This document shows, piece after piece, positions 1-64,000 of a stretch of DNA of 64,000 nt. The position numbers and the translations under genes were made by a program. The DNA is from Cellulomonas humilata. GTDB taxonomy: Bacteria > Actinomycetota > Actinomycetes > Actinomycetales > Cellulomonadaceae. Position 1 is the first letter of the stretch. The number at the start of each line of letters is the position of its first letter. The notes under the pieces were generated by a model that saw only the letters and a list, made by a program, of their open reading frames with translations, ran no database searches and was not told the origin of the DNA. The stretch spans positions 62,001-126,000 of the forward strand of contig NZ_JAUSVB010000002.1 of the NCBI RefSeq assembly GCF_030814415.1, read 5' to 3'.

Positions 1-638
1 GCCGGCCGGACGGCCTCACGCTGACCCTCTACCTGCGCCGGCAGGCCGCGTTCGTGGTCATCGGGCTCGTGGTCCTCGTCGTGTTCACGATCATCGGGCA
101 GTTCCTGTTCGGCCTGGCCGTGTTCGTGCTCCTCGCGGCGTGGATGCGGCTGTGGCTGCTGGGTGCGGGCAACAAGCGGCAGGCGCAGATCGACGACGAG
201 CTGCCCGACTTCCTCGACGTCCTCGGCGTGACCGTCACGGCCGGCCTCGGTTTCCGTCAGGCGGTCGAGCGCGTGTGCGAGTTCCACACCGGCCCGCTCG
301 CCGAGGAGATGCGGACCTGTCTGCAGGAGATGAGCGTCGGCGTCACGCGCCGGCAGGCGTTCGTCGCCCTGCGCGACCGCACCCGCTCCGAGGGAGTCGG
401 CGCCTTCGTCACCGCGCTCCTGCAGGCCGAGGAGCTGGGCGTCCCGCTGTCGAGCGCGCTCGAGGACATCGCCGGCGACGTGCGCAAGGAGCACGCGCAG
501 CGCGTCCGGCAGGCGGCTGCGAAGGCGGGGCCCAAGGTGTCGCTCGTCGTGACGATGACGATCGTGCCCGGCACCCTGCTGCTCATCGGGTCGGCGATCG
601 TGCTCGCCAACATGGATGTGCTCGGTGACCTCTTCTGA
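1..638 (+). CDS. Type II secretion system F family protein, TadC-like (5' partial)
   Basis: This is the C-terminal part of a TadB/TadC-family inner-membrane platform protein of a Tad/Flp pilus. The frame is open to the window edge, so the true start lies upstream. The visible part has a hydrophobic segment (VIGLVVLVVFTIIGQFLF), then the cytoplasmic T2SSF domain with the typical stretch DELPDFLDVLGVTVTAGLGF and the EELGVPLSSALEDIA motif, then a last membrane helix. In the family this protein holds the assembly ATPase and extrudes Flp pilin. The pilin gene downstream at 2576 and the TadE/G-like gene support the assignment. Its end overlaps the sensor kinase start by 23 bases, so the two are probably co-transcribed. 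Confidence 0.85.
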   Translation, partial: RPDGLTLTLYLRRQAAFVVIGLVVLVVFTIIGQFLFGLAVFVLLAAWMRLWLLGAGNKRQAQIDDELPDFLDVLGVTVTAGLGFRQAVERVCEFHTGPLAEEMRTCLQEMSVGVTRRQAFVALRDRTRSEGVGAFVTALLQAEELGVPLSSALEDIAGDVRKEHAQRVRQAAAKAGPKVSLVVTMTIVPGTLLLIGSAIVLANMDVLGDLF

Positions 639-1830
639 CGCTGCGGGTGCTGTGGCGCCCGCAGCCCCGCCCGCGCACCTCGCCATCGGCGGGGTGGTCC
701 GGCTGCTGTGCGAGGTGCGGCTCGCGATCCTCGCGATCGGGCTGGTGTCCTCGATCGCCCAGGGGGGCATCACGCTGCTGGGCGTGCTGCTGGTCGTCGT
801 GGCGGCCCCCTTCTCGTACTTCCCGGCGCACTCGTGGGAGCGCCGCGGTGACCTGCTGTCCCGCTCAGGGATCCTGCTCGCCTGCGACCTCATCACGACC
901 GTGATCGTCCTGCTGGTGATCGACGGCGAGCTGATGGTCGTGTACGCGGCGGCGACCGTCGGGCTCCTCGGCGTGATCGTCGGCATGCGGCTGGCGCTGG
1001 TCATGGCCATCCCGATCGCGCTCACGCTGGTGGCCGCGAACCGGTCAACCCCGGGCGACGAGATGAGCTGGGCGGTGCTCGGCGCGGGCGCGGCCGGGGT
1101 CATCGGCATGGCGTGGGCAGGCAACGCGCTCGGTGGTGCGCTGCGCGCCCAGGCGGCCGTCGGCAACGAGCTCGCGGCCACGCAGGCCCGCCGGGCGGCC
1201 ACCGTCGAGCGCGTGCGGATCGCGCGGGACCTGCACGACACGGTCGCCGGTGACCTCGCTGGCGCGGTCATGCTGAGCGAGTCGCTGGCGCGCCGCCTCG
1301 AGCGGGACGACGCCAGCGAGAGCTCCCGTCGCACGGCCGAGCAGCTGGTCGAGACGGTCCGCACCGCGCTCGCCGACACGCGCGCCGCGCTCGGTGAGCT
1401 GCGTCGGGCCGAGACGTCCGTGCACGAGGACCTGGTCGAGATCTGCGAGCGGTGGGCGGCGCGGACCGAGATCGCCTGCGCGGCCGAGGTGGACCCGCGG
1501 GTGTCCGAGATCGACCCGGAGCTCGCGGTCGACGTGCGGGCCGTGGTCCTGGAGCTGCTGGAGAACGTGCGGCGTCACTCCGGGGCGCGCAACGCGTCGG
1601 TGCGGATCGAGAAGAGGGAGACCGACGTGCTGGTCGAGGTCGGCGACGACGGCTGCGGGATGGACGAGCCCGAGCAGGGGACCGTCCCGGACGGGCACTT
1701 CGGGGTGATCGGCATCGCCGAGCGCGCCCGGGAGCGCGGTGGCGACGTCGTGCGCAGCACCCCTCCGGGCGGCGGGCTCCTGACCACCGTGACGTTCCCC
1801 CTCGAGCAGCGGGCGGCGGTGGCGTCGTGA
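616..1830 (+). CDS. Sensor histidine kinase, NarL/DesK type
   Basis: Membrane sensor kinase of 404 residues. The first ~190 residues contain several hydrophobic segments with no recognisable ligand domain. The HisKA_3 dimerisation box follows, with VRIARDLHDTVAGDL and the predicted phospho-acceptor His207, and then a HATPase_c domain with an N-box (ELLENVRRHS), a G1 box (DDGCGMDE) and a GGGLLTTV end. It should phosphorylate the LuxR-type regulator at 1827, whose GTG overlaps its stop codon. An alternative start is the GTG at 625. Lying between tadC and the pilin gene, it probably controls pilus expression, though the signal is not evident. Confidence 0.85.
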   Translation: MCSVTSSDAAGAVAPAAPPAHLAIGGVVRLLCEVRLAILAIGLVSSIAQGGITLLGVLLVVVAAPFSYFPAHSWERRGDLLSRSGILLACDLITTVIVLLVIDGELMVVYAAATVGLLGVIVGMRLALVMAIPIALTLVAANRSTPGDEMSWAVLGAGAAGVIGMAWAGNALGGALRAQAAVGNELAATQARRAATVERVRIARDLHDTVAGDLAGAVMLSESLARRLERDDASESSRRTAEQLVETVRTALADTRAALGELRRAETSVHEDLVEICERWAARTEIACAAEVDPRVSEIDPELAVDVRAVVLELLENVRRHSGARNASVRIEKRETDVLVEVGDDGCGMDEPEQGTVPDGHFGVIGIAERARERGGDVVRSTPPGGGLLTTVTFPLEQRAAVAS

Positions 1831-2516
1831 GGGTCCTCGTCGCCGACGACAACGCGCTGATCCGGCTCGGCCTGCGCGCCACCCTGAGCGAGCTGGACGA
1901 CGTCGAGTCGGTCGAGGAGGCCGCGAACGGCGCCGAGGCCGTCGAGCGGGTGCAGGCGGGCGGCATCGACGTGGTGCTGCTCGATGTGCGGATGCCGGTG
2001 CGGGACGGGCTCTCGGCCCTGCCGGATCTCGTCGGGCGGGCCACCGTCCTGATGCTCACCAACACCGACGACCTCGAGATCGTGGCCGACGCGATGCGGC
2101 AGGGCGCCTCGGGCTACATCATCCACGGGTCCCTGGCCCCCGACGCGCTCGGGTCGGCGATCCGGGCCTGCCTCGCGGGTGGCACCTTCACGGCGGGCCT
2201 GTCGCCCTGGTCGTCGCCCGCCCCGCCGGCGCCGCCGGCCCCGCCCGTACGCCCCGGTGGGCTCTCGACCCGGGAGGCGGAGGTGATGGACGTGGTGGCC
2301 CAGGGACTGACGAACACGCAGATCGCGCGCACGCTCTTCCTCAGCGAGAAGACCGTGAAGAACCACATCAACAGCATCTTCAGCAAGCTCGGCGCGACCA
2401 CCCGGGCCCAGGCGGTCGCCCTCTGGCTGAACCCGTCGGGTGGGCCCCAGGGCCTGGTCACAAAGGGGCCCGAGATGGGTCCTGGGCAGGTCGTGCCGCG
2501 CTCGCCGCGTCCGTAA
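1827..2516 (+). CDS. Response regulator, NarL/LuxR family
   Basis: Two-domain response regulator of 229 residues. The receiver domain (about 1-118) has the acidic pair ADD at 6-8, the predicted phospho-acceptor Asp53 in VVLLDVRMP and the switch residue in LMLTN. A proline/alanine-rich linker leads to a LuxR-type HTH with LSTREAEVMDVVAQGLTNTQIA and EKTVKNHINSIFSKLG. The GTG at 1827 overlaps the kinase stop (GTGA) and starts directly with the receiver beta-strand; the open frame continues upstream inside the kinase but is only a shadow. It is the likely output of the upstream kinase, and the pilin gene follows 59 bases later. Confidence 0.88.
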   Translation: MRVLVADDNALIRLGLRATLSELDDVESVEEAANGAEAVERVQAGGIDVVLLDVRMPVRDGLSALPDLVGRATVLMLTNTDDLEIVADAMRQGASGYIIHGSLAPDALGSAIRACLAGGTFTAGLSPWSSPAPPAPPAPPVRPGGLSTREAEVMDVVAQGLTNTQIARTLFLSEKTVKNHINSIFSKLGATTRAQAVALWLNPSGGPQGLVTKGPEMGPGQVVPRSPRP

Positions 2517-2575
2517 CGTCGTCGTTGTCAGCAAGAGACCTCGGGGCCAGTCCCCACGGACCACAGGAGATCATC

Positions 2576-2806
2576 GTGGAGAACCTCACCCGCCGCGCCG
2601 TTGCCGCCCAGCTCGCCTTCACCGGCTTTGTCCTCGGCGCGTTCGACCGCGTCCGCAGCGACGAGCGTGGCCAGGGCTCGGTCGAGTACGTCGGCATCAT
2701 CCTCGTCGTCGTCGCCATCATCGGGGTCGTCATCGCCGCCGCGAGCGGCCTGGGCGACACCATCGTCACCAAGCTCCAGGACGCGATCGACGGCATCGGC
2801 GGCTGA
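2576..2806 (+). CDS. Flp family type IVb pilin
   Basis: Small prepilin of 76 residues, the expected size for a Flp major pilin. A positively charged leader ends in DERGQGS, followed by the Flp signature VEYVGIILVVVAIIGVV, a single hydrophobic helix. A Tad-type prepilin peptidase is expected to cut after the Gly before SVEY, leaving the conserved Glu and Tyr of mature Flp pilins. The GTG at 2576 has a good ribosome site (ACAGGAG). A strong hairpin directly follows (2823-2860), which would favour a short, abundant pilin transcript. The peptidase gene is not in this window. Confidence 0.88.
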   Translation: MENLTRRAVAAQLAFTGFVLGAFDRVRSDERGQGSVEYVGIILVVVAIIGVVIAAASGLGDTIVTKLQDAIDGIGG

Positions 2807-2822
2807 TCGCCCGAGCAGGGTC

Positions 2823-2860
2823 CAGGTCCGGGAGCCGAGCATCTGCGGCTCCCGGACCTG
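2823..2860 (+). terminator. Hairpin after the pilin gene
   Basis: Perfect 15-bp inverted repeat (arms 2823-2837 and 2846-2860, CAGGTCCGGGAGCCG and its complement) with an 8-base loop. There is no clear U-tract, as is common in GC-rich actinobacteria. It probably ends or attenuates transcription between the pilin and the lipoprotein gene, or protects the 3' end of the pilin mRNA. Confidence 0.75.
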
Positions 2861-2923
2861 TCGCCGTCCCACCCACCACGGGTGCCGCCCGTGGCGGACA
2901 CCGACCGACGAAAGGAACGCCTG

Positions 2924-4456
2924 GTGCGTCGTCCTCCCCTCGCCGTCCTGAGCACCGCCCTCGTCAGCGTGCTCGTCGTCGCCGGCTGCTCGCCCGACTC
3001 GCCCGACCCGGACCCGACGAGCTCAGGCTCGTCCGCGCCGTCGGCGAGCGCGACGCAGGACGGCGCGGTGACGTCGGAGGTGGAGCACCTCGGAGCGCCG
3101 GTGGAGATCACCGTGCACCCGCTCCAGGCGACCAGCGACTCGTCGCTGCTCACGGTCGACTTCACGATGCCGGAGGACGCCCCCGAGGGGACGTCGATCT
3201 CGCTCGGCGTGCTGCTGCGCGACCCGGGCTCGTTCCTCAACGTCGGACAGCTGCGCCTGCTCGACCTGCCGTCGTCGACCGTGTTCGACACGGCGCGCGA
3301 CTCCAGCAACCAGGCCGTGACCACCAGCGGGCCGCTGAACCTGACCCCCGGTGACACGATCACCGCGGAGGCGTACTTCGCCGCGCCGACGTCGGACACC
3401 ATCGACGTCCTCTTCCCGTACTTCGGCCTGGTCTCCGGCGTGCCCGTCGAGTCCGCCGATGCCTCGGACCTCGCCTCCACGCCTGAGGAGCTCGGCGCCG
3501 AGGGTGAGATCACCTCCTCGTCCGCCACGATCGACGCGTTCACGGTCGGGTACGACGACACGTCGAGCGCGCGGGTCGAGGGTGAGACGGCGACCGTCAC
3601 GCTCGCGTCCGACGTCCTGTTCGCCACGGACGAGTTCGCCCTGACCCCCGAGGCGGCCGCGGTGGTCGACGTCGCGGCGCAGCAGATCCTGGCCAGCGGG
3701 CAGTCGGGCGAGGTCACGGTCGTGGGGCACACGGACGACGTGGGCTCGGACGCCTACAACCAGGACCTGTCGATCAAGCGGGCGCAGTCCGTGGCGGACC
3801 GGCTCACCCCGGCGCTCGGCGCGGGGTACACCGTGGCCGTCGACGGCAAGGGCGAGAGCGAGCCCGTCGCGCCCGGCAGCTCCCCCGAGGCCCGGTCGGC
3901 GAACCGTCGCGTCGAGATCCGCTTCACCACCAAGGACCCCGGTGCCGCGGTCGACGTGCCGAGCAGCGTCCCCGCCCCGGAGGCGACCGGTCCGGTCGCC
4001 TCGGGCGACGAGACCGTGTCCGTCGACGTCGACGGCGTCGGGTACGACATCACGGCGACCTCGGTCGAGCGGCACGACGGCTACCTCGTGGGTTCGCTCC
4101 AGGTGGAGCGGACGTCCGAGGGCAAGGGTCCGCTGACGGGTCTCTTCGGCGACTTCGCGACCGGGCGCAGCCTCGGCCGCGGCGTCTCGCCCCTGACGCT
4201 CGCCGCAGGTGCGTTCAACGTGAGCCTGCTCGGCGAGGGCAGCCGGCTGTACCCGGGCGACTACATCACCGCGGCCGGCAACGGCAGCACCAAGGACCGC
4301 CGGGCGGTCGTCGCGGACCGGTTCCTCGACGCGCCCGTCGAGCAGGGTGAGTCGGTGACCGTGACCGTGGTGTGGCCCGACCTCGGCGGCGACTCCGTCG
4401 ACATCGACGTGCCCGAGCGGTTCCGGATCACGGACGTGCAGGTGGAGGACTCATGA
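2924..4456 (+). CDS. Lipoprotein with OmpA-like peptidoglycan-binding domain
   Basis: Predicted lipoprotein of 510 residues. The signal sequence ends in a lipobox (VVAG-Cys22), so it should be lipid-anchored outside the membrane. An uncharacterised region rich in Ser/Thr/Asp follows, then an OmpA-like domain at about 220-345 with DVLFATDEFALTPEA, VVGHTDDVGS, YNQDLSIKRAQSVADRL and ANRRVEIRF, which is the peptidoglycan-contact face in this family. The remaining ~150 residues are a separate unknown domain. The GTG at 2924 is chosen because AAAGGA precedes it by 7 bases; an upstream GTG at 2882 is less likely. Its stop overlaps the next ATG. It may fix the Tad pilus machine to the wall. Confidence 0.82.
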   Translation: MRRPPLAVLSTALVSVLVVAGCSPDSPDPDPTSSGSSAPSASATQDGAVTSEVEHLGAPVEITVHPLQATSDSSLLTVDFTMPEDAPEGTSISLGVLLRDPGSFLNVGQLRLLDLPSSTVFDTARDSSNQAVTTSGPLNLTPGDTITAEAYFAAPTSDTIDVLFPYFGLVSGVPVESADASDLASTPEELGAEGEITSSSATIDAFTVGYDDTSSARVEGETATVTLASDVLFATDEFALTPEAAAVVDVAAQQILASGQSGEVTVVGHTDDVGSDAYNQDLSIKRAQSVADRLTPALGAGYTVAVDGKGESEPVAPGSSPEARSANRRVEIRFTTKDPGAAVDVPSSVPAPEATGPVASGDETVSVDVDGVGYDITATSVERHDGYLVGSLQVERTSEGKGPLTGLFGDFATGRSLGRGVSPLTLAAGAFNVSLLGEGSRLYPGDYITAAGNGSTKDRRAVVADRFLDAPVEQGESVTVTVVWPDLGGDSVDIDVPERFRITDVQVEDS

Positions 4457-5574
4457 GCCAGCACACGGTGACCGACCTGGTGCGGGGCATCGACCGACGC
4501 GCCGTGCTGCTGTTCGTCGTGCTCGACCTGGCCACCTATGCGCTCGTCTTCTGGCTGCTCGTCCCGTCGTTCGACCAGTTCCTGACCGCCATCGACCCCA
4601 CCACGGCCGTGGCGATCGGCTGGGTGCTCTCCGTGGTGCGCCTGACCCTCATCAGCGTCATCACCGTGCGCTCGTCGCGCGACCGGCGCGGGCTCGTGGC
4701 ACGGTCCGACATCGTCCCGACGATGCTCGTCGCGGCCGGCGCCGCCTGGTTCGTCCAGCTCGTGCTGGGTGTCTCGCTCGCGCTGTTCGTCGGCGTCGAC
4801 CCCTGGTCGTGGCGGATGCTGCTGGACCTGGTGGTCTGGGTCGTCTTCGCCCTCATCGGCGTGCTGTTCGTGGCGCCGGGCGCGGCCGAGCGGCTGCCGC
4901 TGCGCTACCGCGTGGCGTCCGAGCGCGAGCGCGGGTCCGTCAGCGCCCTGCTCATCCCCGCCGTCGCCGGCCTCGTCGCGGTGACGATCGTCGTGATCGT
5001 GATGGTCGGCTCCGCGACGAACGACCGGCGCGAGTCCACCACGGCGGCCGACGCAGCAGCGCTCGCCGCGGCGGACGTCTGGGTCAACGCCGTCGAGAAC
5101 GCGTTCGACGCGGCCTGGGACGCGGACGACGCCGACGGCTTCTGGGGCTTCGCCGGGACCGACCTGGGCGCCCTCTCCTCGGGAGCGGTGAGCGCGGCGG
5201 CGGCGCGGTACGCCGACGACAACGACGCGACGCTGGTGTCCCTGAACGTCGACCCGGTGCGCGCCGAGGTCACGGTCCGCGTCCGCAACAACGACACCGT
5301 GCCCAACTCGGACCGCCGGATCGAGTCCGTGGCGACCGCGAAGCTGGTGCTCGAGAGCGGCGCGTGCCGCTCGGGCCGGTGGCTCGGGTTCCTGGTGGGC
5401 GGCTCCTGCCGCACCGCGCCGCCCGCGCCGACACCGACCCCCACACCGACGCCTGAGCCGAGCCCGACACCGGGCGCGCCGCCGCCGCCCCCGCCGCCTC
5501 CGCCGCCCCCGTTCGCCCCGCCCGGCGGCATCGGTGGATTCCGCGCCGACACCGAGCTGACGGTGACCCGATGA
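4453..5574 (+). CDS. TadE/G-like pilus assembly protein with N-terminal membrane domain
   Basis: Membrane protein of 373 residues. The first ~150 residues form about four hydrophobic helices with no family I recognise. A typical TadG/TadE-like N-terminal segment follows (GSVSALLIPAVAGLVAVTIV, then STTAADAAALAAADVWVNA), the signature of Flp pilus minor pilins and pseudopilins. The C-terminus is a long Pro-rich tail (PTPTPTPEPSPTP, then a run of prolines) likely to span or lie in the wall. The fusion of a four-helix domain to a TadG-like segment is unusual. ATG 4453 overlaps the previous stop (ATGA), and its own stop overlaps the next ATG, so translation is coupled. Confidence 0.75.
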   Translation: MSQHTVTDLVRGIDRRAVLLFVVLDLATYALVFWLLVPSFDQFLTAIDPTTAVAIGWVLSVVRLTLISVITVRSSRDRRGLVARSDIVPTMLVAAGAAWFVQLVLGVSLALFVGVDPWSWRMLLDLVVWVVFALIGVLFVAPGAAERLPLRYRVASERERGSVSALLIPAVAGLVAVTIVVIVMVGSATNDRRESTTAADAAALAAADVWVNAVENAFDAAWDADDADGFWGFAGTDLGALSSGAVSAAAARYADDNDATLVSLNVDPVRAEVTVRVRNNDTVPNSDRRIESVATAKLVLESGACRSGRWLGFLVGGSCRTAPPAPTPTPTPTPEPSPTPGAPPPPPPPPPPPFAPPGGIGGFRADTELTVTR

Positions 5575-7013
5575 CCCGCCCCGACCGTGCTCCGGACCCC
5601 GTGGAAGGCGAGACCATGCGCATGCGACCTGCCGTGAGCCGCCTGCTGCTGCGGCGTCCGACCGGCGACGACGGAGCCGGTTCCGTCGAGTACATCGGCG
5701 CCATCCTGGTGGTCGGCGCCCTGATCCTGTCCCTGGTGATGGGCTCGACGCCGGTGGGTGCCCTCATCGCGGAGAAGCTCTGCGACGCATTCGGGACGTC
5801 GTGCGCCGCGGGCGAGCGCGACGCCGACGGCGACCGTGTCCCGGACCAGGCGTGCACGCTCGGCGAGGACAGCGAGAACATCAACGCGAACGTGACCATC
5901 GCCTTCATCGACCTCGGCGCGGACGGGACGATGACCATCGAGAAGATGAGCGACGGCACCTACCGGGTCACGGTCGGCGGGGAGGCCGGTGCCGCCGCGG
6001 TGGCGAGCGCGGGGGAGATCAAGGGCGGTCTGCAGATCGGCGACTACGGCGGCGCCCTCGCACTGACGGCCGACGCCCGCGCGGGTGTCTTCGCCGGTGC
6101 CGGCGTGGAGTACGAGTTCAGCTCCAAGGGCGACGCCGAGGCCTTCACGGAGTACGTCCACCGCACGATCGCGAAGAACGGTGCCAAGAGCGTGGGGTCG
6201 GCGATCAACCCGGCCGTCGGCGTGGGCGTCGACGTGATCGGGTGGGCCATCGACAAGGTGACGGGGTACAGCTACGACCCGCCGCTGCCCGACTACTCGT
6301 ACTACGAGGCGGGGATCTCCGGGGCCGGCAACGCCCAGGCCGACGCCATCCTCGCGGGCGGCTCCGCGTCCGCCAACCTGACGACGGCTCTCGGTGCGCG
6401 GATCAACCACGACACCAAGGACGTCACGATCTACAACAAGGTGAACCTGGACGCCGAGGCAGCAGCCAAGCTCGGGCTGTCCGCGTCCGACGGCAACTGG
6501 GGACAGGGCGCCGAGGGCAGTGCCAGCATCGAGATCGTCGTCGCGACCACCGTGGACTCGTCCGGCAACCTCAAGGACGTCTCGTTCGACGGTGCGGCGA
6601 CGGCCGAGGGCGCTGCGGCTCTGACCGGGCTCGCCGGGTTCCCCCTCCAGGGGTCCGGCGGCAAGGGCGTCAGCCTCTCCGCGCAGTTCGACGTGACCGA
6701 CTCCAACCGCACCGCCGTGACCAGTGCGCTGGTGGGGATCGGCGTGCTGGCGGCGACCACGGGCCAGCCGTTCACGGCGCCGCAGCAGGCGATCCCCGCG
6801 ATCATGCTCGAGGCGCGGCGCTCGGGAGACATCACCGCGCAGACGCTGGACGTCTCGGGGCAGAACCTGGTGAACGCCGCCCTCGGCCTCAAGGCCCCGC
6901 TGGTCGGCGGGCTAGAGTTCGGCCTCGGCGCGTCGACCTCGACCCAGGAGTCGACGGGCGCGTACTACCTGGGTGCCAACGGATGGAAGGACTGGGCCGC
7001 GTGCGCAGCATGA
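5571..7013 (+). CDS. Pilin-like N-terminus fused to a large unknown extracellular domain
   Basis: Protein of 480 residues. Residues ~34-60 read GDDGAGSVEYIGAILVVGAL, nearly the same processing site and helix as the Flp pilin at 2576 (GQGSVEYVGIILVVVAI), so it should be cut by the same prepilin peptidase. Instead of ending there it carries ~420 residues rich in Gly, Ala, Ser and Thr with repeated beta-like stretches and a short DADGDRVPD stretch that resembles a calcium-binding loop. I recognise no domain in this part. An internal ATG at 5616 could also serve as start. It may be a minor or tip pilin, an adhesin or a surface-anchored enzyme; the function is unknown. Its stop overlaps the next start. 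Confidence 0.7.
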   Translation: MTRPDRAPDPVEGETMRMRPAVSRLLLRRPTGDDGAGSVEYIGAILVVGALILSLVMGSTPVGALIAEKLCDAFGTSCAAGERDADGDRVPDQACTLGEDSENINANVTIAFIDLGADGTMTIEKMSDGTYRVTVGGEAGAAAVASAGEIKGGLQIGDYGGALALTADARAGVFAGAGVEYEFSSKGDAEAFTEYVHRTIAKNGAKSVGSAINPAVGVGVDVIGWAIDKVTGYSYDPPLPDYSYYEAGISGAGNAQADAILAGGSASANLTTALGARINHDTKDVTIYNKVNLDAEAAAKLGLSASDGNWGQGAEGSASIEIVVATTVDSSGNLKDVSFDGAATAEGAAALTGLAGFPLQGSGGKGVSLSAQFDVTDSNRTAVTSALVGIGVLAATTGQPFTAPQQAIPAIMLEARRSGDITAQTLDVSGQNLVNAALGLKAPLVGGLEFGLGASTSTQESTGAYYLGANGWKDWAACAA

Positions 7014-7606
7014 GGAAGCGGATGACCGTCGGAGTGGTCGCGATGGTGGCGCTGACCGGGATGCTGACCGGCTGCACGTCGGACTCGCCGGAGCCAGCAC
7101 CGTCGGGCGAGACCACTGCCGGGGCCGACGCCGAGGTGATCGAACCGGTCGACTCGATCGACGGTGCGACCACGACGGAGGTCCTCGGCATCTCGATCGA
7201 CGTTCCCGACGGTTTCGAGGTCGAGGAGCAGGAGATCGAGAGCGGCGGCACTCAGCTCGTGCTGTCCCGTCCCGGGGAGGACCGCGCCGAGGTGTACCTC
7301 ACGGTCACGGAGCAGGACAACGTGACCGATGACGCGGTCGAGGCGGCGTCCGCCGTGTCGGCGGCGAGCCTGGGGACGTCGCTGGAGGACATGACGACGA
7401 CTCCCGGCACGTGGGAGGGCTTCGGCCCGGCCGTCGTGATCCGGGGAACGCTGCCCTTGGACACGGGCAACCGCGACATCATCTCGGTGACCACGCGGGA
7501 CCCCGACGGCACCCGGCTCGTGGCCGTCGCCGCCGAGGCACCCGAGGGCGAGCTCGACGGCTCGGTCGGCTACGAGATCCTCCGGTCGGTCAAGGTGGCC
7601 GGGTGA
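7010..7606 (+). CDS. Small lipoprotein of the Tad locus
   Basis: Predicted lipoprotein of 198 residues: basic start MRKR, hydrophobic core, lipobox LTG-Cys22, then a Ser/Pro/Glu-rich linker and a compact domain beginning EVLGISIDVPDGFEVEEQ. The domain looks like the LpqN/PsbP-like fold used by several actinobacterial lipoproteins, but that is only a resemblance. ATG 7010 overlaps the stop of the pilin-like gene (ATGA); GTG 7001 is an alternative. Coupling to that gene suggests that the two products work together on the outside of the membrane. Confidence 0.7.
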   Translation: MRKRMTVGVVAMVALTGMLTGCTSDSPEPAPSGETTAGADAEVIEPVDSIDGATTTEVLGISIDVPDGFEVEEQEIESGGTQLVLSRPGEDRAEVYLTVTEQDNVTDDAVEAASAVSAASLGTSLEDMTTTPGTWEGFGPAVVIRGTLPLDTGNRDIISVTTRDPDGTRLVAVAAEAPEGELDGSVGYEILRSVKVAG

Positions 7607-7610
7607 GCCG

Positions 7611-8084
7611 GTGACGCCCATTTCCGCCGGCGTGCTGGACGACTCGTCGACGATGCCGGTCTGGTTCCAGCTCGGCGTCGTCGCGTTCGTGACGGTCGTC
7701 GCCGTGATCGCGTGCGGTGCCGCCTTCGCGTACATGTACCGCCGGCACAGCGTGTTCGCACGGGGTGTGCGGGGGACGGCGATCGTGGTGGACGTCCGCC
7801 CGACGTCCGCGTTCCAGCGCCACTCGGTGGTCGAGCGTGCGACGGAGAACGTCACGATCGCGACGGCAGCGCGGCCGGGCGGCGTGACCGTCGCCCAGAA
7901 GCTGCCTGCCGGGCAGTACCAGGTCGGTCAGGTCGTGGACGTCGTCCAGGCCAAGGGCGACCCGGACAGGATCTTCCTGTACCGGCCTGATCTCGAGCGG
8001 TCGGCGCTCGGCGTGTACTCGCCGCTGGCCCTGATCGTCCTGGTCCCCGTGATCCTGTACGCGGCTCTCACCGGCCCGGGCTGA
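7611..8084 (+). CDS. Two-helix membrane protein, DUF3592-like
   Basis: Protein of 157 residues with a hydrophobic helix near each end ([20 protein letters not shown] and [17 protein letters not shown]) and a small soluble domain between them ([15 protein letters not shown] ... [19 protein letters not shown]). This layout is like the DUF3592 group, whose role is unknown; the match is loose. The GTG start lies 4 bases after the lipoprotein stop, so it is probably the last gene of the Tad operon. It could instead be an unrelated gene. Confidence 0.6.
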
Positions 8085-8152
8085 CCCGCGCCCAGGAGGG
8101 TCGCGACGACCAGCGTGCACGGCGACCGCCGAGCGCCGACTACCCTTGCGGC

Positions 8153-9733
8153 GTGACGCAGACGCCTGACCCGGCCGCCACCACCCACCGTCCCGTGCTC
8201 GTCGTCGACTTCGGCGCGCAGTACGCGCAGCTGATCGCGCGACGCGTGCGCGAGGCCAACGTGTACTCCGAGATCGTGCCGCACACGGCGTCGGTCGCGG
8301 ACCTGCTGGCCAAGGACCCGGCCGCGATCATCCTGTCCGGCGGCCCGTCGTCGGTGTACGCCACGGGTGCCCCGTTCGTCGACCCGGCGCTGTTCGAGGC
8401 CGGGGTCCCGGTGCTCGGCATCTGCTACGGCTTCCAGGCCATGGCCGCGGCGCTCGGCGGGACGGTCGCGCAGACCGGCCAGCGCGAGTACGGCGGCACC
8501 GCAGTTGAGGTCACGTCGGCCGGCACGGTCCTGTCGGGCAGCCCCGCCTCGCAGACCGTCTGGATGAGCCACGGGGACGCGGTGCACGCGGCTCCCGAGG
8601 GCTTCGAGGTGCTCGCGACCTCGTCGGGCAGCCCGGTCGCCGCGTTCGAGGACCGCACCCGCCGCCTGTTCGGCGTGCAGTGGCACCCCGAGGTCAAGCA
8701 CTCGCCGCTCGGGCAGAAGGCGCTCGAGAACTTCCTCTACGAGGGCGCCGGCCTGACCCCCGACTGGAACGCGGGCAACGTCGTCGCGGAGCAGGTCGAG
8801 AAGATCCGCGCGCAGGTGGGCTCGGCGCGGGTGATCTGCGGACTGTCCGGCGGGGTGGACTCGTCGGTCGCTGCGGCGCTGGTCCAGAAGGCCGTCGGCA
8901 GCCAGCTGACCTGCGTGTTCGTCGACCACGGACTGCTGCGGTCGGGCGAGGCCGAGCAGGTGGAGAAGGACTTCGTCGCCGCGACGGGCGTCGAGCTCAA
9001 GGTGGTCGACGCCCGCGAGCGGTTCCTGCGGGCGCTCGCCGGGCACACCGACCCCGAGACCAAGCGCAAGATCATCGGGCGCGAGTTCATCCGGGTGTTC
9101 GAGGACGCGGCGCGCGACATCGTCGAGCACAGCGACGACGAGGTGAAGTTCCTCGTGCAGGGGACGCTCTACCCCGACGTCGTGGAGTCCGGTGGCGGCG
9201 AGGGCGCGGCCAACATCAAGTCGCACCACAACGTCGGCGGGCTCCCGGACGACCTGCAGTTCGAGCTGGTCGAGCCGCTGCGGACCCTGTTCAAGGACGA
9301 GGTGCGCGCGGTCGGGCTGGAGCTGGGCGTGCCCGAGGGCATCGTGTGGCGCCAGCCGTTCCCCGGCCCGGGGCTCGGCATCCGGATCATCGGCGAGGTC
9401 ACGGCGGAGCGGCTCGACATCCTGCGGGCGGCCGACGTGATCGCCCGCGAGGAGCTGACCCGCGCCGGCCTGGACCGTGACATCTGGCAGTGCCCGGTCG
9501 TGCTGCTCGCGGACGTGCGGTCGGTCGGCGTGCAGGGTGACGGCCGGACGTACGGCCACCCCGTCGTGCTGCGGCCGGTGTCGTCCGAGGACGCGATGAC
9601 CGCCGACTGGACCCGGCTGCCCTACGACGTGCTCGCGGTCATCTCGACCCGCATCACCAACGAGGTGCCCGAGGTCAACCGGGTGGTCCTCGACGTGACC
9701 AGCAAGCCGCCGGGCACCATCGAGTGGGAGTGA
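8153..9733 (+). CDS. guaA: GMP synthase (glutamine-hydrolysing)
   Basis: Converts XMP to GMP with ATP and glutamine, the last step of guanine nucleotide synthesis, in the cytosol. The length of 526 residues is normal. The N-terminal class I glutamine amidotransferase domain has the nucleophile Cys91 in [11 protein letters not shown] and the His/Glu pair in GVQWHPEV. The synthetase domain has the pyrophosphate loop [15 protein letters not shown] at about 228-242, and the C-terminal dimerisation domain holds [13 protein letters not shown] and ends in PPGTIEWE, as in the family. The GTG start lies after a 68-base gap, so it has its own promoter. DUF3817 lies nearby, as is usual in actinobacteria. 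Confidence 0.98.
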
Positions 9734-9743
9734 CGCCGGTCGG

Positions 9744-10613
9744 TCACCACCGGTCCATGACGATCGACCCGATCACGGACCTGAGCTCGGCGATGTCCTC
9801 CGCCGACGAGTCGGGCCGGAACGAGGCGTCGATGATGAGCGGGGACCGGTCGACGTCCACCTCGTAGACGATGTCCGTCTGTCCGGCGACGTGGTTGTCG
9901 TTCGGCGGGTAGCCGTCGGCGTAACCCGGCCACGAGCGATAGGCGCCGTCGTCGCACGTGCTGATGTCGAGGTCCGCCGGCACGGTCAGCTCGAATCGCA
10001 GCGCCGGCGTGCCGGCGTCGACGGTCGGGTCGGGGATGGCCACGGAACGTGGTTCCGAGGCATCGCGCTCGTGCTGCGTCGCGAGCCCCGTCGCGGGGTA
10101 GCTTCCCAGCGAGATGGTGGCGTCGTCCGGATGGTCGTGGACGGACAGGTCCCACGGGCTCAGCTTCCCGCTCCGACGACAGGGATCGGGATAGACCCCT
10201 GCCGCTGTCCAGAAGCTGAGCGCCACCTCGTCGGGCTCGCCGAGGTTCTTCCCGATGTAGGTGTCGCCCACCTCCCACCCGGCAGGGACGGTGTACTCGA
10301 TCCACCGGTAGTCCGACGGCGGAGGGGCGCCGGCCGCCTTCGGGCCGGAGTGCGGGTTCACGTACCGGTGCGTGGTGCCGTCGACCACCGGCGCCGGGTC
10401 CGGACCGTCGAACGGCTGGACCACGAACGGCGCTGCGCCGCTCGTGGGTTGCTCCGTCGGGGACGTCGACGTGGGGTCAGCGGCGGGCGGAGTCCCGGGC
10501 GCCGTGCAGGCCGACCCCGCCGCTGCGACCGTCAGGAGCGCGAGGAGCGCTGTCCACCCCCGGGACGCCTGGCGGCGCTCGTACTGGCGGGACACTGACG
10601 TCGTGACGCCCAT
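9744..10613 (-). CDS. Hypothetical lipoprotein
   Basis: Lipoprotein of about 289 residues, convergent with guaA. After a basic N-terminus (QYERRQASRGW) comes a hydrophobic segment and a lipobox-like AGSAC with Cys36. A Thr/Pro/Ser-rich linker follows and then a globular domain without a family I recognise (YRWIEYTVPAGWEVGDTYIG ... LELTVPADLD). ATG 10613 is chosen because GAGG precedes it at a suitable distance; an in-frame GTG at 10643 would add ten residues. Several Cys and Trp residues fit an extracytoplasmic protein. The function is unknown. Confidence 0.65.
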   Translation of the reverse strand: MGVTTSVSRQYERRQASRGWTALLALLTVAAAGSACTAPGTPPAADPTSTSPTEQPTSGAAPFVVQPFDGPDPAPVVDGTTHRYVNPHSGPKAAGAPPPSDYRWIEYTVPAGWEVGDTYIGKNLGEPDEVALSFWTAAGVYPDPCRRSGKLSPWDLSVHDHPDDATISLGSYPATGLATQHERDASEPRSVAIPDPTVDAGTPALRFELTVPADLDISTCDDGAYRSWPGYADGYPPNDNHVAGQTDIVYEVDVDRSPLIIDASFRPDSSAEDIAELRSVIGSIVMDRW

Positions 10614-10755
10614 GGGCGGAGCCTCGTCCTGCCGGGCCGGCACGTCAACGGAGATTCGTGGACGGTCAGCGCCTCGGCGGGACCGGGTCGTGGCGGGGAC
10701 GGCCGCGCGGCCGCCTTAGGATTCCTTGCGAGAGCGACCGAGTGGGAGTGAGAGC

Positions 10756-11154
10756 GTGACCGAGAGCCCGACCGCGACGAGCGTCGACCCGTGGGTGCGC
10801 AAGGCCCGGGGCGCCACGCTGCGCTACCGCGTGATGGCGTGGATCACCGGGACGCTGCTCCTGCTGCTCTGCGTCGAGCTGATCCTCAAGTACGTGTTCC
10901 ACGCGAACGGCGTCGACGCTGCCGGGACCCCGAACCCGGTCATCGGCGCCTGGATCGCGTACGCGCACGGCTGGGTCTACGTCGTCTACCTGGTCACCGT
11001 CTTCGATCTGTGGTCGAAGATGCGCTGGCGGCTCGGGCGGCTGGCCACCATGGCCGCCGCCGGCGTCGTCCCGGTGATGTCGTTCGTGCTGGAGCGCACG
11101 GTGCACGCCCAGGCGCTCGCGCGCATCGAGGCCGCCGGTGGCGCACGCAGGTGA
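10756..11154 (+). CDS. DUF3817 family membrane protein
   Basis: Integral membrane protein of 132 residues. After ~30 hydrophilic residues it has about three helices, with WITGTLLLLLCVELILKY, then the DUF3817-type segment IAYAHGWVYVVYLVTVFDLW and a last helix. The family has no known function but is often found near guaA in actinobacteria, as here. GTG 10756 is chosen over an upstream in-frame start because GGGAG lies 7 bases before it. The glycosyltransferase follows after a short hairpin. Confidence 0.82.
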   Translation: MTESPTATSVDPWVRKARGATLRYRVMAWITGTLLLLLCVELILKYVFHANGVDAAGTPNPVIGAWIAYAHGWVYVVYLVTVFDLWSKMRWRLGRLATMAAAGVVPVMSFVLERTVHAQALARIEAAGGARR

Positions 11155-11167
11155 TGTGGACAGGATC

Positions 11168-11188
11168 GTGAACGGACGTCCGGTTCAC
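11168..11188. promoter_or_regulatory. Inverted repeat before the glycosyltransferase
   Basis: GTGAAC (11168-11173) and GTTCAC (11183-11188) flank a GGACGTCCG core, itself nearly palindromic. It lies 17 bases upstream of the start at 11206. It may be an operator or a weak terminator for the DUF3817 gene. Confidence 0.4.
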
Positions 11189-11205
11189 GCCGATACGGTG
11201 GCCCC

Positions 11206-12345
11206 GTGCTGATCGTCCACGTCTCCGACTGCTACGCGCCGCGTACCGGCGGGATCGAGTCCCAGGTGGGTGACCTCGCCTCGCGGCAGGCCGCTGCCGG
11301 GCACGAGGTGCACGTGCTGACCGCCACGCTGGGCGTCGGCGGCGAGCGCGGGGGAGTCGTCGACCTCGAGGACGGGGTGCACGTGCACCGGCTCGGGGCG
11401 CGGCTCCCGTTCGACCTGCCGGTGAACCCCGTCGGCCCCCGGCTGATGCGGTCGGCGTTCGCCGACCTGCGACCCGACGTCGTCCACGTGCACGCCGGGG
11501 TGCTCTCGCCGTTCGCGTTCGACGGCGCCCGGATCGCCCTCGACGTCGGCCTGCCGACGGCGATCACGTGGCACTGCATGCTCGACGGTGTCGTCGGCGC
11601 CCTGCGGACGCTCGTCCACCGCACGCACTGGCAGGGGACCCCCGCCGCCCTCAGCGCCGTCAGCCACGCCGCGGCAGCGCGGGTGCGGGAGGTGTTCGGC
11701 GCCGAGGTGTCCGTGATGCCCAACGGGATCGACCTCGACCTCTGGGCGCCGACCACGCTCCCCGAGGGGCGGGGCCGTCCCGGCGAGCGCGGCCCGCTGC
11801 GACTCGTCTCGACCATGCGCCTGGCACCCCGCAAGCGGGCGGTCCCGCTGGTCGAGCTGGTCGGCCAGGCCGCCCGGCGCCTGCCGCCGGACCGGCTGCG
11901 ACTGTCGATCATCGGCTCCGGACCCGCCCAGGGCAGGGTCGCGTCCGCCGTGGCGGGCCAGGGCCTGCAGCACGTGGTGGAGCTGCGCGGCCGGCTGACC
12001 CGACCCCAGGTGCGGGCCGCCTACACCGACTCCGACGTGTTCCTCGCCCCGGCCGAGCTCGAGGCGTTCGGCATCGCCGCGCTCGAGGCCCGTACCGCGG
12101 GGCTCGCCATCGTCGCCCGTCGTGGCACCGGCATCGCCGAGTTCGTCGAGGACGGCATCGACGGCCTGCTGGTGTCCGACGACGCCGAGATGACGGAGGC
12201 CGTCGTCCACCTGGCTCGTGACAGCCGGCTCCTCGACGGGATGCTCGCGCACAACGGTGTGGTGCGCCCGTCGTTCGGTTGGGACGACGTGCTGAGCGCC
12301 GCCGAGGCGGAGTACAGCCGCGCCCGGGGTCTCGCCCGCGTCTGA
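11206..12345 (+). CDS. Glycosyltransferase family 4 (GT-B)
   Basis: Protein of 379 residues with the GT-B layout. The N-terminal Rossmann half starts MLIVHVSDCYAPRTGGIESQ, the acceptor-side Gly-rich loop seen in GT4 enzymes, and the C-terminal half has MRLAPRKR, then the donor-site EX7E motif around PAELEAFGIAALEARTAGL. Such enzymes transfer a sugar from a nucleotide-sugar to a lipid, glycan or small thiol precursor on the cytosolic side of the membrane. The acceptor cannot be told; a MshA or PimB type is possible by family alone. It stands alone between a hairpin and a membrane protein gene. Confidence 0.88.
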   Translation: MLIVHVSDCYAPRTGGIESQVGDLASRQAAAGHEVHVLTATLGVGGERGGVVDLEDGVHVHRLGARLPFDLPVNPVGPRLMRSAFADLRPDVVHVHAGVLSPFAFDGARIALDVGLPTAITWHCMLDGVVGALRTLVHRTHWQGTPAALSAVSHAAAARVREVFGAEVSVMPNGIDLDLWAPTTLPEGRGRPGERGPLRLVSTMRLAPRKRAVPLVELVGQAARRLPPDRLRLSIIGSGPAQGRVASAVAGQGLQHVVELRGRLTRPQVRAAYTDSDVFLAPAELEAFGIAALEARTAGLAIVARRGTGIAEFVEDGIDGLLVSDDAEMTEAVVHLARDSRLLDGMLAHNGVVRPSFGWDDVLSAAEAEYSRARGLARV

Positions 12346-12367
12346 GAACGCCCCGGCGATTCGCCGT

Positions 12368-12413
12368 ATTCGTCCAGGTCAAATGTCACTACAGTCGACC
12401 TTGTTGGACGAAT
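12368..12413. promoter_or_regulatory. Long inverted repeat upstream of membrane protein gene
   Basis: ATTCGTCCA (12368-12376) is repeated in inverse as TGGACGAAT (12405-12413), with an inner GGTC/GACC pair that extends the dyad. It lies in the 140-base gap after the glycosyltransferase and about 70 bases before the next ATG, in DNA of lower GC than its surroundings. It may be an operator in the promoter or a bulged transcription-ending hairpin. Confidence 0.45.
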
Positions 12414-12485
12414 TGTCATGGGTCGCTCGCGGCCTAGCGGGTCCAGGGGGTTCGGACCCGTCCGTTGGGGTTCGGAAGGGGAGAC

Positions 12486-13055
12486 ATGACGACGACCACG
12501 ACCACCGGTAGCTCCAAGACAGTCCGCGTACTAGGGCTGCTGACGATCATCGCCGGAATCATCTTCATCATTGCCGGTGGTGTGACCTGGGGAGCGGTGG
12601 CCAGCAACCTCGCCGCCGAGAAGATCACCGTCTCCGACGACGCCCAGGCGTTCGGCGGGCAGCTCGTCGACACGCCGTGGGAGGCCTGGTTCCAGGCCGA
12701 CATCATCAATACCCACGCTCTCGAGGCGTCGGGCGGGAAGACCTACGCCGAGCTCGACAGGGAAGACCCGGTTCGGGCGACGATGATGGATGCGTCGTTC
12801 CTGCGGGCGTCGCTCTTCACCTCGGTCGTCGCCTTCGGTGTGGCCGCGCTGGTTGTCGGGCTCGGGGTGCTGTTCATCCTGATCGGCTGGGCGCTGCGCA
12901 AGGTCGGCACCGCGCTGGGGTACGACACGGCGACGGCCACGACGAGCGGGTCGTCCGCCTACCCGGACCCGATTCCGACCTCCAGGCCGACCGCGACGCC
13001 TGCCGCAACGCCGCCGACGACGACGCCGCCGCCTCCCACGGGGCCCAGGGCCTGA
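12486..13055 (+). CDS. Hypothetical membrane protein with two helices
   Basis: Protein of 189 residues. A first helix (LGLLTIIAGIIFIIAGGVTW) is followed by a ~75-residue extracytoplasmic domain (EKITVSDDAQAFGGQLVDTP ... ALEASGGKTYAELD), a second helix (SVVAFGVAALVVGLGVLFIL) and a cytoplasmic Pro/Thr-rich tail. I recognise the general type, common in Cellulomonas-like genomes as an unnamed membrane protein, but no function. ATG 12486 has a strong ribosome site (AAGGGGAG). The gene ends at a large bidirectional hairpin. Confidence 0.72.
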   Translation: MTTTTTTGSSKTVRVLGLLTIIAGIIFIIAGGVTWGAVASNLAAEKITVSDDAQAFGGQLVDTPWEAWFQADIINTHALEASGGKTYAELDREDPVRATMMDASFLRASLFTSVVAFGVAALVVGLGVLFILIGWALRKVGTALGYDTATATTSGSSAYPDPIPTSRPTATPAATPPTTTPPPPTGPRA

Positions 13056-13060
13056 CCGCA

Positions 13061-13110
13061 ACGACGTCCGAGCAGGTACGGCTCAGGGGCCGTACCTGCT
13101 CGGACGTCGT
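13061..13110. terminator. Bidirectional terminator hairpin
   Basis: Perfect 22-bp inverted repeat (13061-13082 and 13089-13110) with a 6-base loop, placed between two convergent genes. Its outer part ACGACGTCCGAG recurs, with one base changed, in the hairpin at 22512-22561. Confidence 0.88.
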
Positions 13111-13124
13111 GCGTCCGGCTCCGG

Positions 13125-13736
13125 TCAGCGGCGGGCGGCGCGGGCTCCGCTGACGATCGACCCGACCAGCAGCGCCGTCCCGGCGACCGCGAGCAGGATG
13201 ATCATCGCCAGCTGGAGGTCGATCGCGAAGCCGGCTGCCCAAGCGAGCAGGCCGACGCCGATCGCCGCGATGACCAGGCCCCAGACGACGGTGCCCACGC
13301 GCAGCCGGCGGCGCGGCGGGTCGGCCGGTGCCGGCTCGACGACCGGGGCGGGCGCGGCGACCGGGTCGGGCGCGACGCGGTCGGCGGGTGCCGGATCGGG
13401 CCGGTCGGTCGGCGCGTAGAGCGCACCGATGGGGGACGTGTACGCGGCGGGCTCGTCCTGAGACGACCAGGCGGTGGTGCTCGGGTACGGGCGGGCCTCC
13501 TCGGTGACCGGGAGCGCTCGCGTCTCGTCGGGCACGAGCACCGCGGTCTCGTCGGCGGCGGGCTCGCTCTCCTCGAGCGGGAGCACGGTGGTGTCGTCGG
13601 CGGTGCTCACGGTGGTGTCGTCGGTGACGATCACCGTCGTGTCGTCGTCGGTCGGCGTCTCCGTCGTGGGCTCCTGGTCGGTGACCGGCAGGGCGAGCGT
13701 CTCGTCGGCGTCGCGCGGGGTCTTGTCGGTGGGCAT
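13125..13736 (-). CDS. Hypothetical membrane protein with acidic Thr-rich N-terminal region
   Basis: Protein of 203 residues. The first ~135 residues are low-complexity, rich in Thr, Asp, Glu, Pro and Val, with DDTTV-like repeats. Two hydrophobic helices follow (VVWGLVIAAIGVGLLAW and LAMIILLAVAGTALLVGSIV). It overlaps the stop of the PspC gene by one base (TGATG), so it belongs to that operon. The layout resembles small membrane partners of PspC proteins in actinobacteria. The long acidic region may be cytosolic and disordered; no enzyme motif is present. Confidence 0.7.
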   Translation of the reverse strand: MPTDKTPRDADETLALPVTDQEPTTETPTDDDTTVIVTDDTTVSTADDTTVLPLEESEPAADETAVLVPDETRALPVTEEARPYPSTTAWSSQDEPAAYTSPIGALYAPTDRPDPAPADRVAPDPVAAPAPVVEPAPADPPRRRLRVGTVVWGLVIAAIGVGLLAWAAGFAIDLQLAMIILLAVAGTALLVGSIVSGARAARR

Positions 13737-15136
13737 CAGTTCTCCTCGATGATCGAGACGTCGCCGGCGCCGATCTGGACCTGCAGCGCGAGCTGGGGTC
13801 CGTCGTCGTCGATCGCTCCGGTGGTGAAGGTGCGGGGGTTCAGGCCGACGCCGTCCACGCTCTTGCTCTCCCCGTCGACGTCCCAGCTCACGGTGCCCGC
13901 GCCGGCGTCGACATCGGCGGAGATGCTGGCATCGCTGGGGACGACGACGGTGAGGTCGCCGGCCGCGAGCGAGATGGGGACCACGAGGGTCTGGGAGGTC
14001 ATCGGCACCTCGGTGAGGTCGATCGTGACGTCACCGAACCCGATGGAGTAGCCGTTCGCTGCGTCGGCACGGTCCGTCACGTAGATGGCACCGTCGGCCG
14101 AGAAGTCGTGCTGGGAGTCGCTCGACCAGACCCAGCTGGCGTTCTGCACGGCGCCGAGGGGCACCGCGACGAGGATGCCGACGACGGCCAGGCCGCCGAG
14201 GCCACCGCTGGTCCGGCCGCGCAGGCCGGAGACGATGATGCCCAGGCCGCAGAGCACGATGCCGATGCCGAGCGCGGTGAGGCCCACAGGACCGGTGAAG
14301 TCGCCCTGGCGTTCCGCGATGAGCAGGACCGCGAGGCTGAGCAGGCTCAGCGCGACGACGACACCGACGGTGCCGACCCCGGCGCCCGGGGTCCGCGGAC
14401 GCGGCGGGGTGACCGGGCGCGGCGGCTGCACGGGACGCGGTGCCGGGGGAGCCGGTGCGTACGAGGCGGACCACGCCGCGGGGGCCGCCGGCGCCGGCGG
14501 CACGGGCTGCGCGTCGCCGACGGGGGCCGCGGCGGTGACCGGGCTGGCCGGGTACGACGCCGCGGGGTACGTCGTCGGGGACCCGTACGGCACGTACGGG
14601 CCGCTCGGCGGTCGCGGCTTCGAGGACTGCTGGTTGGAGACGATGGCGATCAGCATCACGATGCCGCCGACGACGGACACCCACAGGAGCGCCTGGACCC
14701 AGCCGGGAGGACCCCAGAAGAAGAACCAGTTGTCGCCGCGGCCGAAGCCGACGATGACGAACGCCAGCGCACCCAGCAGGGCGATGTCGAAGCGGCCGAG
14801 GATCATCTCCTCGAGGTGGATGCGACCGTCGCGGCGCTCGGGCAGCAGCGCCCAGGCGACGCCGTACGCGACGAGCCCGATCCCGCCGAGCAGCAAGGTG
14901 GCGAAGAAGATGCCGCGCACCAGGAGCGGGTCGATGCCGAACCGGTCACCGACGCCCCCGCTGACGCCGCCGATCCAGCGATCGTCGGACCGCGTGATGC
15001 CGAGACGGCGCACAGCGGTGAAGAAGCTGTTCGGCGCGTTCCCCGGCCGGTTGGTGTCGGTGGGGGGCTGGTCCGGCGCGGGGCTACCCGGTGCCGGGTC
15101 GGGTCCGGCAGCGCCGGTGGGAGTGCTCGTGTCCAT
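13736..15136 (-). CDS. PspC domain-containing membrane protein
   Basis: Protein of 466 residues. After a Pro-rich cytosolic stretch comes a PspC domain at about 45-105 (RSDDRWIGGVSGGVGDRFGI, LLVRGIFFATLLLGGIGLVA, WALLPE). More helices, a Pro/Ala-rich linker, further helices and a C-terminal beta-rich domain follow, the last similar to the DUF2154/LiaF-like part (GYSIGFGDVTIDLTEVP ... GAGDVSIIEE). PspC and LiaF proteins sense and answer envelope stress. It is divergent from a kinase that also carries PspC, so the two form one envelope-stress unit. The start ATG 15136 directly faces the divergent promoter. Confidence 0.85.
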   Translation of the reverse strand: MDTSTPTGAAGPDPAPGSPAPDQPPTDTNRPGNAPNSFFTAVRRLGITRSDDRWIGGVSGGVGDRFGIDPLLVRGIFFATLLLGGIGLVAYGVAWALLPERRDGRIHLEEMILGRFDIALLGALAFVIVGFGRGDNWFFFWGPPGWVQALLWVSVVGGIVMLIAIVSNQQSSKPRPPSGPYVPYGSPTTYPAASYPASPVTAAAPVGDAQPVPPAPAAPAAWSASYAPAPPAPRPVQPPRPVTPPRPRTPGAGVGTVGVVVALSLLSLAVLLIAERQGDFTGPVGLTALGIGIVLCGLGIIVSGLRGRTSGGLGGLAVVGILVAVPLGAVQNASWVWSSDSQHDFSADGAIYVTDRADAANGYSIGFGDVTIDLTEVPMTSQTLVVPISLAAGDLTVVVPSDASISADVDAGAGTVSWDVDGESKSVDGVGLNPRTFTTGAIDDDGPQLALQVQIGAGDVSIIEEN

Positions 15137-15182
15137 GTCTCGATCCTGTCGGTCGCGCCGTGCGTACGGCATCGGGTGGTCC

Positions 15183-15223
15183 CCTGACCGCACCCTGAAC
15201 CTGGTGCGCGGCACCCCTGAACC
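15183..15223. promoter_or_regulatory. Phased CCTGAnC repeats in the PspC divergent promoter
   Basis: The 136-base gap between the divergent PspC genes holds CCTGACC at 15183, CCTGAACC at 15194 and CCTGAACC at 15216, that is at spacings of 11 and 22 bases, on one helix face. An inverse copy (CTCAGGG) lies at 15249. This is a plausible binding site for the regulator at 16573; no direct proof. Confidence 0.4.
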
Positions 15224-15272
15224 GACCCCGGACCCGACCCCGGAACGGCTCAGGGCATGTGACGATCGGACC

Positions 15273-16580
15273 GTGCACCCCGCCCCCACCGTCTCCGCGC
15301 CCCGCCGGCTGCCGCTGCGCCGACCCGCGCGCGGACGGATCGTCGGTGGCGTCGCGCTCGGGCTCGCCGCGCACCTCGACGTGGCGGTCGGCCTGGTGCG
15401 GCTGGCGTTCGTCGTGCTCACTCCCGTCGCCGGCGTCGGCGCCCTGCTGTACGTGTTCTGGTGGCTCGCGATCCCGGCCGGCGACCCGGCGGATGCGGCA
15501 CAGGAGGTCCGACCGAGCGCGCTGACGCGGCTCGCGCGGCGGCAGGCCATCATCGAGCCGGGCCGACGCATCCCGGTGACGGACATCGCCATCGGCGGGC
15601 TCCTGGTCGTCGCAGCCGCCCTGCTGATCGCGGTCCGGTCCGGCGCGGACGTGCAGGCGGACTGGCTGCTGCCCGCAGTGATCGTCCTGGCGGGCCTCTG
15701 GCTGGCCTGGAGCCAGCTGGACGCCGTGCAGCGCGGTCGCCTGAAGGACCGGGCGGGCGGCCGGACGCCGGTCAGCCTGCTGCGGGTCGCCGGGGGGATC
15801 CTGCTCGCGGGCGTCGGGGTGCTGCTGTTCGTCGGGCTGGCCTCGGGCGAGGGTGTCGAGGCCGCGACGCTCGCGCAGTCGATCATCGCGGCCGTCGTCA
15901 TGCTCGGCGGGGTGGCTCTGGTCCTGACCCCGTGGTGGCTGCGGCTGGTGCGGGAGCTCGGCGACGAGCGGGCCGCCCGCGCGCGGGAGTCGGAGCGCGC
16001 CGACATCGCGGCCCACCTGCACGACTCGGTCCTGCAGACCCTCGCCCTCATCCGGTCGCGGGCCGACGACTCCGCCGAGGTCGCCCGCATGGCGCGCGCC
16101 CAGGAGCGCGAGCTGCGCGAGTGGCTCTACGACGACCGTCCCGCGCCGGGCACCTCCGTCGCGGCGGCGCTGCGGGGGATCGTCGCCGAGGTCGAGGACT
16201 CCCGGTCCGGCCCGTCGGGTGACCCGGTGGCCATCGAGTCCGTCGTCGTCGGTGACCGCGTGCCCGACGCCGACACCGAGGCGCTGCTGCAGGCCACGCG
16301 CGAGGCGCTGGTCAACGCGGTGGTGCACGGCCGCCCGCCCGTGTCGCTGTACCTGGAGGTCGGCGCGTCGGAGGTCGAGGTGTTCGTGCGGGACCATGGC
16401 GACGGGTTCGACCTCGACGAGGTGGGCACCGACCGGTTCGGGGTGCGCGAGTCGATCATCGGGCGGGTACGTCGCCGGGGCGGCACGGCGAAGGTGACCA
16501 GCAGCCTGGAGCGCGGTACCGAGGTGCACCTGGTGGTGCCGATCCGGGCGACGGACGAACAAGGAGCGCAGCATGAGTGA
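15273..16580 (+). CDS. PspC-domain sensor histidine kinase
   Basis: Membrane kinase of 435 residues. Residues ~15-70 are a PspC domain (RGRIVGGVALGLAAHLDVAV, then LVRLAFVVLTPVAGVGALL, WWLAIP). Four further helices follow, then a dimerisation box (ADIAAHLHDSVLQTLALI) with predicted phospho-acceptor His250 and an HATPase_c domain with the N-box EALVNAVVHG and DHGDGFDL. Such PspC kinases, next to a PspC protein and a LuxR-type regulator, form envelope-stress systems in actinobacteria. GTG 15273 is chosen because PspC begins soon after it; the open frame upstream is not coding. It overlaps the regulator by 8 bases. Confidence 0.88.
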   Translation: MHPAPTVSAPRRLPLRRPARGRIVGGVALGLAAHLDVAVGLVRLAFVVLTPVAGVGALLYVFWWLAIPAGDPADAAQEVRPSALTRLARRQAIIEPGRRIPVTDIAIGGLLVVAAALLIAVRSGADVQADWLLPAVIVLAGLWLAWSQLDAVQRGRLKDRAGGRTPVSLLRVAGGILLAGVGVLLFVGLASGEGVEAATLAQSIIAAVVMLGGVALVLTPWWLRLVRELGDERAARARESERADIAAHLHDSVLQTLALIRSRADDSAEVARMARAQERELREWLYDDRPAPGTSVAAALRGIVAEVEDSRSGPSGDPVAIESVVVGDRVPDADTEALLQATREALVNAVVHGRPPVSLYLEVGASEVEVFVRDHGDGFDLDEVGTDRFGVRESIIGRVRRRGGTAKVTSSLERGTEVHLVVPIRATDEQGAQHE

Positions 16581-17229
16581 AGCAGTCGAGGTGGTGCTCG
16601 TCGATGACCACCACATGTTCCGGACCGGGGTGAAGGCGTCGCTGGACGCCGGCGTGCGGGTCATCGGGGAGGCGGACACCGTCGACGAGGCGATCCGACT
16701 GGTCCGCGAGCTGAAGCCGCCGGTGGTGCTGCTCGACGTGCACCTGCCCGGTGGCGACGGCGGTGGCGGCGCCGAGGTCATCAAGGCCTGCACCGACCTG
16801 CTGGGCGAGACCCGGTTCCTCGCGCTGTCGGTGTCCGACGCGTCCGAGGACGTCGTCGCGGTGATCCGCGCGGGCGCTCGCGGCTACGTCACGAAGGCGA
16901 TCGACGGCACCGACCTGTCCGACGCCGTCCGGCGTGTGGCCGGCGGCGACGCGGTCTTCTCGCCCCGGCTCGCGGGGTTCGTGCTCGACGCGTTCGGCGC
17001 GGCGGCCGGTGACGTGGCGATCGGCGACGACGAGCTGGACCGCCTCTCGGCACGGGAGCGCGAGGTCATGCGGCTCATCGCGCGCGGGTACTCCTACCGC
17101 GAGGTGGCCTCCGAGCTGTTCATCTCGATCAAGACCGTCGAGACCCACGTGTCCGCGGTGCTGCGCAAGCTCCAGCTGTCCAGCCGGCACGAGCTGACCC
17201 GCTGGGCCGCGGCGCGCCGGCTGCTCTGA
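16573..17229 (+). CDS. Response regulator, NarL/LuxR family
   Basis: Regulator of 218 residues, partner of the overlapping PspC kinase. The receiver domain has VLVDDHHMFR and predicted phospho-acceptor Asp55 (VVLLDVHLPGGDG). The HTH domain near the C-terminus has LSAREREVMRLIARGYSYREVA and KTVETHVSAVLRKLQ. It probably activates the divergent PspC genes. Its start overlaps the kinase end, so translation is coupled. The NUDIX gene begins 2 bases after its stop and may be read from the same message. Confidence 0.88.
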   Translation: MSEAVEVVLVDDHHMFRTGVKASLDAGVRVIGEADTVDEAIRLVRELKPPVVLLDVHLPGGDGGGGAEVIKACTDLLGETRFLALSVSDASEDVVAVIRAGARGYVTKAIDGTDLSDAVRRVAGGDAVFSPRLAGFVLDAFGAAAGDVAIGDDELDRLSAREREVMRLIARGYSYREVASELFISIKTVETHVSAVLRKLQLSSRHELTRWAAARRLL

Positions 17230-17231
17230 CG

Positions 17232-17663
17232 GTGCGGCTGCGCGTGGCGGCCTATGCCGTCATCGTCGACGGCGGTCGCGTGCTGCTCCCGCACTGGCCC
17301 GACGACGTCGTCGGGGGATGGACGCTGCCGGGCGGCGGGATCGAGCCGGGCGAGGACCCGGCCGACGCCGTCGTGCGCGAGGTGCTGGAGGAGACCGGCT
17401 ACCACGTCGTGCTCGACGAGCTGCTGGGGATCGACTCGGTCGTGGTGCCGGCCGGTGAGCTCGTCGATCCGTCGCTCGGCGCGTTCCAGTGGCTCCGCAT
17501 CCTCTACCGCGCGCACGTGGTCGGAGGCGAGCTGCGCGACGAGGCTGACGGCAGCACCGACGCGGTGGCCTGGTTCGGCCTCGCCGAGGTGCCGGGTCTC
17601 CGGCGGGTGTCGCTCGTCGACGTCGGGCTTCGCCTCGTCGACCTGCCCGAGCTGACGCGCTGA
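17232..17663 (+). CDS. NUDIX hydrolase (copy 1)
   Basis: NUDIX enzyme of 143 residues. The NUDIX box is complete: G35-x5-E41-x7-R49-E50-V-x-E-E-T-G (GGIEPGEDPADAVVREVLEE), which binds the metal for pyrophosphate cleavage of a nucleoside-diphosphate-linked substrate. The substrate cannot be told; oxidised nucleotides are one option. It has clear relatedness to the NUDIX gene at 18440 (shared RVAAYAVIV, LLPHW, LDELLGIDS and AHVVGGELRDE), so the two are tandem paralogues now split by a toxin-antitoxin pair. The GTG start is 2 bases after the regulator stop. Confidence 0.88.
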   Translation: MRLRVAAYAVIVDGGRVLLPHWPDDVVGGWTLPGGGIEPGEDPADAVVREVLEETGYHVVLDELLGIDSVVVPAGELVDPSLGAFQWLRILYRAHVVGGELRDEADGSTDAVAWFGLAEVPGLRRVSLVDVGLRLVDLPELTR

Positions 17664-17687
17664 ACAGTGGCCCGGCACGTGCTGTAA

Positions 17688-17705
17688 TGTAGGTACGTGC
17701 CTACA
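17688..17705. promoter_or_regulatory. Palindrome upstream of toxin-antitoxin pair
   Basis: TGTAGGTACGTGCCTACA is an 18-base palindrome with a single mismatched pair, in the short gap just before the antitoxin. Antitoxins of the Phd/YefM family repress their own operon at such sites, so this is the likely operator. It argues against a start at 17705, which would overlap it. Confidence 0.6.
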
Positions 17706-17737
17706 TGTGCGTCGATGGCTGGAACGAGGTGGCGGGG

Positions 17738-17980
17738 GTGCGCATGACATCGCGCGAGTTCAACCACGACGTGTCGGCGGCCAAACGTGCCGCTCGGACC
17801 GGCCCGGTCGTGATCACCGACCGGGGTGTCCCTTCTCACGTGCTCGTCACCTTCGACGACTACGAGCGGATGGCCGGCCCGCGCTGTCTGTTCAGTGATG
17901 CGCTGCGGATGGATGACGCGACGGACATCGACTTCGATCCGCCCCGTGTCGCCCTGTCAGCCGGCCCGGCCGACCTGTGA
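17738..17980 (+). CDS. Antitoxin, Phd/YefM family
   Basis: Antitoxin of about 80 residues. The N-terminal DNA-binding part has the family pattern TSREFNHDVSAAKRA, then GPVVITDRGVPSHVLVTFDDY, the beta-strand and start of helix 3 of Phd/YefM proteins. The C-terminus, which wraps the toxin, is acidic (DDATDIDFD). GTG 17738 is chosen because GAGGTGG precedes it; ATG 17744 and ATG 17705 are alternatives. Its stop overlaps the toxin start. It should block the VapC-like toxin and bind the palindrome at 17688. Confidence 0.8.
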   Translation: MRMTSREFNHDVSAAKRAARTGPVVITDRGVPSHVLVTFDDYERMAGPRCLFSDALRMDDATDIDFDPPRVALSAGPADL

Positions 17981-18402
17981 GCTTCCTGCTCGACACCAAC
18001 GTGCTCTCCGAGCTTCGCAAGCCCGATGCTGACCGACGAGTTGTGGCGTGGGTCGACTCGCGGCCGAGCGCTGAGCTCTACGTCTCGGCGATGACGTTGT
18101 ACGAGATCGAGCTCGGGATCCTGGCCCGGGAGCGTCGGGACCCGACCCAGGGGGCCCCCCTGCGCGCGTGGTTCATCGGCAAGGTGCTTCCACAGTTCGC
18201 GGAGCGGACGCTGCCGGTCGACGGTGCAGTCGCCGTGCGGGCAGCGGGCTTGTCTGATCCCGACCGACGACCGCACACCGACGGCCTGATCGCCGCTACG
18301 GCACTCGTTCACTCCATGGCGATCGTCACGCGCAACGTCCGCGACTTCGCAGGGATCCCCGGACTGGCGGTCGCGAACCCGTGGCAGCAGGCGCCCCGCT
18401 GA
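17977..18402 (+). CDS. VapC-type PIN-domain toxin
   Basis: PIN-domain ribonuclease of 141 residues. The acidic metal-binding residues are all visible: Asp6 in LLDTNVLSE, Glu43 in LYEIELGI, Asp102 in HTDGLIAATA and Asp123 in TRNVRDF. In the family such toxins cut tRNA or rRNA when the antitoxin is lost. The GTG at 17977 overlaps the antitoxin stop (GTGA). The C-terminal motif PGLAVANPW is usual for the group. The pair lies between two NUDIX paralogues, so it is probably a later insertion. Confidence 0.88.
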   Translation: MSFLLDTNVLSELRKPDADRRVVAWVDSRPSAELYVSAMTLYEIELGILARERRDPTQGAPLRAWFIGKVLPQFAERTLPVDGAVAVRAAGLSDPDRRPHTDGLIAATALVHSMAIVTRNVRDFAGIPGLAVANPWQQAPR

Positions 18403-18439
18403 CCGAACGGCTCGGCGGTGAGGCTCTAGGCTCCTGCGG

Positions 18440-18946
18440 GTGAAGCAACGCGTCGCCGCCTACGCCGTGATCGTCGAGTCCGGGCGGGTGCTGCTCCCGC
18501 ACTGGGTCGAGGGTGGGCGCTCGGGGTGGACGCTCCCCGGGGGCGGCATCGATCCCGGCGAGCACCCCGCGGACGCCGCGGTGCGGGAGGTCCTGGAGGA
18601 GACCGGCTACCACGTGGAGCTCGACGAGCTGCTCGGCATCGACTCGATCGTCGTGCCGGCCGCCCTGCGCCTCGACCCCGACGAGGGTCCCCTGCACGGT
18701 CTGCGGATCGTCTACCTCGCGCACGTCGTCGGCGGCGAGCTGCGTGACGAGGTCGACGGCAGCACCGACGCGGCGGCGTGGTTCGACCTGGCCGACCTTC
18801 CCGCGCTCGACCGCGTGGAGCTGGTGGACATCGCCCTGCGGATGGCGGGGTACGCAGTGCTCGACGACGACGGCGAGACGACCCGTGCAGGTGGTCTGCT
18901 CAGCCTCGCCCGGCGGACCGGGGAGGCCGCCGACCCGTCCCTCTGA
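18440..18946 (+). CDS. NUDIX hydrolase (copy 2)
   Basis: NUDIX enzyme of 168 residues and paralogue of the gene at 17232. It has a full NUDIX box (GGIDPGEHPADAAVREVLEE) and the same flanks (RVAAYAVIV, VLLPHW, LDELLGIDSIVVP, AHVVGGELRDEVDGSTDA). Compared with copy 1 it has a longer C-terminus of ~25 residues. At DNA level the copies differ at many codon third positions, so the duplication is old. The GTG start lies 37 bases after the toxin stop. Its end is only 3 bases from the convergent hydrolase gene. The substrate is unknown. Confidence 0.87.
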   Translation: MKQRVAAYAVIVESGRVLLPHWVEGGRSGWTLPGGGIDPGEHPADAAVREVLEETGYHVELDELLGIDSIVVPAALRLDPDEGPLHGLRIVYLAHVVGGELRDEVDGSTDAAAWFDLADLPALDRVELVDIALRMAGYAVLDDDGETTRAGGLLSLARRTGEAADPSL

Positions 18947-18949
18947 GGG

Positions 18950-20095
18950 CTACGTGTCGAGACCGTCGAGCGACCCGTACAGCGCCTGCAGGTAGGCGTC
19001 GGAGCGGGGGGAGCCGAGGATGCCCGGGGACATCCGGTTCATCACGTAGGCGAACGTGAGGCCGCGGTCGACGTCGTTGACGACGATCGACCCGCCCCAG
19101 CCGCCCCAGAACGCGACGCGTCCCTCGGGGATGTACGGGGTGCTCGCCGGGTTCGACACGGCGTAGCCGAGGCCGAACCGCAGCGGCAGGCCGAGGACGA
19201 GGTCGACGTTGTCGGTGTGCTGCGCGAACACCAGGTCGACGGTCTCGGGGGACAGCAGGCCGCCCCCGCCGTTGGTGAGCACGGACTGCGCCCGGGCCAC
19301 CGAGCGGGCGTTGCCGTGGCCGCCCGCTCCGCCGATCCCGGCGGCCCGCCAGGCGCGGGTCCACGTGATGGAGGCATCGAGGCCCGGACCGCCGAGGGTG
19401 CGACGCGCGGGGGCCTCGGGCGGCAGCAGGGACAGGTCGAGCTGGGACGGGGGAGGCGGGACGACGTTGCTCACGCGGCCGTCCTGCGACTCGGGCAGAC
19501 CCAGCCAGAAGTCGGCGCCGAGAGGCTCGGCGATCTCGGCGCGGAAGTACTCGCCCAGGGTGCGGCCGGTGACGCGCAGGACGAGCTCGCCCACCAGGTG
19601 GCCGTAGTCGAGCAGGTGGTAGCCGGACAGCGTGCCCGGCGGCCACCAGGGCGCCTGCGCCGCGAGGCGGGCTGTCGCCGTGGGGACGTCGAGGATGTCC
19701 TCGCCCGTGACGGGCTGGTCCCAGCCGGAGACGCCCGAGGTGTGCTGGAGGATGTGCCTGACCAGCACGCCCTCCTTGCCGGCGGCCTTGAACTCCGGCC
19801 AGTACGTGCCGACGCGCTCGTCGGGGTCGAGCAGGCCGCGGTCGACGAGGACGAGCGCCGTCAGCGACGTCATGGTCTTGGAGATCGACCACACGTTGGT
19901 GAGCGTGTCCGCGGTCCACGGCGTCGTCCGCGCCTCGTCGGCCCAGCCGCCCCAGAGGTCGAGCACCAGCGTGCCGCGCTCGACGACGGCGAGGCTCGCC
20001 CCCAGCTCTGCGCCGGTGTCGAGGCGCTGCTGGAACGTGTCGCGCAGGGCGGAGAACCGCTCCTCGGCGGAGCCCTGGACCGGTGTGCTCGTCAT
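18950..20095 (-). CDS. Serine hydrolase, beta-lactamase/esterase family VIII type
   Basis: Protein of 381 residues of the class C beta-lactamase-like fold. The catalytic SxxK is Ser70-Ile-Ser-Lys73 in NVWSISKTMTSL, followed by the family patterns HTSGVSGW and LLDYGHLVGELV, which carries the Tyr. Family members act as esterases, lactonases or peptidases; no signal peptide is seen, so it is cytosolic. ATG 20095 is chosen because AGGGAG lies 7 bases upstream. It is divergent from the ADH operon across the palindrome at 20141-20160, so it belongs to the catabolic regulon and might open a lactone or ester substrate. Confidence 0.82.
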   Translation of the reverse strand: MTSTPVQGSAEERFSALRDTFQQRLDTGAELGASLAVVERGTLVLDLWGGWADEARTTPWTADTLTNVWSISKTMTSLTALVLVDRGLLDPDERVGTYWPEFKAAGKEGVLVRHILQHTSGVSGWDQPVTGEDILDVPTATARLAAQAPWWPPGTLSGYHLLDYGHLVGELVLRVTGRTLGEYFRAEIAEPLGADFWLGLPESQDGRVSNVVPPPPSQLDLSLLPPEAPARRTLGGPGLDASITWTRAWRAAGIGGAGGHGNARSVARAQSVLTNGGGGLLSPETVDLVFAQHTDNVDLVLGLPLRFGLGYAVSNPASTPYIPEGRVAFWGGWGGSIVVNDVDRGLTFAYVMNRMSPGILGSPRSDAYLQALYGSLDGLDT

Positions 20096-20140
20096 CGAGC
20101 GTCTCCCTGACATCGGCAATGGTGTGTACTGTGGCGGCAA

Positions 20141-20160
20141 CATACCGCGCGGTCGGTATG
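20141..20160. promoter_or_regulatory. TetR-type operator, site A
   Basis: CATACCG-N6-CGGTATG palindrome with perfect 7-bp arms, in the 97-base gap between the divergent hydrolase and ADH genes. It matches sites B, C and D at 26136, 34850 and 37990. Confidence 0.75.
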
Positions 20161-20192
20161 CCTGACAACGAGGTCAACTCCTGGAGGTACGC

Positions 20193-21311
20193 GTGCAGAT
20201 CGTCGGCGCGGTGCTCGAACGCTCCGGTGCGCCCGCGCCGTTCGCGCAGTCGAGGCCGTTCACCGTCGGACCCCTGGAGCTGGACTCTCCCGGGCCGGGC
20301 GAGGTGCTGGTCCGCATCGAGGCCGCCGGGGTGTGCCACTCCGACCTGTCCGTCGTCGACGGCAACCGCGTCCGGCCGACGCCGATGCTGCTGGGCCACG
20401 AGGCCGCGGGGATCGTCGAGGCTCTGGGCGACGGCGTCGACGACCTGGCCGCGGGCGACCGCGTCGTCATGACCTTCCTGCCCCGCTGCGGCGACTGTCC
20501 TGAGTGCGCGACCGACGGGCGGCTGCCGTGCCGGGTGGGCAGCGCAGCGAACGGCCTCGGACTGCTCGTCGGCGACCACCGACGGCTCTCCCGGGACGGC
20601 GAGCCCGTCCACCACCACCTCGGCGTCTCCGCGTTCGCCAGCCACGCGGTGGTCAGCCGCACGTCCGTCGTCCGGGTCGACGCCGACGTCCCGCCGGAGG
20701 TCGCGGCGCTGCTCGGCTGCGCGGTGCTCACCGGCGGCGGCGCGGTGGTCAACGCCGGCCGTCCGCGGGAGGGTGACACGGTGATGGTCGTGGGGCTCGG
20801 AGGCGTGGGCATGGCCGCCCTGCTCGTCGCCGTCGCGCTCGGGTTCGAGGTCATCGGCGTCGACGCGCTCTCGGACAAGCTCGACGCCGCGCGGTCGAAC
20901 GGCGCGTCCGCCGTCTTCACGCCCGCCGCCCTGGCGGTGGCCGGCGTCCGAGCCCCGGTCGTCATCGAGGCGGCCGGCAACGCCCGCGCGTTCGAGACCG
21001 CGCTCGCGGCCACCTCGCCGGGCGGCACGACGGTGACGGTCGGCCTGCCGGCGCCGGACGCCCGCGCGTCGGTCAGCCCGCTGACGCTGACCGCCGAGGC
21101 GCGGACCGTCGTCGGCAGCTACCTGGGGTCCGCCGTCCCGGCGCGCGACATCCCGCTCTACGTCGACCTGTGGCGCTCCGGGCGGCTGCCGCTCGAGCGC
21201 CTGGTCTCTTCCCGCATCACCCTGCACGACCTCGACGTCGCCATGGACCGCCTCGCGGCCGGTGGCGAGCTCCGCCAGCTGATCGTTCTCGACGAAAGGA
21301 CTCACCTGTGA
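20193..21311 (+). CDS. Zinc-dependent alcohol dehydrogenase
   Basis: MDR-family dehydrogenase of 372 residues. The catalytic zinc site has AAGVCHSDLSVVDG and LLGHEAAGIVEALG. The structural zinc site is CGDCPECATDGRLPC, and the Rossmann fold has VMVVGLGGVGMAALL. It should oxidise an alcohol to an aldehyde or ketone (or reverse) with NAD(P), probably on a hydroxy-acid or alcohol substrate fed into the beta-oxidation steps next to it. GTG 20193 has the ribosome site CTGGAGGT. The stop overlaps the next GTG, so it heads the operon ADH-SDR-MaoC, under site A. Confidence 0.9.
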   Translation: MQIVGAVLERSGAPAPFAQSRPFTVGPLELDSPGPGEVLVRIEAAGVCHSDLSVVDGNRVRPTPMLLGHEAAGIVEALGDGVDDLAAGDRVVMTFLPRCGDCPECATDGRLPCRVGSAANGLGLLVGDHRRLSRDGEPVHHHLGVSAFASHAVVSRTSVVRVDADVPPEVAALLGCAVLTGGGAVVNAGRPREGDTVMVVGLGGVGMAALLVAVALGFEVIGVDALSDKLDAARSNGASAVFTPAALAVAGVRAPVVIEAAGNARAFETALAATSPGGTTVTVGLPAPDARASVSPLTLTAEARTVVGSYLGSAVPARDIPLYVDLWRSGRLPLERLVSSRITLHDLDVAMDRLAAGGELRQLIVLDERTHL

Positions 21312-22057
21312 CCAGAACTGCCCTCGTGACCGGAGCTGCTCGTGGCATCGGCGCCGCGACCGCCCTCCGGCTCGCCGCCGACGGGTTCCGCGTCGCCGTC
21401 CTCGACCTGCGCGAGCAGGACTGCGAGGAGACGGTCGACGCCATCCGCGCAGCCGGCGGGGACGCGCTCGCGCTCGATGCCGACGTGGGCGACACCGATG
21501 CCGCCGCCGCGGCCGTCGCGCGCGTCGTCGACGAGCTCGGAGCCCCCACCGTCCTGGTCAACAACGCCGGGATCCTGCGCGACAACCTGCTGTTCAAGAT
21601 GACCGAGAACGACTGGGACTCGGTGATGTCGGTGCACCTGCGCGGGGCGTTCCTCATGACCCGCGCGGTGCAGAAGCACCAGGTCGAGGCGGGCTGGGGG
21701 CGGATCGTCAACCTGTCGAGCACGTCCGCGCTGGGCAACCGCGGGCAGGCCAACTACGCGACGGCCAAGGCGGGCATCCAGGGCTTCACCAAGACGCTCG
21801 CGTTCGAGCTGGGCCGGTACGGGATCACCGCCAACGCGGTGGCGCCCGGGTTCATCGGGACCGACATGATCCGGCAGACGGCCGAGCGGATGCACATCAC
21901 GTACGAGCAGTTCGTCGAGGCGGCCGCCAAGGAGATCCCGGTCGGACGCATCGGGGTGCCCGAGGACATCGCGAACGCCGTGTCGTTCTTCTGCTCCGAG
22001 GCCGCGGGCTTCGTCAACGGGCAGGTCCTCTACGTGGCGGGCGGTCCGAAGGCATGA
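21308..22057 (+). CDS. SDR family oxidoreductase, 3-oxoacyl reductase (FabG)-like
   Basis: Short-chain dehydrogenase of 249 residues. It has the cofactor loop TGAARGIG (9-16), NNAGILRDNL, the catalytic Ser in NLSSTSALGN and the Tyr/Lys pair in NYATAKAG. The C-terminus is of FabG type (VPEDIANAVSFFCSEAAGFV). Such enzymes act on 3-oxoacyl-CoA/ACP or 3-hydroxyacyl-CoA. With the MaoC gene after it, it probably serves as the 3-hydroxyacyl-CoA dehydrogenase of the pathway. GTG 21308 overlaps the ADH stop. The next gene overlaps its stop in turn. Confidence 0.88.
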   Translation: MTRTALVTGAARGIGAATALRLAADGFRVAVLDLREQDCEETVDAIRAAGGDALALDADVGDTDAAAAAVARVVDELGAPTVLVNNAGILRDNLLFKMTENDWDSVMSVHLRGAFLMTRAVQKHQVEAGWGRIVNLSSTSALGNRGQANYATAKAGIQGFTKTLAFELGRYGITANAVAPGFIGTDMIRQTAERMHITYEQFVEAAAKEIPVGRIGVPEDIANAVSFFCSEAAGFVNGQVLYVAGGPKA

Positions 22058-22509
22058 TCGCGGTCGCGACGCCGGGCGGCCTGGTCGACGTGATCGGGCA
22101 GTCCGTCACCGCCGACGCGTGGTTCGCCATCGACCAGGACCGCATCGACGCGTTCGCCGACACCACCGACGACCACCAGTGGATCCACGTCGACCCGGTC
22201 AGGGCGGCGCAGGGCCCGTTCGGGGCGACCGTCGCGCACGGGTACCTGACCCTGTCCCTGATCCCGTCGCTGACCGACGGGCTGGTGGAGGTCGGCGGGA
22301 CGGGTCTGGTGGTCAACTACGGGCTCGACAAGGTCCGGTTCCTGCAGCCGGTGACGGCGGGCTCGCGGATCCGGGCGTCGTCGACGGTGACGTCCGCCGA
22401 GCCGACGGCGCAGGGCGTCCGCGCGACCTTCACGATCACGGTCGAGATCGAGGGCGCGACGAAGCCGGCGCTGATCGCGGAGACGGTCGTCCTCTACTTC
22501 GCAGCCTGA
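22054..22509 (+). CDS. MaoC family (R)-hydratase/dehydratase
   Basis: Hot-dog fold enzyme of 151 residues. It has the hydratase 2 pattern: the catalytic Asp/His region FADTTDDHQWIHVDPVRA, then GPFGATVAHGYLTLSL. Members hydrate enoyl-CoA to (R)-3-hydroxyacyl-CoA. It follows the FabG-like SDR by an ATGA overlap and should work with it. The operon ends at the 18-bp hairpin at 22512. It is probably not specific for one chain length, but this cannot be read from the sequence. Confidence 0.9.
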   Translation: MIAVATPGGLVDVIGQSVTADAWFAIDQDRIDAFADTTDDHQWIHVDPVRAAQGPFGATVAHGYLTLSLIPSLTDGLVEVGGTGLVVNYGLDKVRFLQPVTAGSRIRASSTVTSAEPTAQGVRATFTITVEIEGATKPALIAETVVLYFAA

Positions 22510-22511
22510 CC

Positions 22512-22561
22512 ACAACGTCCGAGGAAGTGAGCGCTGGAGCAGCCACTTCCTCGGACGTTGT
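22512..22561. terminator. Bidirectional terminator hairpin
   Basis: Perfect 18-bp inverted repeat (22512-22529 and 22544-22561) with a 14-base loop between the convergent MaoC and thiolase genes. The arm begins ACAACGTCCGAG, nearly the same as the hairpin at 13061 (ACGACGTCCGAG). Confidence 0.88.
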
Positions 22562-22566
22562 CGGTG

Positions 22567-23790
22567 CTACGAGACGCGCTCGACCACCATGGCCATGCCC
22601 TGGCCGCCGCCGACGCACATGGTCTCCAGGCCGAACGTCGCGTCGCGCACCGCCAGGCCGTGCAGGAGGGTGGTGGTCAGCCGGGCGCCGGTGCTCCCGA
22701 ACGGGTGGCCGACAGCGATCGCGCCGCCGTGCACGTTCAGCTTCTCGTGGTCGATCCCGAGCGCCCGCGCCGACGGCAGCACCTGCGCGGCGAACGCCTC
22801 GTTGAGCTCGACCAGGTCGATGTCGTCGATGGTGAGACCCGCGCGGGCCAGCGCCATCAGGGAGGCGTCGACCGGTCCGAGGCCCATGATCTCCGGCGAC
22901 AGCCCGCTGACCCCGGTGGAGACGATGCGGGCCAGCGGGGTGAGGCCGAGCTCGTCGACGATCCGGTCGCTGACCACGACGATCGCGGCGGCGCCGTCGT
23001 TGAGCGGGCAGCAGTTGCCGGCCGTGACCGTGCCGTCCGGCCGGAACACCGGGTTCAGACCGGCCAGCGACTCGACGGTGACACCGGCGCGGGGGCCGTC
23101 GTCGGCGGACACGACCGTGCCGTCCGCCAGGGTCACCGGGGTGATCTCGTCGGCCCAGAACCCGTTGGCCAGCGCCTTCTCGGCGCGGTTCTGGCTGAGC
23201 GCCGCGAACGTGTCCTGCTCGGCGCGCGTGGTGCCGGTGAGCGCGGCGACGTTCTCCGCCGTCTGCCCCATCGCGATGTACGCGTCGGGGAGCAGGCCGG
23301 TCTCGCGCGGGTCCACCCACGCCTCGGACGTCGCGGCGCGCTCGGCGGTCCGGGCGACGGCGTCGCCGAACCGCGGGTTCTCGAGCGAGGCCCCCGGGAT
23401 GTAGTCCGAGTTCCCGATCGCGGACCGGCTGACGCACTCGACGCCCGCGGAGACGAACACGTCGCCCTCGCCGGCCTTGATCGCGTGGAACGCCATCCGG
23501 GTGGTCTGCAGCGACGACGAGCAGTACCGGTTGACGGTCGTGCCGGGCACGCCGTCGAGCCCCAGGAGGACCGAGACGATCCGGGCCATGTTCATGCCCT
23601 GCTCGCCGCCGGGCATGCCGCAGCCGAGCAGCAGGTCCTCGACGCGACCGGGGTCGAGCTCGGGGACCTGCGCGAGGGCCGCGCGGACCATGGACGCGGC
23701 GAGGTCATCCGGCCTGACCGATGCGAGTGAGCCCTTGAACGCGCGGCCGATCGGGGAGCGGGCGGTCGCGACGATGTACGCCTCGGCCAT
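22567..23790 (-). CDS. Acetyl-CoA acetyltransferase / thiolase family
   Basis: Thiolase of 407 residues. The acylated Cys90 lies in TTVNRYCSSSLQT; the His is in GGAIAVGHPFGSTGARL and the second Cys in ETMCVGGGQG. It cleaves 3-oxoacyl-CoA with CoA to give acetyl-CoA (or propionyl-CoA) and a shortened acyl-CoA in the cytosol. ATG 23790 is one base into the stop of the acyl-CoA dehydrogenase upstream (TGATG), so the two are read together. The promoter is at 24984-25084, shared with the divergent QsdR-like regulator. Confidence 0.93.
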   Translation of the reverse strand: MAEAYIVATARSPIGRAFKGSLASVRPDDLAASMVRAALAQVPELDPGRVEDLLLGCGMPGGEQGMNMARIVSVLLGLDGVPGTTVNRYCSSSLQTTRMAFHAIKAGEGDVFVSAGVECVSRSAIGNSDYIPGASLENPRFGDAVARTAERAATSEAWVDPRETGLLPDAYIAMGQTAENVAALTGTTRAEQDTFAALSQNRAEKALANGFWADEITPVTLADGTVVSADDGPRAGVTVESLAGLNPVFRPDGTVTAGNCCPLNDGAAAIVVVSDRIVDELGLTPLARIVSTGVSGLSPEIMGLGPVDASLMALARAGLTIDDIDLVELNEAFAAQVLPSARALGIDHEKLNVHGGAIAVGHPFGSTGARLTTTLLHGLAVRDATFGLETMCVGGGQGMAMVVERVS

Positions 23791-24983
23791 CAGACGAACG
23801 CCGCGATGCCGGTGATGGCACGCCCCACGATGAGGTTGTTCATGTCGTGGGTCCCTTCGAACGAGTAGACGGCCTCGGCGTCGGCCATGTAGCGGGCGAC
23901 GCCGTGGTCGAGCTGGATGCCGTTGCCGCCGAGCGTCTCGCGGCAGAGGGCCACGGTCTCGCGCATGACGGACGTCGTGTACGCCTTGGCGAGTGCCGAG
24001 TGCTGGTCGAGCTGGCGGTCCTCGTCCTGGAGCTGGGAGACCCGCACGCACATCGCGATGCTCGCGGTGATGTTGCCGAGACACCGGGCGAGCCGGTCCT
24101 GGACCAGCTGGAACGACGCGATCGGCTTGCCGAACTGCTCGCGCTCGAGCGCGTACCTGACGGTCGCCTCGTAGGCGCCGACGGAGACCCCGACCGCCTG
24201 CCACGCGACCTCCGCGCGCGTCAGCCGCAGCACGATGGCGACGTCCTTGAACGAGTGGATGTTGGGCAGCCGGTCCGACTCGTCCACGACCACCCCGTCG
24301 AGCAGGATGTCGGCGTTCTGCACGGTGCGCAGCGCCTGCTTGCGCTCGATCTTCGTCGCGGTGAACCCGGGGGTGCCGCGGCGGACCAGGAAGCCCTTGA
24401 CCTGGTCGTCGGCGGTGTCGCGCGCCCAGATGACGACGACGTCCGCGAACGTGGCGTTCCCGATCCAGCGCTTGGCGCCGTTGAGCACCCACGTGTCGCC
24501 GGTGCGGTGCGCGGTCGTGCGCAGGCCGCGGGCGGTGTCGGAGCCGGAGAGCGGCTCGGTGAGCCCGAAGCCGCCGATCACCTCGCCCCTCGCCATCGGC
24601 GGGAGCCACTCGGCGCGCTGCTCGGGGGAGCCGCCGACGCCGATCGCGCCCATCGTCAGCCCGTTCTGGACGCCGACGAACGTCGCGAAGCCGGGGTCGA
24701 CCCGCGCGAGCTCGAGCGCGACCCACCCGCGGTACAGCGCGGTGTTCTCGAAGCGCTTGGTCTCTGGCCACACCGGCCCGAGCATGCCGAGCCGCCCGAC
24801 CTCGGGGATGAGGTGCATCGGGAACTCGGCGCGGTCCCAGTAGTCGTCGGCGATGGGACGCAGCTCCCGCTCCAGGAACTCCCGGATCTCCATGACGTGC
24901 GCGTTCTCGTCCGGGGTGAGGAGGCCCTGGAACGAGTAGAAGTCGCTCGTCAGGAGGGCATGGGACAGGTCAGTTTGAGTCAC
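23790..24983 (-). CDS. Acyl-CoA dehydrogenase, glutaryl-CoA-dehydrogenase-like
   Basis: FAD enzyme of about 397 residues. It shows the family signature GGFGLTEPLSGSDTARGLRT, the helix LEREQFGKPIASFQLVQDRL and, near the end, ETLGGNGIQLDHGVARYM then YSFEGTHDMNNLIVGRAIT, whose Glu is the usual catalytic base in the GCDH branch. It should introduce the 2,3-double bond into an acyl-CoA and pass electrons to ETF. GTG 24983 is chosen because GGAG lies 7 bases upstream; a GTG at 25019 would add 12 residues. It is in operon with the thiolase and opposite the QsdR-like gene. Confidence 0.9.
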   Translation of the reverse strand: MTQTDLSHALLTSDFYSFQGLLTPDENAHVMEIREFLERELRPIADDYWDRAEFPMHLIPEVGRLGMLGPVWPETKRFENTALYRGWVALELARVDPGFATFVGVQNGLTMGAIGVGGSPEQRAEWLPPMARGEVIGGFGLTEPLSGSDTARGLRTTAHRTGDTWVLNGAKRWIGNATFADVVVIWARDTADDQVKGFLVRRGTPGFTATKIERKQALRTVQNADILLDGVVVDESDRLPNIHSFKDVAIVLRLTRAEVAWQAVGVSVGAYEATVRYALEREQFGKPIASFQLVQDRLARCLGNITASIAMCVRVSQLQDEDRQLDQHSALAKAYTTSVMRETVALCRETLGGNGIQLDHGVARYMADAEAVYSFEGTHDMNNLIVGRAITGIAAFV

Positions 24984-25028
24984 GTCATGGCTCCGCTCAT
25001 GGATCGGCTCTGATCTCACCCTCGAGTG

Positions 25029-25052
25029 TGCATCATTTTCCGAGATGTTGCA
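25029..25052. promoter_or_regulatory. Palindrome between QsdR-like gene and acyl-CoA dehydrogenase
   Basis: TGCATCATTT and GAGATGTTGCA form imperfect inverted arms (TGCAnCATnT, 8 of 10 matching) in the divergent gap. It differs from the other island operators, so the QsdR-like regulator may bind here. Confidence 0.45.
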
Positions 25053-25084
25053 TAGCCCCCGGCGAGGAGGAGTAGGTTGCCGCC

Positions 25085-25726
25085 ATGTCGAACCTTGGCG
25101 TGATCGGAGACGGGCTCGGCCGCATCGGCACCCGCGTCGCTCCCTCGTGGCTGTCCCAACGGCTGGAGGACGGTGAGCACGCGGACGCGGTGCGGGCGTT
25201 CGTCGCCGCCCGCGCGACCTTCATCGAGGGTGCGCGCATCGACATGGGCCGTCTGGCGAGCAAGCTCGGCGTCGACCGGACCTCGCTGTTCCGCTGGGTG
25301 GGCAACCGCGACGCGCTGCTCTCCGAGGTCCTCTGGTCGCTCGCCGTCCCCACGCTCGAGCAGGCCGAGGCCGCGACGCGCGACACCGAGGGAGCCGCAC
25401 GGGTGTCCGCGGTCCTCACGCACTTCGCCGGCGACCTCATCACCGCCGACTACTTCCGCGGCTTCCTCCAGCGCGAGCCGGCCCGGGCCCTGCGCCTGCT
25501 GACGACGAAGGAGAGCGAGATCCAGCGGCGGTACGTCGCGGTCGTCGAGGCCCTCGTGCGCCAGGAGCTGGGCGAGCAGCCGTTCGGTCGCGGGGTGACC
25601 GCGCACGACCTCGCCTACCTGCTGGTCCGCATCTCGGAGTCGTTCACCTACGCGGACCTGATCAACGGCGACCGGCCCAGCGCGGAGCGAGCGCGCGCGG
25701 CCTTCGAGCTGGTGCTGCGGCCATGA
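25085..25726 (+). CDS. QsdR family TetR-type regulator
   Basis: Protein of 213 residues. The N-terminal HTH is at about 35-85 (FVAARATFIEGARIDMGRLA, SKLGVDRTSLFRWVGNRDAL). The C-terminus has the QsdR-like pattern (FLQREPARALRLLTTKESEIQ). In the QsdR group the ligands are thought to be acyl-lactones or acyl-CoA-type molecules. It is divergent from the acyl-CoA dehydrogenase-thiolase operon and coupled by ATGA to the thioesterase, so it should regulate both. GAGGAG precedes the ATG. It is distinct from the classical TetR at 36621. Confidence 0.82.
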   Translation: MSNLGVIGDGLGRIGTRVAPSWLSQRLEDGEHADAVRAFVAARATFIEGARIDMGRLASKLGVDRTSLFRWVGNRDALLSEVLWSLAVPTLEQAEAATRDTEGAARVSAVLTHFAGDLITADYFRGFLQREPARALRLLTTKESEIQRRYVAVVEALVRQELGEQPFGRGVTAHDLAYLLVRISESFTYADLINGDRPSAERARAAFELVLRP

Positions 25727-26127
25727 CGTACCCGCACATGGCCCCCTTCTCGACCCGCTGGAACGACAACGACGTCTACGGCCACCTCAACAACACCGTC
25801 TACTACGAGGCGATGGACACGACGATCAACGCCTGGCTCATGGGGTCCGCCGGCCTGGACCCGACCGGCGGTGGTCCGATCGGCGTCTGCGTGTCGTCGT
25901 CGTGCGAGTTCAAGGCCTCCGCCGCGTTCCCCGAGCCGCTGGAGGTGGGTCTGCGGGCCGGTCGGGTGGGGACGTCGAGCGTGACGTGGGAGCTCGGCAT
26001 CCTGCGCGAGGGCGAGCTGCTGGCCGAGGGCCGGTTCGTGCACGTCTTCGTCGACGACGAGACCCGCCGGCCCGTACCGATCCCCGACGGGATCCGTGCC
26101 GCGATCGAGCGCGACCTGGTCGTCTGA
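25723..26127 (+). CDS. Acyl-CoA thioesterase, 4-hydroxybenzoyl-CoA type
   Basis: Hot-dog enzyme of 134 residues. The pattern STRWNDNDVYGHLNNTVYYEAMD holds the Asp and the helix N-terminus used by this thioesterase family, and the rest is the usual five-stranded sheet (TSSVTWELGILREGELLAEG). It should hydrolyse acyl-CoA to acid and CoA, relieving a trapped CoA pool in the pathway. It overlaps the regulator stop by 4 bases. Site B lies 8 bases after its end, before the next operon. Confidence 0.85.
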   Translation: MTYPHMAPFSTRWNDNDVYGHLNNTVYYEAMDTTINAWLMGSAGLDPTGGGPIGVCVSSSCEFKASAAFPEPLEVGLRAGRVGTSSVTWELGILREGELLAEGRFVHVFVDDETRRPVPIPDGIRAAIERDLVV

Positions 26128-26135
26128 TCCGGTAG

Positions 26136-26155
26136 CATACCGACCGGGCGGTATG
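26136..26155. promoter_or_regulatory. TetR-type operator, site B
   Basis: CATACCG-ACCGGG-CGGTATG palindrome, the best match of the four sites, 30 bases upstream of the APH-like kinase start. It should control the kinase-ACAD-ligase operon. Confidence 0.78.
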
Positions 26156-26185
26156 ACGACGTGCCACCCGGAGAGGTGGTCGACG

Positions 26186-27247
26186 ATGACCCGACGCATG
26201 CCGGACCCACCCGGGCTCGACGTCGCGCAGCTGGAGGCGTACCTGCGCCGTGAGCACCCCGGCGTGGTGGGCGACGGCACGTTGTCCGCGCGGGTCATCG
26301 CGGGCGGGCGCAGCAACCTCACGTACCGGGTCGACGGGGGCCTGCGGCCGCTCGTGGTCCGGCGGCCGCCGCTCGGGCACGTGCAGACCACCGCGCACGA
26401 CATGGCCCGCGAGCACCGGGTCATCTCGGCACTGCAGGGATCTCGCGTGCCGGTCCCGCCGGTCGTCGCCCTGGTCGACGACCCGACGGCCGGTACGGGC
26501 GGCGTCTTCTACGTCATGGCCCTCGTCGAGGGCACCGTGCTCGCCCACCCGTCGCAGAACACCACGTACACCGCCGACGAGCTGCGCGCCGTGAGCCTCG
26601 AGCTGGCCACCCTGCTCGCCGAGCTCCACGCGATCGATCCCGACCAGGTCGGGCTGACGGACCTGGGCCGGGCCGACGGGTATCTCGACCGCCAGCTGCG
26701 CCGCTGGCGCACCCAGCTGGACGGCTCGCGCTCGCGGCCGGTGCCGGTCCTCGACGACCTGCAGGACCGACTCGCCGAGCGCGTCCCGACCACCCGGCGC
26801 AGCAGCATCGTGCACGGCGACTACCGCCTGGACAACGTGCTGGTGGGAAGGTCGACCAGCAGCAGCCCGCGCATCACCGCGATCCTCGACTGGGAGATGG
26901 CGACGCTCGGCGACTCGGCCGTCGACCTGGGCATGCTCGGCCTCTACTGGCACATCCGTCGGATCGAGGGCGGAGGCAGCGTCGCGCCCAGCGCGGTCGA
27001 CCCGGCCGCCGGCTACCCGGACTTCGACGAGCTGGTCGACGCCTACAGCGCCCGCCTGGGCAGCAGCGTCCCGGAGCTCGGCTGGTACCGGGCGTTCGCC
27101 GCGTACAAGCTCGCCGTGATCCTCGAGGGCATCCACTTCCGGTTCCTCGGCGGCGACACGGTGGGGGAGGGCTTCGACAAGATCGGCGCCCTCGTCACGC
27201 CGCTGGCCGACGAGGGTCTCGCGCAGCTGGCGGGGGTGGTGCGCTGA
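26186..27247 (+). CDS. APH-family phosphotransferase, ACAD10/11 N-domain-like
   Basis: Kinase-like protein of 353 residues. The P-loop region has GGRSNLTYRVDG, the catalytic loop is SSIVHGDYRLDNVLV and the metal-binding DWEMATLGD follows. Members of this branch form one part of human ACAD10/11 and stand alone as LvaA in the levulinate pathway of Pseudomonas, where they phosphorylate the 4-hydroxy group of 4-hydroxyacyl-CoA. The next gene is an ACAD10/11-like dehydrogenase, the usual partner, which supports this job. ATG 26186 has GAGAGGTGG before it. Its stop overlaps the start of that gene. It is not an antibiotic-resistance enzyme by context. Confidence 0.85.
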   Translation: MTRRMPDPPGLDVAQLEAYLRREHPGVVGDGTLSARVIAGGRSNLTYRVDGGLRPLVVRRPPLGHVQTTAHDMAREHRVISALQGSRVPVPPVVALVDDPTAGTGGVFYVMALVEGTVLAHPSQNTTYTADELRAVSLELATLLAELHAIDPDQVGLTDLGRADGYLDRQLRRWRTQLDGSRSRPVPVLDDLQDRLAERVPTTRRSSIVHGDYRLDNVLVGRSTSSSPRITAILDWEMATLGDSAVDLGMLGLYWHIRRIEGGGSVAPSAVDPAAGYPDFDELVDAYSARLGSSVPELGWYRAFAAYKLAVILEGIHFRFLGGDTVGEGFDKIGALVTPLADEGLAQLAGVVR

Positions 27248-28452
27248 TGGACTTCGCCCCCGACGCCGTGACGGTCGACATCGTCGCGCGCGCGCAGAGG
27301 TTCCTCGACGAGCACGTCTACCCGGCCGAGCCGGTGCTGGAGGCCGAGCTGGCGGCGACCCCCACCGAGTGGGGCACGCGGCCGGTGGTCCGGCACCTGC
27401 AGCAGCTCGCCAGCGAGCAGGGCCTGTGGAACCTGTTCCTGCCGAGCGTCCTGAGCACCCTCCAGTACGCCCCCGTCGCGGAGCTCACCGGTCGCAGCCC
27501 ACGCCTCGCTCCGGCCGCGTTCAACTGCGCTGCGCCGGACACCGGGAACATGGAGCTGCTCACCGAGTTCGGCACGCCCGAGCAGAAGGAGGAGTGGCTC
27601 GAGCCGCTCCTGGACGCCGAGATCCGGTCCGCGTTCTGCATGACCGAGCCCGACGTGGCCTCGTCGGACGCGTCCCAGATCGCCACCCGCATCGTCCGCG
27701 ACGGCGACGAGTACGTGATCACCGGCCGCAAGTGGTGGTCGACGGGCGCGATGAACCCCGACTGCGCGCTGCTGGTCGTCATGGGCGCCACCGACCCGAC
27801 GGCCGAGCGGCACCGTCGCCAGAGCATGGTCCTGGTCCCGCGGGACACCCCGGGGGTACGGATCGTGCGGCCGCTGACGGTGTTCGGCTACGACGACCGC
27901 GACCACGGCGGGCACGCCGAGATCCTCTTCGAGGACGTGCGCGTGCCGGTGGGCAACATCCTCGCCGGCGAGGGACAGGGCTTCGCCATCGCGCAGGCCC
28001 GCCTCGGCCCCGGCCGGATCCACCACTGCATGCGGTCGCTCGGGATGGCGGAGCGTGCGATGGACCTCGTCGTCGAGCGTGCGACGTCGCGGATCGCGTT
28101 CGGCAAGCCGCTGGCCGACCAGGGCGTCGTGCGCGAGTGGGTGGCCGAGTCCCGCCTCCAGGTCGAGGCGCTGCGGCTGCTGGTGCTCAAGACCGCCTGG
28201 CTCATGGACACGGTCGGCAACCGTGCCGCCATGACCGAGATCCAGGCCATCAAGATCGCGGTCCCGCGGGCCGTGCAGCAGATCCTCGACCGCGCCATCC
28301 AGCTCTTCGGCGCGGCCGGCCTGTCCGGCGACCAGCCGCTGGCCGAGATGTTCGCCGCCGCCCGGGCCCTGCGCCTGGCGGACGGTCCGGACGAGGTCCA
28401 CCTCGCCTCACTGGGGCGAGCCCAGCTCTCCAAGGGAAAGGGAAACCGATGA
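27247..28452 (+). CDS. Acyl-CoA dehydrogenase, ACAD10/11-like
   Basis: FAD protein of 401 residues. The stretch FNCAAPDTGNMELLTEFGTPEQ, with AFCMTEPDVASSDASQI, is characteristic of the ACAD10/11 and IBR3-like branch. Other signs are KWWSTGAMNPDC and GPGRIHHCMRSLG. In this branch the dehydrogenase works with a linked kinase to remove the phosphorylated 4-hydroxy group and give a 2-enoyl-CoA-level product. It overlaps the kinase gene at TGATG and is followed by the CoA ligase through ATGA, so the three form one operon under site B. Confidence 0.9.
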   Translation: MDFAPDAVTVDIVARAQRFLDEHVYPAEPVLEAELAATPTEWGTRPVVRHLQQLASEQGLWNLFLPSVLSTLQYAPVAELTGRSPRLAPAAFNCAAPDTGNMELLTEFGTPEQKEEWLEPLLDAEIRSAFCMTEPDVASSDASQIATRIVRDGDEYVITGRKWWSTGAMNPDCALLVVMGATDPTAERHRRQSMVLVPRDTPGVRIVRPLTVFGYDDRDHGGHAEILFEDVRVPVGNILAGEGQGFAIAQARLGPGRIHHCMRSLGMAERAMDLVVERATSRIAFGKPLADQGVVREWVAESRLQVEALRLLVLKTAWLMDTVGNRAAMTEIQAIKIAVPRAVQQILDRAIQLFGAAGLSGDQPLAEMFAAARALRLADGPDEVHLASLGRAQLSKGKGNR

Positions 28453-30032
28453 CACACGACGCAGCCCTCGACGGTGCGGGCTACGGGAGCATGTCGGTCG
28501 CGGCGATCCTCGCCGAGACCGCCCACCGCACCCCCGACCGCGCGGCGTTCTTCCTGGGCGACCAGGTGGTCCGCTACGGCGAGCTCTGGGACCAGACCCG
28601 CGCCTACGCCGGTGCCCTGCGCGCCCGCGGGATCGGTCCGGGTGACCGCGTCGCGATGATCGTGCCGAACGTGCCCGACTTCGCCCGCGTCTACTACGGC
28701 GTGCTGGCCCTCGGCGCTGTCGTCGTGCCGGTCCACCTGCTGTTCAAGGCCGAGGAGATCGAGTTCGTCCTGCGCGACTCGGGCGCGACGATCCTGGTGG
28801 CCGCGGCACCGATGCTCGCCGAGGCCGCCCCCGCGGCCGCACGGGTGGGCATCCCGCTGCTGACCGTGCTGGTGCCGGACGGCATGGCGGTCCCGTTCCC
28901 GCGCCTGGAGGACGAGGCGGCGGCGTCCGACGCGATCGACCTGTACGAGTCGGTGCACCCCATCAGCCCCGCCACGATCCTGTACACCAGCGGCACGACG
29001 GGCCGGCCCAAGGGGGCCGTCGGCTCGCACATGGCGATCATCGAGCAGGTCAACGTGGCCCTGATCGACCTGTTCGACATGGTGCGCGACGACGTCGTGT
29101 TCGGCGGCCTGCCGCTGTTCCACACGTTCGGCCAGGTGTCGGTGATGAACACCGCGTTCCGCCGGGGGGCCGCGGTGATCCTGCTGCCCAAGTTCGACCC
29201 CGACCAGGCGCTCGCGCAGATGGTGCAGCACGGTGCGACGGTGTTCACGGCGGTCCCGACGATGTACATCGGGCTCATCCAGGCCGCCGCGCGCAGCACC
29301 GCCCGGCCGCCGCTGCGGTACGCCGTCTCCGGCGGTGCCGCCCTGCCCGTCGCCGTGCTGGAGGCGTTCGCCCGGGACTTCGGCGCCGAGGTGCACGAGG
29401 GCTACGGCCTGACCGAGACGTCGCCGGCCGTCGCGTTCAACCACGTGGGCGAGCCGATCCGGCCCGGCACCGTGGGGCGCCCGCTGTGGGGTGTTGACAT
29501 CGAGATCGCGGACGCGAACATCGACGACCGCATCGTGCGCCTGCCCGCCGGTGAGCTGGGCGAGATCGTCGTGCGCGGCCACGCCCTGTTCAAGGGGTAC
29601 CTGGGCAACCCGGACGCGTCGGCCGCCGCCGTGGTCGACGGCTGGTTCCGCACCGGTGACCTGGGCACCAAGGATGCCGACGACATCGTCACGATCGTCG
29701 ACCGCAAGAAGGACATGATCGTCCGCAACGGCTACAACGTGTACCCGAGCGAGGTCGAGGACGTCATGATGCGGCACCCGGCCGTCGCGTTCGCCGCGGT
29801 CTTCGGGCTTCCCGACGAGGCGCGCGGCCAGGAGGTCCACGCGGCGGTCGTGCTCCTCGACGAGCACGACGCGACGCCCGAGGAGCTGGTCGCGTTCGTG
29901 CAGGAACGGATCGCGGCGTACAAGTTCCCGCGCGTCGTCCACCTGGTCGACGCCCTCCCGCTCGGGGGCAGCGGCAAGGTGCTCAAGCGCGAGCTCGTGG
30001 CCCAGTTCTCGACCGCGTCGGCCGACGCCTGA
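28449..30032 (+). CDS. Acyl-CoA synthetase, AMP-binding (FadD-like)
   Basis: ANL-family ligase of 527 residues. The P-loop is ILYTSGTTGRPKGAVGS, the adenine motif EGYGLTETSPAVAFNH, the hinge GWFRTGDLG and the C-terminal motif LPLGGSGKVLKREL, with the catalytic Lys. It activates a carboxylic acid to acyl-AMP and then acyl-CoA. As the last gene of the kinase-ACAD-ligase operon it should make the 4-hydroxyacyl-CoA (or ketoacyl-CoA) that the kinase uses. ATG 28449 overlaps the ACAD stop. A strong hairpin follows. Confidence 0.92.
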   Translation: MTHDAALDGAGYGSMSVAAILAETAHRTPDRAAFFLGDQVVRYGELWDQTRAYAGALRARGIGPGDRVAMIVPNVPDFARVYYGVLALGAVVVPVHLLFKAEEIEFVLRDSGATILVAAAPMLAEAAPAAARVGIPLLTVLVPDGMAVPFPRLEDEAAASDAIDLYESVHPISPATILYTSGTTGRPKGAVGSHMAIIEQVNVALIDLFDMVRDDVVFGGLPLFHTFGQVSVMNTAFRRGAAVILLPKFDPDQALAQMVQHGATVFTAVPTMYIGLIQAAARSTARPPLRYAVSGGAALPVAVLEAFARDFGAEVHEGYGLTETSPAVAFNHVGEPIRPGTVGRPLWGVDIEIADANIDDRIVRLPAGELGEIVVRGHALFKGYLGNPDASAAAVVDGWFRTGDLGTKDADDIVTIVDRKKDMIVRNGYNVYPSEVEDVMMRHPAVAFAAVFGLPDEARGQEVHAAVVLLDEHDATPEELVAFVQERIAAYKFPRVVHLVDALPLGGSGKVLKRELVAQFSTASADA

Positions 30033-30042
30033 CAGGCACAGA

Positions 30043-30077
30043 AGAGGCCCGGTCCCCTCGTGGGGGACCGGGCCTCT
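30043..30077. terminator. Bidirectional terminator hairpin
   Basis: Perfect 15-bp stem (AGAGGCCCGGTCCCC at 30043-30057 and its complement at 30063-30077) with a 5-base loop, between the convergent CoA ligase and substrate-binding-protein genes. Confidence 0.9.
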
Positions 30078-30091
30078 CGCTGCGCGGGGTG

Positions 30092-31357
30092 TCAGGCGGT
30101 CGGGATGCCGTCGCCCTCGAGCGCCACGGCCTCGCCCGTGTAGGGCTCGACCGGGCCGTTGCCGGCGTCCGTCGTGTAGATCTCGCCGTCGACGTAGTCC
30201 TGGACGCCCTTGTCGACCACCGTGATGCCGACGCCCTCGAACGCAGCGTGGCTGTCCTTGGAGAAGCTCAGCGGCACGATGCCGTTGCCCGCCAGGGCGC
30301 CCACCTCGAGCGCGTCGAGGAGGCTCTCGCGCGTCGGGTCGTCGCCCGCCTTGGCCAGGGCCTGCGCGAACAGGTAGCCCACCGACATCCCGAAGATGGT
30401 GTTGCCGCTGAACGGTGCGCCGTCGTTGTACTCGTCGTTGATCTCCTGGAAGAGCGAGACCCACTCGTCGTCCGGGCTGAACGGCAGGTAGTTGGAGCTG
30501 ACGAAGCCCTGGAGCAGCAGCGGTGCGATGTCCTCGCCGAGGTAGCCGGCCAGCGTCGGGTAGTCGCCGCCCGACGACGACGACACCCACTGAGCGCCGT
30601 ACTTCATCTTGGCGGCCGTGCCCAGCGCGAGCGCCGTGAAGCCGTTGACCGTGGCGAGGAAGTTGACCTCGCAGCCGGCCGCCTGCATGGCGCCGATCTG
30701 CGCGACGACGTCCTGCACGGACACCGAGTAGGTCTGCGTGGAGGCGAGCCCGTCGGCGCCGAGCACCTGCACGAGCCCGGTGGTGAAGTCGGTGCCGAAG
30801 TCGTCGTCCTGGCCCAGGACGCAGAACGTCTTGTCCGGCCACGTCTCCTGGGCGTAGGTGGCCAGCGCCTTGGCCTCGACGATGTAGTTGGCGTTGTACG
30901 CGAACGTGTACGGGAACGTGCCGGGCTGGTCCCACTTGGGGCTGCCCGAGGCGACGAACAGGTCCGGCACCTCGTTCTCGTTGAGGTAGTCGACCACCGC
31001 GGAGTGCGTGGGCGTGCCCAGGCCGTTGATGACCGCGAAGACCTCGTCCTCCTGGACCAGCTCGCGGACCACGGTCGAGGTGGTGGCCGGGTTGTAGCCG
31101 TCGTCCTTGACGATGTACTCGATGCTGCGGCCGTTGATCCCGCCGTTGTCGTTGACGTACTCGAAGTACGCCTTCGTCGCCGCCGAGATGGACGAGTAGC
31201 CCGCCGCAGCGGGGCCGGTGAGGGGAGTGTGGGTGCCGACGGTGACCGTGTCCTCGCTGATCCCGGGAGAGGGCTCCGGGGTGCTGCAGGCGGCGAGGCC
31301 GGCGGCGACGAGGGCGGTGGTGGCGATCAGCGCGACGGACCGGGAGCGTTGTGACAT
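30092..31357 (-). CDS. ABC importer substrate-binding lipoprotein, branched-chain amino acid (LivK) type
   Basis: Lipoprotein of 421 residues. The signal ends in a lipobox with Cys24 (GLAAC), and the mature part has the Leu/Ile/Val-binding-protein fold: TVGTHTPLTGPAAAGYSSI, DNGGINGRSIEYIVKDDGYN, then ADGLASTQTYSVSVQDVVAQI. It captures the ligand outside the membrane and hands it to the permeases upstream. Members of this type bind amino acids, amides, urea or short acids. In this catabolic island an acid or lactone is more likely than an amino acid. AGAGGTG precedes the ATG. It is the last gene of the importer operon. Confidence 0.9.
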   Translation of the reverse strand: MSQRSRSVALIATTALVAAGLAACSTPEPSPGISEDTVTVGTHTPLTGPAAAGYSSISAATKAYFEYVNDNGGINGRSIEYIVKDDGYNPATTSTVVRELVQEDEVFAVINGLGTPTHSAVVDYLNENEVPDLFVASGSPKWDQPGTFPYTFAYNANYIVEAKALATYAQETWPDKTFCVLGQDDDFGTDFTTGLVQVLGADGLASTQTYSVSVQDVVAQIGAMQAAGCEVNFLATVNGFTALALGTAAKMKYGAQWVSSSSGGDYPTLAGYLGEDIAPLLLQGFVSSNYLPFSPDDEWVSLFQEINDEYNDGAPFSGNTIFGMSVGYLFAQALAKAGDDPTRESLLDALEVGALAGNGIVPLSFSKDSHAAFEGVGITVVDKGVQDYVDGEIYTTDAGNGPVEPYTGEAVALEGDGIPTA

Positions 31358-31362
31358 CGGTG

Positions 31363-32466
31363 TCACCTCTGTTCTTCGGTAGGGACGAGGACCTTGCGCG
31401 GTGCGGGTTCTTCGGTGGGGCGGGGACCGTCTCCGGTGGGACGACGGCTGGTGCGGCGACGCCGGGCGACGAGCGCCCCGTGCAGGCCGTGCGGGGCGAC
31501 CGCCATCACGGTGATGAGCAGGAGCCCGAAGACGAGGACCGCGAGGTTCCCGTCGAGTCGCTGGGCGGCGTCGGCCGGGAGGCTCGACGTGAGCCGGCCG
31601 ATGAGCCAGGGAAGGAGCACGATGACCACGGAGCCGAGCGCGGCGCCGAGGATGCTGCCCAGACCGCCGATGACGACCGCGACCACGAGCAGCAGGGAGA
31701 ACCCGACGGTGTAGGCGCCGGGGCTGACGGCCTGCGCGACGAAGCACAGGACGCCGCCGCCGACCCCCGCCGCGACCGAGCTGGCGGTGAACGCGAGGAC
31801 CTTCACGCGGCCGGCCGGGATGCCGCTCAGCCGTGCGGCCACCTCGTCGTCGCGGACCGCGAGCATCCGCAGCCCGAACCGCCCACCGCGCAGCACGGTC
31901 AGACCGGTCACGACGGCCGCCGTGACGACCACGGCCACCATCGCCTGCCACTGCTCGAGCGCGACGACCCGGCGCAGGGCGTCGGGCACCCCCTCGAACG
32001 GGATCTGCACCCCCTGGTCGCCGTGCAGCGCGGTCGACCAGGTGGAGGCCACCGCCGGCAGGGCGACCACGACGGCGAGCGTGAGACCCGCCAGGTACGG
32101 CCCGGACAGCCGCGCGGCGGCCAGCCCCAGGAGCAGGCCGACGACCGCGCTCGCGAGCGCCCCGACCAGCAGAGCGAGTACGAAGGCCGGGATACCGCCG
32201 AACGGCAGCGCGTTGGTGGTCAGGGCGAACCCGTACCCGCCGACCGCCATGAGCGCGGCGTGGCCGAGCGAGAGCTGACCGGTTGCGCCGACGAGCACGG
32301 TGAGCCCCGCGGTCGCGCACAGGTACGCCGCGACGAGAGCGAGCTGGTAGTTGCGGAACGGGTCGAGCGCGAACGTGCCGCCCAGGGCGACGACGGTCCA
32401 TCCCGCCGCGACCAGCAGCGTGCGCAGGAGCGGTCGCTGTCCGGGAAGCCTCTGCCGGCCGTTCAT
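31363..32466 (-). CDS. Branched-chain-type ABC permease (LivM)
   Basis: Membrane protein of 367 residues with about ten helices. The LivM-type pattern is YLCATAGLTVLVGATGQLSLGHAALMAVGG, AARLSGPYLAGLTLAVVVAL and, near the C-terminus, the loop that meets the ATPase (AARLSGIPAGRVKVLAFTAS). A long basic, Pro-rich tail ends the protein (RRRTSRRPTGDGPRPTEE), which is unusual in length. ATG 32466 overlaps the LivH stop (ATGA). It pairs with LivH to form the channel. Confidence 0.9.
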   Translation of the reverse strand: MNGRQRLPGQRPLLRTLLVAAGWTVVALGGTFALDPFRNYQLALVAAYLCATAGLTVLVGATGQLSLGHAALMAVGGYGFALTTNALPFGGIPAFVLALLVGALASAVVGLLLGLAAARLSGPYLAGLTLAVVVALPAVASTWSTALHGDQGVQIPFEGVPDALRRVVALEQWQAMVAVVVTAAVVTGLTVLRGGRFGLRMLAVRDDEVAARLSGIPAGRVKVLAFTASSVAAGVGGGVLCFVAQAVSPGAYTVGFSLLLVVAVVIGGLGSILGAALGSVVIVLLPWLIGRLTSSLPADAAQRLDGNLAVLVFGLLLITVMAVAPHGLHGALVARRRRTSRRPTGDGPRPTEEPAPRKVLVPTEEQR

Positions 32467-33341
32467 GCGCGCCTCGCCTCCGCCGCCGCGAACAGGCCTG
32501 CCGGTCGCAGGAGGAGCACCAGCACCAGCAGGACGAGCACGGCGATCGGCACCAGGCCCGCGCCGAGGTAGCCGGTCACCAGGCTCATCGCGATGCCGAC
32601 GACCACCCCGCCGACCAGTGCGCCGACGGGCGAGTCGAGCCCGCCGACCACGGCGACGGTGAAGCCGAGCACGAACAGCGAGTCGGTCGCGTGCGGGTTC
32701 AGGCCGAGGCTCGTCGGCACCAGGAGCAGCGCCGCGAGGGACCCGACGACGCTCGACAGGACCCACCCGACGGTGACGGTGCGCGACACCCGGACGCCGA
32801 GCAGGCGGGACACCTCGGGGGCGAACGCAGCCGCGCGCATCTGCAGGCCCAGTGAGGTCCACCGGAACAGGACGGCCAGCGCGCCCATCACCACCACGGC
32901 GACGACCAGCACGAACAGGTCGTAGGGGGAGAGCAGCGGCACCCCGCCGACGACGATCGCGCGGTCGTCGAACGGCACGCGCATCGGCCGGTAGTCGGGC
33001 CCGAAGATGATCCCGAGCGCCGACTGCAGCACCATCACCAGCCCGATGGCCAGGATGACGCCGGACAGCGGCGAGGCCGGCGACGCGAACCGCATGACCC
33101 CGCGCTCGACGGCGAACCCGAGCAGCCCGCCCGCGAGCAGCGCGGCGAGCAGACCCAGCCAGTAGCTGCCGGTCAGCGACGTCACCTCGAACGCGACGTA
33201 CGTGCTGACCACCGCCATGGCGCCCTGCGCGAAGTTGACGACCCGGGCCCCGCGCCAGATCAGGACGAGCGCGAGGGCGAACAGCGCGAGGACGGCACCG
33301 CGCGCCAGGCCGGTGCCCAGGAGGAAGACGAGTCGGTCCAT
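32463..33341 (-). CDS. Branched-chain-type ABC permease (LivH)
   Basis: Membrane protein of 292 residues with about eight helices. The N-terminal pattern (LARGAVLALFALALVLIWRG, then VVNFAQGAMAVVSTYVAF) is that of LivH, as are LGLQMRAAAFAPEVSRLLGV and the loop SPVGALVGGVVVG. With LivM it forms the translocation path, driven by the two ATPases upstream. It touches its neighbours: one base shared with LivF and 4 with LivM, so the genes are read as one message. Confidence 0.9.
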   Translation of the reverse strand: MDRLVFLLGTGLARGAVLALFALALVLIWRGARVVNFAQGAMAVVSTYVAFEVTSLTGSYWLGLLAALLAGGLLGFAVERGVMRFASPASPLSGVILAIGLVMVLQSALGIIFGPDYRPMRVPFDDRAIVVGGVPLLSPYDLFVLVVAVVVMGALAVLFRWTSLGLQMRAAAFAPEVSRLLGVRVSRTVTVGWVLSSVVGSLAALLLVPTSLGLNPHATDSLFVLGFTVAVVGGLDSPVGALVGGVVVGIAMSLVTGYLGAGLVPIAVLVLLVLVLLLRPAGLFAAAEARRA

Positions 33342-34051
33342 CAGAACCCCAGGTACGCGTGGCGGAGGCGGTCGTCGGCGGCGAGCTCGTGGGCGGGCCG
33401 GGACGCCACGACCTCACCGAGCCCGAGGACGACGCCGTGGTCGGCGACGGACAGCGCACCGACGACGTTCTGCTCGGCGAGCAGGACGGTCAGGCCGGTG
33501 CGGTCGGCCAGGCTGCGCAGGACCCCCATGATCTGGGCGACCACGCGCGGGGCGAGCCCGAGCGACGGCTCGTCGAGCAGCAGGACCGAGGGTCGAGCGA
33601 CGAGCGCCCGGCCGAGCGCGAGCATCTGCCGCTCGCCGCCGGAGAGCTGGTGACCCGCGTTGTTCCTGCGCCGGGCCAGCGGCTCGAACAGCGCGTAGAC
33701 CTCGTCGACGGCCGCGCGGCGGTCCGGCCCCCGCCAGAGGCCGCCGAGCCGCAGGTTCTCGTCGACCGTCAGCTCCGCGACGACGCCGCGGCCCTCGGGG
33801 ATGTGGGCGAGCCCGCGCCGGACCCGGTCCTCGACGCTCACTCCGGCGAGGTCCTGCCCGTCGAGGCGGATGCTCCCGCGGGTGAGGGGGACCAGGGCGG
33901 ACAGGGTCCGCAGGAGGGTGGTCTTGCCCGCGCCGTTGGCGCCGACGAGGGCGACGATGCTGCCCGCCGGCACGTCGAGTTCGACGTCGCGCAGGACCGG
34001 CGCGCCGCCGTAGCCGACGGTCAGTCCCCGCACCTCCAGGAGCGCGCTCAC
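33341..34051 (-). CDS. Branched-chain-type ABC ATPase (LivF)
   Basis: ATPase of 236 residues. It has Walker A (GANGAGKTT), the Q-loop, the signature LSGGERQMLALGRAL, Walker B (SVLLLDEPSLGLAP) and the H-loop region. It is shorter than the LivG gene and holds the LivF-type C-terminus (HELAADDRLRHAYLGF). It works as one of the two ATPases of the importer. Its start is 7 bases from the LivG stop. Confidence 0.92.
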   Translation of the reverse strand: MSALLEVRGLTVGYGGAPVLRDVELDVPAGSIVALVGANGAGKTTLLRTLSALVPLTRGSIRLDGQDLAGVSVEDRVRRGLAHIPEGRGVVAELTVDENLRLGGLWRGPDRRAAVDEVYALFEPLARRRNNAGHQLSGGERQMLALGRALVARPSVLLLDEPSLGLAPRVVAQIMGVLRSLADRTGLTVLLAEQNVVGALSVADHGVVLGLGEVVASRPAHELAADDRLRHAYLGF

Positions 34052-34058
34052 AGGATCG

Positions 34059-34811
34059 TCACCTCGATACCTCTATTCCTAGGTATGCCTCGTCGACCGC
34101 CGGGTCCCCGGCGACCTCGTCCGGCGTGCCGGACGCGATCACCCGCCCGAAGTCGAGGACGACGACGCGGTCGCACACGCTCATGACGAAGTCGACGTGG
34201 TGCTCCACCAGCAGGACGGCGCAGCCGGTGGCGGCGGTGCGCCGGATCAGGTCGCCGAGCGCGGCGATGTCCTCGGAGCCCAGGCCGCCGGCGGGCTCGT
34301 CGAGCAGGAGCAGGCTCGGCTGCGCGACGAGCGCCCGGGCGAGCGCGACCTTCTTCTGCTCCGGATAGGGCAGGTCGCCCACCGGGCGGTCGGCGTGACC
34401 GGCGAGGTCGAGCGCGTCGAGCTGGCGCTGCGCGTCCGTGCCGGGGTCGTGGGCACCGAGACGCCCGGCGAGCACGTTCTCGCGGACGGTCAGGCCGCGG
34501 AACAGGCCCAGGCCCTGGAGCGTCCGGGCGACGCCGCGGGCGGACAGTCGCGTCGGGTCGGGGGGCAGCGGGACGCCGTCGACGGTGATCGTGCCTGCGC
34601 TGGGGCGGACCAGCCCGCACACGGCGTTGAACAGGGTCGTCTTCCCGGCACCGTTCGGGCCGATGAGGCCGACGACCTCACCCTCGCGCACCTCCAGGCT
34701 CACGTCGTCGAGGGCGCTCAGCCCCCCGAAGCGCACGCTCAGGCCGTGGATGGACAACCGGGGACTGCGTGGCTCACCGCCCGTTCGGACGGGCGTCATC
34801 TGTGCAGACAT
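34059..34811 (-). CDS. Branched-chain-type ABC ATPase (LivG)
   Basis: ATPase of 250 residues, first gene of the importer operon. It has Walker A (GPNGAGKTT), the Walker B region (PSLLLLDEPAGGLGSEDIA) and the His switch (VLLVEHHVDFVMSV). The LSGGQ-like signature is degenerate (DLPYPEQKKVALARAL), a feature common in LivG proteins. ATG 34811 is chosen because AGAGGTG lies 5 bases upstream; a longer open frame to 34874 is not likely. Site C lies 39 bases upstream of the start, so the operon should be under TetR control. Confidence 0.92.
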   Translation of the reverse strand: MSAQMTPVRTGGEPRSPRLSIHGLSVRFGGLSALDDVSLEVREGEVVGLIGPNGAGKTTLFNAVCGLVRPSAGTITVDGVPLPPDPTRLSARGVARTLQGLGLFRGLTVRENVLAGRLGAHDPGTDAQRQLDALDLAGHADRPVGDLPYPEQKKVALARALVAQPSLLLLDEPAGGLGSEDIAALGDLIRRTAATGCAVLLVEHHVDFVMSVCDRVVVLDFGRVIASGTPDEVAGDPAVDEAYLGIEVSR

Positions 34812-34849
34812 CGGCACCTCTTTGTGTCGGTGAGGACGAAAGTACAACA

Positions 34850-34869
34850 GAAACCGACCGGACGGTATG
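34850..34869. promoter_or_regulatory. TetR-type operator, site C
   Basis: GAAACCGACCGGACGGTATG: the right arm CGGTATG is perfect and the left arm is changed at two bases. It lies just upstream of the importer operon and shares ACCGACCGG with site B. Confidence 0.7.
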
Positions 34870-34910
34870 CTCACGAGGACACGGTTCGATCACGCCCGAG
34901 AAGCACAGGA

Positions 34911-35642
34911 TCAGGAGTGCGGGACGCCGGCGATCATGCCGCCGTCGACCACCAGCTCGGTGCCCGTCGTGTAGGCGGAGTCGTCGCTCGCGAGGAAGAC
35001 GACCGTGCCCGCGACGTCCGCCGGCAGCGCCGGCCGACCCAGGGGGATCGGCACCGCGGTCGGGTCCATTCGCGAGGTCATCGTCGTCTGCACGAAGCCC
35101 GGGTGCACGGAGTTGACCCGGATCCCGTCCGGACCCAGCTCGACCGCGAGCGACTTGGTCAGGCCGCGCACGCCGAACTTCGAGGCCACGTAGCCGTGCA
35201 GGTGGGAGCCGCCGAGCATGCCCTCGACCGACGAGATGTTGACGATGGACCCGCGGCCGGCGGTCTTCATCGTCGGGACGACCGCCTGCACGCCCAGGAA
35301 CACTCCCGTGAGGTTGACCGCGATGACCGCGTCCCACTTGGCCAGCGGATAGTGGTCGATCGGCCCGGCGTTCGCGATGCCCGCGTTGTTGACCAGCACG
35401 TCGACCGTGCCGAACGCCGCGCGGGTGGCCTCGACCGTGGCGGCCCAGCTCTCGGGCGACGTCACGTCCAGGTGGGTGGCCAGCGCGCGGTCACCCAGCT
35501 CGGCGACGAGCCGACCGGCGTCGTCGTCGAGCAGGTCCGCGATCACGACGCTCGCGCCCTCGGCGTGCAGCGCGCGGGCGAATGCCTCACCGAGCCCGCG
35601 CGCGCCGCCGCTGACGATCGCGACCCGCCCGTCGAGCCTCAT
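34911..35642 (-). CDS. SDR family oxidoreductase (classical)
   Basis: Short-chain dehydrogenase of 243 residues. It has the cofactor loop SGGARGLGEA, VNNAGIANAGPI, the catalytic Ser in NISSVEGMLGG, the Tyr/Lys pair in YVASKFGVRG and the FabG-like end (DVAGTVVFLASDDSAYTTG). It should oxidise a hydroxyacyl or alcohol intermediate with NAD(P). Its ATG overlaps the stop of the quinone-reductase-like gene. Site C lies after it, so this operon probably ends here. Confidence 0.88.
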   Translation of the reverse strand: MRLDGRVAIVSGGARGLGEAFARALHAEGASVVIADLLDDDAGRLVAELGDRALATHLDVTSPESWAATVEATRAAFGTVDVLVNNAGIANAGPIDHYPLAKWDAVIAVNLTGVFLGVQAVVPTMKTAGRGSIVNISSVEGMLGGSHLHGYVASKFGVRGLTKSLAVELGPDGIRVNSVHPGFVQTTMTSRMDPTAVPIPLGRPALPADVAGTVVFLASDDSAYTTGTELVVDGGMIAGVPHS

Positions 35643-36616
35643 GAGACGCGCACCACGAGACGCCCGGTCGTGGCGCCGTCCGCCAGGCGCTGCACGGCCC
35701 GCGCGGCGTCCTCGAACGCGACCACCTCACCGACCACCGGCCGGACCTGTCCGGCGTCGACCAGCCGGGTCAGCTCGACGTGCGCGGCGTCGACCAGCTC
35801 CGGTCGGCGCTGCGCGTAGAGCGCCCAGTGCAGCCCGAGGACGCCGTAGTTCTTCACCAGCGCGTGCCCTGCGTTGACGGCCTGGATGGTCCCGCCCGCG
35901 AAGCCGACCACGACGATCCGCCCCTCGAACGCGATGCACTTGGTGGACTGCTCGAACGCGGTGCCGCCGACGGGGTCGAACACCACGTCGACGCCCGTAC
36001 CGCCGGTCTCGGCCTTGACCACGGCGACGACGTCCTGCGTCGACCGGTCGACGACGACGTCCGCGCCGGCCTTCCGCGCGACCTCCGCCTTCGCGGCGCT
36101 GCCGACCACCCCGATCACCCGGGCTCCCGCGGCGGCGCCCAGCTGGACCGCGGCGGTCCCGACCCCGCCCGCGGCGGCGTGCACCAGGAGCGTCTCGCCC
36201 GGCTGCAGGACCGCGCGCCGGTGCAGCCCGAACCACGCGGTCTGGTACCCGATCGTCAGGGCGGCGGCCTCGGCGTTTTCGAGCGCGCTGGGCGCCGGGA
36301 AGACCTCGCGCCCGTCGAGCACGGCCAGCTCCGACAGGACGCCGATCCGCGACCCGACCACGCGGTCGCCGAGCGCCGCGCGCGTGACGCCGTCGCCGAC
36401 GCCGACCACCTCGCCGCACAGCTCGATCCCGGGGGAGAAGGGCAGCGGCGGCCGCACCTGGTACTCCCCCCGGGCCAGCAGGACGTCGGGGAAGTTCACC
36501 GCGACCGTGCGCACGCGGACGAGCACCTGCCCCGGGCCGGGCGTCGGGTCCGGGACCTCAGCGATCTGGAGGACGTCGGTGGGCTCGCCGTACCGCACCA
36601 CCTGCCAGGCGCGCAC
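35639..36616 (-). CDS. NADPH:quinone oxidoreductase family protein (MDR)
   Basis: Zinc-free MDR enzyme of 325 residues. The pattern VNFPDVLLARGEYQVRPPLP and GIELCGEVVGVGDGV is of the QOR2 branch; the cofactor loop is HAAAGGVGTAAVQLG. No zinc ligands are present. Such enzymes reduce quinones or the double bond of an enoyl compound with NADPH. In this island an enoyl-CoA or enone reductase job is possible. The GTG start lies 4 bases after the TetR stop, so it is in one operon with the regulator. Confidence 0.88.
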   Translation of the reverse strand: MRAWQVVRYGEPTDVLQIAEVPDPTPGPGQVLVRVRTVAVNFPDVLLARGEYQVRPPLPFSPGIELCGEVVGVGDGVTRAALGDRVVGSRIGVLSELAVLDGREVFPAPSALENAEAAALTIGYQTAWFGLHRRAVLQPGETLLVHAAAGGVGTAAVQLGAAAGARVIGVVGSAAKAEVARKAGADVVVDRSTQDVVAVVKAETGGTGVDVVFDPVGGTAFEQSTKCIAFEGRIVVVGFAGGTIQAVNAGHALVKNYGVLGLHWALYAQRRPELVDAAHVELTRLVDAGQVRPVVGEVVAFEDAARAVQRLADGATTGRLVVRVS

Positions 36617-36620
36617 CCGC

Positions 36621-37196
36621 TCAGGCCTTGATCGCGACGAGGAAGAGGTCGGTCAGCTGCTGCGCGAGGAGCGCCTTGTCCTCGGGGCCCTCGGGGGAGT
36701 ACCAGTTCGACAGGTAGTGCACGTCGGAGAAGAAGTGGGCGACCAGGACCGCGCGCGGGATGTCCGTCCGGTAGAGGCCCTCCTCCTGGCCGCGCTCGAT
36801 GAGGCTCGCGAACACGTCGTGGTACTGCCGGCGGCGGCGGGTGACCTCCTTCTGGCGCGGCTCCGAGAGCATGTGCACGCTGCGGAAGAACACGGTTCCC
36901 TCGGGGAGGAAGTCGATCGAGGTCTCGATGACGTCGACGCACACGTCGTGCAGCGTCTGCGCGGTGGGGGTGCCGCGGCCGACGATCTCCTCGAGGTGGC
37001 TGGTCTGCAGCGAGAGCATCCGCTCGTACACCGAGAAGAGGAGGTCGTCCTTCGACTCGAAGTAGTGGTACATCGCGCCCTTGGTGACGCCGGCTGCTTC
37101 GACGATCTGCTGCACCGAGGTGTTGGCGTACCCCTGGGTGGAGAACAGGTCGACGGCAGCGCGCGTGATGTCGTCGACGACGCTGGAGGTTGCCAT
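36621..37196 (-). CDS. TetR family regulator of the catabolic island
   Basis: Regulator of 191 residues. The HTH spans about 5-55 (AAVDLFSTQGYANTSVQQIV, AAGVTKGAMYHYFESKDDLL), the pattern of TetR proteins whose ligands are often acyl-CoA compounds. The C-terminus is a helical ligand-binding domain with aromatic residues (VHYLSNWYSPEG). It lies in an operon after the SDR at 37223, whose promoter carries site D, so it should repress its own operon and the other sites A-C. ATG 37196 has GAGAGG upstream. Confidence 0.87.
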   Translation of the reverse strand: MATSSVVDDITRAAVDLFSTQGYANTSVQQIVEAAGVTKGAMYHYFESKDDLLFSVYERMLSLQTSHLEEIVGRGTPTAQTLHDVCVDVIETSIDFLPEGTVFFRSVHMLSEPRQKEVTRRRRQYHDVFASLIERGQEEGLYRTDIPRAVLVAHFFSDVHYLSNWYSPEGPEDKALLAQQLTDLFLVAIKA

Positions 37197-37222
37197 GGGT
37201 GCCTCTCGTTCTTCTGCTGGAG

Positions 37223-37975
37223 CTAGCCGACGGCGACGGCGCTGGCGCCGCCGTCGATGGTGAGCGTATGACCGGTGATCCACGCGGCGTCGTCGGAGAG
37301 CAGGAACGCGACGGGTCCCGCGACGTCCTCGGGCTCGCCGATGCGCCCGAGGGGGTAGGCCGAGGCGAGCGCGGCCTCGCGGTCGCCCTCGTAGAGCGCC
37401 TGCGCGAGCCGCGTGCGGACCACTGCGGGGGCGACCGCGTTGACGCGGATGCCGGGGGCCAGCTCGACCGCGAGCTGCTGCGTGAGGTTGAGGAGCGCGG
37501 CCTTGGACACGCCGTAGAACGCGACGCCTGGGCTGGCCGACAGGCCCGCCACCGAGGCGGTGTTGACGATCGAGCGGCTCAGGCCGGCGTCGACGGCGGA
37601 CCGGGTCCAGTCGAGGGCCGCGACCACGTTGACCTCGAGGATCTTGCGGACGACCGAGCTCTCGATCTCGAGCGCGGGGCCGTACGCGGGGTTGATGCCG
37701 GCGTTGTTGACCAGGTGGTCCAGGCGGCCGAACCGCTCGCTGATCTGCGCGAACACGTCCGCGCGGTGGTCCGCGTCGTCGGCCTTGCCCGCGAGGCCGA
37801 GCGCATGGCCCGCGGCGATCGCGTCGAGCCGCTCGACGGCGGCCGTGAGCGACTCCGGCTTGCGTCCGGTGATGACGACCGTGGCACCCTCGGAGACCAG
37901 CCGTTCCGCGACGGCCAGGCCGATCCCGCGGCTCGCCCCGGTGATCAGGGCGACTCTGCCCTCGAACCTGCGCAT
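37223..37975 (-). CDS. SDR family oxidoreductase
   Basis: Short-chain dehydrogenase of 250 residues. It has TGASRGIGLAVAERL, NNAGINPAYGPALE, NTASVAGLSASPGVAFYGVSK (catalytic Ser, Tyr and Lys) and the C-terminal LLSDDAAWITGHTLTIDGG. It should act on a hydroxyacyl or alcohol intermediate. It is the first gene of the operon SDR-TetR-QOR-SDR. Site D lies 15 bases upstream of its ATG, where a bound repressor would block the promoter and ribosome site. Confidence 0.88.
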   Translation of the reverse strand: MRRFEGRVALITGASRGIGLAVAERLVSEGATVVITGRKPESLTAAVERLDAIAAGHALGLAGKADDADHRADVFAQISERFGRLDHLVNNAGINPAYGPALEIESSVVRKILEVNVVAALDWTRSAVDAGLSRSIVNTASVAGLSASPGVAFYGVSKAALLNLTQQLAVELAPGIRVNAVAPAVVRTRLAQALYEGDREAALASAYPLGRIGEPEDVAGPVAFLLSDDAAWITGHTLTIDGGASAVAVG

Positions 37976-37989
37976 CCTGCACCCTTCTC

Positions 37990-38009
37990 GATACCGACTG
38001 TTCGGTATG
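37990..38009. promoter_or_regulatory. TetR-type operator, site D
   Basis: GATACCG-N6-CGGTATG palindrome directly upstream of the SDR-TetR operon. It matches sites A-C, so it is the probable autoregulatory site. Confidence 0.75.
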
Positions 38010-38043
38010 TCGCCAGACAGTAGCGCACTCGCGGCTGCTTTTT

Positions 38044-38060
38044 TCTGACTCTGCGTCAGA
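38044..38060. promoter_or_regulatory. Short palindrome before the 115-aa membrane protein gene
   Basis: TCTGAC-TCTGC-GTCAGA, preceded by a T-run and 20 bases upstream of the start at 38080. It lies outside site D and faces the plus-strand gene. It may be an operator; a terminator for the minus strand is unlikely because the T-run is on the wrong side. Confidence 0.35.
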
Positions 38061-38079
38061 TACGACTAGGCTGCGCGTC

Positions 38080-38427
38080 ATGGAACTCGTCTACAACCTG
38101 CTCGTCGTCCTCCACCTGCTCGGCTGGGCCATCGTGCTCGGCGGCACCCTGGTCAACCTCCGCACCCCCAAGATCGCCACGGGCGTGCTGCACGGCATCC
38201 TCACCGCGCTGGTCACCGGCATCCTGATCGTCGGCATCGCGTCCGCGGGCCTCGCCGGCCACGAGCCGAACACCACGAAGATCGCGGTCAAGCTCGTCGT
38301 CGCGCTCGTCGTGGCCACGCTCGTGATTCTCGGGGTGCGCAAGCCGTCGCGCGTTACCACCGGCTACCTCGGTGCCATCGCGGGCCTCACCGCCCTGAAC
38401 GTCGCGATCGCGGTCCTCTGGCGCTGA
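38080..38427 (+). CDS. Hypothetical four-helix membrane protein
   Basis: Protein of 115 residues made almost wholly of four helices: LLVVLHLLGWAIVLGGTLV, GVLHGILTALVTGILIVGIA, AVKLVVALVVATLVILGV and AIAGLTALNVAIAVLW. His12, His39 and His61 are near or within membrane segments, a pattern seen in haem or metal membrane proteins, but it is only a hint. It is a common unnamed small membrane protein in the group. The DUF456 gene follows after 16 bases, so the two may share a message. Confidence 0.75.
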   Translation: MELVYNLLVVLHLLGWAIVLGGTLVNLRTPKIATGVLHGILTALVTGILIVGIASAGLAGHEPNTTKIAVKLVVALVVATLVILGVRKPSRVTTGYLGAIAGLTALNVAIAVLWR

Positions 38428-38443
38428 GGTTACTGTCCACCCC

Positions 38444-38926
38444 GTGAACTCTGTCGGTGACCTCCTCGTCGGGCTCGTCGTGCTCGTCGGGCTGTTCGGT
38501 GTCGTCGTCCAGGTGCTGCCCGGCGGGCTCCTGGTCGCCGGCGCGATCATCGTCTGGGGCGTCGTCACCGGGGGTGCCGCGGGGTGGACGGTCGTCGCGA
38601 TCACGGTGGTCGTCACCGTGCTCGCGGGCATCGGCAAGTACCTGCTGGCCGGTCGGCACCTCAAGCGCGCGGGGGTGCCGTCGTCCACGCTGATCTGGGG
38701 CGGGGTCGCGGGCGTCGTCGGGTTCTTCGCGATCCCCGTGGTCGGCCTGTTCGTCGGCTTCGTGCTCGGGATCTACCTCGCCGAGTGGGTGCGCTCGCGC
38801 GAGGCGCGACCCGCCTGGCGGGCGACCGTGGCGGCGTTGCAGGCCACGGGCCTGACCATCCTCGTGGAGCTCGCCGCTGCTCTGGTGTCCACCGGTGCGT
38901 GGCTGACGGCGATGGCGCTGACCTGA
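38444..38926 (+). CDS. DUF456 family membrane protein
   Basis: Protein of 160 residues with about four helices. The family pattern is visible: VLPGGLLVAGAIIVWGVVTG, then a Gly-rich segment (WGGVAGVVGFFAIPVVGLFVGFVLGIYLAEWVR cut here by its own turns) and the end segment with repeated Ala/Leu. The role of DUF456 is not known. The GTG start is 16 bases after the previous gene. The pcrA gene begins 58 bases later. Confidence 0.82.
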   Translation: MNSVGDLLVGLVVLVGLFGVVVQVLPGGLLVAGAIIVWGVVTGGAAGWTVVAITVVVTVLAGIGKYLLAGRHLKRAGVPSSTLIWGGVAGVVGFFAIPVVGLFVGFVLGIYLAEWVRSREARPAWRATVAALQATGLTILVELAAALVSTGAWLTAMALT

Positions 38927-38984
38927 CCGCCACGCTCCACAGGCAGCACCCGCTGTCAGTCGCGGCGCCTATCCTGGAGGGGCC

Positions 38985-41417
38985 ATGACGTCGCTCTTCG
39001 AGAACCTCGCCCTGCCCATCCCGGGCGCCTCCGCAGACCCCTCGGGCGCGGCCCGTCGCCGGGGCGAGGCCGAGGCCCTGCTCCGCGGCCTGAACCCCCA
39101 GCAGCGCGAGGCCGTCCTGCACCAGGGCGGGCCGCTGCTGATCGTCGCCGGCGCCGGCTCGGGCAAGACGCGGGTGCTGACCAACCGCATCGCGTACCTG
39201 CTGGCCACCGGCCGGGCCCGCGCGGGCGAGGTCATCGCCATCACGTTCACCAACAAGGCCGCCGCGGAGATGCGCGAGCGCGTCGAGAGCCTCGTCGGCC
39301 CGGCCGCCGGCCGCATGTGGGTGTCCACGTTCCACTCCGCGTGCGTGCGGATCCTGCGTCGGGAGGCGTCGACCCTGGGCCTGCGGTCCAGCTTCTCCAT
39401 CTACGACTCCGCGGACTCCCAGCGCCTGCTCACGCTGGTGGCACGGGAGCTGGACCTCGACCCCAAGCGGTACCCGGCCAAGGCGCTGCAGAACAAGATC
39501 TCCTCGCTCAAGGACGAGCTGGTGGACCCCGAGACGTTCGCGGCGACCTCCGGCGGAGGTGCGGCCAACGACTTCGACACCGCGCTCGCGCAGGTCTACA
39601 CGCGCTACCAGGCCCGGTTGAAGCAAGCGCACGCCCTCGACTTCGACGACCTGATCATGACCACGGTCCACCTCCTGCGGGCGTTCCCGGCCGTCGCGGA
39701 GCACTACCGGCGCCGGTTCCGGCACGTGCTGGTCGACGAGTACCAGGACACCAACCACGCGCAGTACGCGCTGGTGCGGGAGCTGGTCGGCTCCTCCCGG
39801 GGGATCGTCGACGACTCGACCGACATGGAGCTGCCGCGCGGCGAGCTCACCGTTGTTGGTGACGCGGACCAGTCGATCTACGCGTTCCGGGGTGCGTCGA
39901 TCCGCAACATCCTCGAGTTCGAGGTCGACTACCCGGACGCGCGGACCATCCTGCTGGAGCAGAACTACCGGTCGACGCAGACCATCCTGTCGGCCGCCAA
40001 CGCGGTGATCAGCCGCAACCCCGGCCGGGAGAACAAGCGCCTCTGGACCGACTCTGGCGCGGGCGCGCAGATCGTCGCGTACGTCGCGGACACCGAGCAC
40101 GAGGAGGCCCGGTTCGTCGCCGAGGAGATCGACCGCCTGGGGGACTCCGACGGCGTCCGGCCCGGCGACGTCGCCGTGTTCTACCGCGCGAACGCGCAGT
40201 CCCGGGCGCTGGAAGAGGTGCTCATCCGCGTCGGGCTGCCGTACAAGGTGGTCGGCGGCACCCGGTTCTACGAGCGCAAGGAGATCAAGGACGCGGTCGC
40301 GTACCTGCGTGCGCTCGACAACCCCGACGACGACGTCAGCGTCCGCCGCATCCTCAACGTGCCCAAGCGCGGGCTGGGGGACCGGTCCGAGGCGATGGTC
40401 GCGTCGTACGCGGAGCGCGAGCGCATCTCGTTCGGCGCGGCGCTCGACCGCCTCGACGAGGTCCCGGGCCTGGGCACGCGCGCGATCACCGGGCTGTCGG
40501 CGTTCGCGGCGATGATGACGGACCTGCGCGTGCTCGCCTCCACCGCCGGACCCGCCGAGGTCCTCGGCGCCGTGCTCGAGCGCTCCGGCTACCTCGCCGA
40601 GCTGCGGGCCAGCGACGACCCGCAGGACGGCTCCCGGGTGGAGAACCTGGCCGAGCTGCACGCGGTCGCCTCGGAGTTCGAGCAGAACGACCCGGAGGGC
40701 GTCCTCGCCGACTTCCTCGAGCGCGTCTCGCTCGTCGCGGACTCCGACCAGATCCCCGACGACGACGGCGGGGACGACGACGGCGAGACCCGGCCGGACC
40801 CCGGCGTCGTCACGCTGATGACCCTGCACACCGCCAAGGGCCTCGAGTTCCCCGTCGTCTTCCTCACGGGGATGGAGGACGGCACCTTCCCCCACCAGCG
40901 CTCGTTGTCGGACTCGCAGCAGCTGGAGGAGGAGCGCCGCCTCGCCTACGTCGGGCTGACGCGGGCGCGGGAGCGCCTGTACATCTCGCGCGCAGCCGTC
41001 CGCACGGCCTGGGGCGTGCCCAACGAGTTCCCACCCAGCCGGTTCCTCGACGACCTGCCGGACGAGCTCATCGACTGGCGCCGGCGGGAGTCCTCCACCT
41101 CGCAGCTGCGCGGCGGCTGGGGCTCGGGCTACGGCTCGGGCGGCGGTGGCTACCGGGCGTCGTCGCCACCACGCGCGGAGCGTGAGGCGCGACCGGCGCT
41201 GCCCTCCACCGGCGCGAGCTTCGGCTCCGCCAAGCCGCGGCCCGACTCGGCCATCCCGCAGCTGTCGGTCGGGGACCGCGTCACGCACGACTCGTACGGG
41301 TTGGGCACCGTCATCGCGCTCGAGGGAGCCGGTCCGAACGCGGTGGCCAAGGTCGACTTCGGCACCGACGGCGTCAAGCGGCTCCTGCTGCGGTTCTCGC
41401 CGGTCACGAAGCTCTGA
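38985..41417 (+). CDS. pcrA: ATP-dependent DNA helicase PcrA (UvrD/Rep family)
   Basis: Superfamily 1A helicase of 810 residues, the normal length. Walker A is AGAGSGKT at 55-62 and motif II is VDEYQDTNHAQ. Motif III region is VVGDADQSIYAFRGA, motif IV is EQNYRST, motif V TLHTAKGLEFPVVFLTGMED and motif VI LAYVGLTRARERLYI. The C-terminus has the PcrA-type Tudor-like fold (LSVGDRVTHDSYGLGTVIAL) that meets RNA polymerase. It acts in repair and in removal of stalled replication and transcription complexes. It stands alone between DUF456 and the Clp-N gene. Confidence 0.97.
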   Translation: MTSLFENLALPIPGASADPSGAARRRGEAEALLRGLNPQQREAVLHQGGPLLIVAGAGSGKTRVLTNRIAYLLATGRARAGEVIAITFTNKAAAEMRERVESLVGPAAGRMWVSTFHSACVRILRREASTLGLRSSFSIYDSADSQRLLTLVARELDLDPKRYPAKALQNKISSLKDELVDPETFAATSGGGAANDFDTALAQVYTRYQARLKQAHALDFDDLIMTTVHLLRAFPAVAEHYRRRFRHVLVDEYQDTNHAQYALVRELVGSSRGIVDDSTDMELPRGELTVVGDADQSIYAFRGASIRNILEFEVDYPDARTILLEQNYRSTQTILSAANAVISRNPGRENKRLWTDSGAGAQIVAYVADTEHEEARFVAEEIDRLGDSDGVRPGDVAVFYRANAQSRALEEVLIRVGLPYKVVGGTRFYERKEIKDAVAYLRALDNPDDDVSVRRILNVPKRGLGDRSEAMVASYAERERISFGAALDRLDEVPGLGTRAITGLSAFAAMMTDLRVLASTAGPAEVLGAVLERSGYLAELRASDDPQDGSRVENLAELHAVASEFEQNDPEGVLADFLERVSLVADSDQIPDDDGGDDDGETRPDPGVVTLMTLHTAKGLEFPVVFLTGMEDGTFPHQRSLSDSQQLEEERRLAYVGLTRARERLYISRAAVRTAWGVPNEFPPSRFLDDLPDELIDWRRRESSTSQLRGGWGSGYGSGGGGYRASSPPRAEREARPALPSTGASFGSAKPRPDSAIPQLSVGDRVTHDSYGLGTVIALEGAGPNAVAKVDFGTDGVKRLLLRFSPVTKL

Positions 41418-41475
41418 CGCCCGGGCACCCACGCCCGGGTGCGCAGGACCGTCGACAGCGTCCAGGAGGTCACCG

Positions 41476-42024
41476 TCAGCCGACCGGTACGTCGGCCCAC
41501 ACGGCGGTGACTGCCTCGCGCACCGCGGCCGGCCCGACGCCGACCGCGGCGAGCGCCCGATAGGCGGTGGTGTCGTCCAGCCGGACGGCGGCGAGCAACA
41601 GGTGGCCGCTGTCGATGCGGCGGTGCTTGCAGCGGATCGCCTCGCGCAGCGCGACCTCGAGCAGCTTCTTGGCGTCGGCGTCGAACGGCAGGTGCCCCTT
41701 GGTGGGTGCCGCGCCGCTCACCGCGTCGAGCGCTCCCGGACCGAACGACGCCTCGACCTGAGCGCGGACGGCCTCCAGGTCGACCCCGATCCCGGCCAGC
41801 GCGTCAGCGTCGATGGCGTGCGCCGGCTGTGCCCGGACCGTGGCGAGCAGCGCGGAGTGGTCGACGCCCAGCCGGCCCAGCGCCTGTGCGGCGACCGTGT
41901 CGGGTGACCGCACCGTACCGAGCAGCACGTGCTCAGGCCCGATCCGGTCCGCACCCAGCGTGCGCGCCTCGTCCTGGGCGTGGACCACCGCCTCGCGGGC
42001 GTCCTTGGCGAATCTCTCGAACAT
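41476..42024 (-). CDS. Clp N-terminal (double Clp-N) domain protein
   Basis: Protein of 182 residues with two Clp-N repeats and no ATPase part: the first is FERFAKDAREAVVHAQDEAR ... IGPEHVLLG, the second FDADAKKLLEVALREAIRCK ... IDSGHLLLA. In ClpC these repeats bind substrates or adaptors; alone they may act as an adaptor, a decoy or a stress sensor. ATG 42024 overlaps the HTH gene stop (TGATG), so the two proteins are made together. Similar HTH plus Clp-N pairs are frequent in actinobacteria, but their target is not established to my knowledge. Confidence 0.85.
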   Translation of the reverse strand: MFERFAKDAREAVVHAQDEARTLGADRIGPEHVLLGTVRSPDTVAAQALGRLGVDHSALLATVRAQPAHAIDADALAGIGVDLEAVRAQVEASFGPGALDAVSGAAPTKGHLPFDADAKKLLEVALREAIRCKHRRIDSGHLLLAAVRLDDTTAYRALAAVGVGPAAVREAVTAVWADVPVG

Positions 42025-42236
42025 CAGCCGAACCTCTTCCCGTACTTCTTGTGGACCGCCTGCCGGGAGACCCCCAGGGCGGCGGCGACCTGCTGCCAGG
42101 ACCATCCGAGCCGCCGGGCGCGCTCGACGTGCAGTGCTTCCAGCCGGTCGGCCAGCGCGCGCAGCGAGCGAACGGCCCGCAGACCGTCGGCAGGCTCGGC
42201 CGCGCTGGCGGCTGCGGTCATGAGCTCATCGGACAT
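42024..42236 (-). CDS. Small HTH DNA-binding protein paired with Clp-N protein
   Basis: Protein of 70 residues. Its C-terminus is an HTH: LGWSWQQVAAALGVSRQAVH, followed by KKYGKRFG. The N-terminal helix (LRALADRLEALHVERAR) probably pairs two copies. ATG 42236 is chosen because the start at 42263 would overlap the palindrome. Two palindromes with TTGAC half-sites lie directly upstream, covering a TTGACA/TAGGTT promoter, so it probably represses its own operon. The Clp-N partner may deliver it to a protease. Confidence 0.82.
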   Translation of the reverse strand: MSDELMTAAASAAEPADGLRAVRSLRALADRLEALHVERARRLGWSWQQVAAALGVSRQAVHKKYGKRFG

Positions 42237-42240
42237 GGTC

Positions 42241-42256
42241 GTCAACCTACGTTGAC
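42241..42256. promoter_or_regulatory. Palindrome 1 at HTH/Clp-N promoter (covers -10)
   Basis: GTCAACCTACGTTGAC, perfect 6-bp arms with a 4-base spacer, 5 bases upstream of the HTH start. On the minus strand it contains the candidate -10 TAGGTT (42244-42249). Confidence 0.65.
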
Positions 42257-42266
42257 GTTCCATCGT

Positions 42267-42286
42267 CTGTCAATCACGGTTGACAG
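42267..42286. promoter_or_regulatory. Palindrome 2 at HTH/Clp-N promoter (covers -35)
   Basis: CTGTCAA-TCACGG-TTGACAG, perfect 7-bp arms with a 6-base spacer. On the minus strand it contains the candidate -35 TTGACA (42268-42273), 18 bases from the -10 in palindrome 1. It shares the TTGAC half-site with palindrome 1. Confidence 0.68.
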
Positions 42287-42432
42287 AACGACCGTCATCG
42301 ATCGCGATGTGCGAGGTCAGCGCGATGCGTGACAACGGTGATCTGTTGCACGTTTCGGACACCGCCAGCACAGTGGGAGCAGATCCAGCGGCGGGTCGGG
42401 CCGTTGGGCGGGAGCAGACGGGGAGGTGCGCC

Positions 42433-42978
42433 GTGGACGTGCGACGTGCGCGCAGGGTCAAGATCGGGCTGGCCGGGCTTGCAGTACTCGGCATCGGAGC
42501 GGCGCTCACGAGCGCCGCGTGGACGGACGTGGTGTTCTTCGACGCCGACGTCACCACCGGAAACTTCAACCTCCAGGGCGCACTGCCCGCCAGCCAGACG
42601 GCGCCGGTGATACCGGGGACGGCTGACGCCGCCTGGGAAGAGTCCGACGACATCACCGCGATCACGCTGAACTTCGGCTCGGTCCAGGTCGCGCCGGGGG
42701 ATCCGCCGACGGTGCTGACGGGATACGTCCGCAACGACCCGGCGAGCACGTGGACGGGTGACGTGACCGCGATCGGTCTCGACCCCACCTCGACCCTGCC
42801 CGCAGGGATCACCGCCGTCGTGGCGTTCACGCCCGCAGCCCTCCCGCAGGATCTGGCTCCCGGTGCGACAGCGACGTTCACTCTCACGGTCACCGCGGGC
42901 CCCACCGCGGTGGAGGGCGCGACCGGCCGGATCATCGTCCGGGTCGACGGCGTGTCGGACGACCCGGTCGCCCCCTGA
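42433..42978 (+). CDS. SipW-type exported protein (TasA/camelysin-like signal)
   Basis: Exported protein of 181 residues. After a basic start comes a hydrophobic segment and then ALTSAAWTDVVFFDADVTTG, the signal typical of proteins cut by SipW-type peptidases (hydrophobic core, then xxAxWxDxxxxxA followed by a TxGN-like pattern). The mature part is beta-rich (ITLNFGSVQVAPGDPPTVLT, GATATFTLTVTAG), like a TasA or camelysin immunoglobulin fold. GTG 42433 has GGGAGG 6 bases upstream; other in-frame starts further up lack this. The downstream peptidase at 45059 is the likely processing enzyme. Confidence 0.78.
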   Translation: MDVRRARRVKIGLAGLAVLGIGAALTSAAWTDVVFFDADVTTGNFNLQGALPASQTAPVIPGTADAAWEESDDITAITLNFGSVQVAPGDPPTVLTGYVRNDPASTWTGDVTAIGLDPTSTLPAGITAVVAFTPAALPQDLAPGATATFTLTVTAGPTAVEGATGRIIVRVDGVSDDPVAP

Positions 42979-43005
42979 TCGTCGCCGGTGCGTCGAGGTC
43001 ACGCT

Positions 43006-43692
43006 GTGCTCGGTAGACCAGCGCGGCCCCACCACGGGGGCGCAGCTCTCGTGGTGGCGCTCGCGGCCACGCTCATCGCCGCCCTCCCGGGGGCGGCGGT
43101 GCCCGCGCGCGCGGCCGAGCTCGTGACCGCGGCGACGGACTCGGCCGTGACCCCCGGCACGCTGCAGTTCGGGGCGATGGACCCCGGGACGACGGAGGTC
43201 CGGACGGCGACGCTGACCACGGACGCGCCGGACGGCGCCGCGTTCGTCCGAGCGGTCGTGTCCGGGACCGGTGCGTTGGCCGACCACCTGACGACGCAGG
43301 TCGAGGCCTGCACGGTCGCGTGGACCGCGGAGGGCTGCAGCGCCGGCGGCGTAGTTCTGCTCGACGGTCCGGTCGCGCCGGGGGTGGACGCCACGCTCGA
43401 CGTGCCCGTCCCGGCGAGCGGGGTCGCGTATCTGCGCGTCGCACTCGCCCTGGACGCCGCTGCGCCCGGCAACGAGGCGAGCACGGTCAGCTACGAGCTG
43501 CACCTGCTGGCACCCGACGCCATCGTGCCGCCGACGCCGCCGGAGCCCGCGAGCCCGGTACCGCTCCCCACGACCGGCGCCGAGGCCGCGGCGCTCGGAG
43601 CAGCCGCCCTCGCGCTCGTCGCGCTGGGCCTGACCCTGCGCGCCTGGGTGCGCGAGCGCCGCCGCGCAGGGACGACCGGGTGGACACCGTGA
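43006..43692 (+). CDS. LPTTG-anchored surface protein
   Basis: Protein of 228 residues. The N-terminus is a signal sequence (ALVVALAATLIAALPGAAVP, then ARA). The mature part is a beta-type domain (PGTLQFGAMDPGTTEVRTAT) with one Cys pair. A Pro-rich linker is followed by the sortase motif LPTTG at 187-191, a membrane helix and a basic tail (RERRRAG), so it should be fixed to peptidoglycan by sortase. GTG 43006 has GAGG upstream; GTG 42988 is the alternative. It lies between two SipW-type substrates, so the three should be displayed together. Its stop overlaps the next GTG. Confidence 0.78.
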   Translation: MLGRPARPHHGGAALVVALAATLIAALPGAAVPARAAELVTAATDSAVTPGTLQFGAMDPGTTEVRTATLTTDAPDGAAFVRAVVSGTGALADHLTTQVEACTVAWTAEGCSAGGVVLLDGPVAPGVDATLDVPVPASGVAYLRVALALDAAAPGNEASTVSYELHLLAPDAIVPPTPPEPASPVPLPTTGAEAAALGAAALALVALGLTLRAWVRERRRAGTTGWTP

Positions 43693-45062
43693 CGCGGGCG
43701 ACGGTGGTCAGGCGACGAGTGGCGGCCCTGTCGGTCGCCGTGCTCGGTGGTCTCCTCGCGGTTGCCGCACTCGTGCCGACGGCCACGTCGTCGGCGTGGC
43801 AGGACAGGGTGTACGCCGACGCCGACGTGCTGATCCTCCCCAACCTGGTTCCCAACGAGCTCGACGCGGGCGTCGGCTTCACGTGTGCTCTCGTCGTCGG
43901 CGACATGTGGTGCTGGGGTGAGGGCGGCGACGGCCAGCTCGGGGTGGGCACCACCGCCGACGCTGGTGTCCCGGTGTCCGCGGGCAACGGCGTGACCGCG
44001 ATGGTCGTGGGCACGGCTGACAGCGTGAATGCCGGGAACGGCTACGCGTGCGGCGCCTCCGGCGGACGGGCGTACTGCTGGGGAGCAGGTGGGGGCAAGC
44101 TCGGCGACTTCAACGTCGCGGAGCCGTACCTGGTGCCAGGCTCGTCCGTCCCCACGGCGGTGTACGACCTGCCCGCCGGCACCGGGAACCAGTACCAGTC
44201 ACCGCTGTACAACCAGGTCGTCCGGGACGTCGTGGCCGGGCAGGACATCTCGTGCGCGGTGACGGAGATCACTGCGCCAGCGAACACCCCGGGAGCGTGC
44301 TGGGGGCTCCAGGTCGGGCTCACCCGTCCGCCGTCCCCCGCGCCGCAGAGCTGGGCCAACGCGCCGATCACCTTGCCGAGCATCGCGCAGGACCCGAACA
44401 GCCAGCTCCCCGCGGGCGTACCGATCTCCTCGCTCACGTCGGACTTCGAGGACGCCTGCTTCATCGCGGCCGGTATCGACTACTGCTGGGGCACGAACGA
44501 GCAGGGCCAGCTCGGCGTCGGCAGTGTGAACGTTCCGTACCCCTACCCCGTCCGGGTGCTTCAGGGCGCCATGCCCGCAGGGCCGGTTGACGCGATAGCT
44601 GCCGGACCGTTCCACACGTGTGCGATCGCCGCCGCCCAGGTCTTCTGCTGGGGGCTGGCCAGCGGCGGGCGACTCGGCATCGGATTCGTCCCTGGTGCGC
44701 AGACGACCCCGGCGGCCGTCATCGGGCTCGGCGGCCGCTCGATGGTCGCCGTCTCCGCCGGCGACGCGTCGACCTGTGCGCTCGAGAGCACGGGGCAAGC
44801 TTGGTGCTGGGGCTCGAACTCCGCCGGGCAGCTCGGCACGACGCAGGTGCCGCTCTTCGGATCCAGCGAAGAACCGGTCGCGGTCCAGCAGCCGGCCGGC
44901 ATCCGGTTCACGGCCATCTCGGCCGGCGCGAACCACGTGTGCGCCATCGCCGACGACAACATCTACTGCTGGGGCGCAGCCGGAACGCTCGGCACGGGCG
45001 CCGGACAGGTGGTCGCCCCGGTCCCGTCCGTCCCGGTGACCGCCACCTGGAGCACGCCGTGA
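43689..45062 (+). CDS. RCC1-like seven-repeat propeller protein, SipW-type exported
   Basis: Protein of 457 residues. The signal has a hydrophobic core and ATSSAWQDRVYADADV, close to the first gene of the module (SAAWTDVVFFDADV), so it is a second likely substrate of the same peptidase. The mature part has seven RCC1-like repeats, each with C-x8-14-CWG and often GQLG. The Cys pairs are 66/75, 121/130, 189/204, 257/266, 311/320, 363/373 and 418/427. This suggests a complete seven-blade propeller held by a disulphide in each blade. No enzyme motif is seen. The stop overlaps the peptidase start. Confidence 0.8.
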   Translation: MTRATVVRRRVAALSVAVLGGLLAVAALVPTATSSAWQDRVYADADVLILPNLVPNELDAGVGFTCALVVGDMWCWGEGGDGQLGVGTTADAGVPVSAGNGVTAMVVGTADSVNAGNGYACGASGGRAYCWGAGGGKLGDFNVAEPYLVPGSSVPTAVYDLPAGTGNQYQSPLYNQVVRDVVAGQDISCAVTEITAPANTPGACWGLQVGLTRPPSPAPQSWANAPITLPSIAQDPNSQLPAGVPISSLTSDFEDACFIAAGIDYCWGTNEQGQLGVGSVNVPYPYPVRVLQGAMPAGPVDAIAAGPFHTCAIAAAQVFCWGLASGGRLGIGFVPGAQTTPAAVIGLGGRSMVAVSAGDASTCALESTGQAWCWGSNSAGQLGTTQVPLFGSSEEPVAVQQPAGIRFTAISAGANHVCAIADDNIYCWGAAGTLGTGAGQVVAPVPSVPVTATWSTP

Positions 45063-45622
45063 GGGCGCTGCGGGTCACGGCGGACGCGCTCCTCACCGTC
45101 GCCGCGATCGTCGGGGTGCTGGGGTTCGCGCTGTTCATCGGTGTGCGCCTGGGGGCCGTCCAACCGCTCGTCGTCACGTCAGGCTCGATGCGGCCGACGT
45201 ACGAGACAGGAGACCTGGTGGTGTCCCGGACCGTCGCCGCCGCCTCCTTGGAGACGGGTGACGTCGCCACCTTGCGCGACGCCGGCGGGCGCCTCATCAC
45301 GCACCGGGTCGTGGCCGTCGCGCCCGCCGACGGCACGCAGGGGGGCGCGACGGTCTCGGTCGAGATGCAGGGGGACGCCAACGCGCAGGCCGACCCGCGG
45401 CCCTACGTCGTCGAGCAGGCGCTCGTGCCGGTCGTCCGGGTCCCAGGCATGGGCCCCCTGATCGCGACGGTGCAGCGCCCGGTGGTCGCCGTACCGGCGC
45501 TCGTTGCGGTCGCGGCGCTGGTCGCGATCGCGTTCGTGCCGAGCGGGACCCCGCTGCCCGCGCCGCCCGAGGCAGATCCCGTGGCACGCGGGCGCCAGGC
45601 GGCGCACGTACCGGAGGGGTGA
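45059..45622 (+). CDS. SipW-type (ER-type) signal peptidase I
   Basis: Membrane peptidase of 187 residues, S26B type. The catalytic Ser43 lies in VTSGSMRPTYETGDLVV and the second catalytic position is His82 in GRLITHRVVAV, the Ser-His arrangement of SipW and ER peptidases instead of the usual Ser-Lys. One helix is N-terminal and another C-terminal (VVAVPALVAVAALVAIAFV), the latter absent from most bacterial type I peptidases. It should process the two proteins with SipW-like signals upstream. GTG 45059 overlaps the previous stop, so it closes the operon. Confidence 0.88.
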   Translation: MRALRVTADALLTVAAIVGVLGFALFIGVRLGAVQPLVVTSGSMRPTYETGDLVVSRTVAAASLETGDVATLRDAGGRLITHRVVAVAPADGTQGGATVSVEMQGDANAQADPRPYVVEQALVPVVRVPGMGPLIATVQRPVVAVPALVAVAALVAIAFVPSGTPLPAPPEADPVARGRQAAHVPEG

Positions 45623-45630
45623 CTCGCGGG

Positions 45631-46323
45631 TCAGTCGTGCGCGACGATGCAGGGACGGGGCAGGTCGCGGTTGTCGACGACGACCGTCGCGCGCGTCGCC
45701 GGGCGGCAGGTGGCGAGGTAGTGGCGCTGCCCCTCGACGTAGCGGGCGTTCGCGGGGTGGGTCGGGTCCGGCGAGCAGCCGTCGCGGACGGCCATGCGGG
45801 CGAACGTCTCGGCGAAGTCGACGTCGAGGTACACCGAGAAGTCCCACCAGGCGGCCAGCTCGTCGCGGTGCAGGAAGATCCCGTCGACGACCAGGACCGT
45901 GCTGTCCGTGCCGTGCTCGCGCGGCAGGTCGAGCGCGGTGTCGGTGGCGACGTCGCGGACGGCACGGCGGAACCGGCGGGACCCTCCCGGCGCGAACGGC
46001 TCCAGGACCTGGGTGCGCAGGGCGTCGTAGTCGTAGGAGTCGGCCCAGAAGCCCTCGGGGGAGTGCCGGCCACGGCGGTAGCGCTCGTCGCGCGGGCGGT
46101 GGAACCCGTCTACGCCGATCCGCACGACTGTGCGTCCCTCCCGCAGCAGCTCGGCGGCGAGCTCGTCGGCGAACGTGGTCTTGCCTGCGCCGTCCATGCC
46201 GTCGATCCCGACCAGGACCGGCCGGCCGAGCGCGCGGGGGTCCGCGATGCGGTGCGCCACCTCCCGCAGCACGGCGAGGCGAGCGACGGACGCCGTGGGC
46301 GCCGTGTCCGAGGGGGCGCTCAT
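45631..46323 (-). CDS. Uridine kinase-like P-loop protein
   Basis: Cytosolic kinase-like protein of 230 residues. It has the P-loop GIDGMDGAGKTTF, the substrate pattern VDGFHRPRDERYRRGRHSPEG, the acceptor-site segment and VLVVDGIFLHRDELAAWWDF. These resemble the uridine kinase/phosphoribulokinase group in actinobacteria. It probably phosphorylates uridine or a similar nucleoside, but a different small substrate is possible. ATG 46323 faces the 224-base promoter region shared with sucC. Its end is 8 bases from the convergent peptidase gene. Confidence 0.78.
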   Translation of the reverse strand: MSAPSDTAPTASVARLAVLREVAHRIADPRALGRPVLVGIDGMDGAGKTTFADELAAELLREGRTVVRIGVDGFHRPRDERYRRGRHSPEGFWADSYDYDALRTQVLEPFAPGGSRRFRRAVRDVATDTALDLPREHGTDSTVLVVDGIFLHRDELAAWWDFSVYLDVDFAETFARMAVRDGCSPDPTHPANARYVEGQRHYLATCRPATRATVVVDNRDLPRPCIVAHD

Positions 46324-46441
46324 CGTGCCCGAGGCAGTGCAGCCACGACCGCATCCGGATCCATGCGGGGAACGTAGCGGATCGGGACGATTCGGGGGAG
46401 GGGTTGCGAAGAATGTGTGGATGATCCGACGTCGCGTACGC

Positions 46442-46457
46442 CACATCTCTCGATGTG
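46442..46457. promoter_or_regulatory. Palindrome in the kinase/sucC divergent region
   Basis: CACATC-TCTC-GATGTG, perfect 6-bp arms, in the 224-base AT-richer gap upstream of sucC. It may be an operator of the TCA gene sucC or of the divergent kinase gene. Confidence 0.4.
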
Positions 46458-46547
46458 AAGATATCTGTGGGTGCCCGCTACCATCGACCGGGGCGTTTCG
46501 GCCGCACAGAGGCCGTCGAACGCCGGTGATGAGAGGACCCAGACCAG

Positions 46548-47729
46548 GTGGACCTGTTCGAGTACCAGGCACGTGACATCTTCGAGAAGCACGGCGTCCC
46601 CGTGCTCGGCGGCGTCGTCGCCACGACTCCCGAGGAGGCTCGCGCCGGCGCGGAGCAGCTCCTGGGCGGTCAGCCGGGCGTCGTCGTCGTCAAGGCGCAG
46701 GTCAAGGTCGGTGGCCGCGGCAAGGCCGGCGGCGTGAAGCTGGCCCGGTCCGCGGACGACGCGGCCGAGAAGGCCACCGAGATCCTCGGCATGGACATCA
46801 AGGGCCACACGGTCCACCGCGTGATGATCGCCGCGGGCGCCAAGATCGCGACCGAGTTCTACTTCTCCCTCCTGCTGGACCGCGCCGAGCGCCGCTACCT
46901 GGCCATGTGCTCGGTCGAGGGCGGCATGGACATCGAGCAGCTCGCGGTGGAGCGTCCCGACGCCCTCGCCAAGGTCGCGGTCGACCCGCGCACCGGCATC
47001 GACCAGGCCAAGGCCGACGAGATCGTCGCCGCCGCCGGGTTCGCGCCGGACATCGCCCCCAAGGTCGCCGCGGTCCTGCAGACGCTCTGGACCGTCTATC
47101 GCAGCGAGGACGCCACGCTCGTCGAGGTGAACCCGCTGGTCCTCACCGAGGACGGCGAGATCGTCGCGCTCGACGGCAAGGTCACGCTCGACGAGAACGC
47201 GGGCTTCCGTCACCCGGAGCACGCCGACCTCGAGGACGCCGCCGCGGCGGACCCGCTCGAGGCGCGCGCCAAGGAGGCCGACCTCAACTACGTCAAGCTG
47301 GACGGCGAGGTCGGCATCATCGGCAATGGCGCCGGGCTCGTCATGAGCACGCTGGACGTCGTCGCCTACGCCGGTGAGAAGCACGGTGGCGTCAAGCCCG
47401 CCAACTTCCTCGACATCGGTGGCGGCGCGAGCGCCGAGATCATGGCGGCCGGCCTGCACATCATCCTCACGGACCCACAGGTCAAGTCAGTGTTCGTCAA
47501 CGTCTTCGGCGGCATCACCGCCTGCGACGCGGTCGCCAACGGCATCGTCGCGGCGCTCGAGATCCTCGGCGACGAGGAGAACAAGCCGCTGGTCGTGCGC
47601 CTGGACGGCAACAACGTGCTCGAGGGTCGTCGGATCCTCGCCGAGGCCGGCCACCCCCTGGTCACGATCGCGGACACGATGGACGGCGGCGCCGACAAGG
47701 CGGCCGAGCTCGCCCACGCCGCGGCCTGA
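46548..47729 (+). CDS. sucC: Succinyl-CoA synthetase subunit beta (ADP-forming)
   Basis: Beta subunit of 393 residues of the TCA-cycle enzyme that converts succinyl-CoA and ADP (or GDP) with phosphate to succinate and ATP/GTP. It starts with the family pattern [20 protein letters not shown]. The ATP-grasp domain holds [20 protein letters not shown] and [13 protein letters not shown], and the C-terminal part has [10 protein letters not shown] and [19 protein letters not shown]. It acts with SucD downstream. The GTG start is supported by this pattern. The gene is preceded by a long promoter region, and sucD follows after 31 bases. Confidence 0.97.
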
Positions 47730-47760
47730 ATCCCTGACGCAGAGAGAAGCAGACACTCAC

Positions 47761-48636
47761 ATGGCGATCTTCCTGACCGAGGCATCCAAGGTCATCGTCC
47801 AGGGCATGACGGGTTCCGAGGGCCAGAAGCACACGACCCGCATGCTCGCATCCGGCACGTCCGTCGTCGGCGGGGTGAACCCGCGCAAGGCGGGAACCTC
47901 GGTCGCGTTCGGTGACGTGGACGTCCCCGTCTTCGGCTCCGTGTCCGAGGCGATGGACGCCACCGGCGCCGACGTCTCCGTCGTCTTCGTGCCGCCCGCC
48001 CACACCAAGGCCGCCGTCGTCGAGGCGATCGAGGCGGGCATCCCGCTCGTCGTCATCATCACCGAGGGCGTCCCGGTGGCCGACACCGCCGAGTTCTTCG
48101 CGCTCGCGGTGGAGAAGAACGTGCGGCTCATCGGCCCCAACTGCCCCGGCCTGATCAGCCCCGGGAAGTCCAACGTCGGCATCATCCCCGCGGACATCAC
48201 GGGCCCCGGCCGCGTCGGCCTCGTGTCGAAGTCCGGCACGCTGACCTACCAGATGATGTACGAGCTGCGGGACTTCGGGTTCTCCACGGCCATCGGCATC
48301 GGCGGCGACCCGATCATCGGCACCACGCACATCGACGCCCTCGCGGCGTTCGAGGCGGACCCCGACACCGAGGTCATCGTGATGATCGGTGAGATCGGTG
48401 GCGACGCCGAGGAGCGTGCGGCGGCCTACATCGCCGAGCACGTCACCAAGCCCGTCGTCGGCTACGTCGCCGGGTTCACGGCCCCCGAGGGCAAGACGAT
48501 GGGCCACGCCGGCGCCATCGTGTCCGGCTCGTCGGGGACCGCGCAGGCCAAGAAGGAGGCCCTCGAGGCCGCGGGCGTCAAGGTCGGCAAGACGCCGTCC
48601 GAGACGGCCGACCTCGCGCGCCAGCTCCTGAGCTGA
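47761..48636 (+). CDS. sucD: Succinyl-CoA synthetase subunit alpha
   Basis: Alpha subunit of 291 residues. The CoA-binding domain has [15 protein letters not shown] and the pattern VNPRKAG; the phospho-acceptor His249 lies in [16 protein letters not shown]. It forms the catalytic dimer with SucC and passes phosphate between succinyl-CoA and the nucleotide. ATG 47761 is 31 bases after the SucC stop with an AGAGAAG site. A long hairpin (48646-48682) follows its stop. Confidence 0.97.
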
Positions 48637-48645
48637 CCACTCCTC

Positions 48646-48682
48646 CGTCGACCCCGGTGAGCCCCGCTCGCCGGGGTCGACG
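48646..48682 (+). terminator. Terminator hairpin after sucCD
   Basis: 12-bp arms (CGTCGACCCCGG and complement, 48646-48657 and 48671-48682) with an inner GAGC/GCTC pair. It lies 9 bases after the sucD stop. Confidence 0.88.
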
Positions 48683-48753
48683 TGTCTGACCCGACAGCCG
48701 ACGCGCCGTGCCGGGTTCGTCACTCCGGCGAGCGCGGCAGCGACCATGGCACG

Positions 48754-50037
48754 GTGAGCGCCACCGGTCCCCGCACGGGGGGCACACCCGTCGTCGACCG
48801 TCGCCGTCGCCGCACGCTGTCCGACGACCCGACGCCCACCTTCTTCACGAGCGCCCTCGACGGTGCGCCGCGCTGGGTCGCGGGGGTCCTGTCCGCGCTG
48901 CAGGCCGCGCTGCTCTCGTTCCTCGTCCTCACGCTCCCCGCGGTCGCGGCGTACGTCGCCACGTCGGCGGACCCGTCGAACAGCGGGGTCGGCTGGTTCC
49001 GCTCCGTCGGGGTCGGCTCGGCGATGTGGCTGCTCGGGCACGGGGTCCCCGCGCACGTCGGCCCGGTCGTCGTGAGCCTGGTGCCGCTCGGGGTGACGCT
49101 GCTCGCGCTCTTCGTCTGCTACGCCTCGGCACGCCGCTCCGGGTTGGCCACGTGGTCGGCGTACGCGGCGGGCGTCGGCACGTACACCCTGGTCGCCGTC
49201 CTGCTCGCCCTCGTCACCGGCGTGGTCGGGATCGACCTCGCGCGCGCGTTCGTGGGCGGTGCGACCGTCTCCGCGATCGGCCTCGGCGCGGGCCTGCTCG
49301 CCCGTCCCGAGGCGCCGGCGCTGCGCGCGCTCACCCGGCCCGTGTGGTCCCGGTGCCCCGCACCTCTTCGTACCGGCGCCGCGGGCGGGCTGCTCGCGTC
49401 GGCCGCGCTGGTGACCGTCGCCGCGCTCGTGACCGCGCTGTGGATCCTCGCGGGCCGGGCCACCATCGGTGACGTCGTGCGCGGGCTCGGCCTCGACGCC
49501 GTCGGCGGCGTCGTGCTGGCCGTCGCGGAGCTGGCCTACCTGCCGAACCTGGTCGTGTGGGCGCTCGCGTGGCTGACCGGCGCGGGCTTCGCGGTCGGCG
49601 AGGGGACGCACTTCGCGCCCGACGACGTCGTCGGCGGTGCGCTGCCCGCGGTGCCGATGCTCGGCGCGCTCCCGTCCTCCGACGTCGTCGGACCTGCGAC
49701 GAGCCTGGTCCCGCTCGTGCTCGTGGCGGTCGGGGCCTTCGTGGGGCTGTACGTCCACCGCAGGCTGACGCCGCAGCGGTGGTGGGAGTCGGCGCTCGCA
49801 TGCGCCGCGGCCGCGGTGGGCACCGTCGTCGTGGTCACGCTGCTCGTCACGCTGGCGAGCGGTGGGATCGGCCCGGACCGGCTGTCGGTGGTCGGCGCGC
49901 AGGGCGGCGTCGTCGGGCTGCTCGCAGGAGCCGGGGTTCTCGTGGGGGCACTGTTCGTCGCGTTGCCCGGCGATGCGCTGCTGCGCGCGGAGATCGCTCG
50001 GGTCGTCCGTGCGCTGGTGCCGCGCGACCGGTCCTGA
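48754..50037 (+). CDS. DUF6350 family membrane protein
   Basis: Protein of 427 residues with about ten helices. The signature of the family is visible near the middle: LAYLPNLVVWALAWLTGAGF, AVGEGTHFAPDD and GALPAVPMLGALP. The family has no known function, but it is found next to purN/purH in actinobacteria, as here. GTG 48754 is chosen because longer in-frame starts overlap the terminator; the gene may be leaderless or have a weak site. The C-terminal third has Gly/Ala/Val-rich helices. It is 7 bases from a convergent gene. Confidence 0.8.
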   Translation: MSATGPRTGGTPVVDRRRRRTLSDDPTPTFFTSALDGAPRWVAGVLSALQAALLSFLVLTLPAVAAYVATSADPSNSGVGWFRSVGVGSAMWLLGHGVPAHVGPVVVSLVPLGVTLLALFVCYASARRSGLATWSAYAAGVGTYTLVAVLLALVTGVVGIDLARAFVGGATVSAIGLGAGLLARPEAPALRALTRPVWSRCPAPLRTGAAGGLLASAALVTVAALVTALWILAGRATIGDVVRGLGLDAVGGVVLAVAELAYLPNLVVWALAWLTGAGFAVGEGTHFAPDDVVGGALPAVPMLGALPSSDVVGPATSLVPLVLVAVGAFVGLYVHRRLTPQRWWESALACAAAAVGTVVVVTLLVTLASGGIGPDRLSVVGAQGGVVGLLAGAGVLVGALFVALPGDALLRAEIARVVRALVPRDRS

Positions 50038-50043
50038 CTCGTC

Positions 50044-50571
50044 TCAGGACCCGGTGCTGCTGTCCTCGACGGAGGTGCGCAGGTCGTCGAGGTACTGCTC
50101 GAACTCCCTCTCGCAGGCGCTCGTCGCCCCGATCGTCAGGGCGCGTTCGAGACACTCCTGCTTCTCCTGCTGCGCAGGCCAGAGGGCCAGCTGCACGCTC
50201 AGGAGCAGCGTCCAGGACAGGGCGATGACCAGTCCGGCGGCGAGCAGGGGCGCGAGCCCGCGCGACCGGGCGCGGAGTGCGACCATCATGGCGCGGGCGC
50301 CGACGACGATCGCACCGAGCGCGAACGGGAGGGCGGCAGCCTGCCACGGCAGCCGGAGCGTGGCCACGAGCACGGACGCGAGCACGAGCACCGCGAACAG
50401 CCGCGTGAGGCTCGTCGCGCGCGCCGTGCCCTCGGCATCCGCCGGCGGGCGCTCCGGGACGACCGGCGGCTGCTGCGGCGCGCCGGCAGGCGGCCAGACC
50501 GGGGCGTCCTGGACCGGCGCGTCGTCCGTGGTGCCTGGACGGTTCTCCGGGGGCGCGTACGGGTTGCTCAC
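50044..50571 (-). CDS. Hypothetical membrane protein
   Basis: Protein of 175 residues. A Pro-rich N-terminus (SNPYAPPENRPGT, APVWPPAGAPQQPP) of ~60 residues is followed by three helices (LFAVLVLASVLVATLRLPW, ALPFALGAIVVGARAMM, LLAAGLVIALSWTLLLSV) and a short Cys-containing C-terminal domain. The Cys pair (ECLERA, SACERE) may form a disulphide outside. GTG 50571 starts the SNPYAPP pattern common in actinobacterial membrane proteins. The function is unknown. It is between DUF6350 and purN, read the other way. Confidence 0.68.
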   Translation of the reverse strand: MSNPYAPPENRPGTTDDAPVQDAPVWPPAGAPQQPPVVPERPPADAEGTARATSLTRLFAVLVLASVLVATLRLPWQAAALPFALGAIVVGARAMMVALRARSRGLAPLLAAGLVIALSWTLLLSVQLALWPAQQEKQECLERALTIGATSACEREFEQYLDDLRTSVEDSSTGS

Positions 50572-50648
50572 CCGTGCATTCTCGCCCACGAACGGCCGGC
50601 GCCGGACGGGCCGTCCGCACCGGTGCGCTCCGCCGGTAGGGTCGGCGC

Positions 50649-51302
50649 GTGACGCACGAGACGCCCCAGCGACCTGCCCCGGCCACCCGCGAGTCGGGCC
50701 GGCTCGTGGTCCTCGTCTCCGGCACCGGCTCGAACCTGGCGGCGCTGCTGGCCGCCCACGACGACCCCGCCTACGGTGCCCGCGTCGTGGCGGTGATCGC
50801 GGACCGAGGGAACATCCGGGCGCTCGACATCGCGCGCGAGGCGGGCATCCCGACGGCGGTCGTCTCGGTCAAGGACTTCGACGACCGGGCCGCGTGGGAC
50901 GCTGCTGTCGCAGAGACCGTGGCGGTGTTCTCGCCCGACCTGATCGTGCTCGCCGGGTTCATGAAGCTGTTCGGTGCCACGTTCCTCGGGCGGTTCGGCG
51001 GACGGATCGTCAACACCCACCCGGCCCTGCTGCCGTCGTTCCCCGGTGCGCACGGCGTGCGGGACGCGCTGGCGTACGGGGTCAAGGTCACGGGGTGCAC
51101 GGTGATGGTGGTCGACGAGGGCATCGACACCGGTCCGATCCTCGCGCAGGCGACCGTCGCGATCGAGCCCGACGACGACGAGGCGACGCTGCACGAGCGG
51201 ATCAAGGCCGTCGAGCAGCCCCTGCTCGTCGAGTGGGTCGGACGCATCGCGCGCGGCGGGCTGCGCGTCGAGGGCCGGCACGCGATCGTCGGACGCGCCT
51301 GA
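50649..51302 (+). CDS. purN: Phosphoribosylglycinamide formyltransferase
   Basis: Purine enzyme of 217 residues that transfers the formyl group from 10-formyl-THF to GAR. It starts after a short leader with LVVLVSGTGSNLAALLAAHD. The catalytic Asn/His/Asp pattern is NTHPALLPSFPGAHGVRDAL then VTGCTVMVVDEGIDTGPIL. GTG 50649 is directly in front. In related genomes purH usually follows at once; here two minus-strand genes (MerR regulator and hydrolase) lie between them. Confidence 0.96.
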   Translation: MTHETPQRPAPATRESGRLVVLVSGTGSNLAALLAAHDDPAYGARVVAVIADRGNIRALDIAREAGIPTAVVSVKDFDDRAAWDAAVAETVAVFSPDLIVLAGFMKLFGATFLGRFGGRIVNTHPALLPSFPGAHGVRDALAYGVKVTGCTVMVVDEGIDTGPILAQATVAIEPDDDEATLHERIKAVEQPLLVEWVGRIARGGLRVEGRHAIVGRA

Positions 51303-51343
51303 GCGCTCGCCGGGAGTGCCACCCTGCCGCCAGGACGGCGGTC

Positions 51344-52135
51344 TCAGCTGTCGCGGTCGATCCGGCCCTCGGGGACTCGTTCGAGCCGCGTCCAGCCACG
51401 CCATCCGCGTTGCTCGAGGATCGCCAGCAGCCGTCGGGCGACCGGTGTGGACTCGGCCATGGCCGCGTCCAGCAGGGTGGCGAACGGGTCCGACGCATCG
51501 GCGTCGCCGATCTCCAGCGCACCGCTCTGCACAGCGCGGATGCGGAGGTCCTCGACGATGTCGGCGAGCTCGACGACTCGCGGGTCGTCGTCCGACCAGT
51601 CCGACACGGAGCCGAGGAGGCGGTAGAGCCGGGTCATGTCCGGGTCCTCGTCCAGCTGCCGGTTCTTCTCGGCGATCACGGCCTCGATGTCGAGCGGAAT
51701 CTGCGGGGCGAGCATGATCCACGCGTCCCTCTCGAGCTCGATGTAGGCCTCGCCGACGCCGAGCCCGCGCAGCCGGTCCAGGTAGTCCAGGACGATCTGG
51801 GGGAGAGCCAGGTGATCGCCGGCGGCGAGCTTCGCGATCCGCTTGCGGTTGCTCTGGAGGCGACGGATGTCGGCGCGCAGGGCCTCGTCGAGCTCCTCGA
51901 CTGCTCGGGCGAACTCGTCCGGGCCGGCCACGAGGAGCTCCTGCACTCGAGCGAGCGGCACGCCCGCATCCGCCAGCACCCGGATCCGGATCAGCCGCAC
52001 GACGGCGGCTGCGTCGTAGCTGCGGTAGCCGGAGTGGTCGCGTTCGGGCTCGGCGAGCAGGCCGATCTGGTGGTAGTGCCGGACTGTGCGCACCGTCACC
52101 CCGGCGTAGGAGGCCAGCTGGCCGATCGTGAGCAT
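51344..52135 (-). CDS. MerR family transcription regulator
   Basis: Regulator of 263 residues. The N-terminal HTH is classic: MLTIGQLASYAGVTVRTVRHY then LLAEPERDHSGYRSYDAAAV. A coiled coil follows, and the C-terminal ~130 residues (HLALPQIVLDYLDRLRGLGV ...) form an extended ligand domain that I do not recognise. In the family the DNA between -35 and -10 is untwisted on ligand binding. It is the second gene after the hydrolase, whose promoter has a fitting dyad at 52988. It may sense a toxic compound. Confidence 0.85.
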   Translation of the reverse strand: MLTIGQLASYAGVTVRTVRHYHQIGLLAEPERDHSGYRSYDAAAVVRLIRIRVLADAGVPLARVQELLVAGPDEFARAVEELDEALRADIRRLQSNRKRIAKLAAGDHLALPQIVLDYLDRLRGLGVGEAYIELERDAWIMLAPQIPLDIEAVIAEKNRQLDEDPDMTRLYRLLGSVSDWSDDDPRVVELADIVEDLRIRAVQSGALEIGDADASDPFATLLDAAMAESTPVARRLLAILEQRGWRGWTRLERVPEGRIDRDS

Positions 52136-52150
52136 GGGCTCCAGACTGCC

Positions 52151-52942
52151 TCAGCCGGCGACACCGCGGACCGCCTCGGCGATCGTGCGGAAGTCCTTGC
52201 GGAGGATCGCGCCGTGATTGCTCGCGACCTTGGCGTGGATCGTGATGCGGGGGTTGCGTTCGGCCACCGCGGGCACGCTGGCGCGGATCTTCTCCTGCCC
52301 GTCTCCCGTGCTCCCGAACGACCTCCCGGATGCGAGGACGTACCGGGTCGGGACGGTGATCGTGTCCATCACCGGGCCGAGCTCCCGTTCACGCGCGAGC
52401 CTGCCGACGTCGATGTTGCACTCGGCCATCTCCAGGGCGGTCATCCGCGGCGTGAGTCCCGTGACGCGCAGCGGCACCATCAGCCACTGGAGGCGACGGA
52501 AGACCGTTCGGATCCCTTGCTCCATCTCGTCCGTGAGCCAGTCGTGCGGCTGAGCTCCATCGACCAGCACAGCGCCGATCGTCCGGGCCGGGTTGCGGCT
52601 CACCCAGTGTGCAGCGACGAAGGCGCCGTACGACCACCCGACCACCAGCGCCCGGTCGACACCTCGCGCGTCGAGCACTGCATCGACATCGCGGACGGCG
52701 GCCTCGAACGAGTAGTCCGCCGAGCGTCCTGACCTGCGCCCACGGGCACGCTCGTCGAAGGTGATGTGTCGCCAGCCTGGCCCGAGCTCGGCGATGACCC
52801 GCCGCCAGTAGCCCTGGGTGGCGAACTGGCCGTTGAGGTAGATCACCGGCGTGCCGGAGCCACCCGAGTCGGTGACGGCCAGAGCAGTGTCGTCGACCGG
52901 CACCATGCCGGTCCAGATCGGGGTCGAGGTCCTGTCGAGCAT
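52151..52942 (-). CDS. Alpha/beta hydrolase
   Basis: Alpha/beta-fold enzyme of 263 residues. The nucleophile lies in VVGWSYGAFVAAHW (GWSYG). The acid residue and the His are visible in later stretches (HAKVASNHGAIL holds the likely His). It may be an esterase, lactonase, epoxide hydrolase or a similar enzyme; no specific substrate can be told. It is the first gene before merR, so the regulator probably controls its expression. The start ATG 52942 is supported by the conserved N-terminus. Confidence 0.82.
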   Translation of the reverse strand: MLDRTSTPIWTGMVPVDDTALAVTDSGGSGTPVIYLNGQFATQGYWRRVIAELGPGWRHITFDERARGRRSGRSADYSFEAAVRDVDAVLDARGVDRALVVGWSYGAFVAAHWVSRNPARTIGAVLVDGAQPHDWLTDEMEQGIRTVFRRLQWLMVPLRVTGLTPRMTALEMAECNIDVGRLARERELGPVMDTITVPTRYVLASGRSFGSTGDGQEKIRASVPAVAERNPRITIHAKVASNHGAILRKDFRTIAEAVRGVAG

Positions 52943-52987
52943 GGCGTCTCCGTTCCGTCCTGCGCCGTGCGATCCAGCATGCAGGCG

Positions 52988-53007
52988 TGACGTTGCGTCA
53001 GGGTCAA
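52988..53007 (-). promoter_or_regulatory. MerR-type operator of the hydrolase-merR operon
   Basis: The palindrome TGACGTTGCGTCA (52988-53000) lies next to TTGACC (minus strand -35, 53002-53007). A dyad abutting the -35 in this way is typical of MerR-regulated promoters. A -10 is not clear. Confidence 0.55.
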
Positions 53008-53080
53008 GCCTCGGCGGACGCCACCGGCCGTGGTCCGGATGTCGGCGGTTCTCCCGTGGGGGCGGCTAGACTCGACCCCG

Positions 53081-53158
53081 GTCGTGACTGGCGCAGGTGG
53101 GTGCAACCACCGGGGAGCGGCTGCAGTGCCCCGCCTCGCACCGCCCGCCTGGGTGCAT
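53081..53158 (+). promoter_or_regulatory. ZTP (pfl) riboswitch upstream of purH
   Basis: The leader holds the conserved parts of the ZMP/ZTP-sensing pfl motif: GTGACTGGCGC, the small stem GGTGG/CCACC, CCGGGGAGCGG and the 3' core CCGCCCGCCTGGGTGCA. A P3-like stem pairs GCACC (53138-53142) with GGTGC (53152-53156). It should sense ZMP/ZTP, the AICAR pool that rises when formyl-THF is short, and turn on purH, whose product uses AICAR. Its place directly before purH is the usual one. Confidence 0.85.
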
Positions 53159-53182
53159 GGGTCCGCCCTAGCCGACCCTGCA
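53154..53182 (+). promoter_or_regulatory. Alternative hairpin after the riboswitch core
   Basis: TGCA-T-GGGTC (53154-53163) can pair with GACCC-TGCA (53174-53182) directly upstream of the AGGAG ribosome site (53185-53189). It shares 53154-53156 with the riboswitch P3, so the two should exclude each other. It may be the expression platform. Confidence 0.5.
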
Positions 53183-53198
53183 TCAGGAGCCGCCGCCC

Positions 53199-54791
53199 AT
53201 GTCCTCCACCGAGAACCAGCGCCCCGTCCGTCGGGCCCTCGTCAGCGTCTACGACAAGACCGGCCTGACCGAGCTCGCCGAAGCCCTGCACGCCGCCGGG
53301 GTCGAGATCGTCTCCACCGGCTCGACCGCCTCCACCATCGCCGCCACCGGCGTCCCTGTGACCCGCGTCGAGGAGCTCACCGGCTTCCCCGAGTGCCTCG
53401 ACGGGCGCGTCAAGACGCTGCACCCGCGGGTGCACGCCGGCGTGCTGGCCGACACCCGGCTCCCGGAGCACCTCGCGCAGCTGGACGAGCTGGGCATCGC
53501 CCCGTTCGAGCTGGTCGTCGTCAACCTCTACCCGTTCACCGCCACGGTCGAGTCCGGCGCCAGGCCCGACGAGTGCGTCGAGCAGATCGACATCGGCGGC
53601 CCGTCGATGGTCCGCGCGGCCGCCAAGAACCACCCGAGCGTGGCCGTCGTGGTCGACCCCGCGCGGTATCCCGAGGTCATCGCCGCCGTCCAGGGAGGCG
53701 GCTTCACGCTGGCCGCCCGCCGCCTGCTCGCCGCGGACGCGTTCGCGCACACCGCCGCGTACGACGCCGCGGTCGCCAGCTGGTTCGCCGCCGACTACGC
53801 GCCCGACGAGGAGGCCGCCGACTCCGGCTTCCCGGCGTTCACCGGGACCACGTGGGTGCGCGGCGAGGTGCTCCGCTACGGCGAGAACCCGCACCAGCGC
53901 GCGGCGCTCTACCTGACGCCCGACGGCGCGGCGGGACGCGGGCTGGCCGGTGCGCAGCAGCTGCACGGCAAGGCGATGAGCTACAACAACTACGTCGACG
54001 CCGACGCCGCCTGGCGGGCCGCGCACGACCACACCGGCCCCGCGGTCGCGATCATCAAGCACGCCAACCCGTGCGGCATCGCGGTCGGCACCGACGTGGC
54101 GGACGCCCACGCGAAGGCGCACGCGTGCGACCCGGTCTCCGCCTTCGGCGGCGTCATCGCCACCAACCGGACCCTCACGGCCGCCGCCGCGGAGCAGATC
54201 GCGCCGGTGTTCACCGAGGTCGTGGTCGCCCCCGGGTTCGAGCTCGAGGCGCTCGAGATCCTCGCGCGCAAGAAGAACATCCGGCTCCTGCAGGTGACGC
54301 CCGTCGAGGGCGTGGCCACGGAGCGCCGTGCCGTGAGCGGCGGGCTGCTCGTGCAGGAGCTCGACCAGGTCGACGCCGCCGGTGACGACCCGTCGGGCTG
54401 GACCCTGGCCGCGGGTGCCGCGGCCGACGACGCCACGCTCGCCGACCTGACCTTCGCCTGGCGGGCCGTGCGCGCCGTGAAGTCGAACGCGATCCTGCTC
54501 GCCGACGCGGGAGCGTCCGTGGGCGTCGGGATGGGACAGGTCAACCGCGTGGACTCGTGCCGGCTCGCGGTCGAGCGGGCCAACGCGGGGGACACCGAGC
54601 GGGCGCGGGGAGCCGTCGCCGCCTCGGACGCGTTCTTCCCGTTCGCCGACGGCGCCCAGGTGCTCATCGACGCCGGCGTGCGCGCCATCGTGCAGCCGGG
54701 CGGGTCCGTCCGGGACGAGGAGGTCATCGCCGCGGCGCAGGCCGCCGGGGTGACGCTCTACCTGACGGGCACCCGGCACTTCGCGCACTGA
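53199..54791 (+). CDS. purH: Bifunctional AICAR transformylase/IMP cyclohydrolase
   Basis: Enzyme of 530 residues for the last two steps of IMP synthesis. The N-terminal IMP cyclohydrolase domain has [20 protein letters not shown] and [16 protein letters not shown]. The transformylase domain has [21 protein letters not shown] and the C-terminal pattern [20 protein letters not shown], which ends in [23 protein letters not shown] 53199 has AGGAG 9 bases upstream. It is preceded by a ZTP riboswitch, which links its expression to the AICAR level. Confidence 0.97.
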
Positions 54792-54796
54792 GCGCG

Positions 54797-56059
54797 CTAG
54801 ACGAGGGACGCCTCCCGCAGGAGCCGCCCCGGGTCGACCGCCAGCGCGCGGTCGAGCCGGGGCAGGCCCGGCGCGGTGAACAGCCTGCGTGCGGCGCCGA
54901 CGTCGCGCGGGCGGTCGACCGTGAGGATCGCGCCGACGTCGTCGGAACCCCGCCGGAACCACAGGGCGCCCCAGCCCCCGCCGCCGGCCGGGTCGCCGCG
55001 CAGGACCACCTCGTCGTCGGTGTGCGGAGCGCCGAACAGGGCCAGCTCGTGGCCCAGCTGCGTGGAGAACACATAGGGCGCCACGTCGGTGACGGCGTCG
55101 GCCGGGGTGCCCAGCAGGTCCGCGACGAGCGCCGCCGGTCCCCGCAGCGCGCCGTCCCAGTGCCCGCCGGGCACCCAGCCGTGCCGCGGGGAGCGGCGCA
55201 GCGCGACGTCGCCCACCGCCCGGACGTTCCGCGGCGCACCGACGACCCGGTGGTGCTCGTCGACCCGCAGCGACCCGTCGGGCTCGCGGGGGAGCGCTCC
55301 GGCCAGCCAGTCGGTGGTCGGGCGCGCACCGACCGCCGCGAGCACGACGTCGGCGGCGATCAGCTTGCCGTCCGCGAGGCTGACCCCGTTGGTGCCGACC
55401 TCGACCACGTGCTCGCCGGTCAGCAGGCGGACGCCCGCGGCGGCGTACCACGGCGCGGTCAGCTCCCCGACGGTCGGGCCGAGCGCCGCGACGAGCGGCG
55501 CGCCGTTCGCCTCGACCACCACGACGTCCACCCCGGCTGCGGCGGCGACGCCGGCGACCTCCGCGCCGATCCACCCCGCGCCGATCACGACGAGCCGCGC
55601 ACCCGGCACGAGCGCCGCGCGGAGCCGCTCGGCGTCGGCGGCGGTGTGCAGGGTCAGGGCCGCCTCCCAGCCCGGTGGCTGGACGGCGTGCGCGCCGCTG
55701 GCCACGACGAGGGCGTCCGCGCCGAGCGCGCCCTGGTCGGTCAGCACCTCTGGTCGCGCCCCCGTCAGCGAGAGCCCGCGCGCCGGGGTGCCCAGGTGGA
55801 CCTCGTCCGCGAGGGTCAGCAGGTCGGCGCCGATCTCGTCGGCGAGCCACGTCGGGCGGGGGCGGTCCAGGAGGTGCTTCGACAGCGGTGGGCGGTCGTA
55901 CGGGGCGACCCCCTCGGCGCCGAGCACCACGACCCGCCCGTCGTAGCCCCGCTCCCGCAGCGCCGCGACCGTCTGGGTGGCCGCTAGACCCGCCCCGACG
56001 ACGAGCACGTCACCGGGTGGTCGAGGGTCCGGGTCGTCGTCGTGGGTCCTGGCGGTCAC
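54797..56059 (-). CDS. FAD-dependent oxidoreductase, ferredoxin/rubredoxin reductase-like
   Basis: Two-dinucleotide flavoprotein of 420 residues. The FAD loop is VLVVGAGLAATQTVAALRER, the NAD loop VVIGAGWIGAEVAGVAAAAG and the second FAD motif NVRAVGDVAL. The C-terminal domain is of ferredoxin reductase type (GWGALWFRRGSDDVGAILTV). It should pass electrons from NAD(P)H to a ferredoxin, rubredoxin or P450 partner, or act on its own as a small-molecule reductase. No ferredoxin gene is near. GTG 56059 starts 38 bases from the divergent DUF3017 gene. Its end is 5 bases from purH. Confidence 0.85.
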   Translation of the reverse strand: MTARTHDDDPDPRPPGDVLVVGAGLAATQTVAALRERGYDGRVVVLGAEGVAPYDRPPLSKHLLDRPRPTWLADEIGADLLTLADEVHLGTPARGLSLTGARPEVLTDQGALGADALVVASGAHAVQPPGWEAALTLHTAADAERLRAALVPGARLVVIGAGWIGAEVAGVAAAAGVDVVVVEANGAPLVAALGPTVGELTAPWYAAAGVRLLTGEHVVEVGTNGVSLADGKLIAADVVLAAVGARPTTDWLAGALPREPDGSLRVDEHHRVVGAPRNVRAVGDVALRRSPRHGWVPGGHWDGALRGPAALVADLLGTPADAVTDVAPYVFSTQLGHELALFGAPHTDDEVVLRGDPAGGGGWGALWFRRGSDDVGAILTVDRPRDVGAARRLFTAPGLPRLDRALAVDPGRLLREASLV

Positions 56060-56097
56060 CTCGCAACGGTAGTCTCCCGTCGGGAGGCACGAGCGAG

Positions 56098-56529
56098 ATG
56101 GTGAAGGAGCGCATGAGCGGGGCAGCCGGGGTGCACCACGTCGCTGACGCCCACCCCGACGCCGCCGACGGGTTGCTCCCGGAGCCCCCCGTGGTGGAGC
56201 AGCCGCCCTCGACCGGCCCGATCCCCGTCGAAGAGGCCCCGCTGGACCCGCGGGCCATCGCGCGTGCGTCGCTCGACGCCGCCCGCAACGTGTCGCTGTG
56301 GTGGACCAGCTCCGGGATCGTCGTCGCCACCGTCGTGGCCCTCGTCGTCGGCACCCGGGCCGGTGCGTTCGTCCTCGCCGCCGTCGCGCTCGCCGGTGCG
56401 GTCGTGCGCGCCGTGCTGCCGTCGCCCGGACCCGTGGCCGTCTCGGTGCGGGCCAAGGCCCTCGACGTCGCCGTGCTCGTCCTGCTCGGTGCGGGCCTGG
56501 CGCTCCTCGCCCAGATCCTGCCGCGCTGA
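56098..56529 (+). CDS. DUF3017 family membrane protein
   Basis: Protein of 143 residues. A cytosolic, acidic and Pro-rich N-terminus of ~65 residues is followed by three helices, with the DUF3017 pattern SPGPVAVSVRAKALDVAVLV and LLGAGLALLAQILP at the end. The family has no known job and is common near purH or icd in actinobacteria. ATG 56098 has GGGAGG at about 10 bases; ATG 56113 is the alternative. It is divergent from the flavoprotein and ends before a bidirectional terminator. Confidence 0.8.
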   Translation: MVKERMSGAAGVHHVADAHPDAADGLLPEPPVVEQPPSTGPIPVEEAPLDPRAIARASLDAARNVSLWWTSSGIVVATVVALVVGTRAGAFVLAAVALAGAVVRAVLPSPGPVAVSVRAKALDVAVLVLLGAGLALLAQILPR

Positions 56530-56539
56530 CCGCACGCAC

Positions 56540-56572
56540 GGACGCCCGGGACCGCGAAGGTCCCGGGCGTCC
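56540..56572. terminator. Bidirectional terminator hairpin
   Basis: Perfect 14-bp stem (GGACGCCCGGGACC and complement, 56540-56553 and 56559-56572) with a 5-base loop between the convergent DUF3017 and aquaporin genes. Confidence 0.9.
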
Positions 56573-56597
56573 GGATCGTGCGTCGTTCAGGCGGGAG

Positions 56598-57644
56598 TCA
56601 GCGCTCCGTGACCACGAGGACGTCGTCCGTGGTGACGTACGCGTCGTCCTCCTCGAGCAGGTTGTCCTCGGCCGGCTCCGCGGCGAACGCGCGGTAGATC
56701 AGGCCGGCCAGGGCGGCGCCGACGAGCGGGGCGACCCAGAACAGCCACAGCTGGCTCAGGGCCCAGCTGTCGGAGAAGATCGCCGAGGCCGTCGAGCGCG
56801 CCGGGTTGAGCGACGCGTTCGTCACGGGGATCGCGACGAGGATGAGGACCGCGAGCGCCAGGCCGATGGCGAACGGCGCCTGGACGTTCGCGGACCGGCG
56901 GTCCGTCGCGCCGAGGATGATGCCGACGAACACGGCCGTCACGATGATCTCGACCAGCAGCGCGATGACGAGCGAGAACTCGACCTGGCCCTGCGACGCC
57001 ACCGACAGCGGCGAGTGCTCGGCGTAGCCGTTGGACACGCTGCTGAAGAAGCTCTTCGACGACGCCTCGGCGCCCTGGTTGAGCAGGCCCGGGAGGGCCG
57101 CCGGGATGGTGATGAACAGGATCGCGGCGGCGAGGATGCCGCCGACGAGCTGCGCGAGCCAGTAGGGCAGGACGTCCTTCCAGGCCGTCCGGCCACCGAT
57201 GGCGGCGCCCAGCGTGACGGCCGGGTTGAAGTGCCCGCCCGAGACGTGGCCGACGGCGATGATCCCCGCGAGGACCGCGATGCCGAAGCCGAGGGCGACG
57301 CCGAGCGTGCCGCCGAGGCCACTGACCGTGGAGTACAGCGCGATGCCGAGGCCGACCAGCACCAGGGTGAACGTGCCGAACGCCTCGGCGCCGAGCCGGG
57401 CCACCAGGCTCGGGCCGGTCACGACGACCGTGCCGGCCGGGACCACGTAGGCGTCGAGCTCCTCGACGACGACGTCCTCGTCGGCCTCGGGCTCGGCGAC
57501 CGGCTCGACGACCGGCTCGGCGGCGGGTGCCGGGGTGTCGGCGGCGGCTGCGGCCGTCGCCTCCTCGGGCGCGGGCGTGCCGGCAGCGGTGGTGTCGTCG
57601 GGCTCCGGGGAGCCTGCGGCCTTGTCGGGGTTGTCCTGTGACAT
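56598..57644 (-). CDS. MIP/aquaporin family channel with long acidic N-terminus
   Basis: Channel protein of 348 residues. The six-helix MIP core has the two NPA boxes: [20 protein letters not shown] and [17 protein letters not shown]. It conducts water or small neutral molecules such as glycerol. The first ~80 residues, before the first helix ([19 protein letters not shown]), are low-complexity and acidic ([27 protein letters not shown]), which is unusual, and the C-terminus is also acidic ([17 protein letters not shown]). ATG 57644 is the first good start; the 267-base gap to icd holds both promoters. Confidence 0.88.
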
Positions 57645-57819
57645 GTCGATCCTGTCGTGAGTAACCGTCGATGGAAGGGCGGTGCGCACGGAGCCTGCCA
57701 TGGCCGTCTGTGCGGTCGTGGCGACGCGGTGAGCAGCGTCTCGCCCCTGGTGGGTGCCAGCATGCCAGTCCTGGTGGCTGCGGTCACGGTGCGCGCCGAG
57801 GGGCGGACTCACGAGATCT

Positions 57820-57831
57820 CTCGACGTCGAG
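57820..57831. promoter_or_regulatory. Palindrome upstream of icd
   Basis: CTCGACGTCGAG, perfect 12-base palindrome, directly before TAATCT (57832-57837), a possible -10 of icd about 75 bases upstream of its ATG. A bound factor would cover the promoter. Confidence 0.35.
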
Positions 57832-57911
57832 TAATCTTGTCCCCGGACCCGCGCCGGCAGACGTTCCATCGTGCCGTGCCCCCTTCCGTCCCCAGCACAG
57901 GAGATCCCCGC

Positions 57912-59129
57912 ATGGCGAAGATCAAGGTTGTCGGCCCGGTCGTCGAGCTCGACGGCGACGAGATGACGCGCATCATCTGGCAGTTCATCAAGGACCGCCT
58001 GATCCACCCGTACCTCGACATCGACCTGCGCTACTACGACCTGTCGATCCAGCACCGCGACGCCACCGACGACCAGGTGACCATCGACGCCGCGAACGCC
58101 ATCAAGGAGCACGGCGTCGGTGTCAAGTGCGCGACGATCACGCCCGACGAGGCGCGCGTCGAGGAGTTCGGCCTGAAGAAGATGTGGGTCTCGCCCAACG
58201 GCACCATCCGCAACATCCTGGGCGGCGTCGTCTTCCGCGAGCCGATCATCATCAGCAACATCCCGCGCCTGGTGCCGGGCTGGAACAAGCCGATCATCAT
58301 CGGCCGTCACGCCCACGGCGACCAGTACAAGGCGACCAACTTCAAGGTCCCCGGTGCCGGCACGCTCACGCTGACCTACACGCCCGCGGACGGCTCCGAG
58401 CCGATCAACCAGACCGTCGTGACGTACCCCGACGGCGGCGGTGTGGCCATGGGCATGTACAACTTCAACGACTCGATCCGCGACTTCGCGCGCGCCTCGT
58501 TCGCCTACGGCCTGCAGCGCGGCTACCCGGTGTACCTGTCGACCAAGAACACGATCCTCAAGGCCTACGACGGCGCGTTCAAGGACATCTTCCAGGAGGT
58601 CTTCGACGCCGAGTACGCGGCGGACTTCGCTGCCGCCGGCCTCACGTACGAGCACCGCCTCATCGACGACATGGTCGCCGCGGCCATGAAGTGGGAGGGC
58701 GGCTACGTCTGGGCCTGCAAGAACTACGACGGTGACGTGCAGTCCGACACCGTGGCCCAGGGCTTCGGCTCGCTCGGCCTCATGACCTCCGTGCTCATGA
58801 CGCCCGACGGCAAGACGGTCGAGGCGGAGGCCGCCCACGGCACCGTGACGCGCCACTACCGCCAGCACCAGGCCGGCAAGCCGACGTCGACCAACCCGAT
58901 CGCGTCGATCTACGCCTGGACCGGTGGCCTGAAGCACCGCGGCAAGCTGGACGGCACGCCCGAGGTCACGCAGTTCGCGGAGACGCTCGAGCAGGTCGTC
59001 ATCGAGACCGTCGAGTCGGGCGCCATGACCAAGGACCTCGCGGCCCTCGTCGGGCCCGAACAGGCATGGCAGACGACCGAGGAGTTCCTCGCGACGCTCG
59101 ACGCCAACCTGGCGGCCAAGCTCGCCTGA
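57912..59129 (+). CDS. icd: Isocitrate dehydrogenase (NADP), homodimeric type
   Basis: TCA-cycle enzyme of 405 residues that turns isocitrate into 2-oxoglutarate, CO2 and NADPH. It begins with the pattern [19 protein letters not shown] of the eukaryote-like, dimeric NADP class. Substrate and metal residues are in [19 protein letters not shown], the active-site Tyr and Lys are in later stretches, and [15 protein letters not shown] holds the cofactor loop. ATG 57912 has CAGGAG upstream. mdh follows after 105 bases on the same strand, so the two TCA genes form a unit. Confidence 0.97.
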
Positions 59130-60224
<1,095 letters not shown>

Positions 60225-60226
60225 CC

Positions 60227-60643
60227 TTGTGGGCCGAGGAAGTCCGCACCCCGCTCCCGGGTACCGGCGTCGCGGCGTTCCTCGGCTGGGTGCTGCTCGG
60301 TGCCGGGATCGGTGCGGGTCTCGGGCTCGGTATCCCGGGCGGGCTGTTCGTCGCGCTGGCCCTGGTGCTGGTCGGCGGGCTGCTCGTCGTGCGGCAGGGC
60401 GTGCGTCCTGCGCAGGTCGGTGTCGTCACCGGCCTCGCCGCCCTCCCGCTGGCGCTCGCGTGGCTGAACCGGCAGGGGCCGGGGACCGTCTGTGCCGAGG
60501 GGGTGACCGGCGCGTCCGCGTGCGTGGTCCAGTCGAACCCGTGGCCGTACGTGCTCGTCGGCGTGGCGCTGGTGGCGGTCGGGGTCGCGCTGTTCCGGCG
60601 TCTGCGTCGCGACCCGGGACCTCTGGTGGGGCCTCGGTCGTGA
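60227..60643 (+). CDS. Hypothetical membrane protein
   Basis: Protein of 138 residues with about four helices: [51 protein letters not shown] and [17 protein letters not shown] loop with two Cys residues ([11 protein letters not shown]) lies outside and may form a disulphide. The start is TTG 60227, 2 bases after the mdh stop; no better start is seen nearby, so the exact beginning is uncertain. It overlaps the DUF167 gene by 4 bases. The function is unknown. Confidence 0.65.
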
Positions 60644-60906
60644 GGGTGGCCATCCGGGTACGGCCCGGTGCGTCCCGCACTGCCGTGGGCGGGACGTACG
60701 CGGACAGCCTCGTCGTCGCGGTGGGGGCGCGCGCCGTGGGCGGCGCCGCGACGCGGGCGGCGCTGGACGCCCTGGCGGAGGCGCTGGGCGTGCGGCCTCG
60801 CCAGGTCCGGCTGGTCTCGGGGGCGACGAGCCGCGACAAGGTGGTGGAGGTCGACGCGGACGACGCGGAGGTCGCTGCGCGGCTCGCCGTGCTCCGTGGC
60901 GGCTAG
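60640..60906 (+). CDS. DUF167 family (YggU-like) protein
   Basis: Small protein of 88 residues. It has the family layout: [14 protein letters not shown], then [20 protein letters not shown] and the C-terminal [16 protein letters not shown]. Family members have a known small alpha/beta fold but no known function. GTG 60640 overlaps the previous stop (GTGA). Its stop TAG shares the sequence CTAG with the stop of the convergent hydrolase, so the two genes overlap by 4 bases. Confidence 0.85.
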
Positions 60907-61529
60907 AGGACGGACCTGATCGCGTCCGCCAGCGCCTGCGGGTTGTCGTGCTGGACGAAGTGCCCGGTCCCGGGCAGTACGCGCACCTCGACGCCGAGCA
61001 GGTCGTGCAGCGCCCACGCCGCGCGGTGCCGGGCAGGAAGGGAGTGCTCGCCGACCGTGACGACGACGCGGCCCTGACCGAGGTGCAGCGGCGCCGGCTC
61101 GAACCTGCGGAACATCGCGAGGTCGCGGGCGACGGCGTCCGGGTCGGCAGGTGCCATCGCCGGCGTCCACGAGGGTCCGTAGAGCGCGGCGCCGAAGCCG
61201 GGGACGCCCGCGGAGGTGAACCCGGCGACGACGTGGTCGAGCAGGCCGGGGACCAGGGACCCGACCGCCGGCTCGTGCAGGACGGCACCGGCGATCCTCC
61301 GGTCCGAGGCAAGGGCGAGGCCGAGGGTCGCACCGCCGGAGACGCCGACGACCACAGCGCCGTCCGCGTCGTCGGCCAGCGCTGCGAGCTCGACGGCGAG
61401 ATCCCCGCTGCTGGCCCGGTCGGGGGCGACGACCTCGAGCCCGTCGTCGCGCAGGAGCCCGCGCACCCGATCCCACACGCGGGACGTCGTCGCTGCTCCG
61501 TGCACCAGGAGCACGCGCGGGGTCGCCAT
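60903..61529 (-). CDS. Alpha/beta hydrolase
   Basis: Small alpha/beta-fold enzyme of 208 residues. It has the oxyanion pattern [20 protein letters not shown], the nucleophile in [13 protein letters not shown] (GVSGG) and the His in [16 protein letters not shown]. It lacks most of the cap domain, so the family size is at the short end. The substrate is unknown. It faces the ABC importer across a 145-base divergent region, so both may share control through the palindrome at 61577. Its stop overlaps the DUF167 stop. Confidence 0.8.
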
Positions 61530-61576
61530 GGCGTGAGCGTAGGCGCCGTCCCAGGTCAGACACGCAAGCGTTACCT

Positions 61577-61598
61577 ATGTCTCGAATGTCCGAAACAT
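61577..61598. promoter_or_regulatory. Inverted repeat in the hydrolase/ABC importer gap
   Basis: ATGTCTCG (61577-61584) and CGAAACAT (61591-61598) are inverted arms with one mismatch and a 6-base spacer. It lies 48 bases from the hydrolase start and 76 from the ABC gene, in AT-richer DNA, as expected of a repressor site. Confidence 0.5.
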
Positions 61599-61674
61599 GG
61601 CGCTCCTAACCTCCCGTCATGGATACACGAGCGGATACCGCTGTGGATACTCCTCCGTCGCCGCGGTCGGCACC

Positions 61675-63219
61675 ATGACCACCGACGCCGTCGCCCGCGC
61701 CCGGGGTCGGGTGGGCAAGCCCGCCGCGCTTCTCGAGGTGCGCAGCCTGTCCAAGCGCTTCGGTGAGGTGCAGGCCAACTGGGACGTGGACCTCACGGTC
61801 CTGCCCGGCACCGTGCACGGCCTGATCGGGGAGAACGGGGCCGGCAAGAGCACGTTGCTCAAGATGATCTACGGCGTCTACACGCCCGACGAGGGACGCA
61901 TGTTCGTCGACGGTGCGCCCGTGTCGCCGGGCAGCCCCGCTGACGCACGGGCCCTCGGCATCGGCATGGTGTTCCAGGACCTGCGCCTGGTGCCCGCGCT
62001 GACGGTCGCGGAGAACATCGCCCTCGCACTGCCCGACGGGCCGACGCTGCGGCTGGCCCGGCTGGCCGCGCGGATCACGGAGGCGTCGGAGGCCTACGGG
62101 CTCGCCGTCGACCCGTCCGCGCAGGTCCGGCACCTGTCCATCGGCGAACGCCAGCGCGCGGAGATCCTCAAGGTCCTCATGACCGGGGCGCGGCTCGTCA
62201 TCCTCGACGAGCCGACGAGCGTGCTCGCGCCGCAGGAGGTCGAGGCGCTGTTCGGCGTCGTGGCGCAGCTGCGCGACCAGGGCCTCGGCGTGGTGCTGGT
62301 GACGCACAAGCTGGGGGAGGTCCGCGCGATCGCCGACCAGGTGACCGTGCTGCGCGGCGGCCAGGTGATCCTGAACGCCGAGGACCCCGGGAACTTCTCC
62401 GACGCCGAGCTGGTCGAGGCGATGGTCGGCCGTCGGGTGCCGCCGCTCGCGGTGGAGCGCGTCGCGGTGCCGCCGCGCGAGCATGCCGTGCTGGAGCTCC
62501 GGGGCGCCACGGCGCTCGGAGACCGCGGGCACGTCGCGCTCAAGGGCGTGGACCTCGAGGTGCACCCGGGCGAGCTGGTCGGTGTCGCGGGCGTGGCGGG
62601 CAGTGGCCAGAAGGAGCTGTGCGAGGTGGCGCTGGGCCTGCGGCCGGTCACCCACGGCACGGTCCGGGTGGGCGACTCGACGGAGGTCACCGCCCGCACG
62701 GCGATCGACGGGGGCGCGGTCGCGGTGCCGGAGGACCCGGTCGTGGACTCGGTGGTGCCCGGGCTGACCGTGCTGGAGCACATGGTGCTCGACGGGCGGG
62801 CGGTGCCGCGGCGCGGGCTCGGGATCGACTGGCCGGCCGTCGGTGCGCGGACGGCGGTGCTGGACGAGCGCGTGGGCCTGCACATGGCCCCCACCAAGCG
62901 GACCCTGTCGTCCCTGTCGGGCGGCAACATCCAGCGCGTCCTGCTCACCCGCGAGCTGGGCCAGGACGCCTCACTGGTCGTCGCGGCCTACCCGAGCCGA
63001 GGGCTGGACGTCGCGAACACGCGGCGCACGCAGGAGCTGCTGCTGGAGCACCGTGCTCGCGGCGCGGGCGTGCTCATGGTCTCGGAGGACCTCGACGAGC
63101 TCATCGCCGTGGCCGACCGGATCGCCGTCATGCACGACGGGCACCTGGTCGGGGTCGTCGACACCGCCGGCGCCGACCGGATGTCCATCGGACGACTGAT
63201 GCTCGGAGGCGTGGCATGA
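61675..63219 (+). CDS. ABC importer ATPase, nucleoside (BMP/YufO) type, two domains
   Basis: ATPase of 514 residues with two fused ABC domains. The first has Walker [10 protein letters not shown], the Q-loop, the signature [15 protein letters not shown] and Walker [15 protein letters not shown]. The second has a degenerate Walker A ([10 protein letters not shown]) and the signature [15 protein letters not shown], and its Walker B lacks the usual acidic pair ([16 protein letters not shown]). This asymmetry is usual for the CUT2/BMP class that imports nucleosides or sugars. ATG 61675 is chosen; a longer frame to 61597 runs through the palindrome. The permease starts inside the last codons (ATGA). 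Confidence 0.88.
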
Positions 63220-64000
63220 GCCAGGAAGTCGAGAAGTCGGCGCCACCGCTCCCGCCACCGTCCGCACCGCCGGCCACAGGCGGGCGGGGACGGTTCGTGA
63301 GCCGCGGCTCCACGCTGCTGCGGTGGGTCGGGGCGCTGATCGCGGGACTCGTGGTGTTCGGGGCGTTCGTGCTGGCCAACGGCGCCGACCCGTTCGCGGT
63401 CTACGCCGACATCTGGACGTCGACCCTCACGCAGCCGGGGCAGTTCCAGCAGATCGTGCTGCGGGCCGCACCCATCGCGCTCGCGGGGCTGGCCGTCGTC
63501 GTCCCCGCCCGCGCCGGTCTGGTGAACGTCGGCGGTGAGGGGCAGCTGATCATCGGGGCCGTCGCGGCGGCCGGCGTGGCGCTGTGGCTCACGCCCGTCG
63601 CGTCACCGTGGCTCGTCATGCTGCTGATGGTCCTCGCCGCGATCGTCGCGGGTGCCGCGTGGGCCGGGATCGCCGCCGCGATGCGGCTCGTCGTGAAGGT
63701 CAACGAGGCCGTCACCACCCTGCTGCTCAACTACGTCGCCCTGTACTCGATGCTCTTCCTCATCCTCGGTCCCTGGAAGGACCCGGCGGCCCTCGGACAG
63801 TCCACGAGCGTGGAGCTCAACGACGCGATGAAGCTCCCGGTGTTCGCCGGGACCGCGATCCACGTCGGGGTGGCGCTGGCGGTCGTCGCGGCGGGGGCCG
63901 TCTGGTTCGCCCTGTCCCGCACGACGTGGGGCTTCCGCCTGTCGGTGGTCGGCGGCAACGCGGAGGCCGCGCGTCGGGCCGGGCTGCCGGTGGTCACGCT
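63216..64000 (+). CDS. ABC importer permease, nucleoside (YufP) type (3' partial)
   Basis: Membrane protein cut by the window end after 261 codons. After a Pro-rich cytosolic stretch ([14 protein letters not shown]) come helices, with the family stretch [20 protein letters not shown] then [19 protein letters not shown], and [18 protein letters not shown]. This is the pattern of YufP-type permeases of BMP-family importers for nucleosides. ATG 63216 overlaps the ATPase stop; GGAGG lies 7 bases upstream. A second permease and a substrate-binding lipoprotein are expected beyond the edge. Confidence 0.88.

Follow-up and report, generated by a model that had tools for sequence, protein, structure and literature searches.

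TetR1, a TetR-type repressor, as the probable switch of a hydroxy-acid regulon in Cellulomonas humilata, with a fifth operator-like site before a PETase-family cutinase gene

Four near-identical palindromes lie among importer, ligase and acyl-CoA dehydrogenase (ACAD) genes in the Cellulomonas humilata DNA analysed here (a stretch of 64,000 nucleotides, the window), and raise the question of whether one regulator reads them and what the genes behind them would be for. A first-pass annotation had proposed four copies of one TetR-type operator, each directly upstream of an operon and joined into a single circuit over 18 kb. Our analysis indicates that a single TetR repressor, TetR1, very probably controls the genes by which hydroxy acids are taken up and broken down through these four operators, and adds a new putative fifth operator, on another contig, before a PETase-family cutinase gene. 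The sites, their conservation and co-occurrence, the enzyme signatures, a second palindrome and the cutinase site were all computed directly; features of the window are given in Table 1.

Table 1. Features of the locus, in window positions.
Feature	Positions	Strand	Remarks
Serine hydrolase (beta-lactamase/esterase family)	18950..20095	-	PF00144; divergent from ADH; start inferred
Operator O1	20141..20160	.	exact core; between serine hydrolase (-) and ADH-SDR-MaoC (+)
Zinc-type alcohol dehydrogenase (ADH)	20193..21311	+	
SDRa, FabG-like	21308..22057	+	start inferred
MaoC-type hydratase	22054..22509	+	
Thiolase	22567..23790	-	second circuit; start inferred
ACAD2, acyl-CoA dehydrogenase without HCMR	23790..24983	-	second circuit
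Separate palindrome, proposed TetR2 operator	25029..25052	.	TGCATCAT-N8-ATGTTGCA
TetR2, QsdR-like	25085..25726	+	Pfam TetR_C_36
4HBT thioesterase	25723..26127	+	
Operator O2	26136..26155	.	exact core; core end 31 bp ahead of kinase (APH) start
APH-type kinase, LvaA / ACAD11 kinase domain relative	26186..27247	+	Pfam APH; PDB matches 9o56, 3dxp, ACAD11
ACAD1, LvaC / ACAD10-11 type	27247..28452	+	RLGPGRIHHCMR and ADGPDEVH
Acyl-CoA ligase	28449..30032	+	
ABC importer substrate-binding protein	30092..31357	-	Pfam Peripla_BP_6; start inferred
LivM-type permease	31351..32466	-	name from reading translation; start approximate
LivH-type permease	32463..33341	-	name from reading translation
LivF-type ABC ATPase	33341..34051	-	name from reading translation
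LivG-type ABC ATPase	34059..34811	-	name from reading translation, no family search
Operator O3	34850..34869	.	1 mismatch; core end 39 bp ahead of LivG
SDRb	34911..35642	-	best model trans-4-hydroxycyclohexanecarboxylate dehydrogenase ChcB1, below cutoff (260.6 of 400)
QOR, quinone-oxidoreductase-like MDR	35639..36616	-	
TetR1, proposed repressor	36621..37196	-	TetR_N + TetR_C_24
SDRc, short-chain dehydrogenase	37223..37975	-	
Operator O4	37990..38009	.	exact core; core end 15 bp ahead of SDRc-TetR1-QOR-SDRb

A scan for ATACCG-N6-CGGTAT with up to two mismatches matched the window four times, at 20142, 26137, 34851 and 37991 (coordinates of the 18-bp core, one base inside the earlier 20-mers), while 100 shuffles gave a mean of 0.65 matches and at most 3. 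All four proposed copies were recovered; the exact core they were said to share holds at three, the copy at 34851 (AAACCG...CGGTAT) having one mismatch. Frequent copies elsewhere in the genome (12 contigs, 4,637,248 bases), named beforehand as a result that would count against the proposal, were not found: all three exact cores fall within the window. Allowing one mismatch gave five cores, four of them in the window (reversed control, 1), and allowing two gave 43 matches versus 17 for the control; the latter mismatch level is therefore largely noise. One one-mismatch match, at C3:1056, lies inside a long minus-strand reading frame. At up to three mismatches the full palindrome ATACCGACCGGTCGGTAT was found at five places, the four window sites and G000:C1:181242 (control, 1). 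Palindromes of the 18-bp ATAC-N10-GTAT / TACCGACCG class are present in several promoters including TetR1's own; ATAC-N10-GTAT fits three of the four window sites exactly and that at 34850 with one change.

Gene order at the sites was as proposed, except that O1 lies between a divergent pair; the TetR1 gene does belong to the operon behind its own site, O4. Counting our own genome each time, the site was exact in 15/15 APH promoters read (O2), kept the identical one-mismatch form ...GGTTT in 14/14 LivG promoters (O3), and had at most one mismatch in 12/12 ADH promoters (O1) and at most two in 15/15 SDRc promoters (O4). All 56 promoters read (4 own and 52 in relatives) had a site with two mismatches or fewer, located 13-159 bp ahead of the first codon in the alignment, and in six diverged genomes, aligned with the site as anchor, core identity was 0.89-1.00 versus 0.28-0.46 for the flanks. 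The locus is also present in the Cellulomonas strains Leaf334 and Root930. O1 falls in the 18-nt spacer of the region's only sigma70-like promoter match, a weak one (minus strand, 20168-20139); terminators were found at chance level only in the same scan of the region. Of the hydrolase/ADH pair assigned to O1, the ADH stood; in 8 of the 12 relatives, no hydrolase homologue was found as a neighbour of the ADH site. The serine hydrolase, LipL-like but below cutoff, is therefore the weakest regulon member.

TetR1 has a TetR fold with an N-terminal HTH (TetR_N 67 bits, TetR_C_24 77 bits), and the nearest folds to its AlphaFold model (pLDDT 95) are DarR, KstR2 and PfmR. The TM to PfmR (3vpr) is 0.89, with DarR and KstR2 as close in fold; sequence identity to PfmR is 29% (E 3e-19), with KstR2 scoring alike. 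Across 118 genomes, the motif and TetR1 occurred together in 18, the motif alone in 2, TetR1 alone in 1 and neither in 97. The control pattern matched 1 of the 118, and the motif in the two genomes with the motif only (G007 and G085) was taken as chance. The corresponding counts for TetR2 (17, 3, 2 and 96) are almost as good, so co-occurrence alone cannot pick the regulator; the genomes behind the counts given here also share ancestry. G069, in which TetR1 was kept together with a symmetrically changed site (ACACCG...CGGTGT) and TetR2 was not found, was considered as a natural experiment and rejected because only a remnant of its locus is left, with ADH, thiolase and SDRc incomplete. Among 80 loci selected for a homologue of TetR1, a site at up to three mismatches was present in 73 (0 for the reversed control; mean 0.57 and maximum 6 for 30 permuted palindromes); in the stretches examined, no site was found at 7 and no ACAD1 at 25. 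Five more loci on plasmids have relatives of ACAD1, and three of them (L197-L199) showed no such operator. One regulon read by TetR1 is thus supported by genome specificity, site conservation, co-occurrence with TetR1 and persistence beside its homologues in other genera, DNA binding and ligand being predictions from sequence.

Alternatively, TetR2 could read the ATACCG sites, by itself or together with TetR1: its gene is only 410 bp away from O2 and occurs in 19 of the 118 genomes, 17 of which have the exact motif, a pattern of co-inheritance with the cluster. We consider this very improbable and disfavour TetR2 as the reader, as the divergent promoter of its gene carries another palindrome (TGCAWC-N12-GTTGCA) in 16/16 genomes aligned, including two without TetR1, and as G084 and G101 have TetR2 and its palindrome, with no match to TetR1 and, over the stretch examined, none to the ATACCG site. 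In addition, sites occur at 24/25 Streptomyces and 8/9 Nocardiopsis TetR1-homologue loci, at none of which TetR2 was found; it was found at only 4 of the 80 loci (stretches of at most about 20 kb). The palindrome at 25029-25052 occurs at one place in our genome at up to two mismatches, as does its reversed control. The best PDB match of TetR2 is 4za6 (E 5.5e-11; next, 0.0016), named as QsdR of Rhodococcus erythropolis in the excerpt of PMC6262395, where QsdR differs in controlling the qsd lactonase operon. With this palindrome assigned to TetR2, the locus comprises two circuits, and the earlier single circuit over 18 kb would hold for four operons and not for every gene: an unrelated palindrome lies in the divergent ACAD2-thiolase / TetR2-thioesterase promoter, whose genes would form a second circuit governed by TetR2, the QsdR-like regulator. 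That the repeats are no operators but a recombination remnant or chance is least probable of all: we found no support for it, and promoter position, conservation against diverged flanks, and co-occurrence argue against it.

The enzymes encoded behind the sites point to hydroxy acids. The kinase has the catalytic HGDxxxxN (HGDYRLDN), stands beside an HCMR-type ACAD as expected of an LvaA type, and scores 154 bits with APH and 138 bits with the ACAD11 kinase domain. Among the best 60 of 76 PDB matches, ACAD1 is closer to ACAD11 (450-461 bits) than to other ACADs (4hr3, an uncharacterised ACAD among its four best entries, 427; next, 137). It carries HCMR, an Arg eight residues upstream and the catalytic Asp (QARLGPGRIHHCMRSLGM), and its RLADGPDEVHL aligned to ACAD11; HCMR and the upstream Arg are ACAD features in the excerpt of PMC12440821. 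By these signatures the pair is of the LvaA/LvaC and ACAD10/11 kind acting on 4-hydroxyacyl-CoA. Our main reading, with a probability of roughly 0.75, is that TetR1 is a PfmR/MbdR-type repressor that also regulates its own gene, acting at five promoters of a hydroxy-acid pathway and released by a CoA ester, beside a second circuit under TetR2. A TetR1 dimer would bind ATACCGACCGGTCGGTAT-like palindromes before hydrolase/ADH-SDR-MaoC, kinase-ACAD1-ligase, the Liv-type importer, its own SDRc-TetR1-QOR-SDRb operon and, on the other contig, the cutinase gene, until released by a CoA ester arising in the pathway. The ligase would make CoA esters of hydroxy acids, the kinase would phosphorylate 4-hydroxyacyl-CoA and ACAD1 would eliminate the phosphate to give 2-enoyl-CoA, like LvaA/LvaC and ACAD10/11, with MaoC, SDR and thiolase steps completing beta-oxidation. 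Binding, repression, inducer, substrate and cutinase secretion are what we infer.

The genome scan for further copies that the first-pass annotation had advised yielded the site at G000:C1:181242-181259, outside the window, which was among the two-mismatch core matches and led to the cutinase gene. The cutinase behind it has a polyester-hydrolase sequence (8eu0, 419 bits; GHSMGG in the translation), and its 494.6 bits with the NCBIfam model of BdeA, bis(hydroxyethyl) terephthalate hydrolase (cutoff 520), mark it as related to BdeA but short of being classified under that name. In genomes with TetR1 the site precedes 12/13 cutinase genes, 9/13 at up to three mismatches and three of the 12 with five mismatches, versus 0/9 readable genes in eight genomes without TetR1 (Fisher, 2.0e-5 for 12/13 and 1.4e-3 for 9/13); the G101 cutinase was left out because its contig ends 68 bp or less ahead of the gene start. 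G052 has TetR1 and no site near its cutinase, and the link fails outside Cellulomonas, where 0/29 cutinase genes (21 genomes) had the site. Through the fifth copy, an enzyme that cuts polyesters appears to come under the control of this switch, and the cutinase-promoter sites beside TetR1 suggest a regulon for polyester-derived hydroxy acids. Three rounds of beta-oxidation would bring mid-chain hydroxy acids of cutin, 10,16-dihydroxypalmitate for instance, to the stage of 4-hydroxyacyl-CoA, and the kinase-ACAD pair would be needed because ordinary beta-oxidation stalls there. More tentatively, at somewhat less than even odds, this PfmR/MbdR-type TetR of Cellulomonas ties the PETase-family cutinase to importer, ligase and kinase-ACAD pair in a dedicated polyester (cutin) regulon, and TetRs with ACCGACCGGTCGGT operators, PfmR included, are common repressors of bacterial 4-hydroxyacyl-CoA modules.

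The nearest published analogues are the PfmR and MbdR regulons; the regulator of the lva operon, LvaR, is not known to be a TetR, and we know of no Liv importer or cutinase there. In enzyme content, the lva operon of Pseudomonas putida and mammalian ACAD10 and ACAD11 share the APH-type kinase, HCMR-type ACAD and ligase (excerpts of PMC12440821, PMC11342911). PfmR (TTHB023) of Thermus thermophilus HB8, a repressor of the TetR family as TetR1 would be, likewise has palindromes ahead of its gene, with TACCGACCGNTNGGTN as the predicted consensus, but it is named for phenylacetic and fatty acid metabolism, with no cutinase target in the excerpt of PMC7022988. Same-class palindromes precede the TetR of its operon, which by annotation comprises TetR, ACAD, serine hydrolase, SDR, MaoC, PaaI thioesterase, ligase, SDR, ACAD (HCMR, TTHB015) and phosphotransferase, enzyme kinds similar to ours. 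TTHB014 did not match the kinase pattern used here, and neither the serine hydrolase nor the thioesterase of Thermus aligned to its counterpart in the window. The arrangement also differs, being one operon plus scattered genes with no Liv importer in the stretch examined. MbdR of Azoarcus sp. CIB, whose structure 4uds is among the TetR1 matches, is a TetR repressor with operator ATACN10GTAT at several promoters over an ABC importer, a CoA ligase and pathway genes; however, its inducer is 3-methylbenzoyl-CoA, its pathway is anaerobic and aromatic, and no kinase-ACAD pair is described in the excerpt of PMC4424350. PaaR of Burkholderia cenocepacia likewise is a TetR repressor that needs the inverted repeat ACCGACCGGTCGGT for control, but its targets are phenylacetic acid genes (PMC2770484, in part). 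Pseudomonas PA3973, a TetR beside an ACAD and a thioesterase, was rejected as an analogue because its motif in the partial source, SAAGRNMTGAACG, differs.

The regulon may instead serve a small soluble substrate (levulinate, 4-hydroxyvalerate or gamma-lactones) entering through the Liv importer, with the cutinase as a side branch, which we likewise put at somewhat less than even odds. Liv-type importers usually carry small solutes, the kinase-ACAD-ligase set resembles LvaA-LvaC-LvaE, and importer and kinase module are retained in genera whose cutinases lack the site. QsdR, the relative of TetR2, moreover responds to a lactone ring (PMC6262395, in part). Against this, a small-solute pathway has no need of the sites at cutinase genes, which occur in several Cellulomonas lineages and only beside TetR1. 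That the regulon serves an aromatic or alicyclic acid or an ordinary fatty acid, the kinds suggested for PfmR, PaaR and MbdR, while the kinase-ACAD pair acts on something else, appears unlikely: the operator class shared with PaaR and MbdR in the excerpts cited above and the best model of SDRb, ChcB1 below cutoff, would fit, but the named operon genes include no ring-hydroxylating or ring-opening enzyme, and ACAD1 carries the motif tied to 4-phosphoacyl-CoA.

PETase-family enzymes are better known from plastics work than for their natural control, and the open-access matches listed, not an exhaustive set, included no report of a bacterial cutinase or LvaA/LvaC module under TetR control; a literal text search for the motif gave noise only. 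If the regulon under TetR1 is confirmed, a regulator and an operator would be named for the ACAD10/11-type 4-hydroxyacyl-CoA module in Actinomycetes, and the Thermus PfmR regulon may, as this suggests, handle 4-hydroxy acids. Finally, it would provide an inducer of a PETase-family cutinase that could be tested directly.

The four-site finding is real and the regulon interpretation holds, with two corrections. As the first-pass annotation had placed them, the window contains exactly four matches to ATACCG-N6-CGGTAT when as many as two mismatches are allowed. Three of them are exact and the one at 34851 has a single mismatch; 100 dinucleotide shuffles of the window averaged 0.65 matches and never reached four. 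The palindrome is not scattered over unrelated parts of the 4,637,248-base assembly: the three exact copies all lie at this locus, as do four of the five matches at one mismatch (one for the control, a reversed motif pattern searched alongside), while at two mismatches there were 43 matches against 17 for the control. The full palindrome ATACCGACCGGTCGGTAT was found at up to three mismatches in five places genome-wide, the four window sites and one on contig 1 (control, one). All four window sites, candidate operators O1–O4, sit 15–39 bp upstream of a start codon, which fits the expected repression by polymerase blocking; weak support comes from the sole sigma70-like match of the region, which carries O1 within its spacer.

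Features of the locus and of related loci, with coordinates and operator positions
Feature	Coordinates	Strand	Position or operator
Two alike short genes, NUDIX-like by eye	17232-17663; 18440-18946		Around PIN/VapC-like gene
PIN/VapC-like gene (family by reading, as for its neighbours)	17977-18402
Serine hydrolase		-	O1 (20141) on its ADH side
ADH-SDRa-MaoC		+	O1 upstream
Thiolase, ACAD2	ACAD2, 23790-24983	-	Between MaoC and TetR2
Second palindrome TGCATCAT-N8-ATGTTGCA	25029-25052		Between ACAD2 and TetR2
TetR2 (QsdR-like)-thioesterase	TetR2, 25085-25726	+	After ACAD2
Kinase-ACAD1-ligase	ACAD1, 27247-28452	+	O2 (26136) upstream
Substrate-binding protein, LivM, LivH, LivF, LivG		-	O3 (34850) upstream
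SDRb-QOR-TetR1 (proposed repressor)-SDRc	TetR1, 36621-37196	-	O4 (37990) upstream
Contig-1 site AAACCGACCGGTCGGTTT	G000:C1:181242-181259		79 bp upstream of cutinase gene, outside the window
Cutinase gene, contig 1	181339-182220 (L110:9243-10221)
PfmR operon, T. thermophilus pTT27	L194:5044-13746		Palindromes at 13750 and 13896

Among 118 genomes compared, TetR1 homologues (E <= 1e-20) occurred in 19, own included, and the exact motif in 20; both were present in 18, the motif alone in two, TetR1 alone in one and neither in 97 (Fisher 4.5e-18), observations that are not independent because ancestry is shared. The exact motifs at G007:C63:42289 and G085:C162:11874 lie in genomes without a TetR1 hit. 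Promoters were compared for the locus from 16 of the 19 TetR1 genomes, own included and the close relatives G021, G054 and G059 left out, by taking the best 18-mer in approximately 900 bp upstream of genes aligning from residue 60 or earlier. Sites at up to two mismatches preceded ADH in 12/12, the kinase in 15/15, LivG in 14/14 and SDRc in 15/15 (own genome in each count; the ADH genes of G046 and G064 were too short to include, and the residue-60 rule removed the G069 remnants). In six diverged genomes, identity of the 12-base core was 0.89–1.00 versus 0.28–0.46 for the 40-bp flanks, a comparison that is biased towards the site, and gives flank values that are too low, because it is ungapped and anchored on the chosen site. 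The G069 cluster (L079, L080) has decayed to pieces, yet its TetR1 match is still full-length and a site with symmetrical changes, ACACCGCGCGGTCGGTGT, remains. We are least sure of the serine hydrolase as a putative regulon member; a homologue beside the ADH site was not found in eight of 12 relatives.

TetR2 is co-inherited with the motif nearly as well as TetR1 (17 genomes with both, three with the motif only, two with TetR2 only, 96 with neither), so other evidence was needed to choose the regulator. The ACAD2-TetR2 intergenic promoter lacks an ATACCG site and carries a different palindrome, of which the form TGCAWC-N12-GTTGCA is present in 16/16 aligned genomes, including G084 and G101, which have neither TetR1 nor an ATACCG site in the stretch examined. 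TGCAWCAT-N8-ATGWTGCA occurs once in the own genome at up to two mismatches, as does its reversed control, and a single match at three mismatches turned up in 3/100 window shuffles. From this placement, with and without TetR1, we take the ATACCG sites to be those of TetR1 and pair TetR2 with the second palindrome; the closest PDB relative of TetR2, 4za6, is QsdR, a Rhodococcus repressor detecting a lactone ring (PMC6262395). The proposal of one circuit over 18 kb thus stands as a regulon, but the interval would contain two circuits.

Named genomes yielded at least 586 loci aligning with TetR1, of which the best 80 were used. Among these, operons and sites are mostly kept at >=59% identity (genera including Cellulosimicrobium, Leifsonia, Microbacterium, Isoptericola, Promicromonospora and Nesterenkonia), and the TetR of Streptomyces and Nocardiopsis, at 43–52% identity, adjoins ACAD1, usually accompanied by the kinase, with the site in 24/25 and 8/9 loci, respectively. 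Overall, 73 of the best 80 carried a site with no more than three mismatches (reversed control 0; 30 permuted palindromes, mean 0.57, maximum 6) and seven did not (L122, L148, L152, L159, L171, L174, L175); of the 45 loci whose stretch includes the kinase, 32 had a site (<=4 mismatches) in the 700 bp preceding that gene.

ACAD1 matches ACAD11 in the PDB at 461 bits, the next match beyond the four best entries scoring 137, and contains RLGPGRIHHCMR and ADGPDEVH, residues linked with how ACAD10/11 and LvaC handle 4-phosphoacyl-CoA (PMC12440821); the kinase, which contains HGDYRLDN, is a match to the kinase domain of ACAD11. In the known pathway a kinase phosphorylates 4-hydroxyacyl-CoA and an ACAD eliminates the phosphate, giving 2-enoyl-CoA (PMC12440821, PMC11342911), and together these signatures make a 4-hydroxyacyl-CoA step a very probable part of the regulon. 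The TetR1 model (pLDDT 95) is closest in fold to DarR, KstR2 and PfmR; AibR and FadR are near as well. The ligands given with these matches are CoA esters for AibR and FadR and cyclic nucleotides for DarR; KstR2 responds to a CoA ester. Such relatives make a CoA ester the likely inducer of TetR1.

The operator class is already known from MbdR (ATACN10GTAT; CoA ester inducer; mbd genes including an importer and a ligase; PMC4424350), PaaR (ACCGACCGGTCGGT; PMC2770484) and PfmR (TACCGACCGNTNGGTN; PMC7022988). The PfmR operon encodes TetR, ACAD, serine hydrolase, SDR, MaoC, PaaI thioesterase, ligase, SDR, ACAD and phosphotransferase, equated by order with TTHB023–TTHB014, and its palindromes upstream of TetR have three and four mismatches. 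TTHB015 has an HCMR motif and 40% identity to ACAD1. Several points speak against close correspondence: TTHB014 is 28% identical to the window kinase, the HGD[YF] pattern was not seen in it, and the Thermus hydrolase and thioesterase gave no alignment with their window counterparts at E 1e-5. Both TTHB015 and TTHB014 are raised in a pfmR mutant (log2 1.68 for TTHB015, 1.86 for TTHB014; PMC7022988). An HCMR-type, ACAD10/11-like ACAD beside a phosphotransferase suggests a 4-hydroxy-acid role for PfmR, which in our reading may control a 4-hydroxyacyl-CoA module. ACAD1 relatives also occur in five other named plasmid loci. Two of these, Cytobacillus (L195; three mismatches) and Terrarubrum (L196; six mismatches, two in the inner 14), have a TetR and operator-class sites, and L197–L199 have no such site. 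The L195 plasmid, from Cytobacillus spongiae (Bacillota), reads SDR-ACAD-TetR-thioesterase-kinase-FabG-MaoC, with ATACCAACCGGTTAGTAT 46 bp upstream of the SDR gene.

The four-site regulon probably also has a fifth target beyond the window, the contig-1 cutinase gene, which encodes a polyester hydrolase of the PETase family (8eu0, 419 bits; NCBIfam BdeA 494.6, below the cutoff of 520) whose leader resembles a signal peptide by eye. The exact 18-mer of its site occurs in 7/118 genomes, every one with TetR1 (reversed control 0). Cutinase homologues (E <= 1e-40) were found in 22/118 genomes; 12 of the 13 with TetR1 have a match 62–116 bp upstream of the homology match start, seven exact and the others mismatching whichever of two palindrome forms is nearer at 2, 3, 5, 5 and 5 bases (G013 and G070 have identical letters), limits chosen after the data were seen, the count at up to three mismatches being 9/13. 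In G052 the cutinase is no more than 58% identical, and its sole match, with five mismatches and 367 bp off, was not counted. Without TetR1, none of nine readable cutinase genes (eight genomes; G101, at a contig end, lies outside this count) had a match under six mismatches (Fisher 2.0e-5; 1.4e-3 at three mismatches). Outside Cellulomonas, 38 genomes carrying TetR1 homologues were searched; 21 had cutinase homologues and none of their 29 genes had the site, so the link seems restricted to Cellulomonas.

A serious rival holds that levulinate or lactones are the substrate, especially outside Cellulomonas. The kind of system is already known, and this combination of targets was not met in a non-exhaustive search of the open-access literature. 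In tomato cutin, 9(10),16-dihydroxyhexadecanoic acid makes up approximately 80% (PMC10800985), and Micrococcus luteus converts C10-oxygenated, oleate-derived C18 acids to 4-keto/4-hydroxy C12 acids after three rounds of beta-oxidation (PMC7411827); counted in the same way, 10,16-dihydroxypalmitate would yield a 4-hydroxyacyl-CoA. Taken together, the cutinase and the 4-hydroxyacyl-CoA module suggest the hydroxy fatty acids of plant cutin as a candidate substrate.
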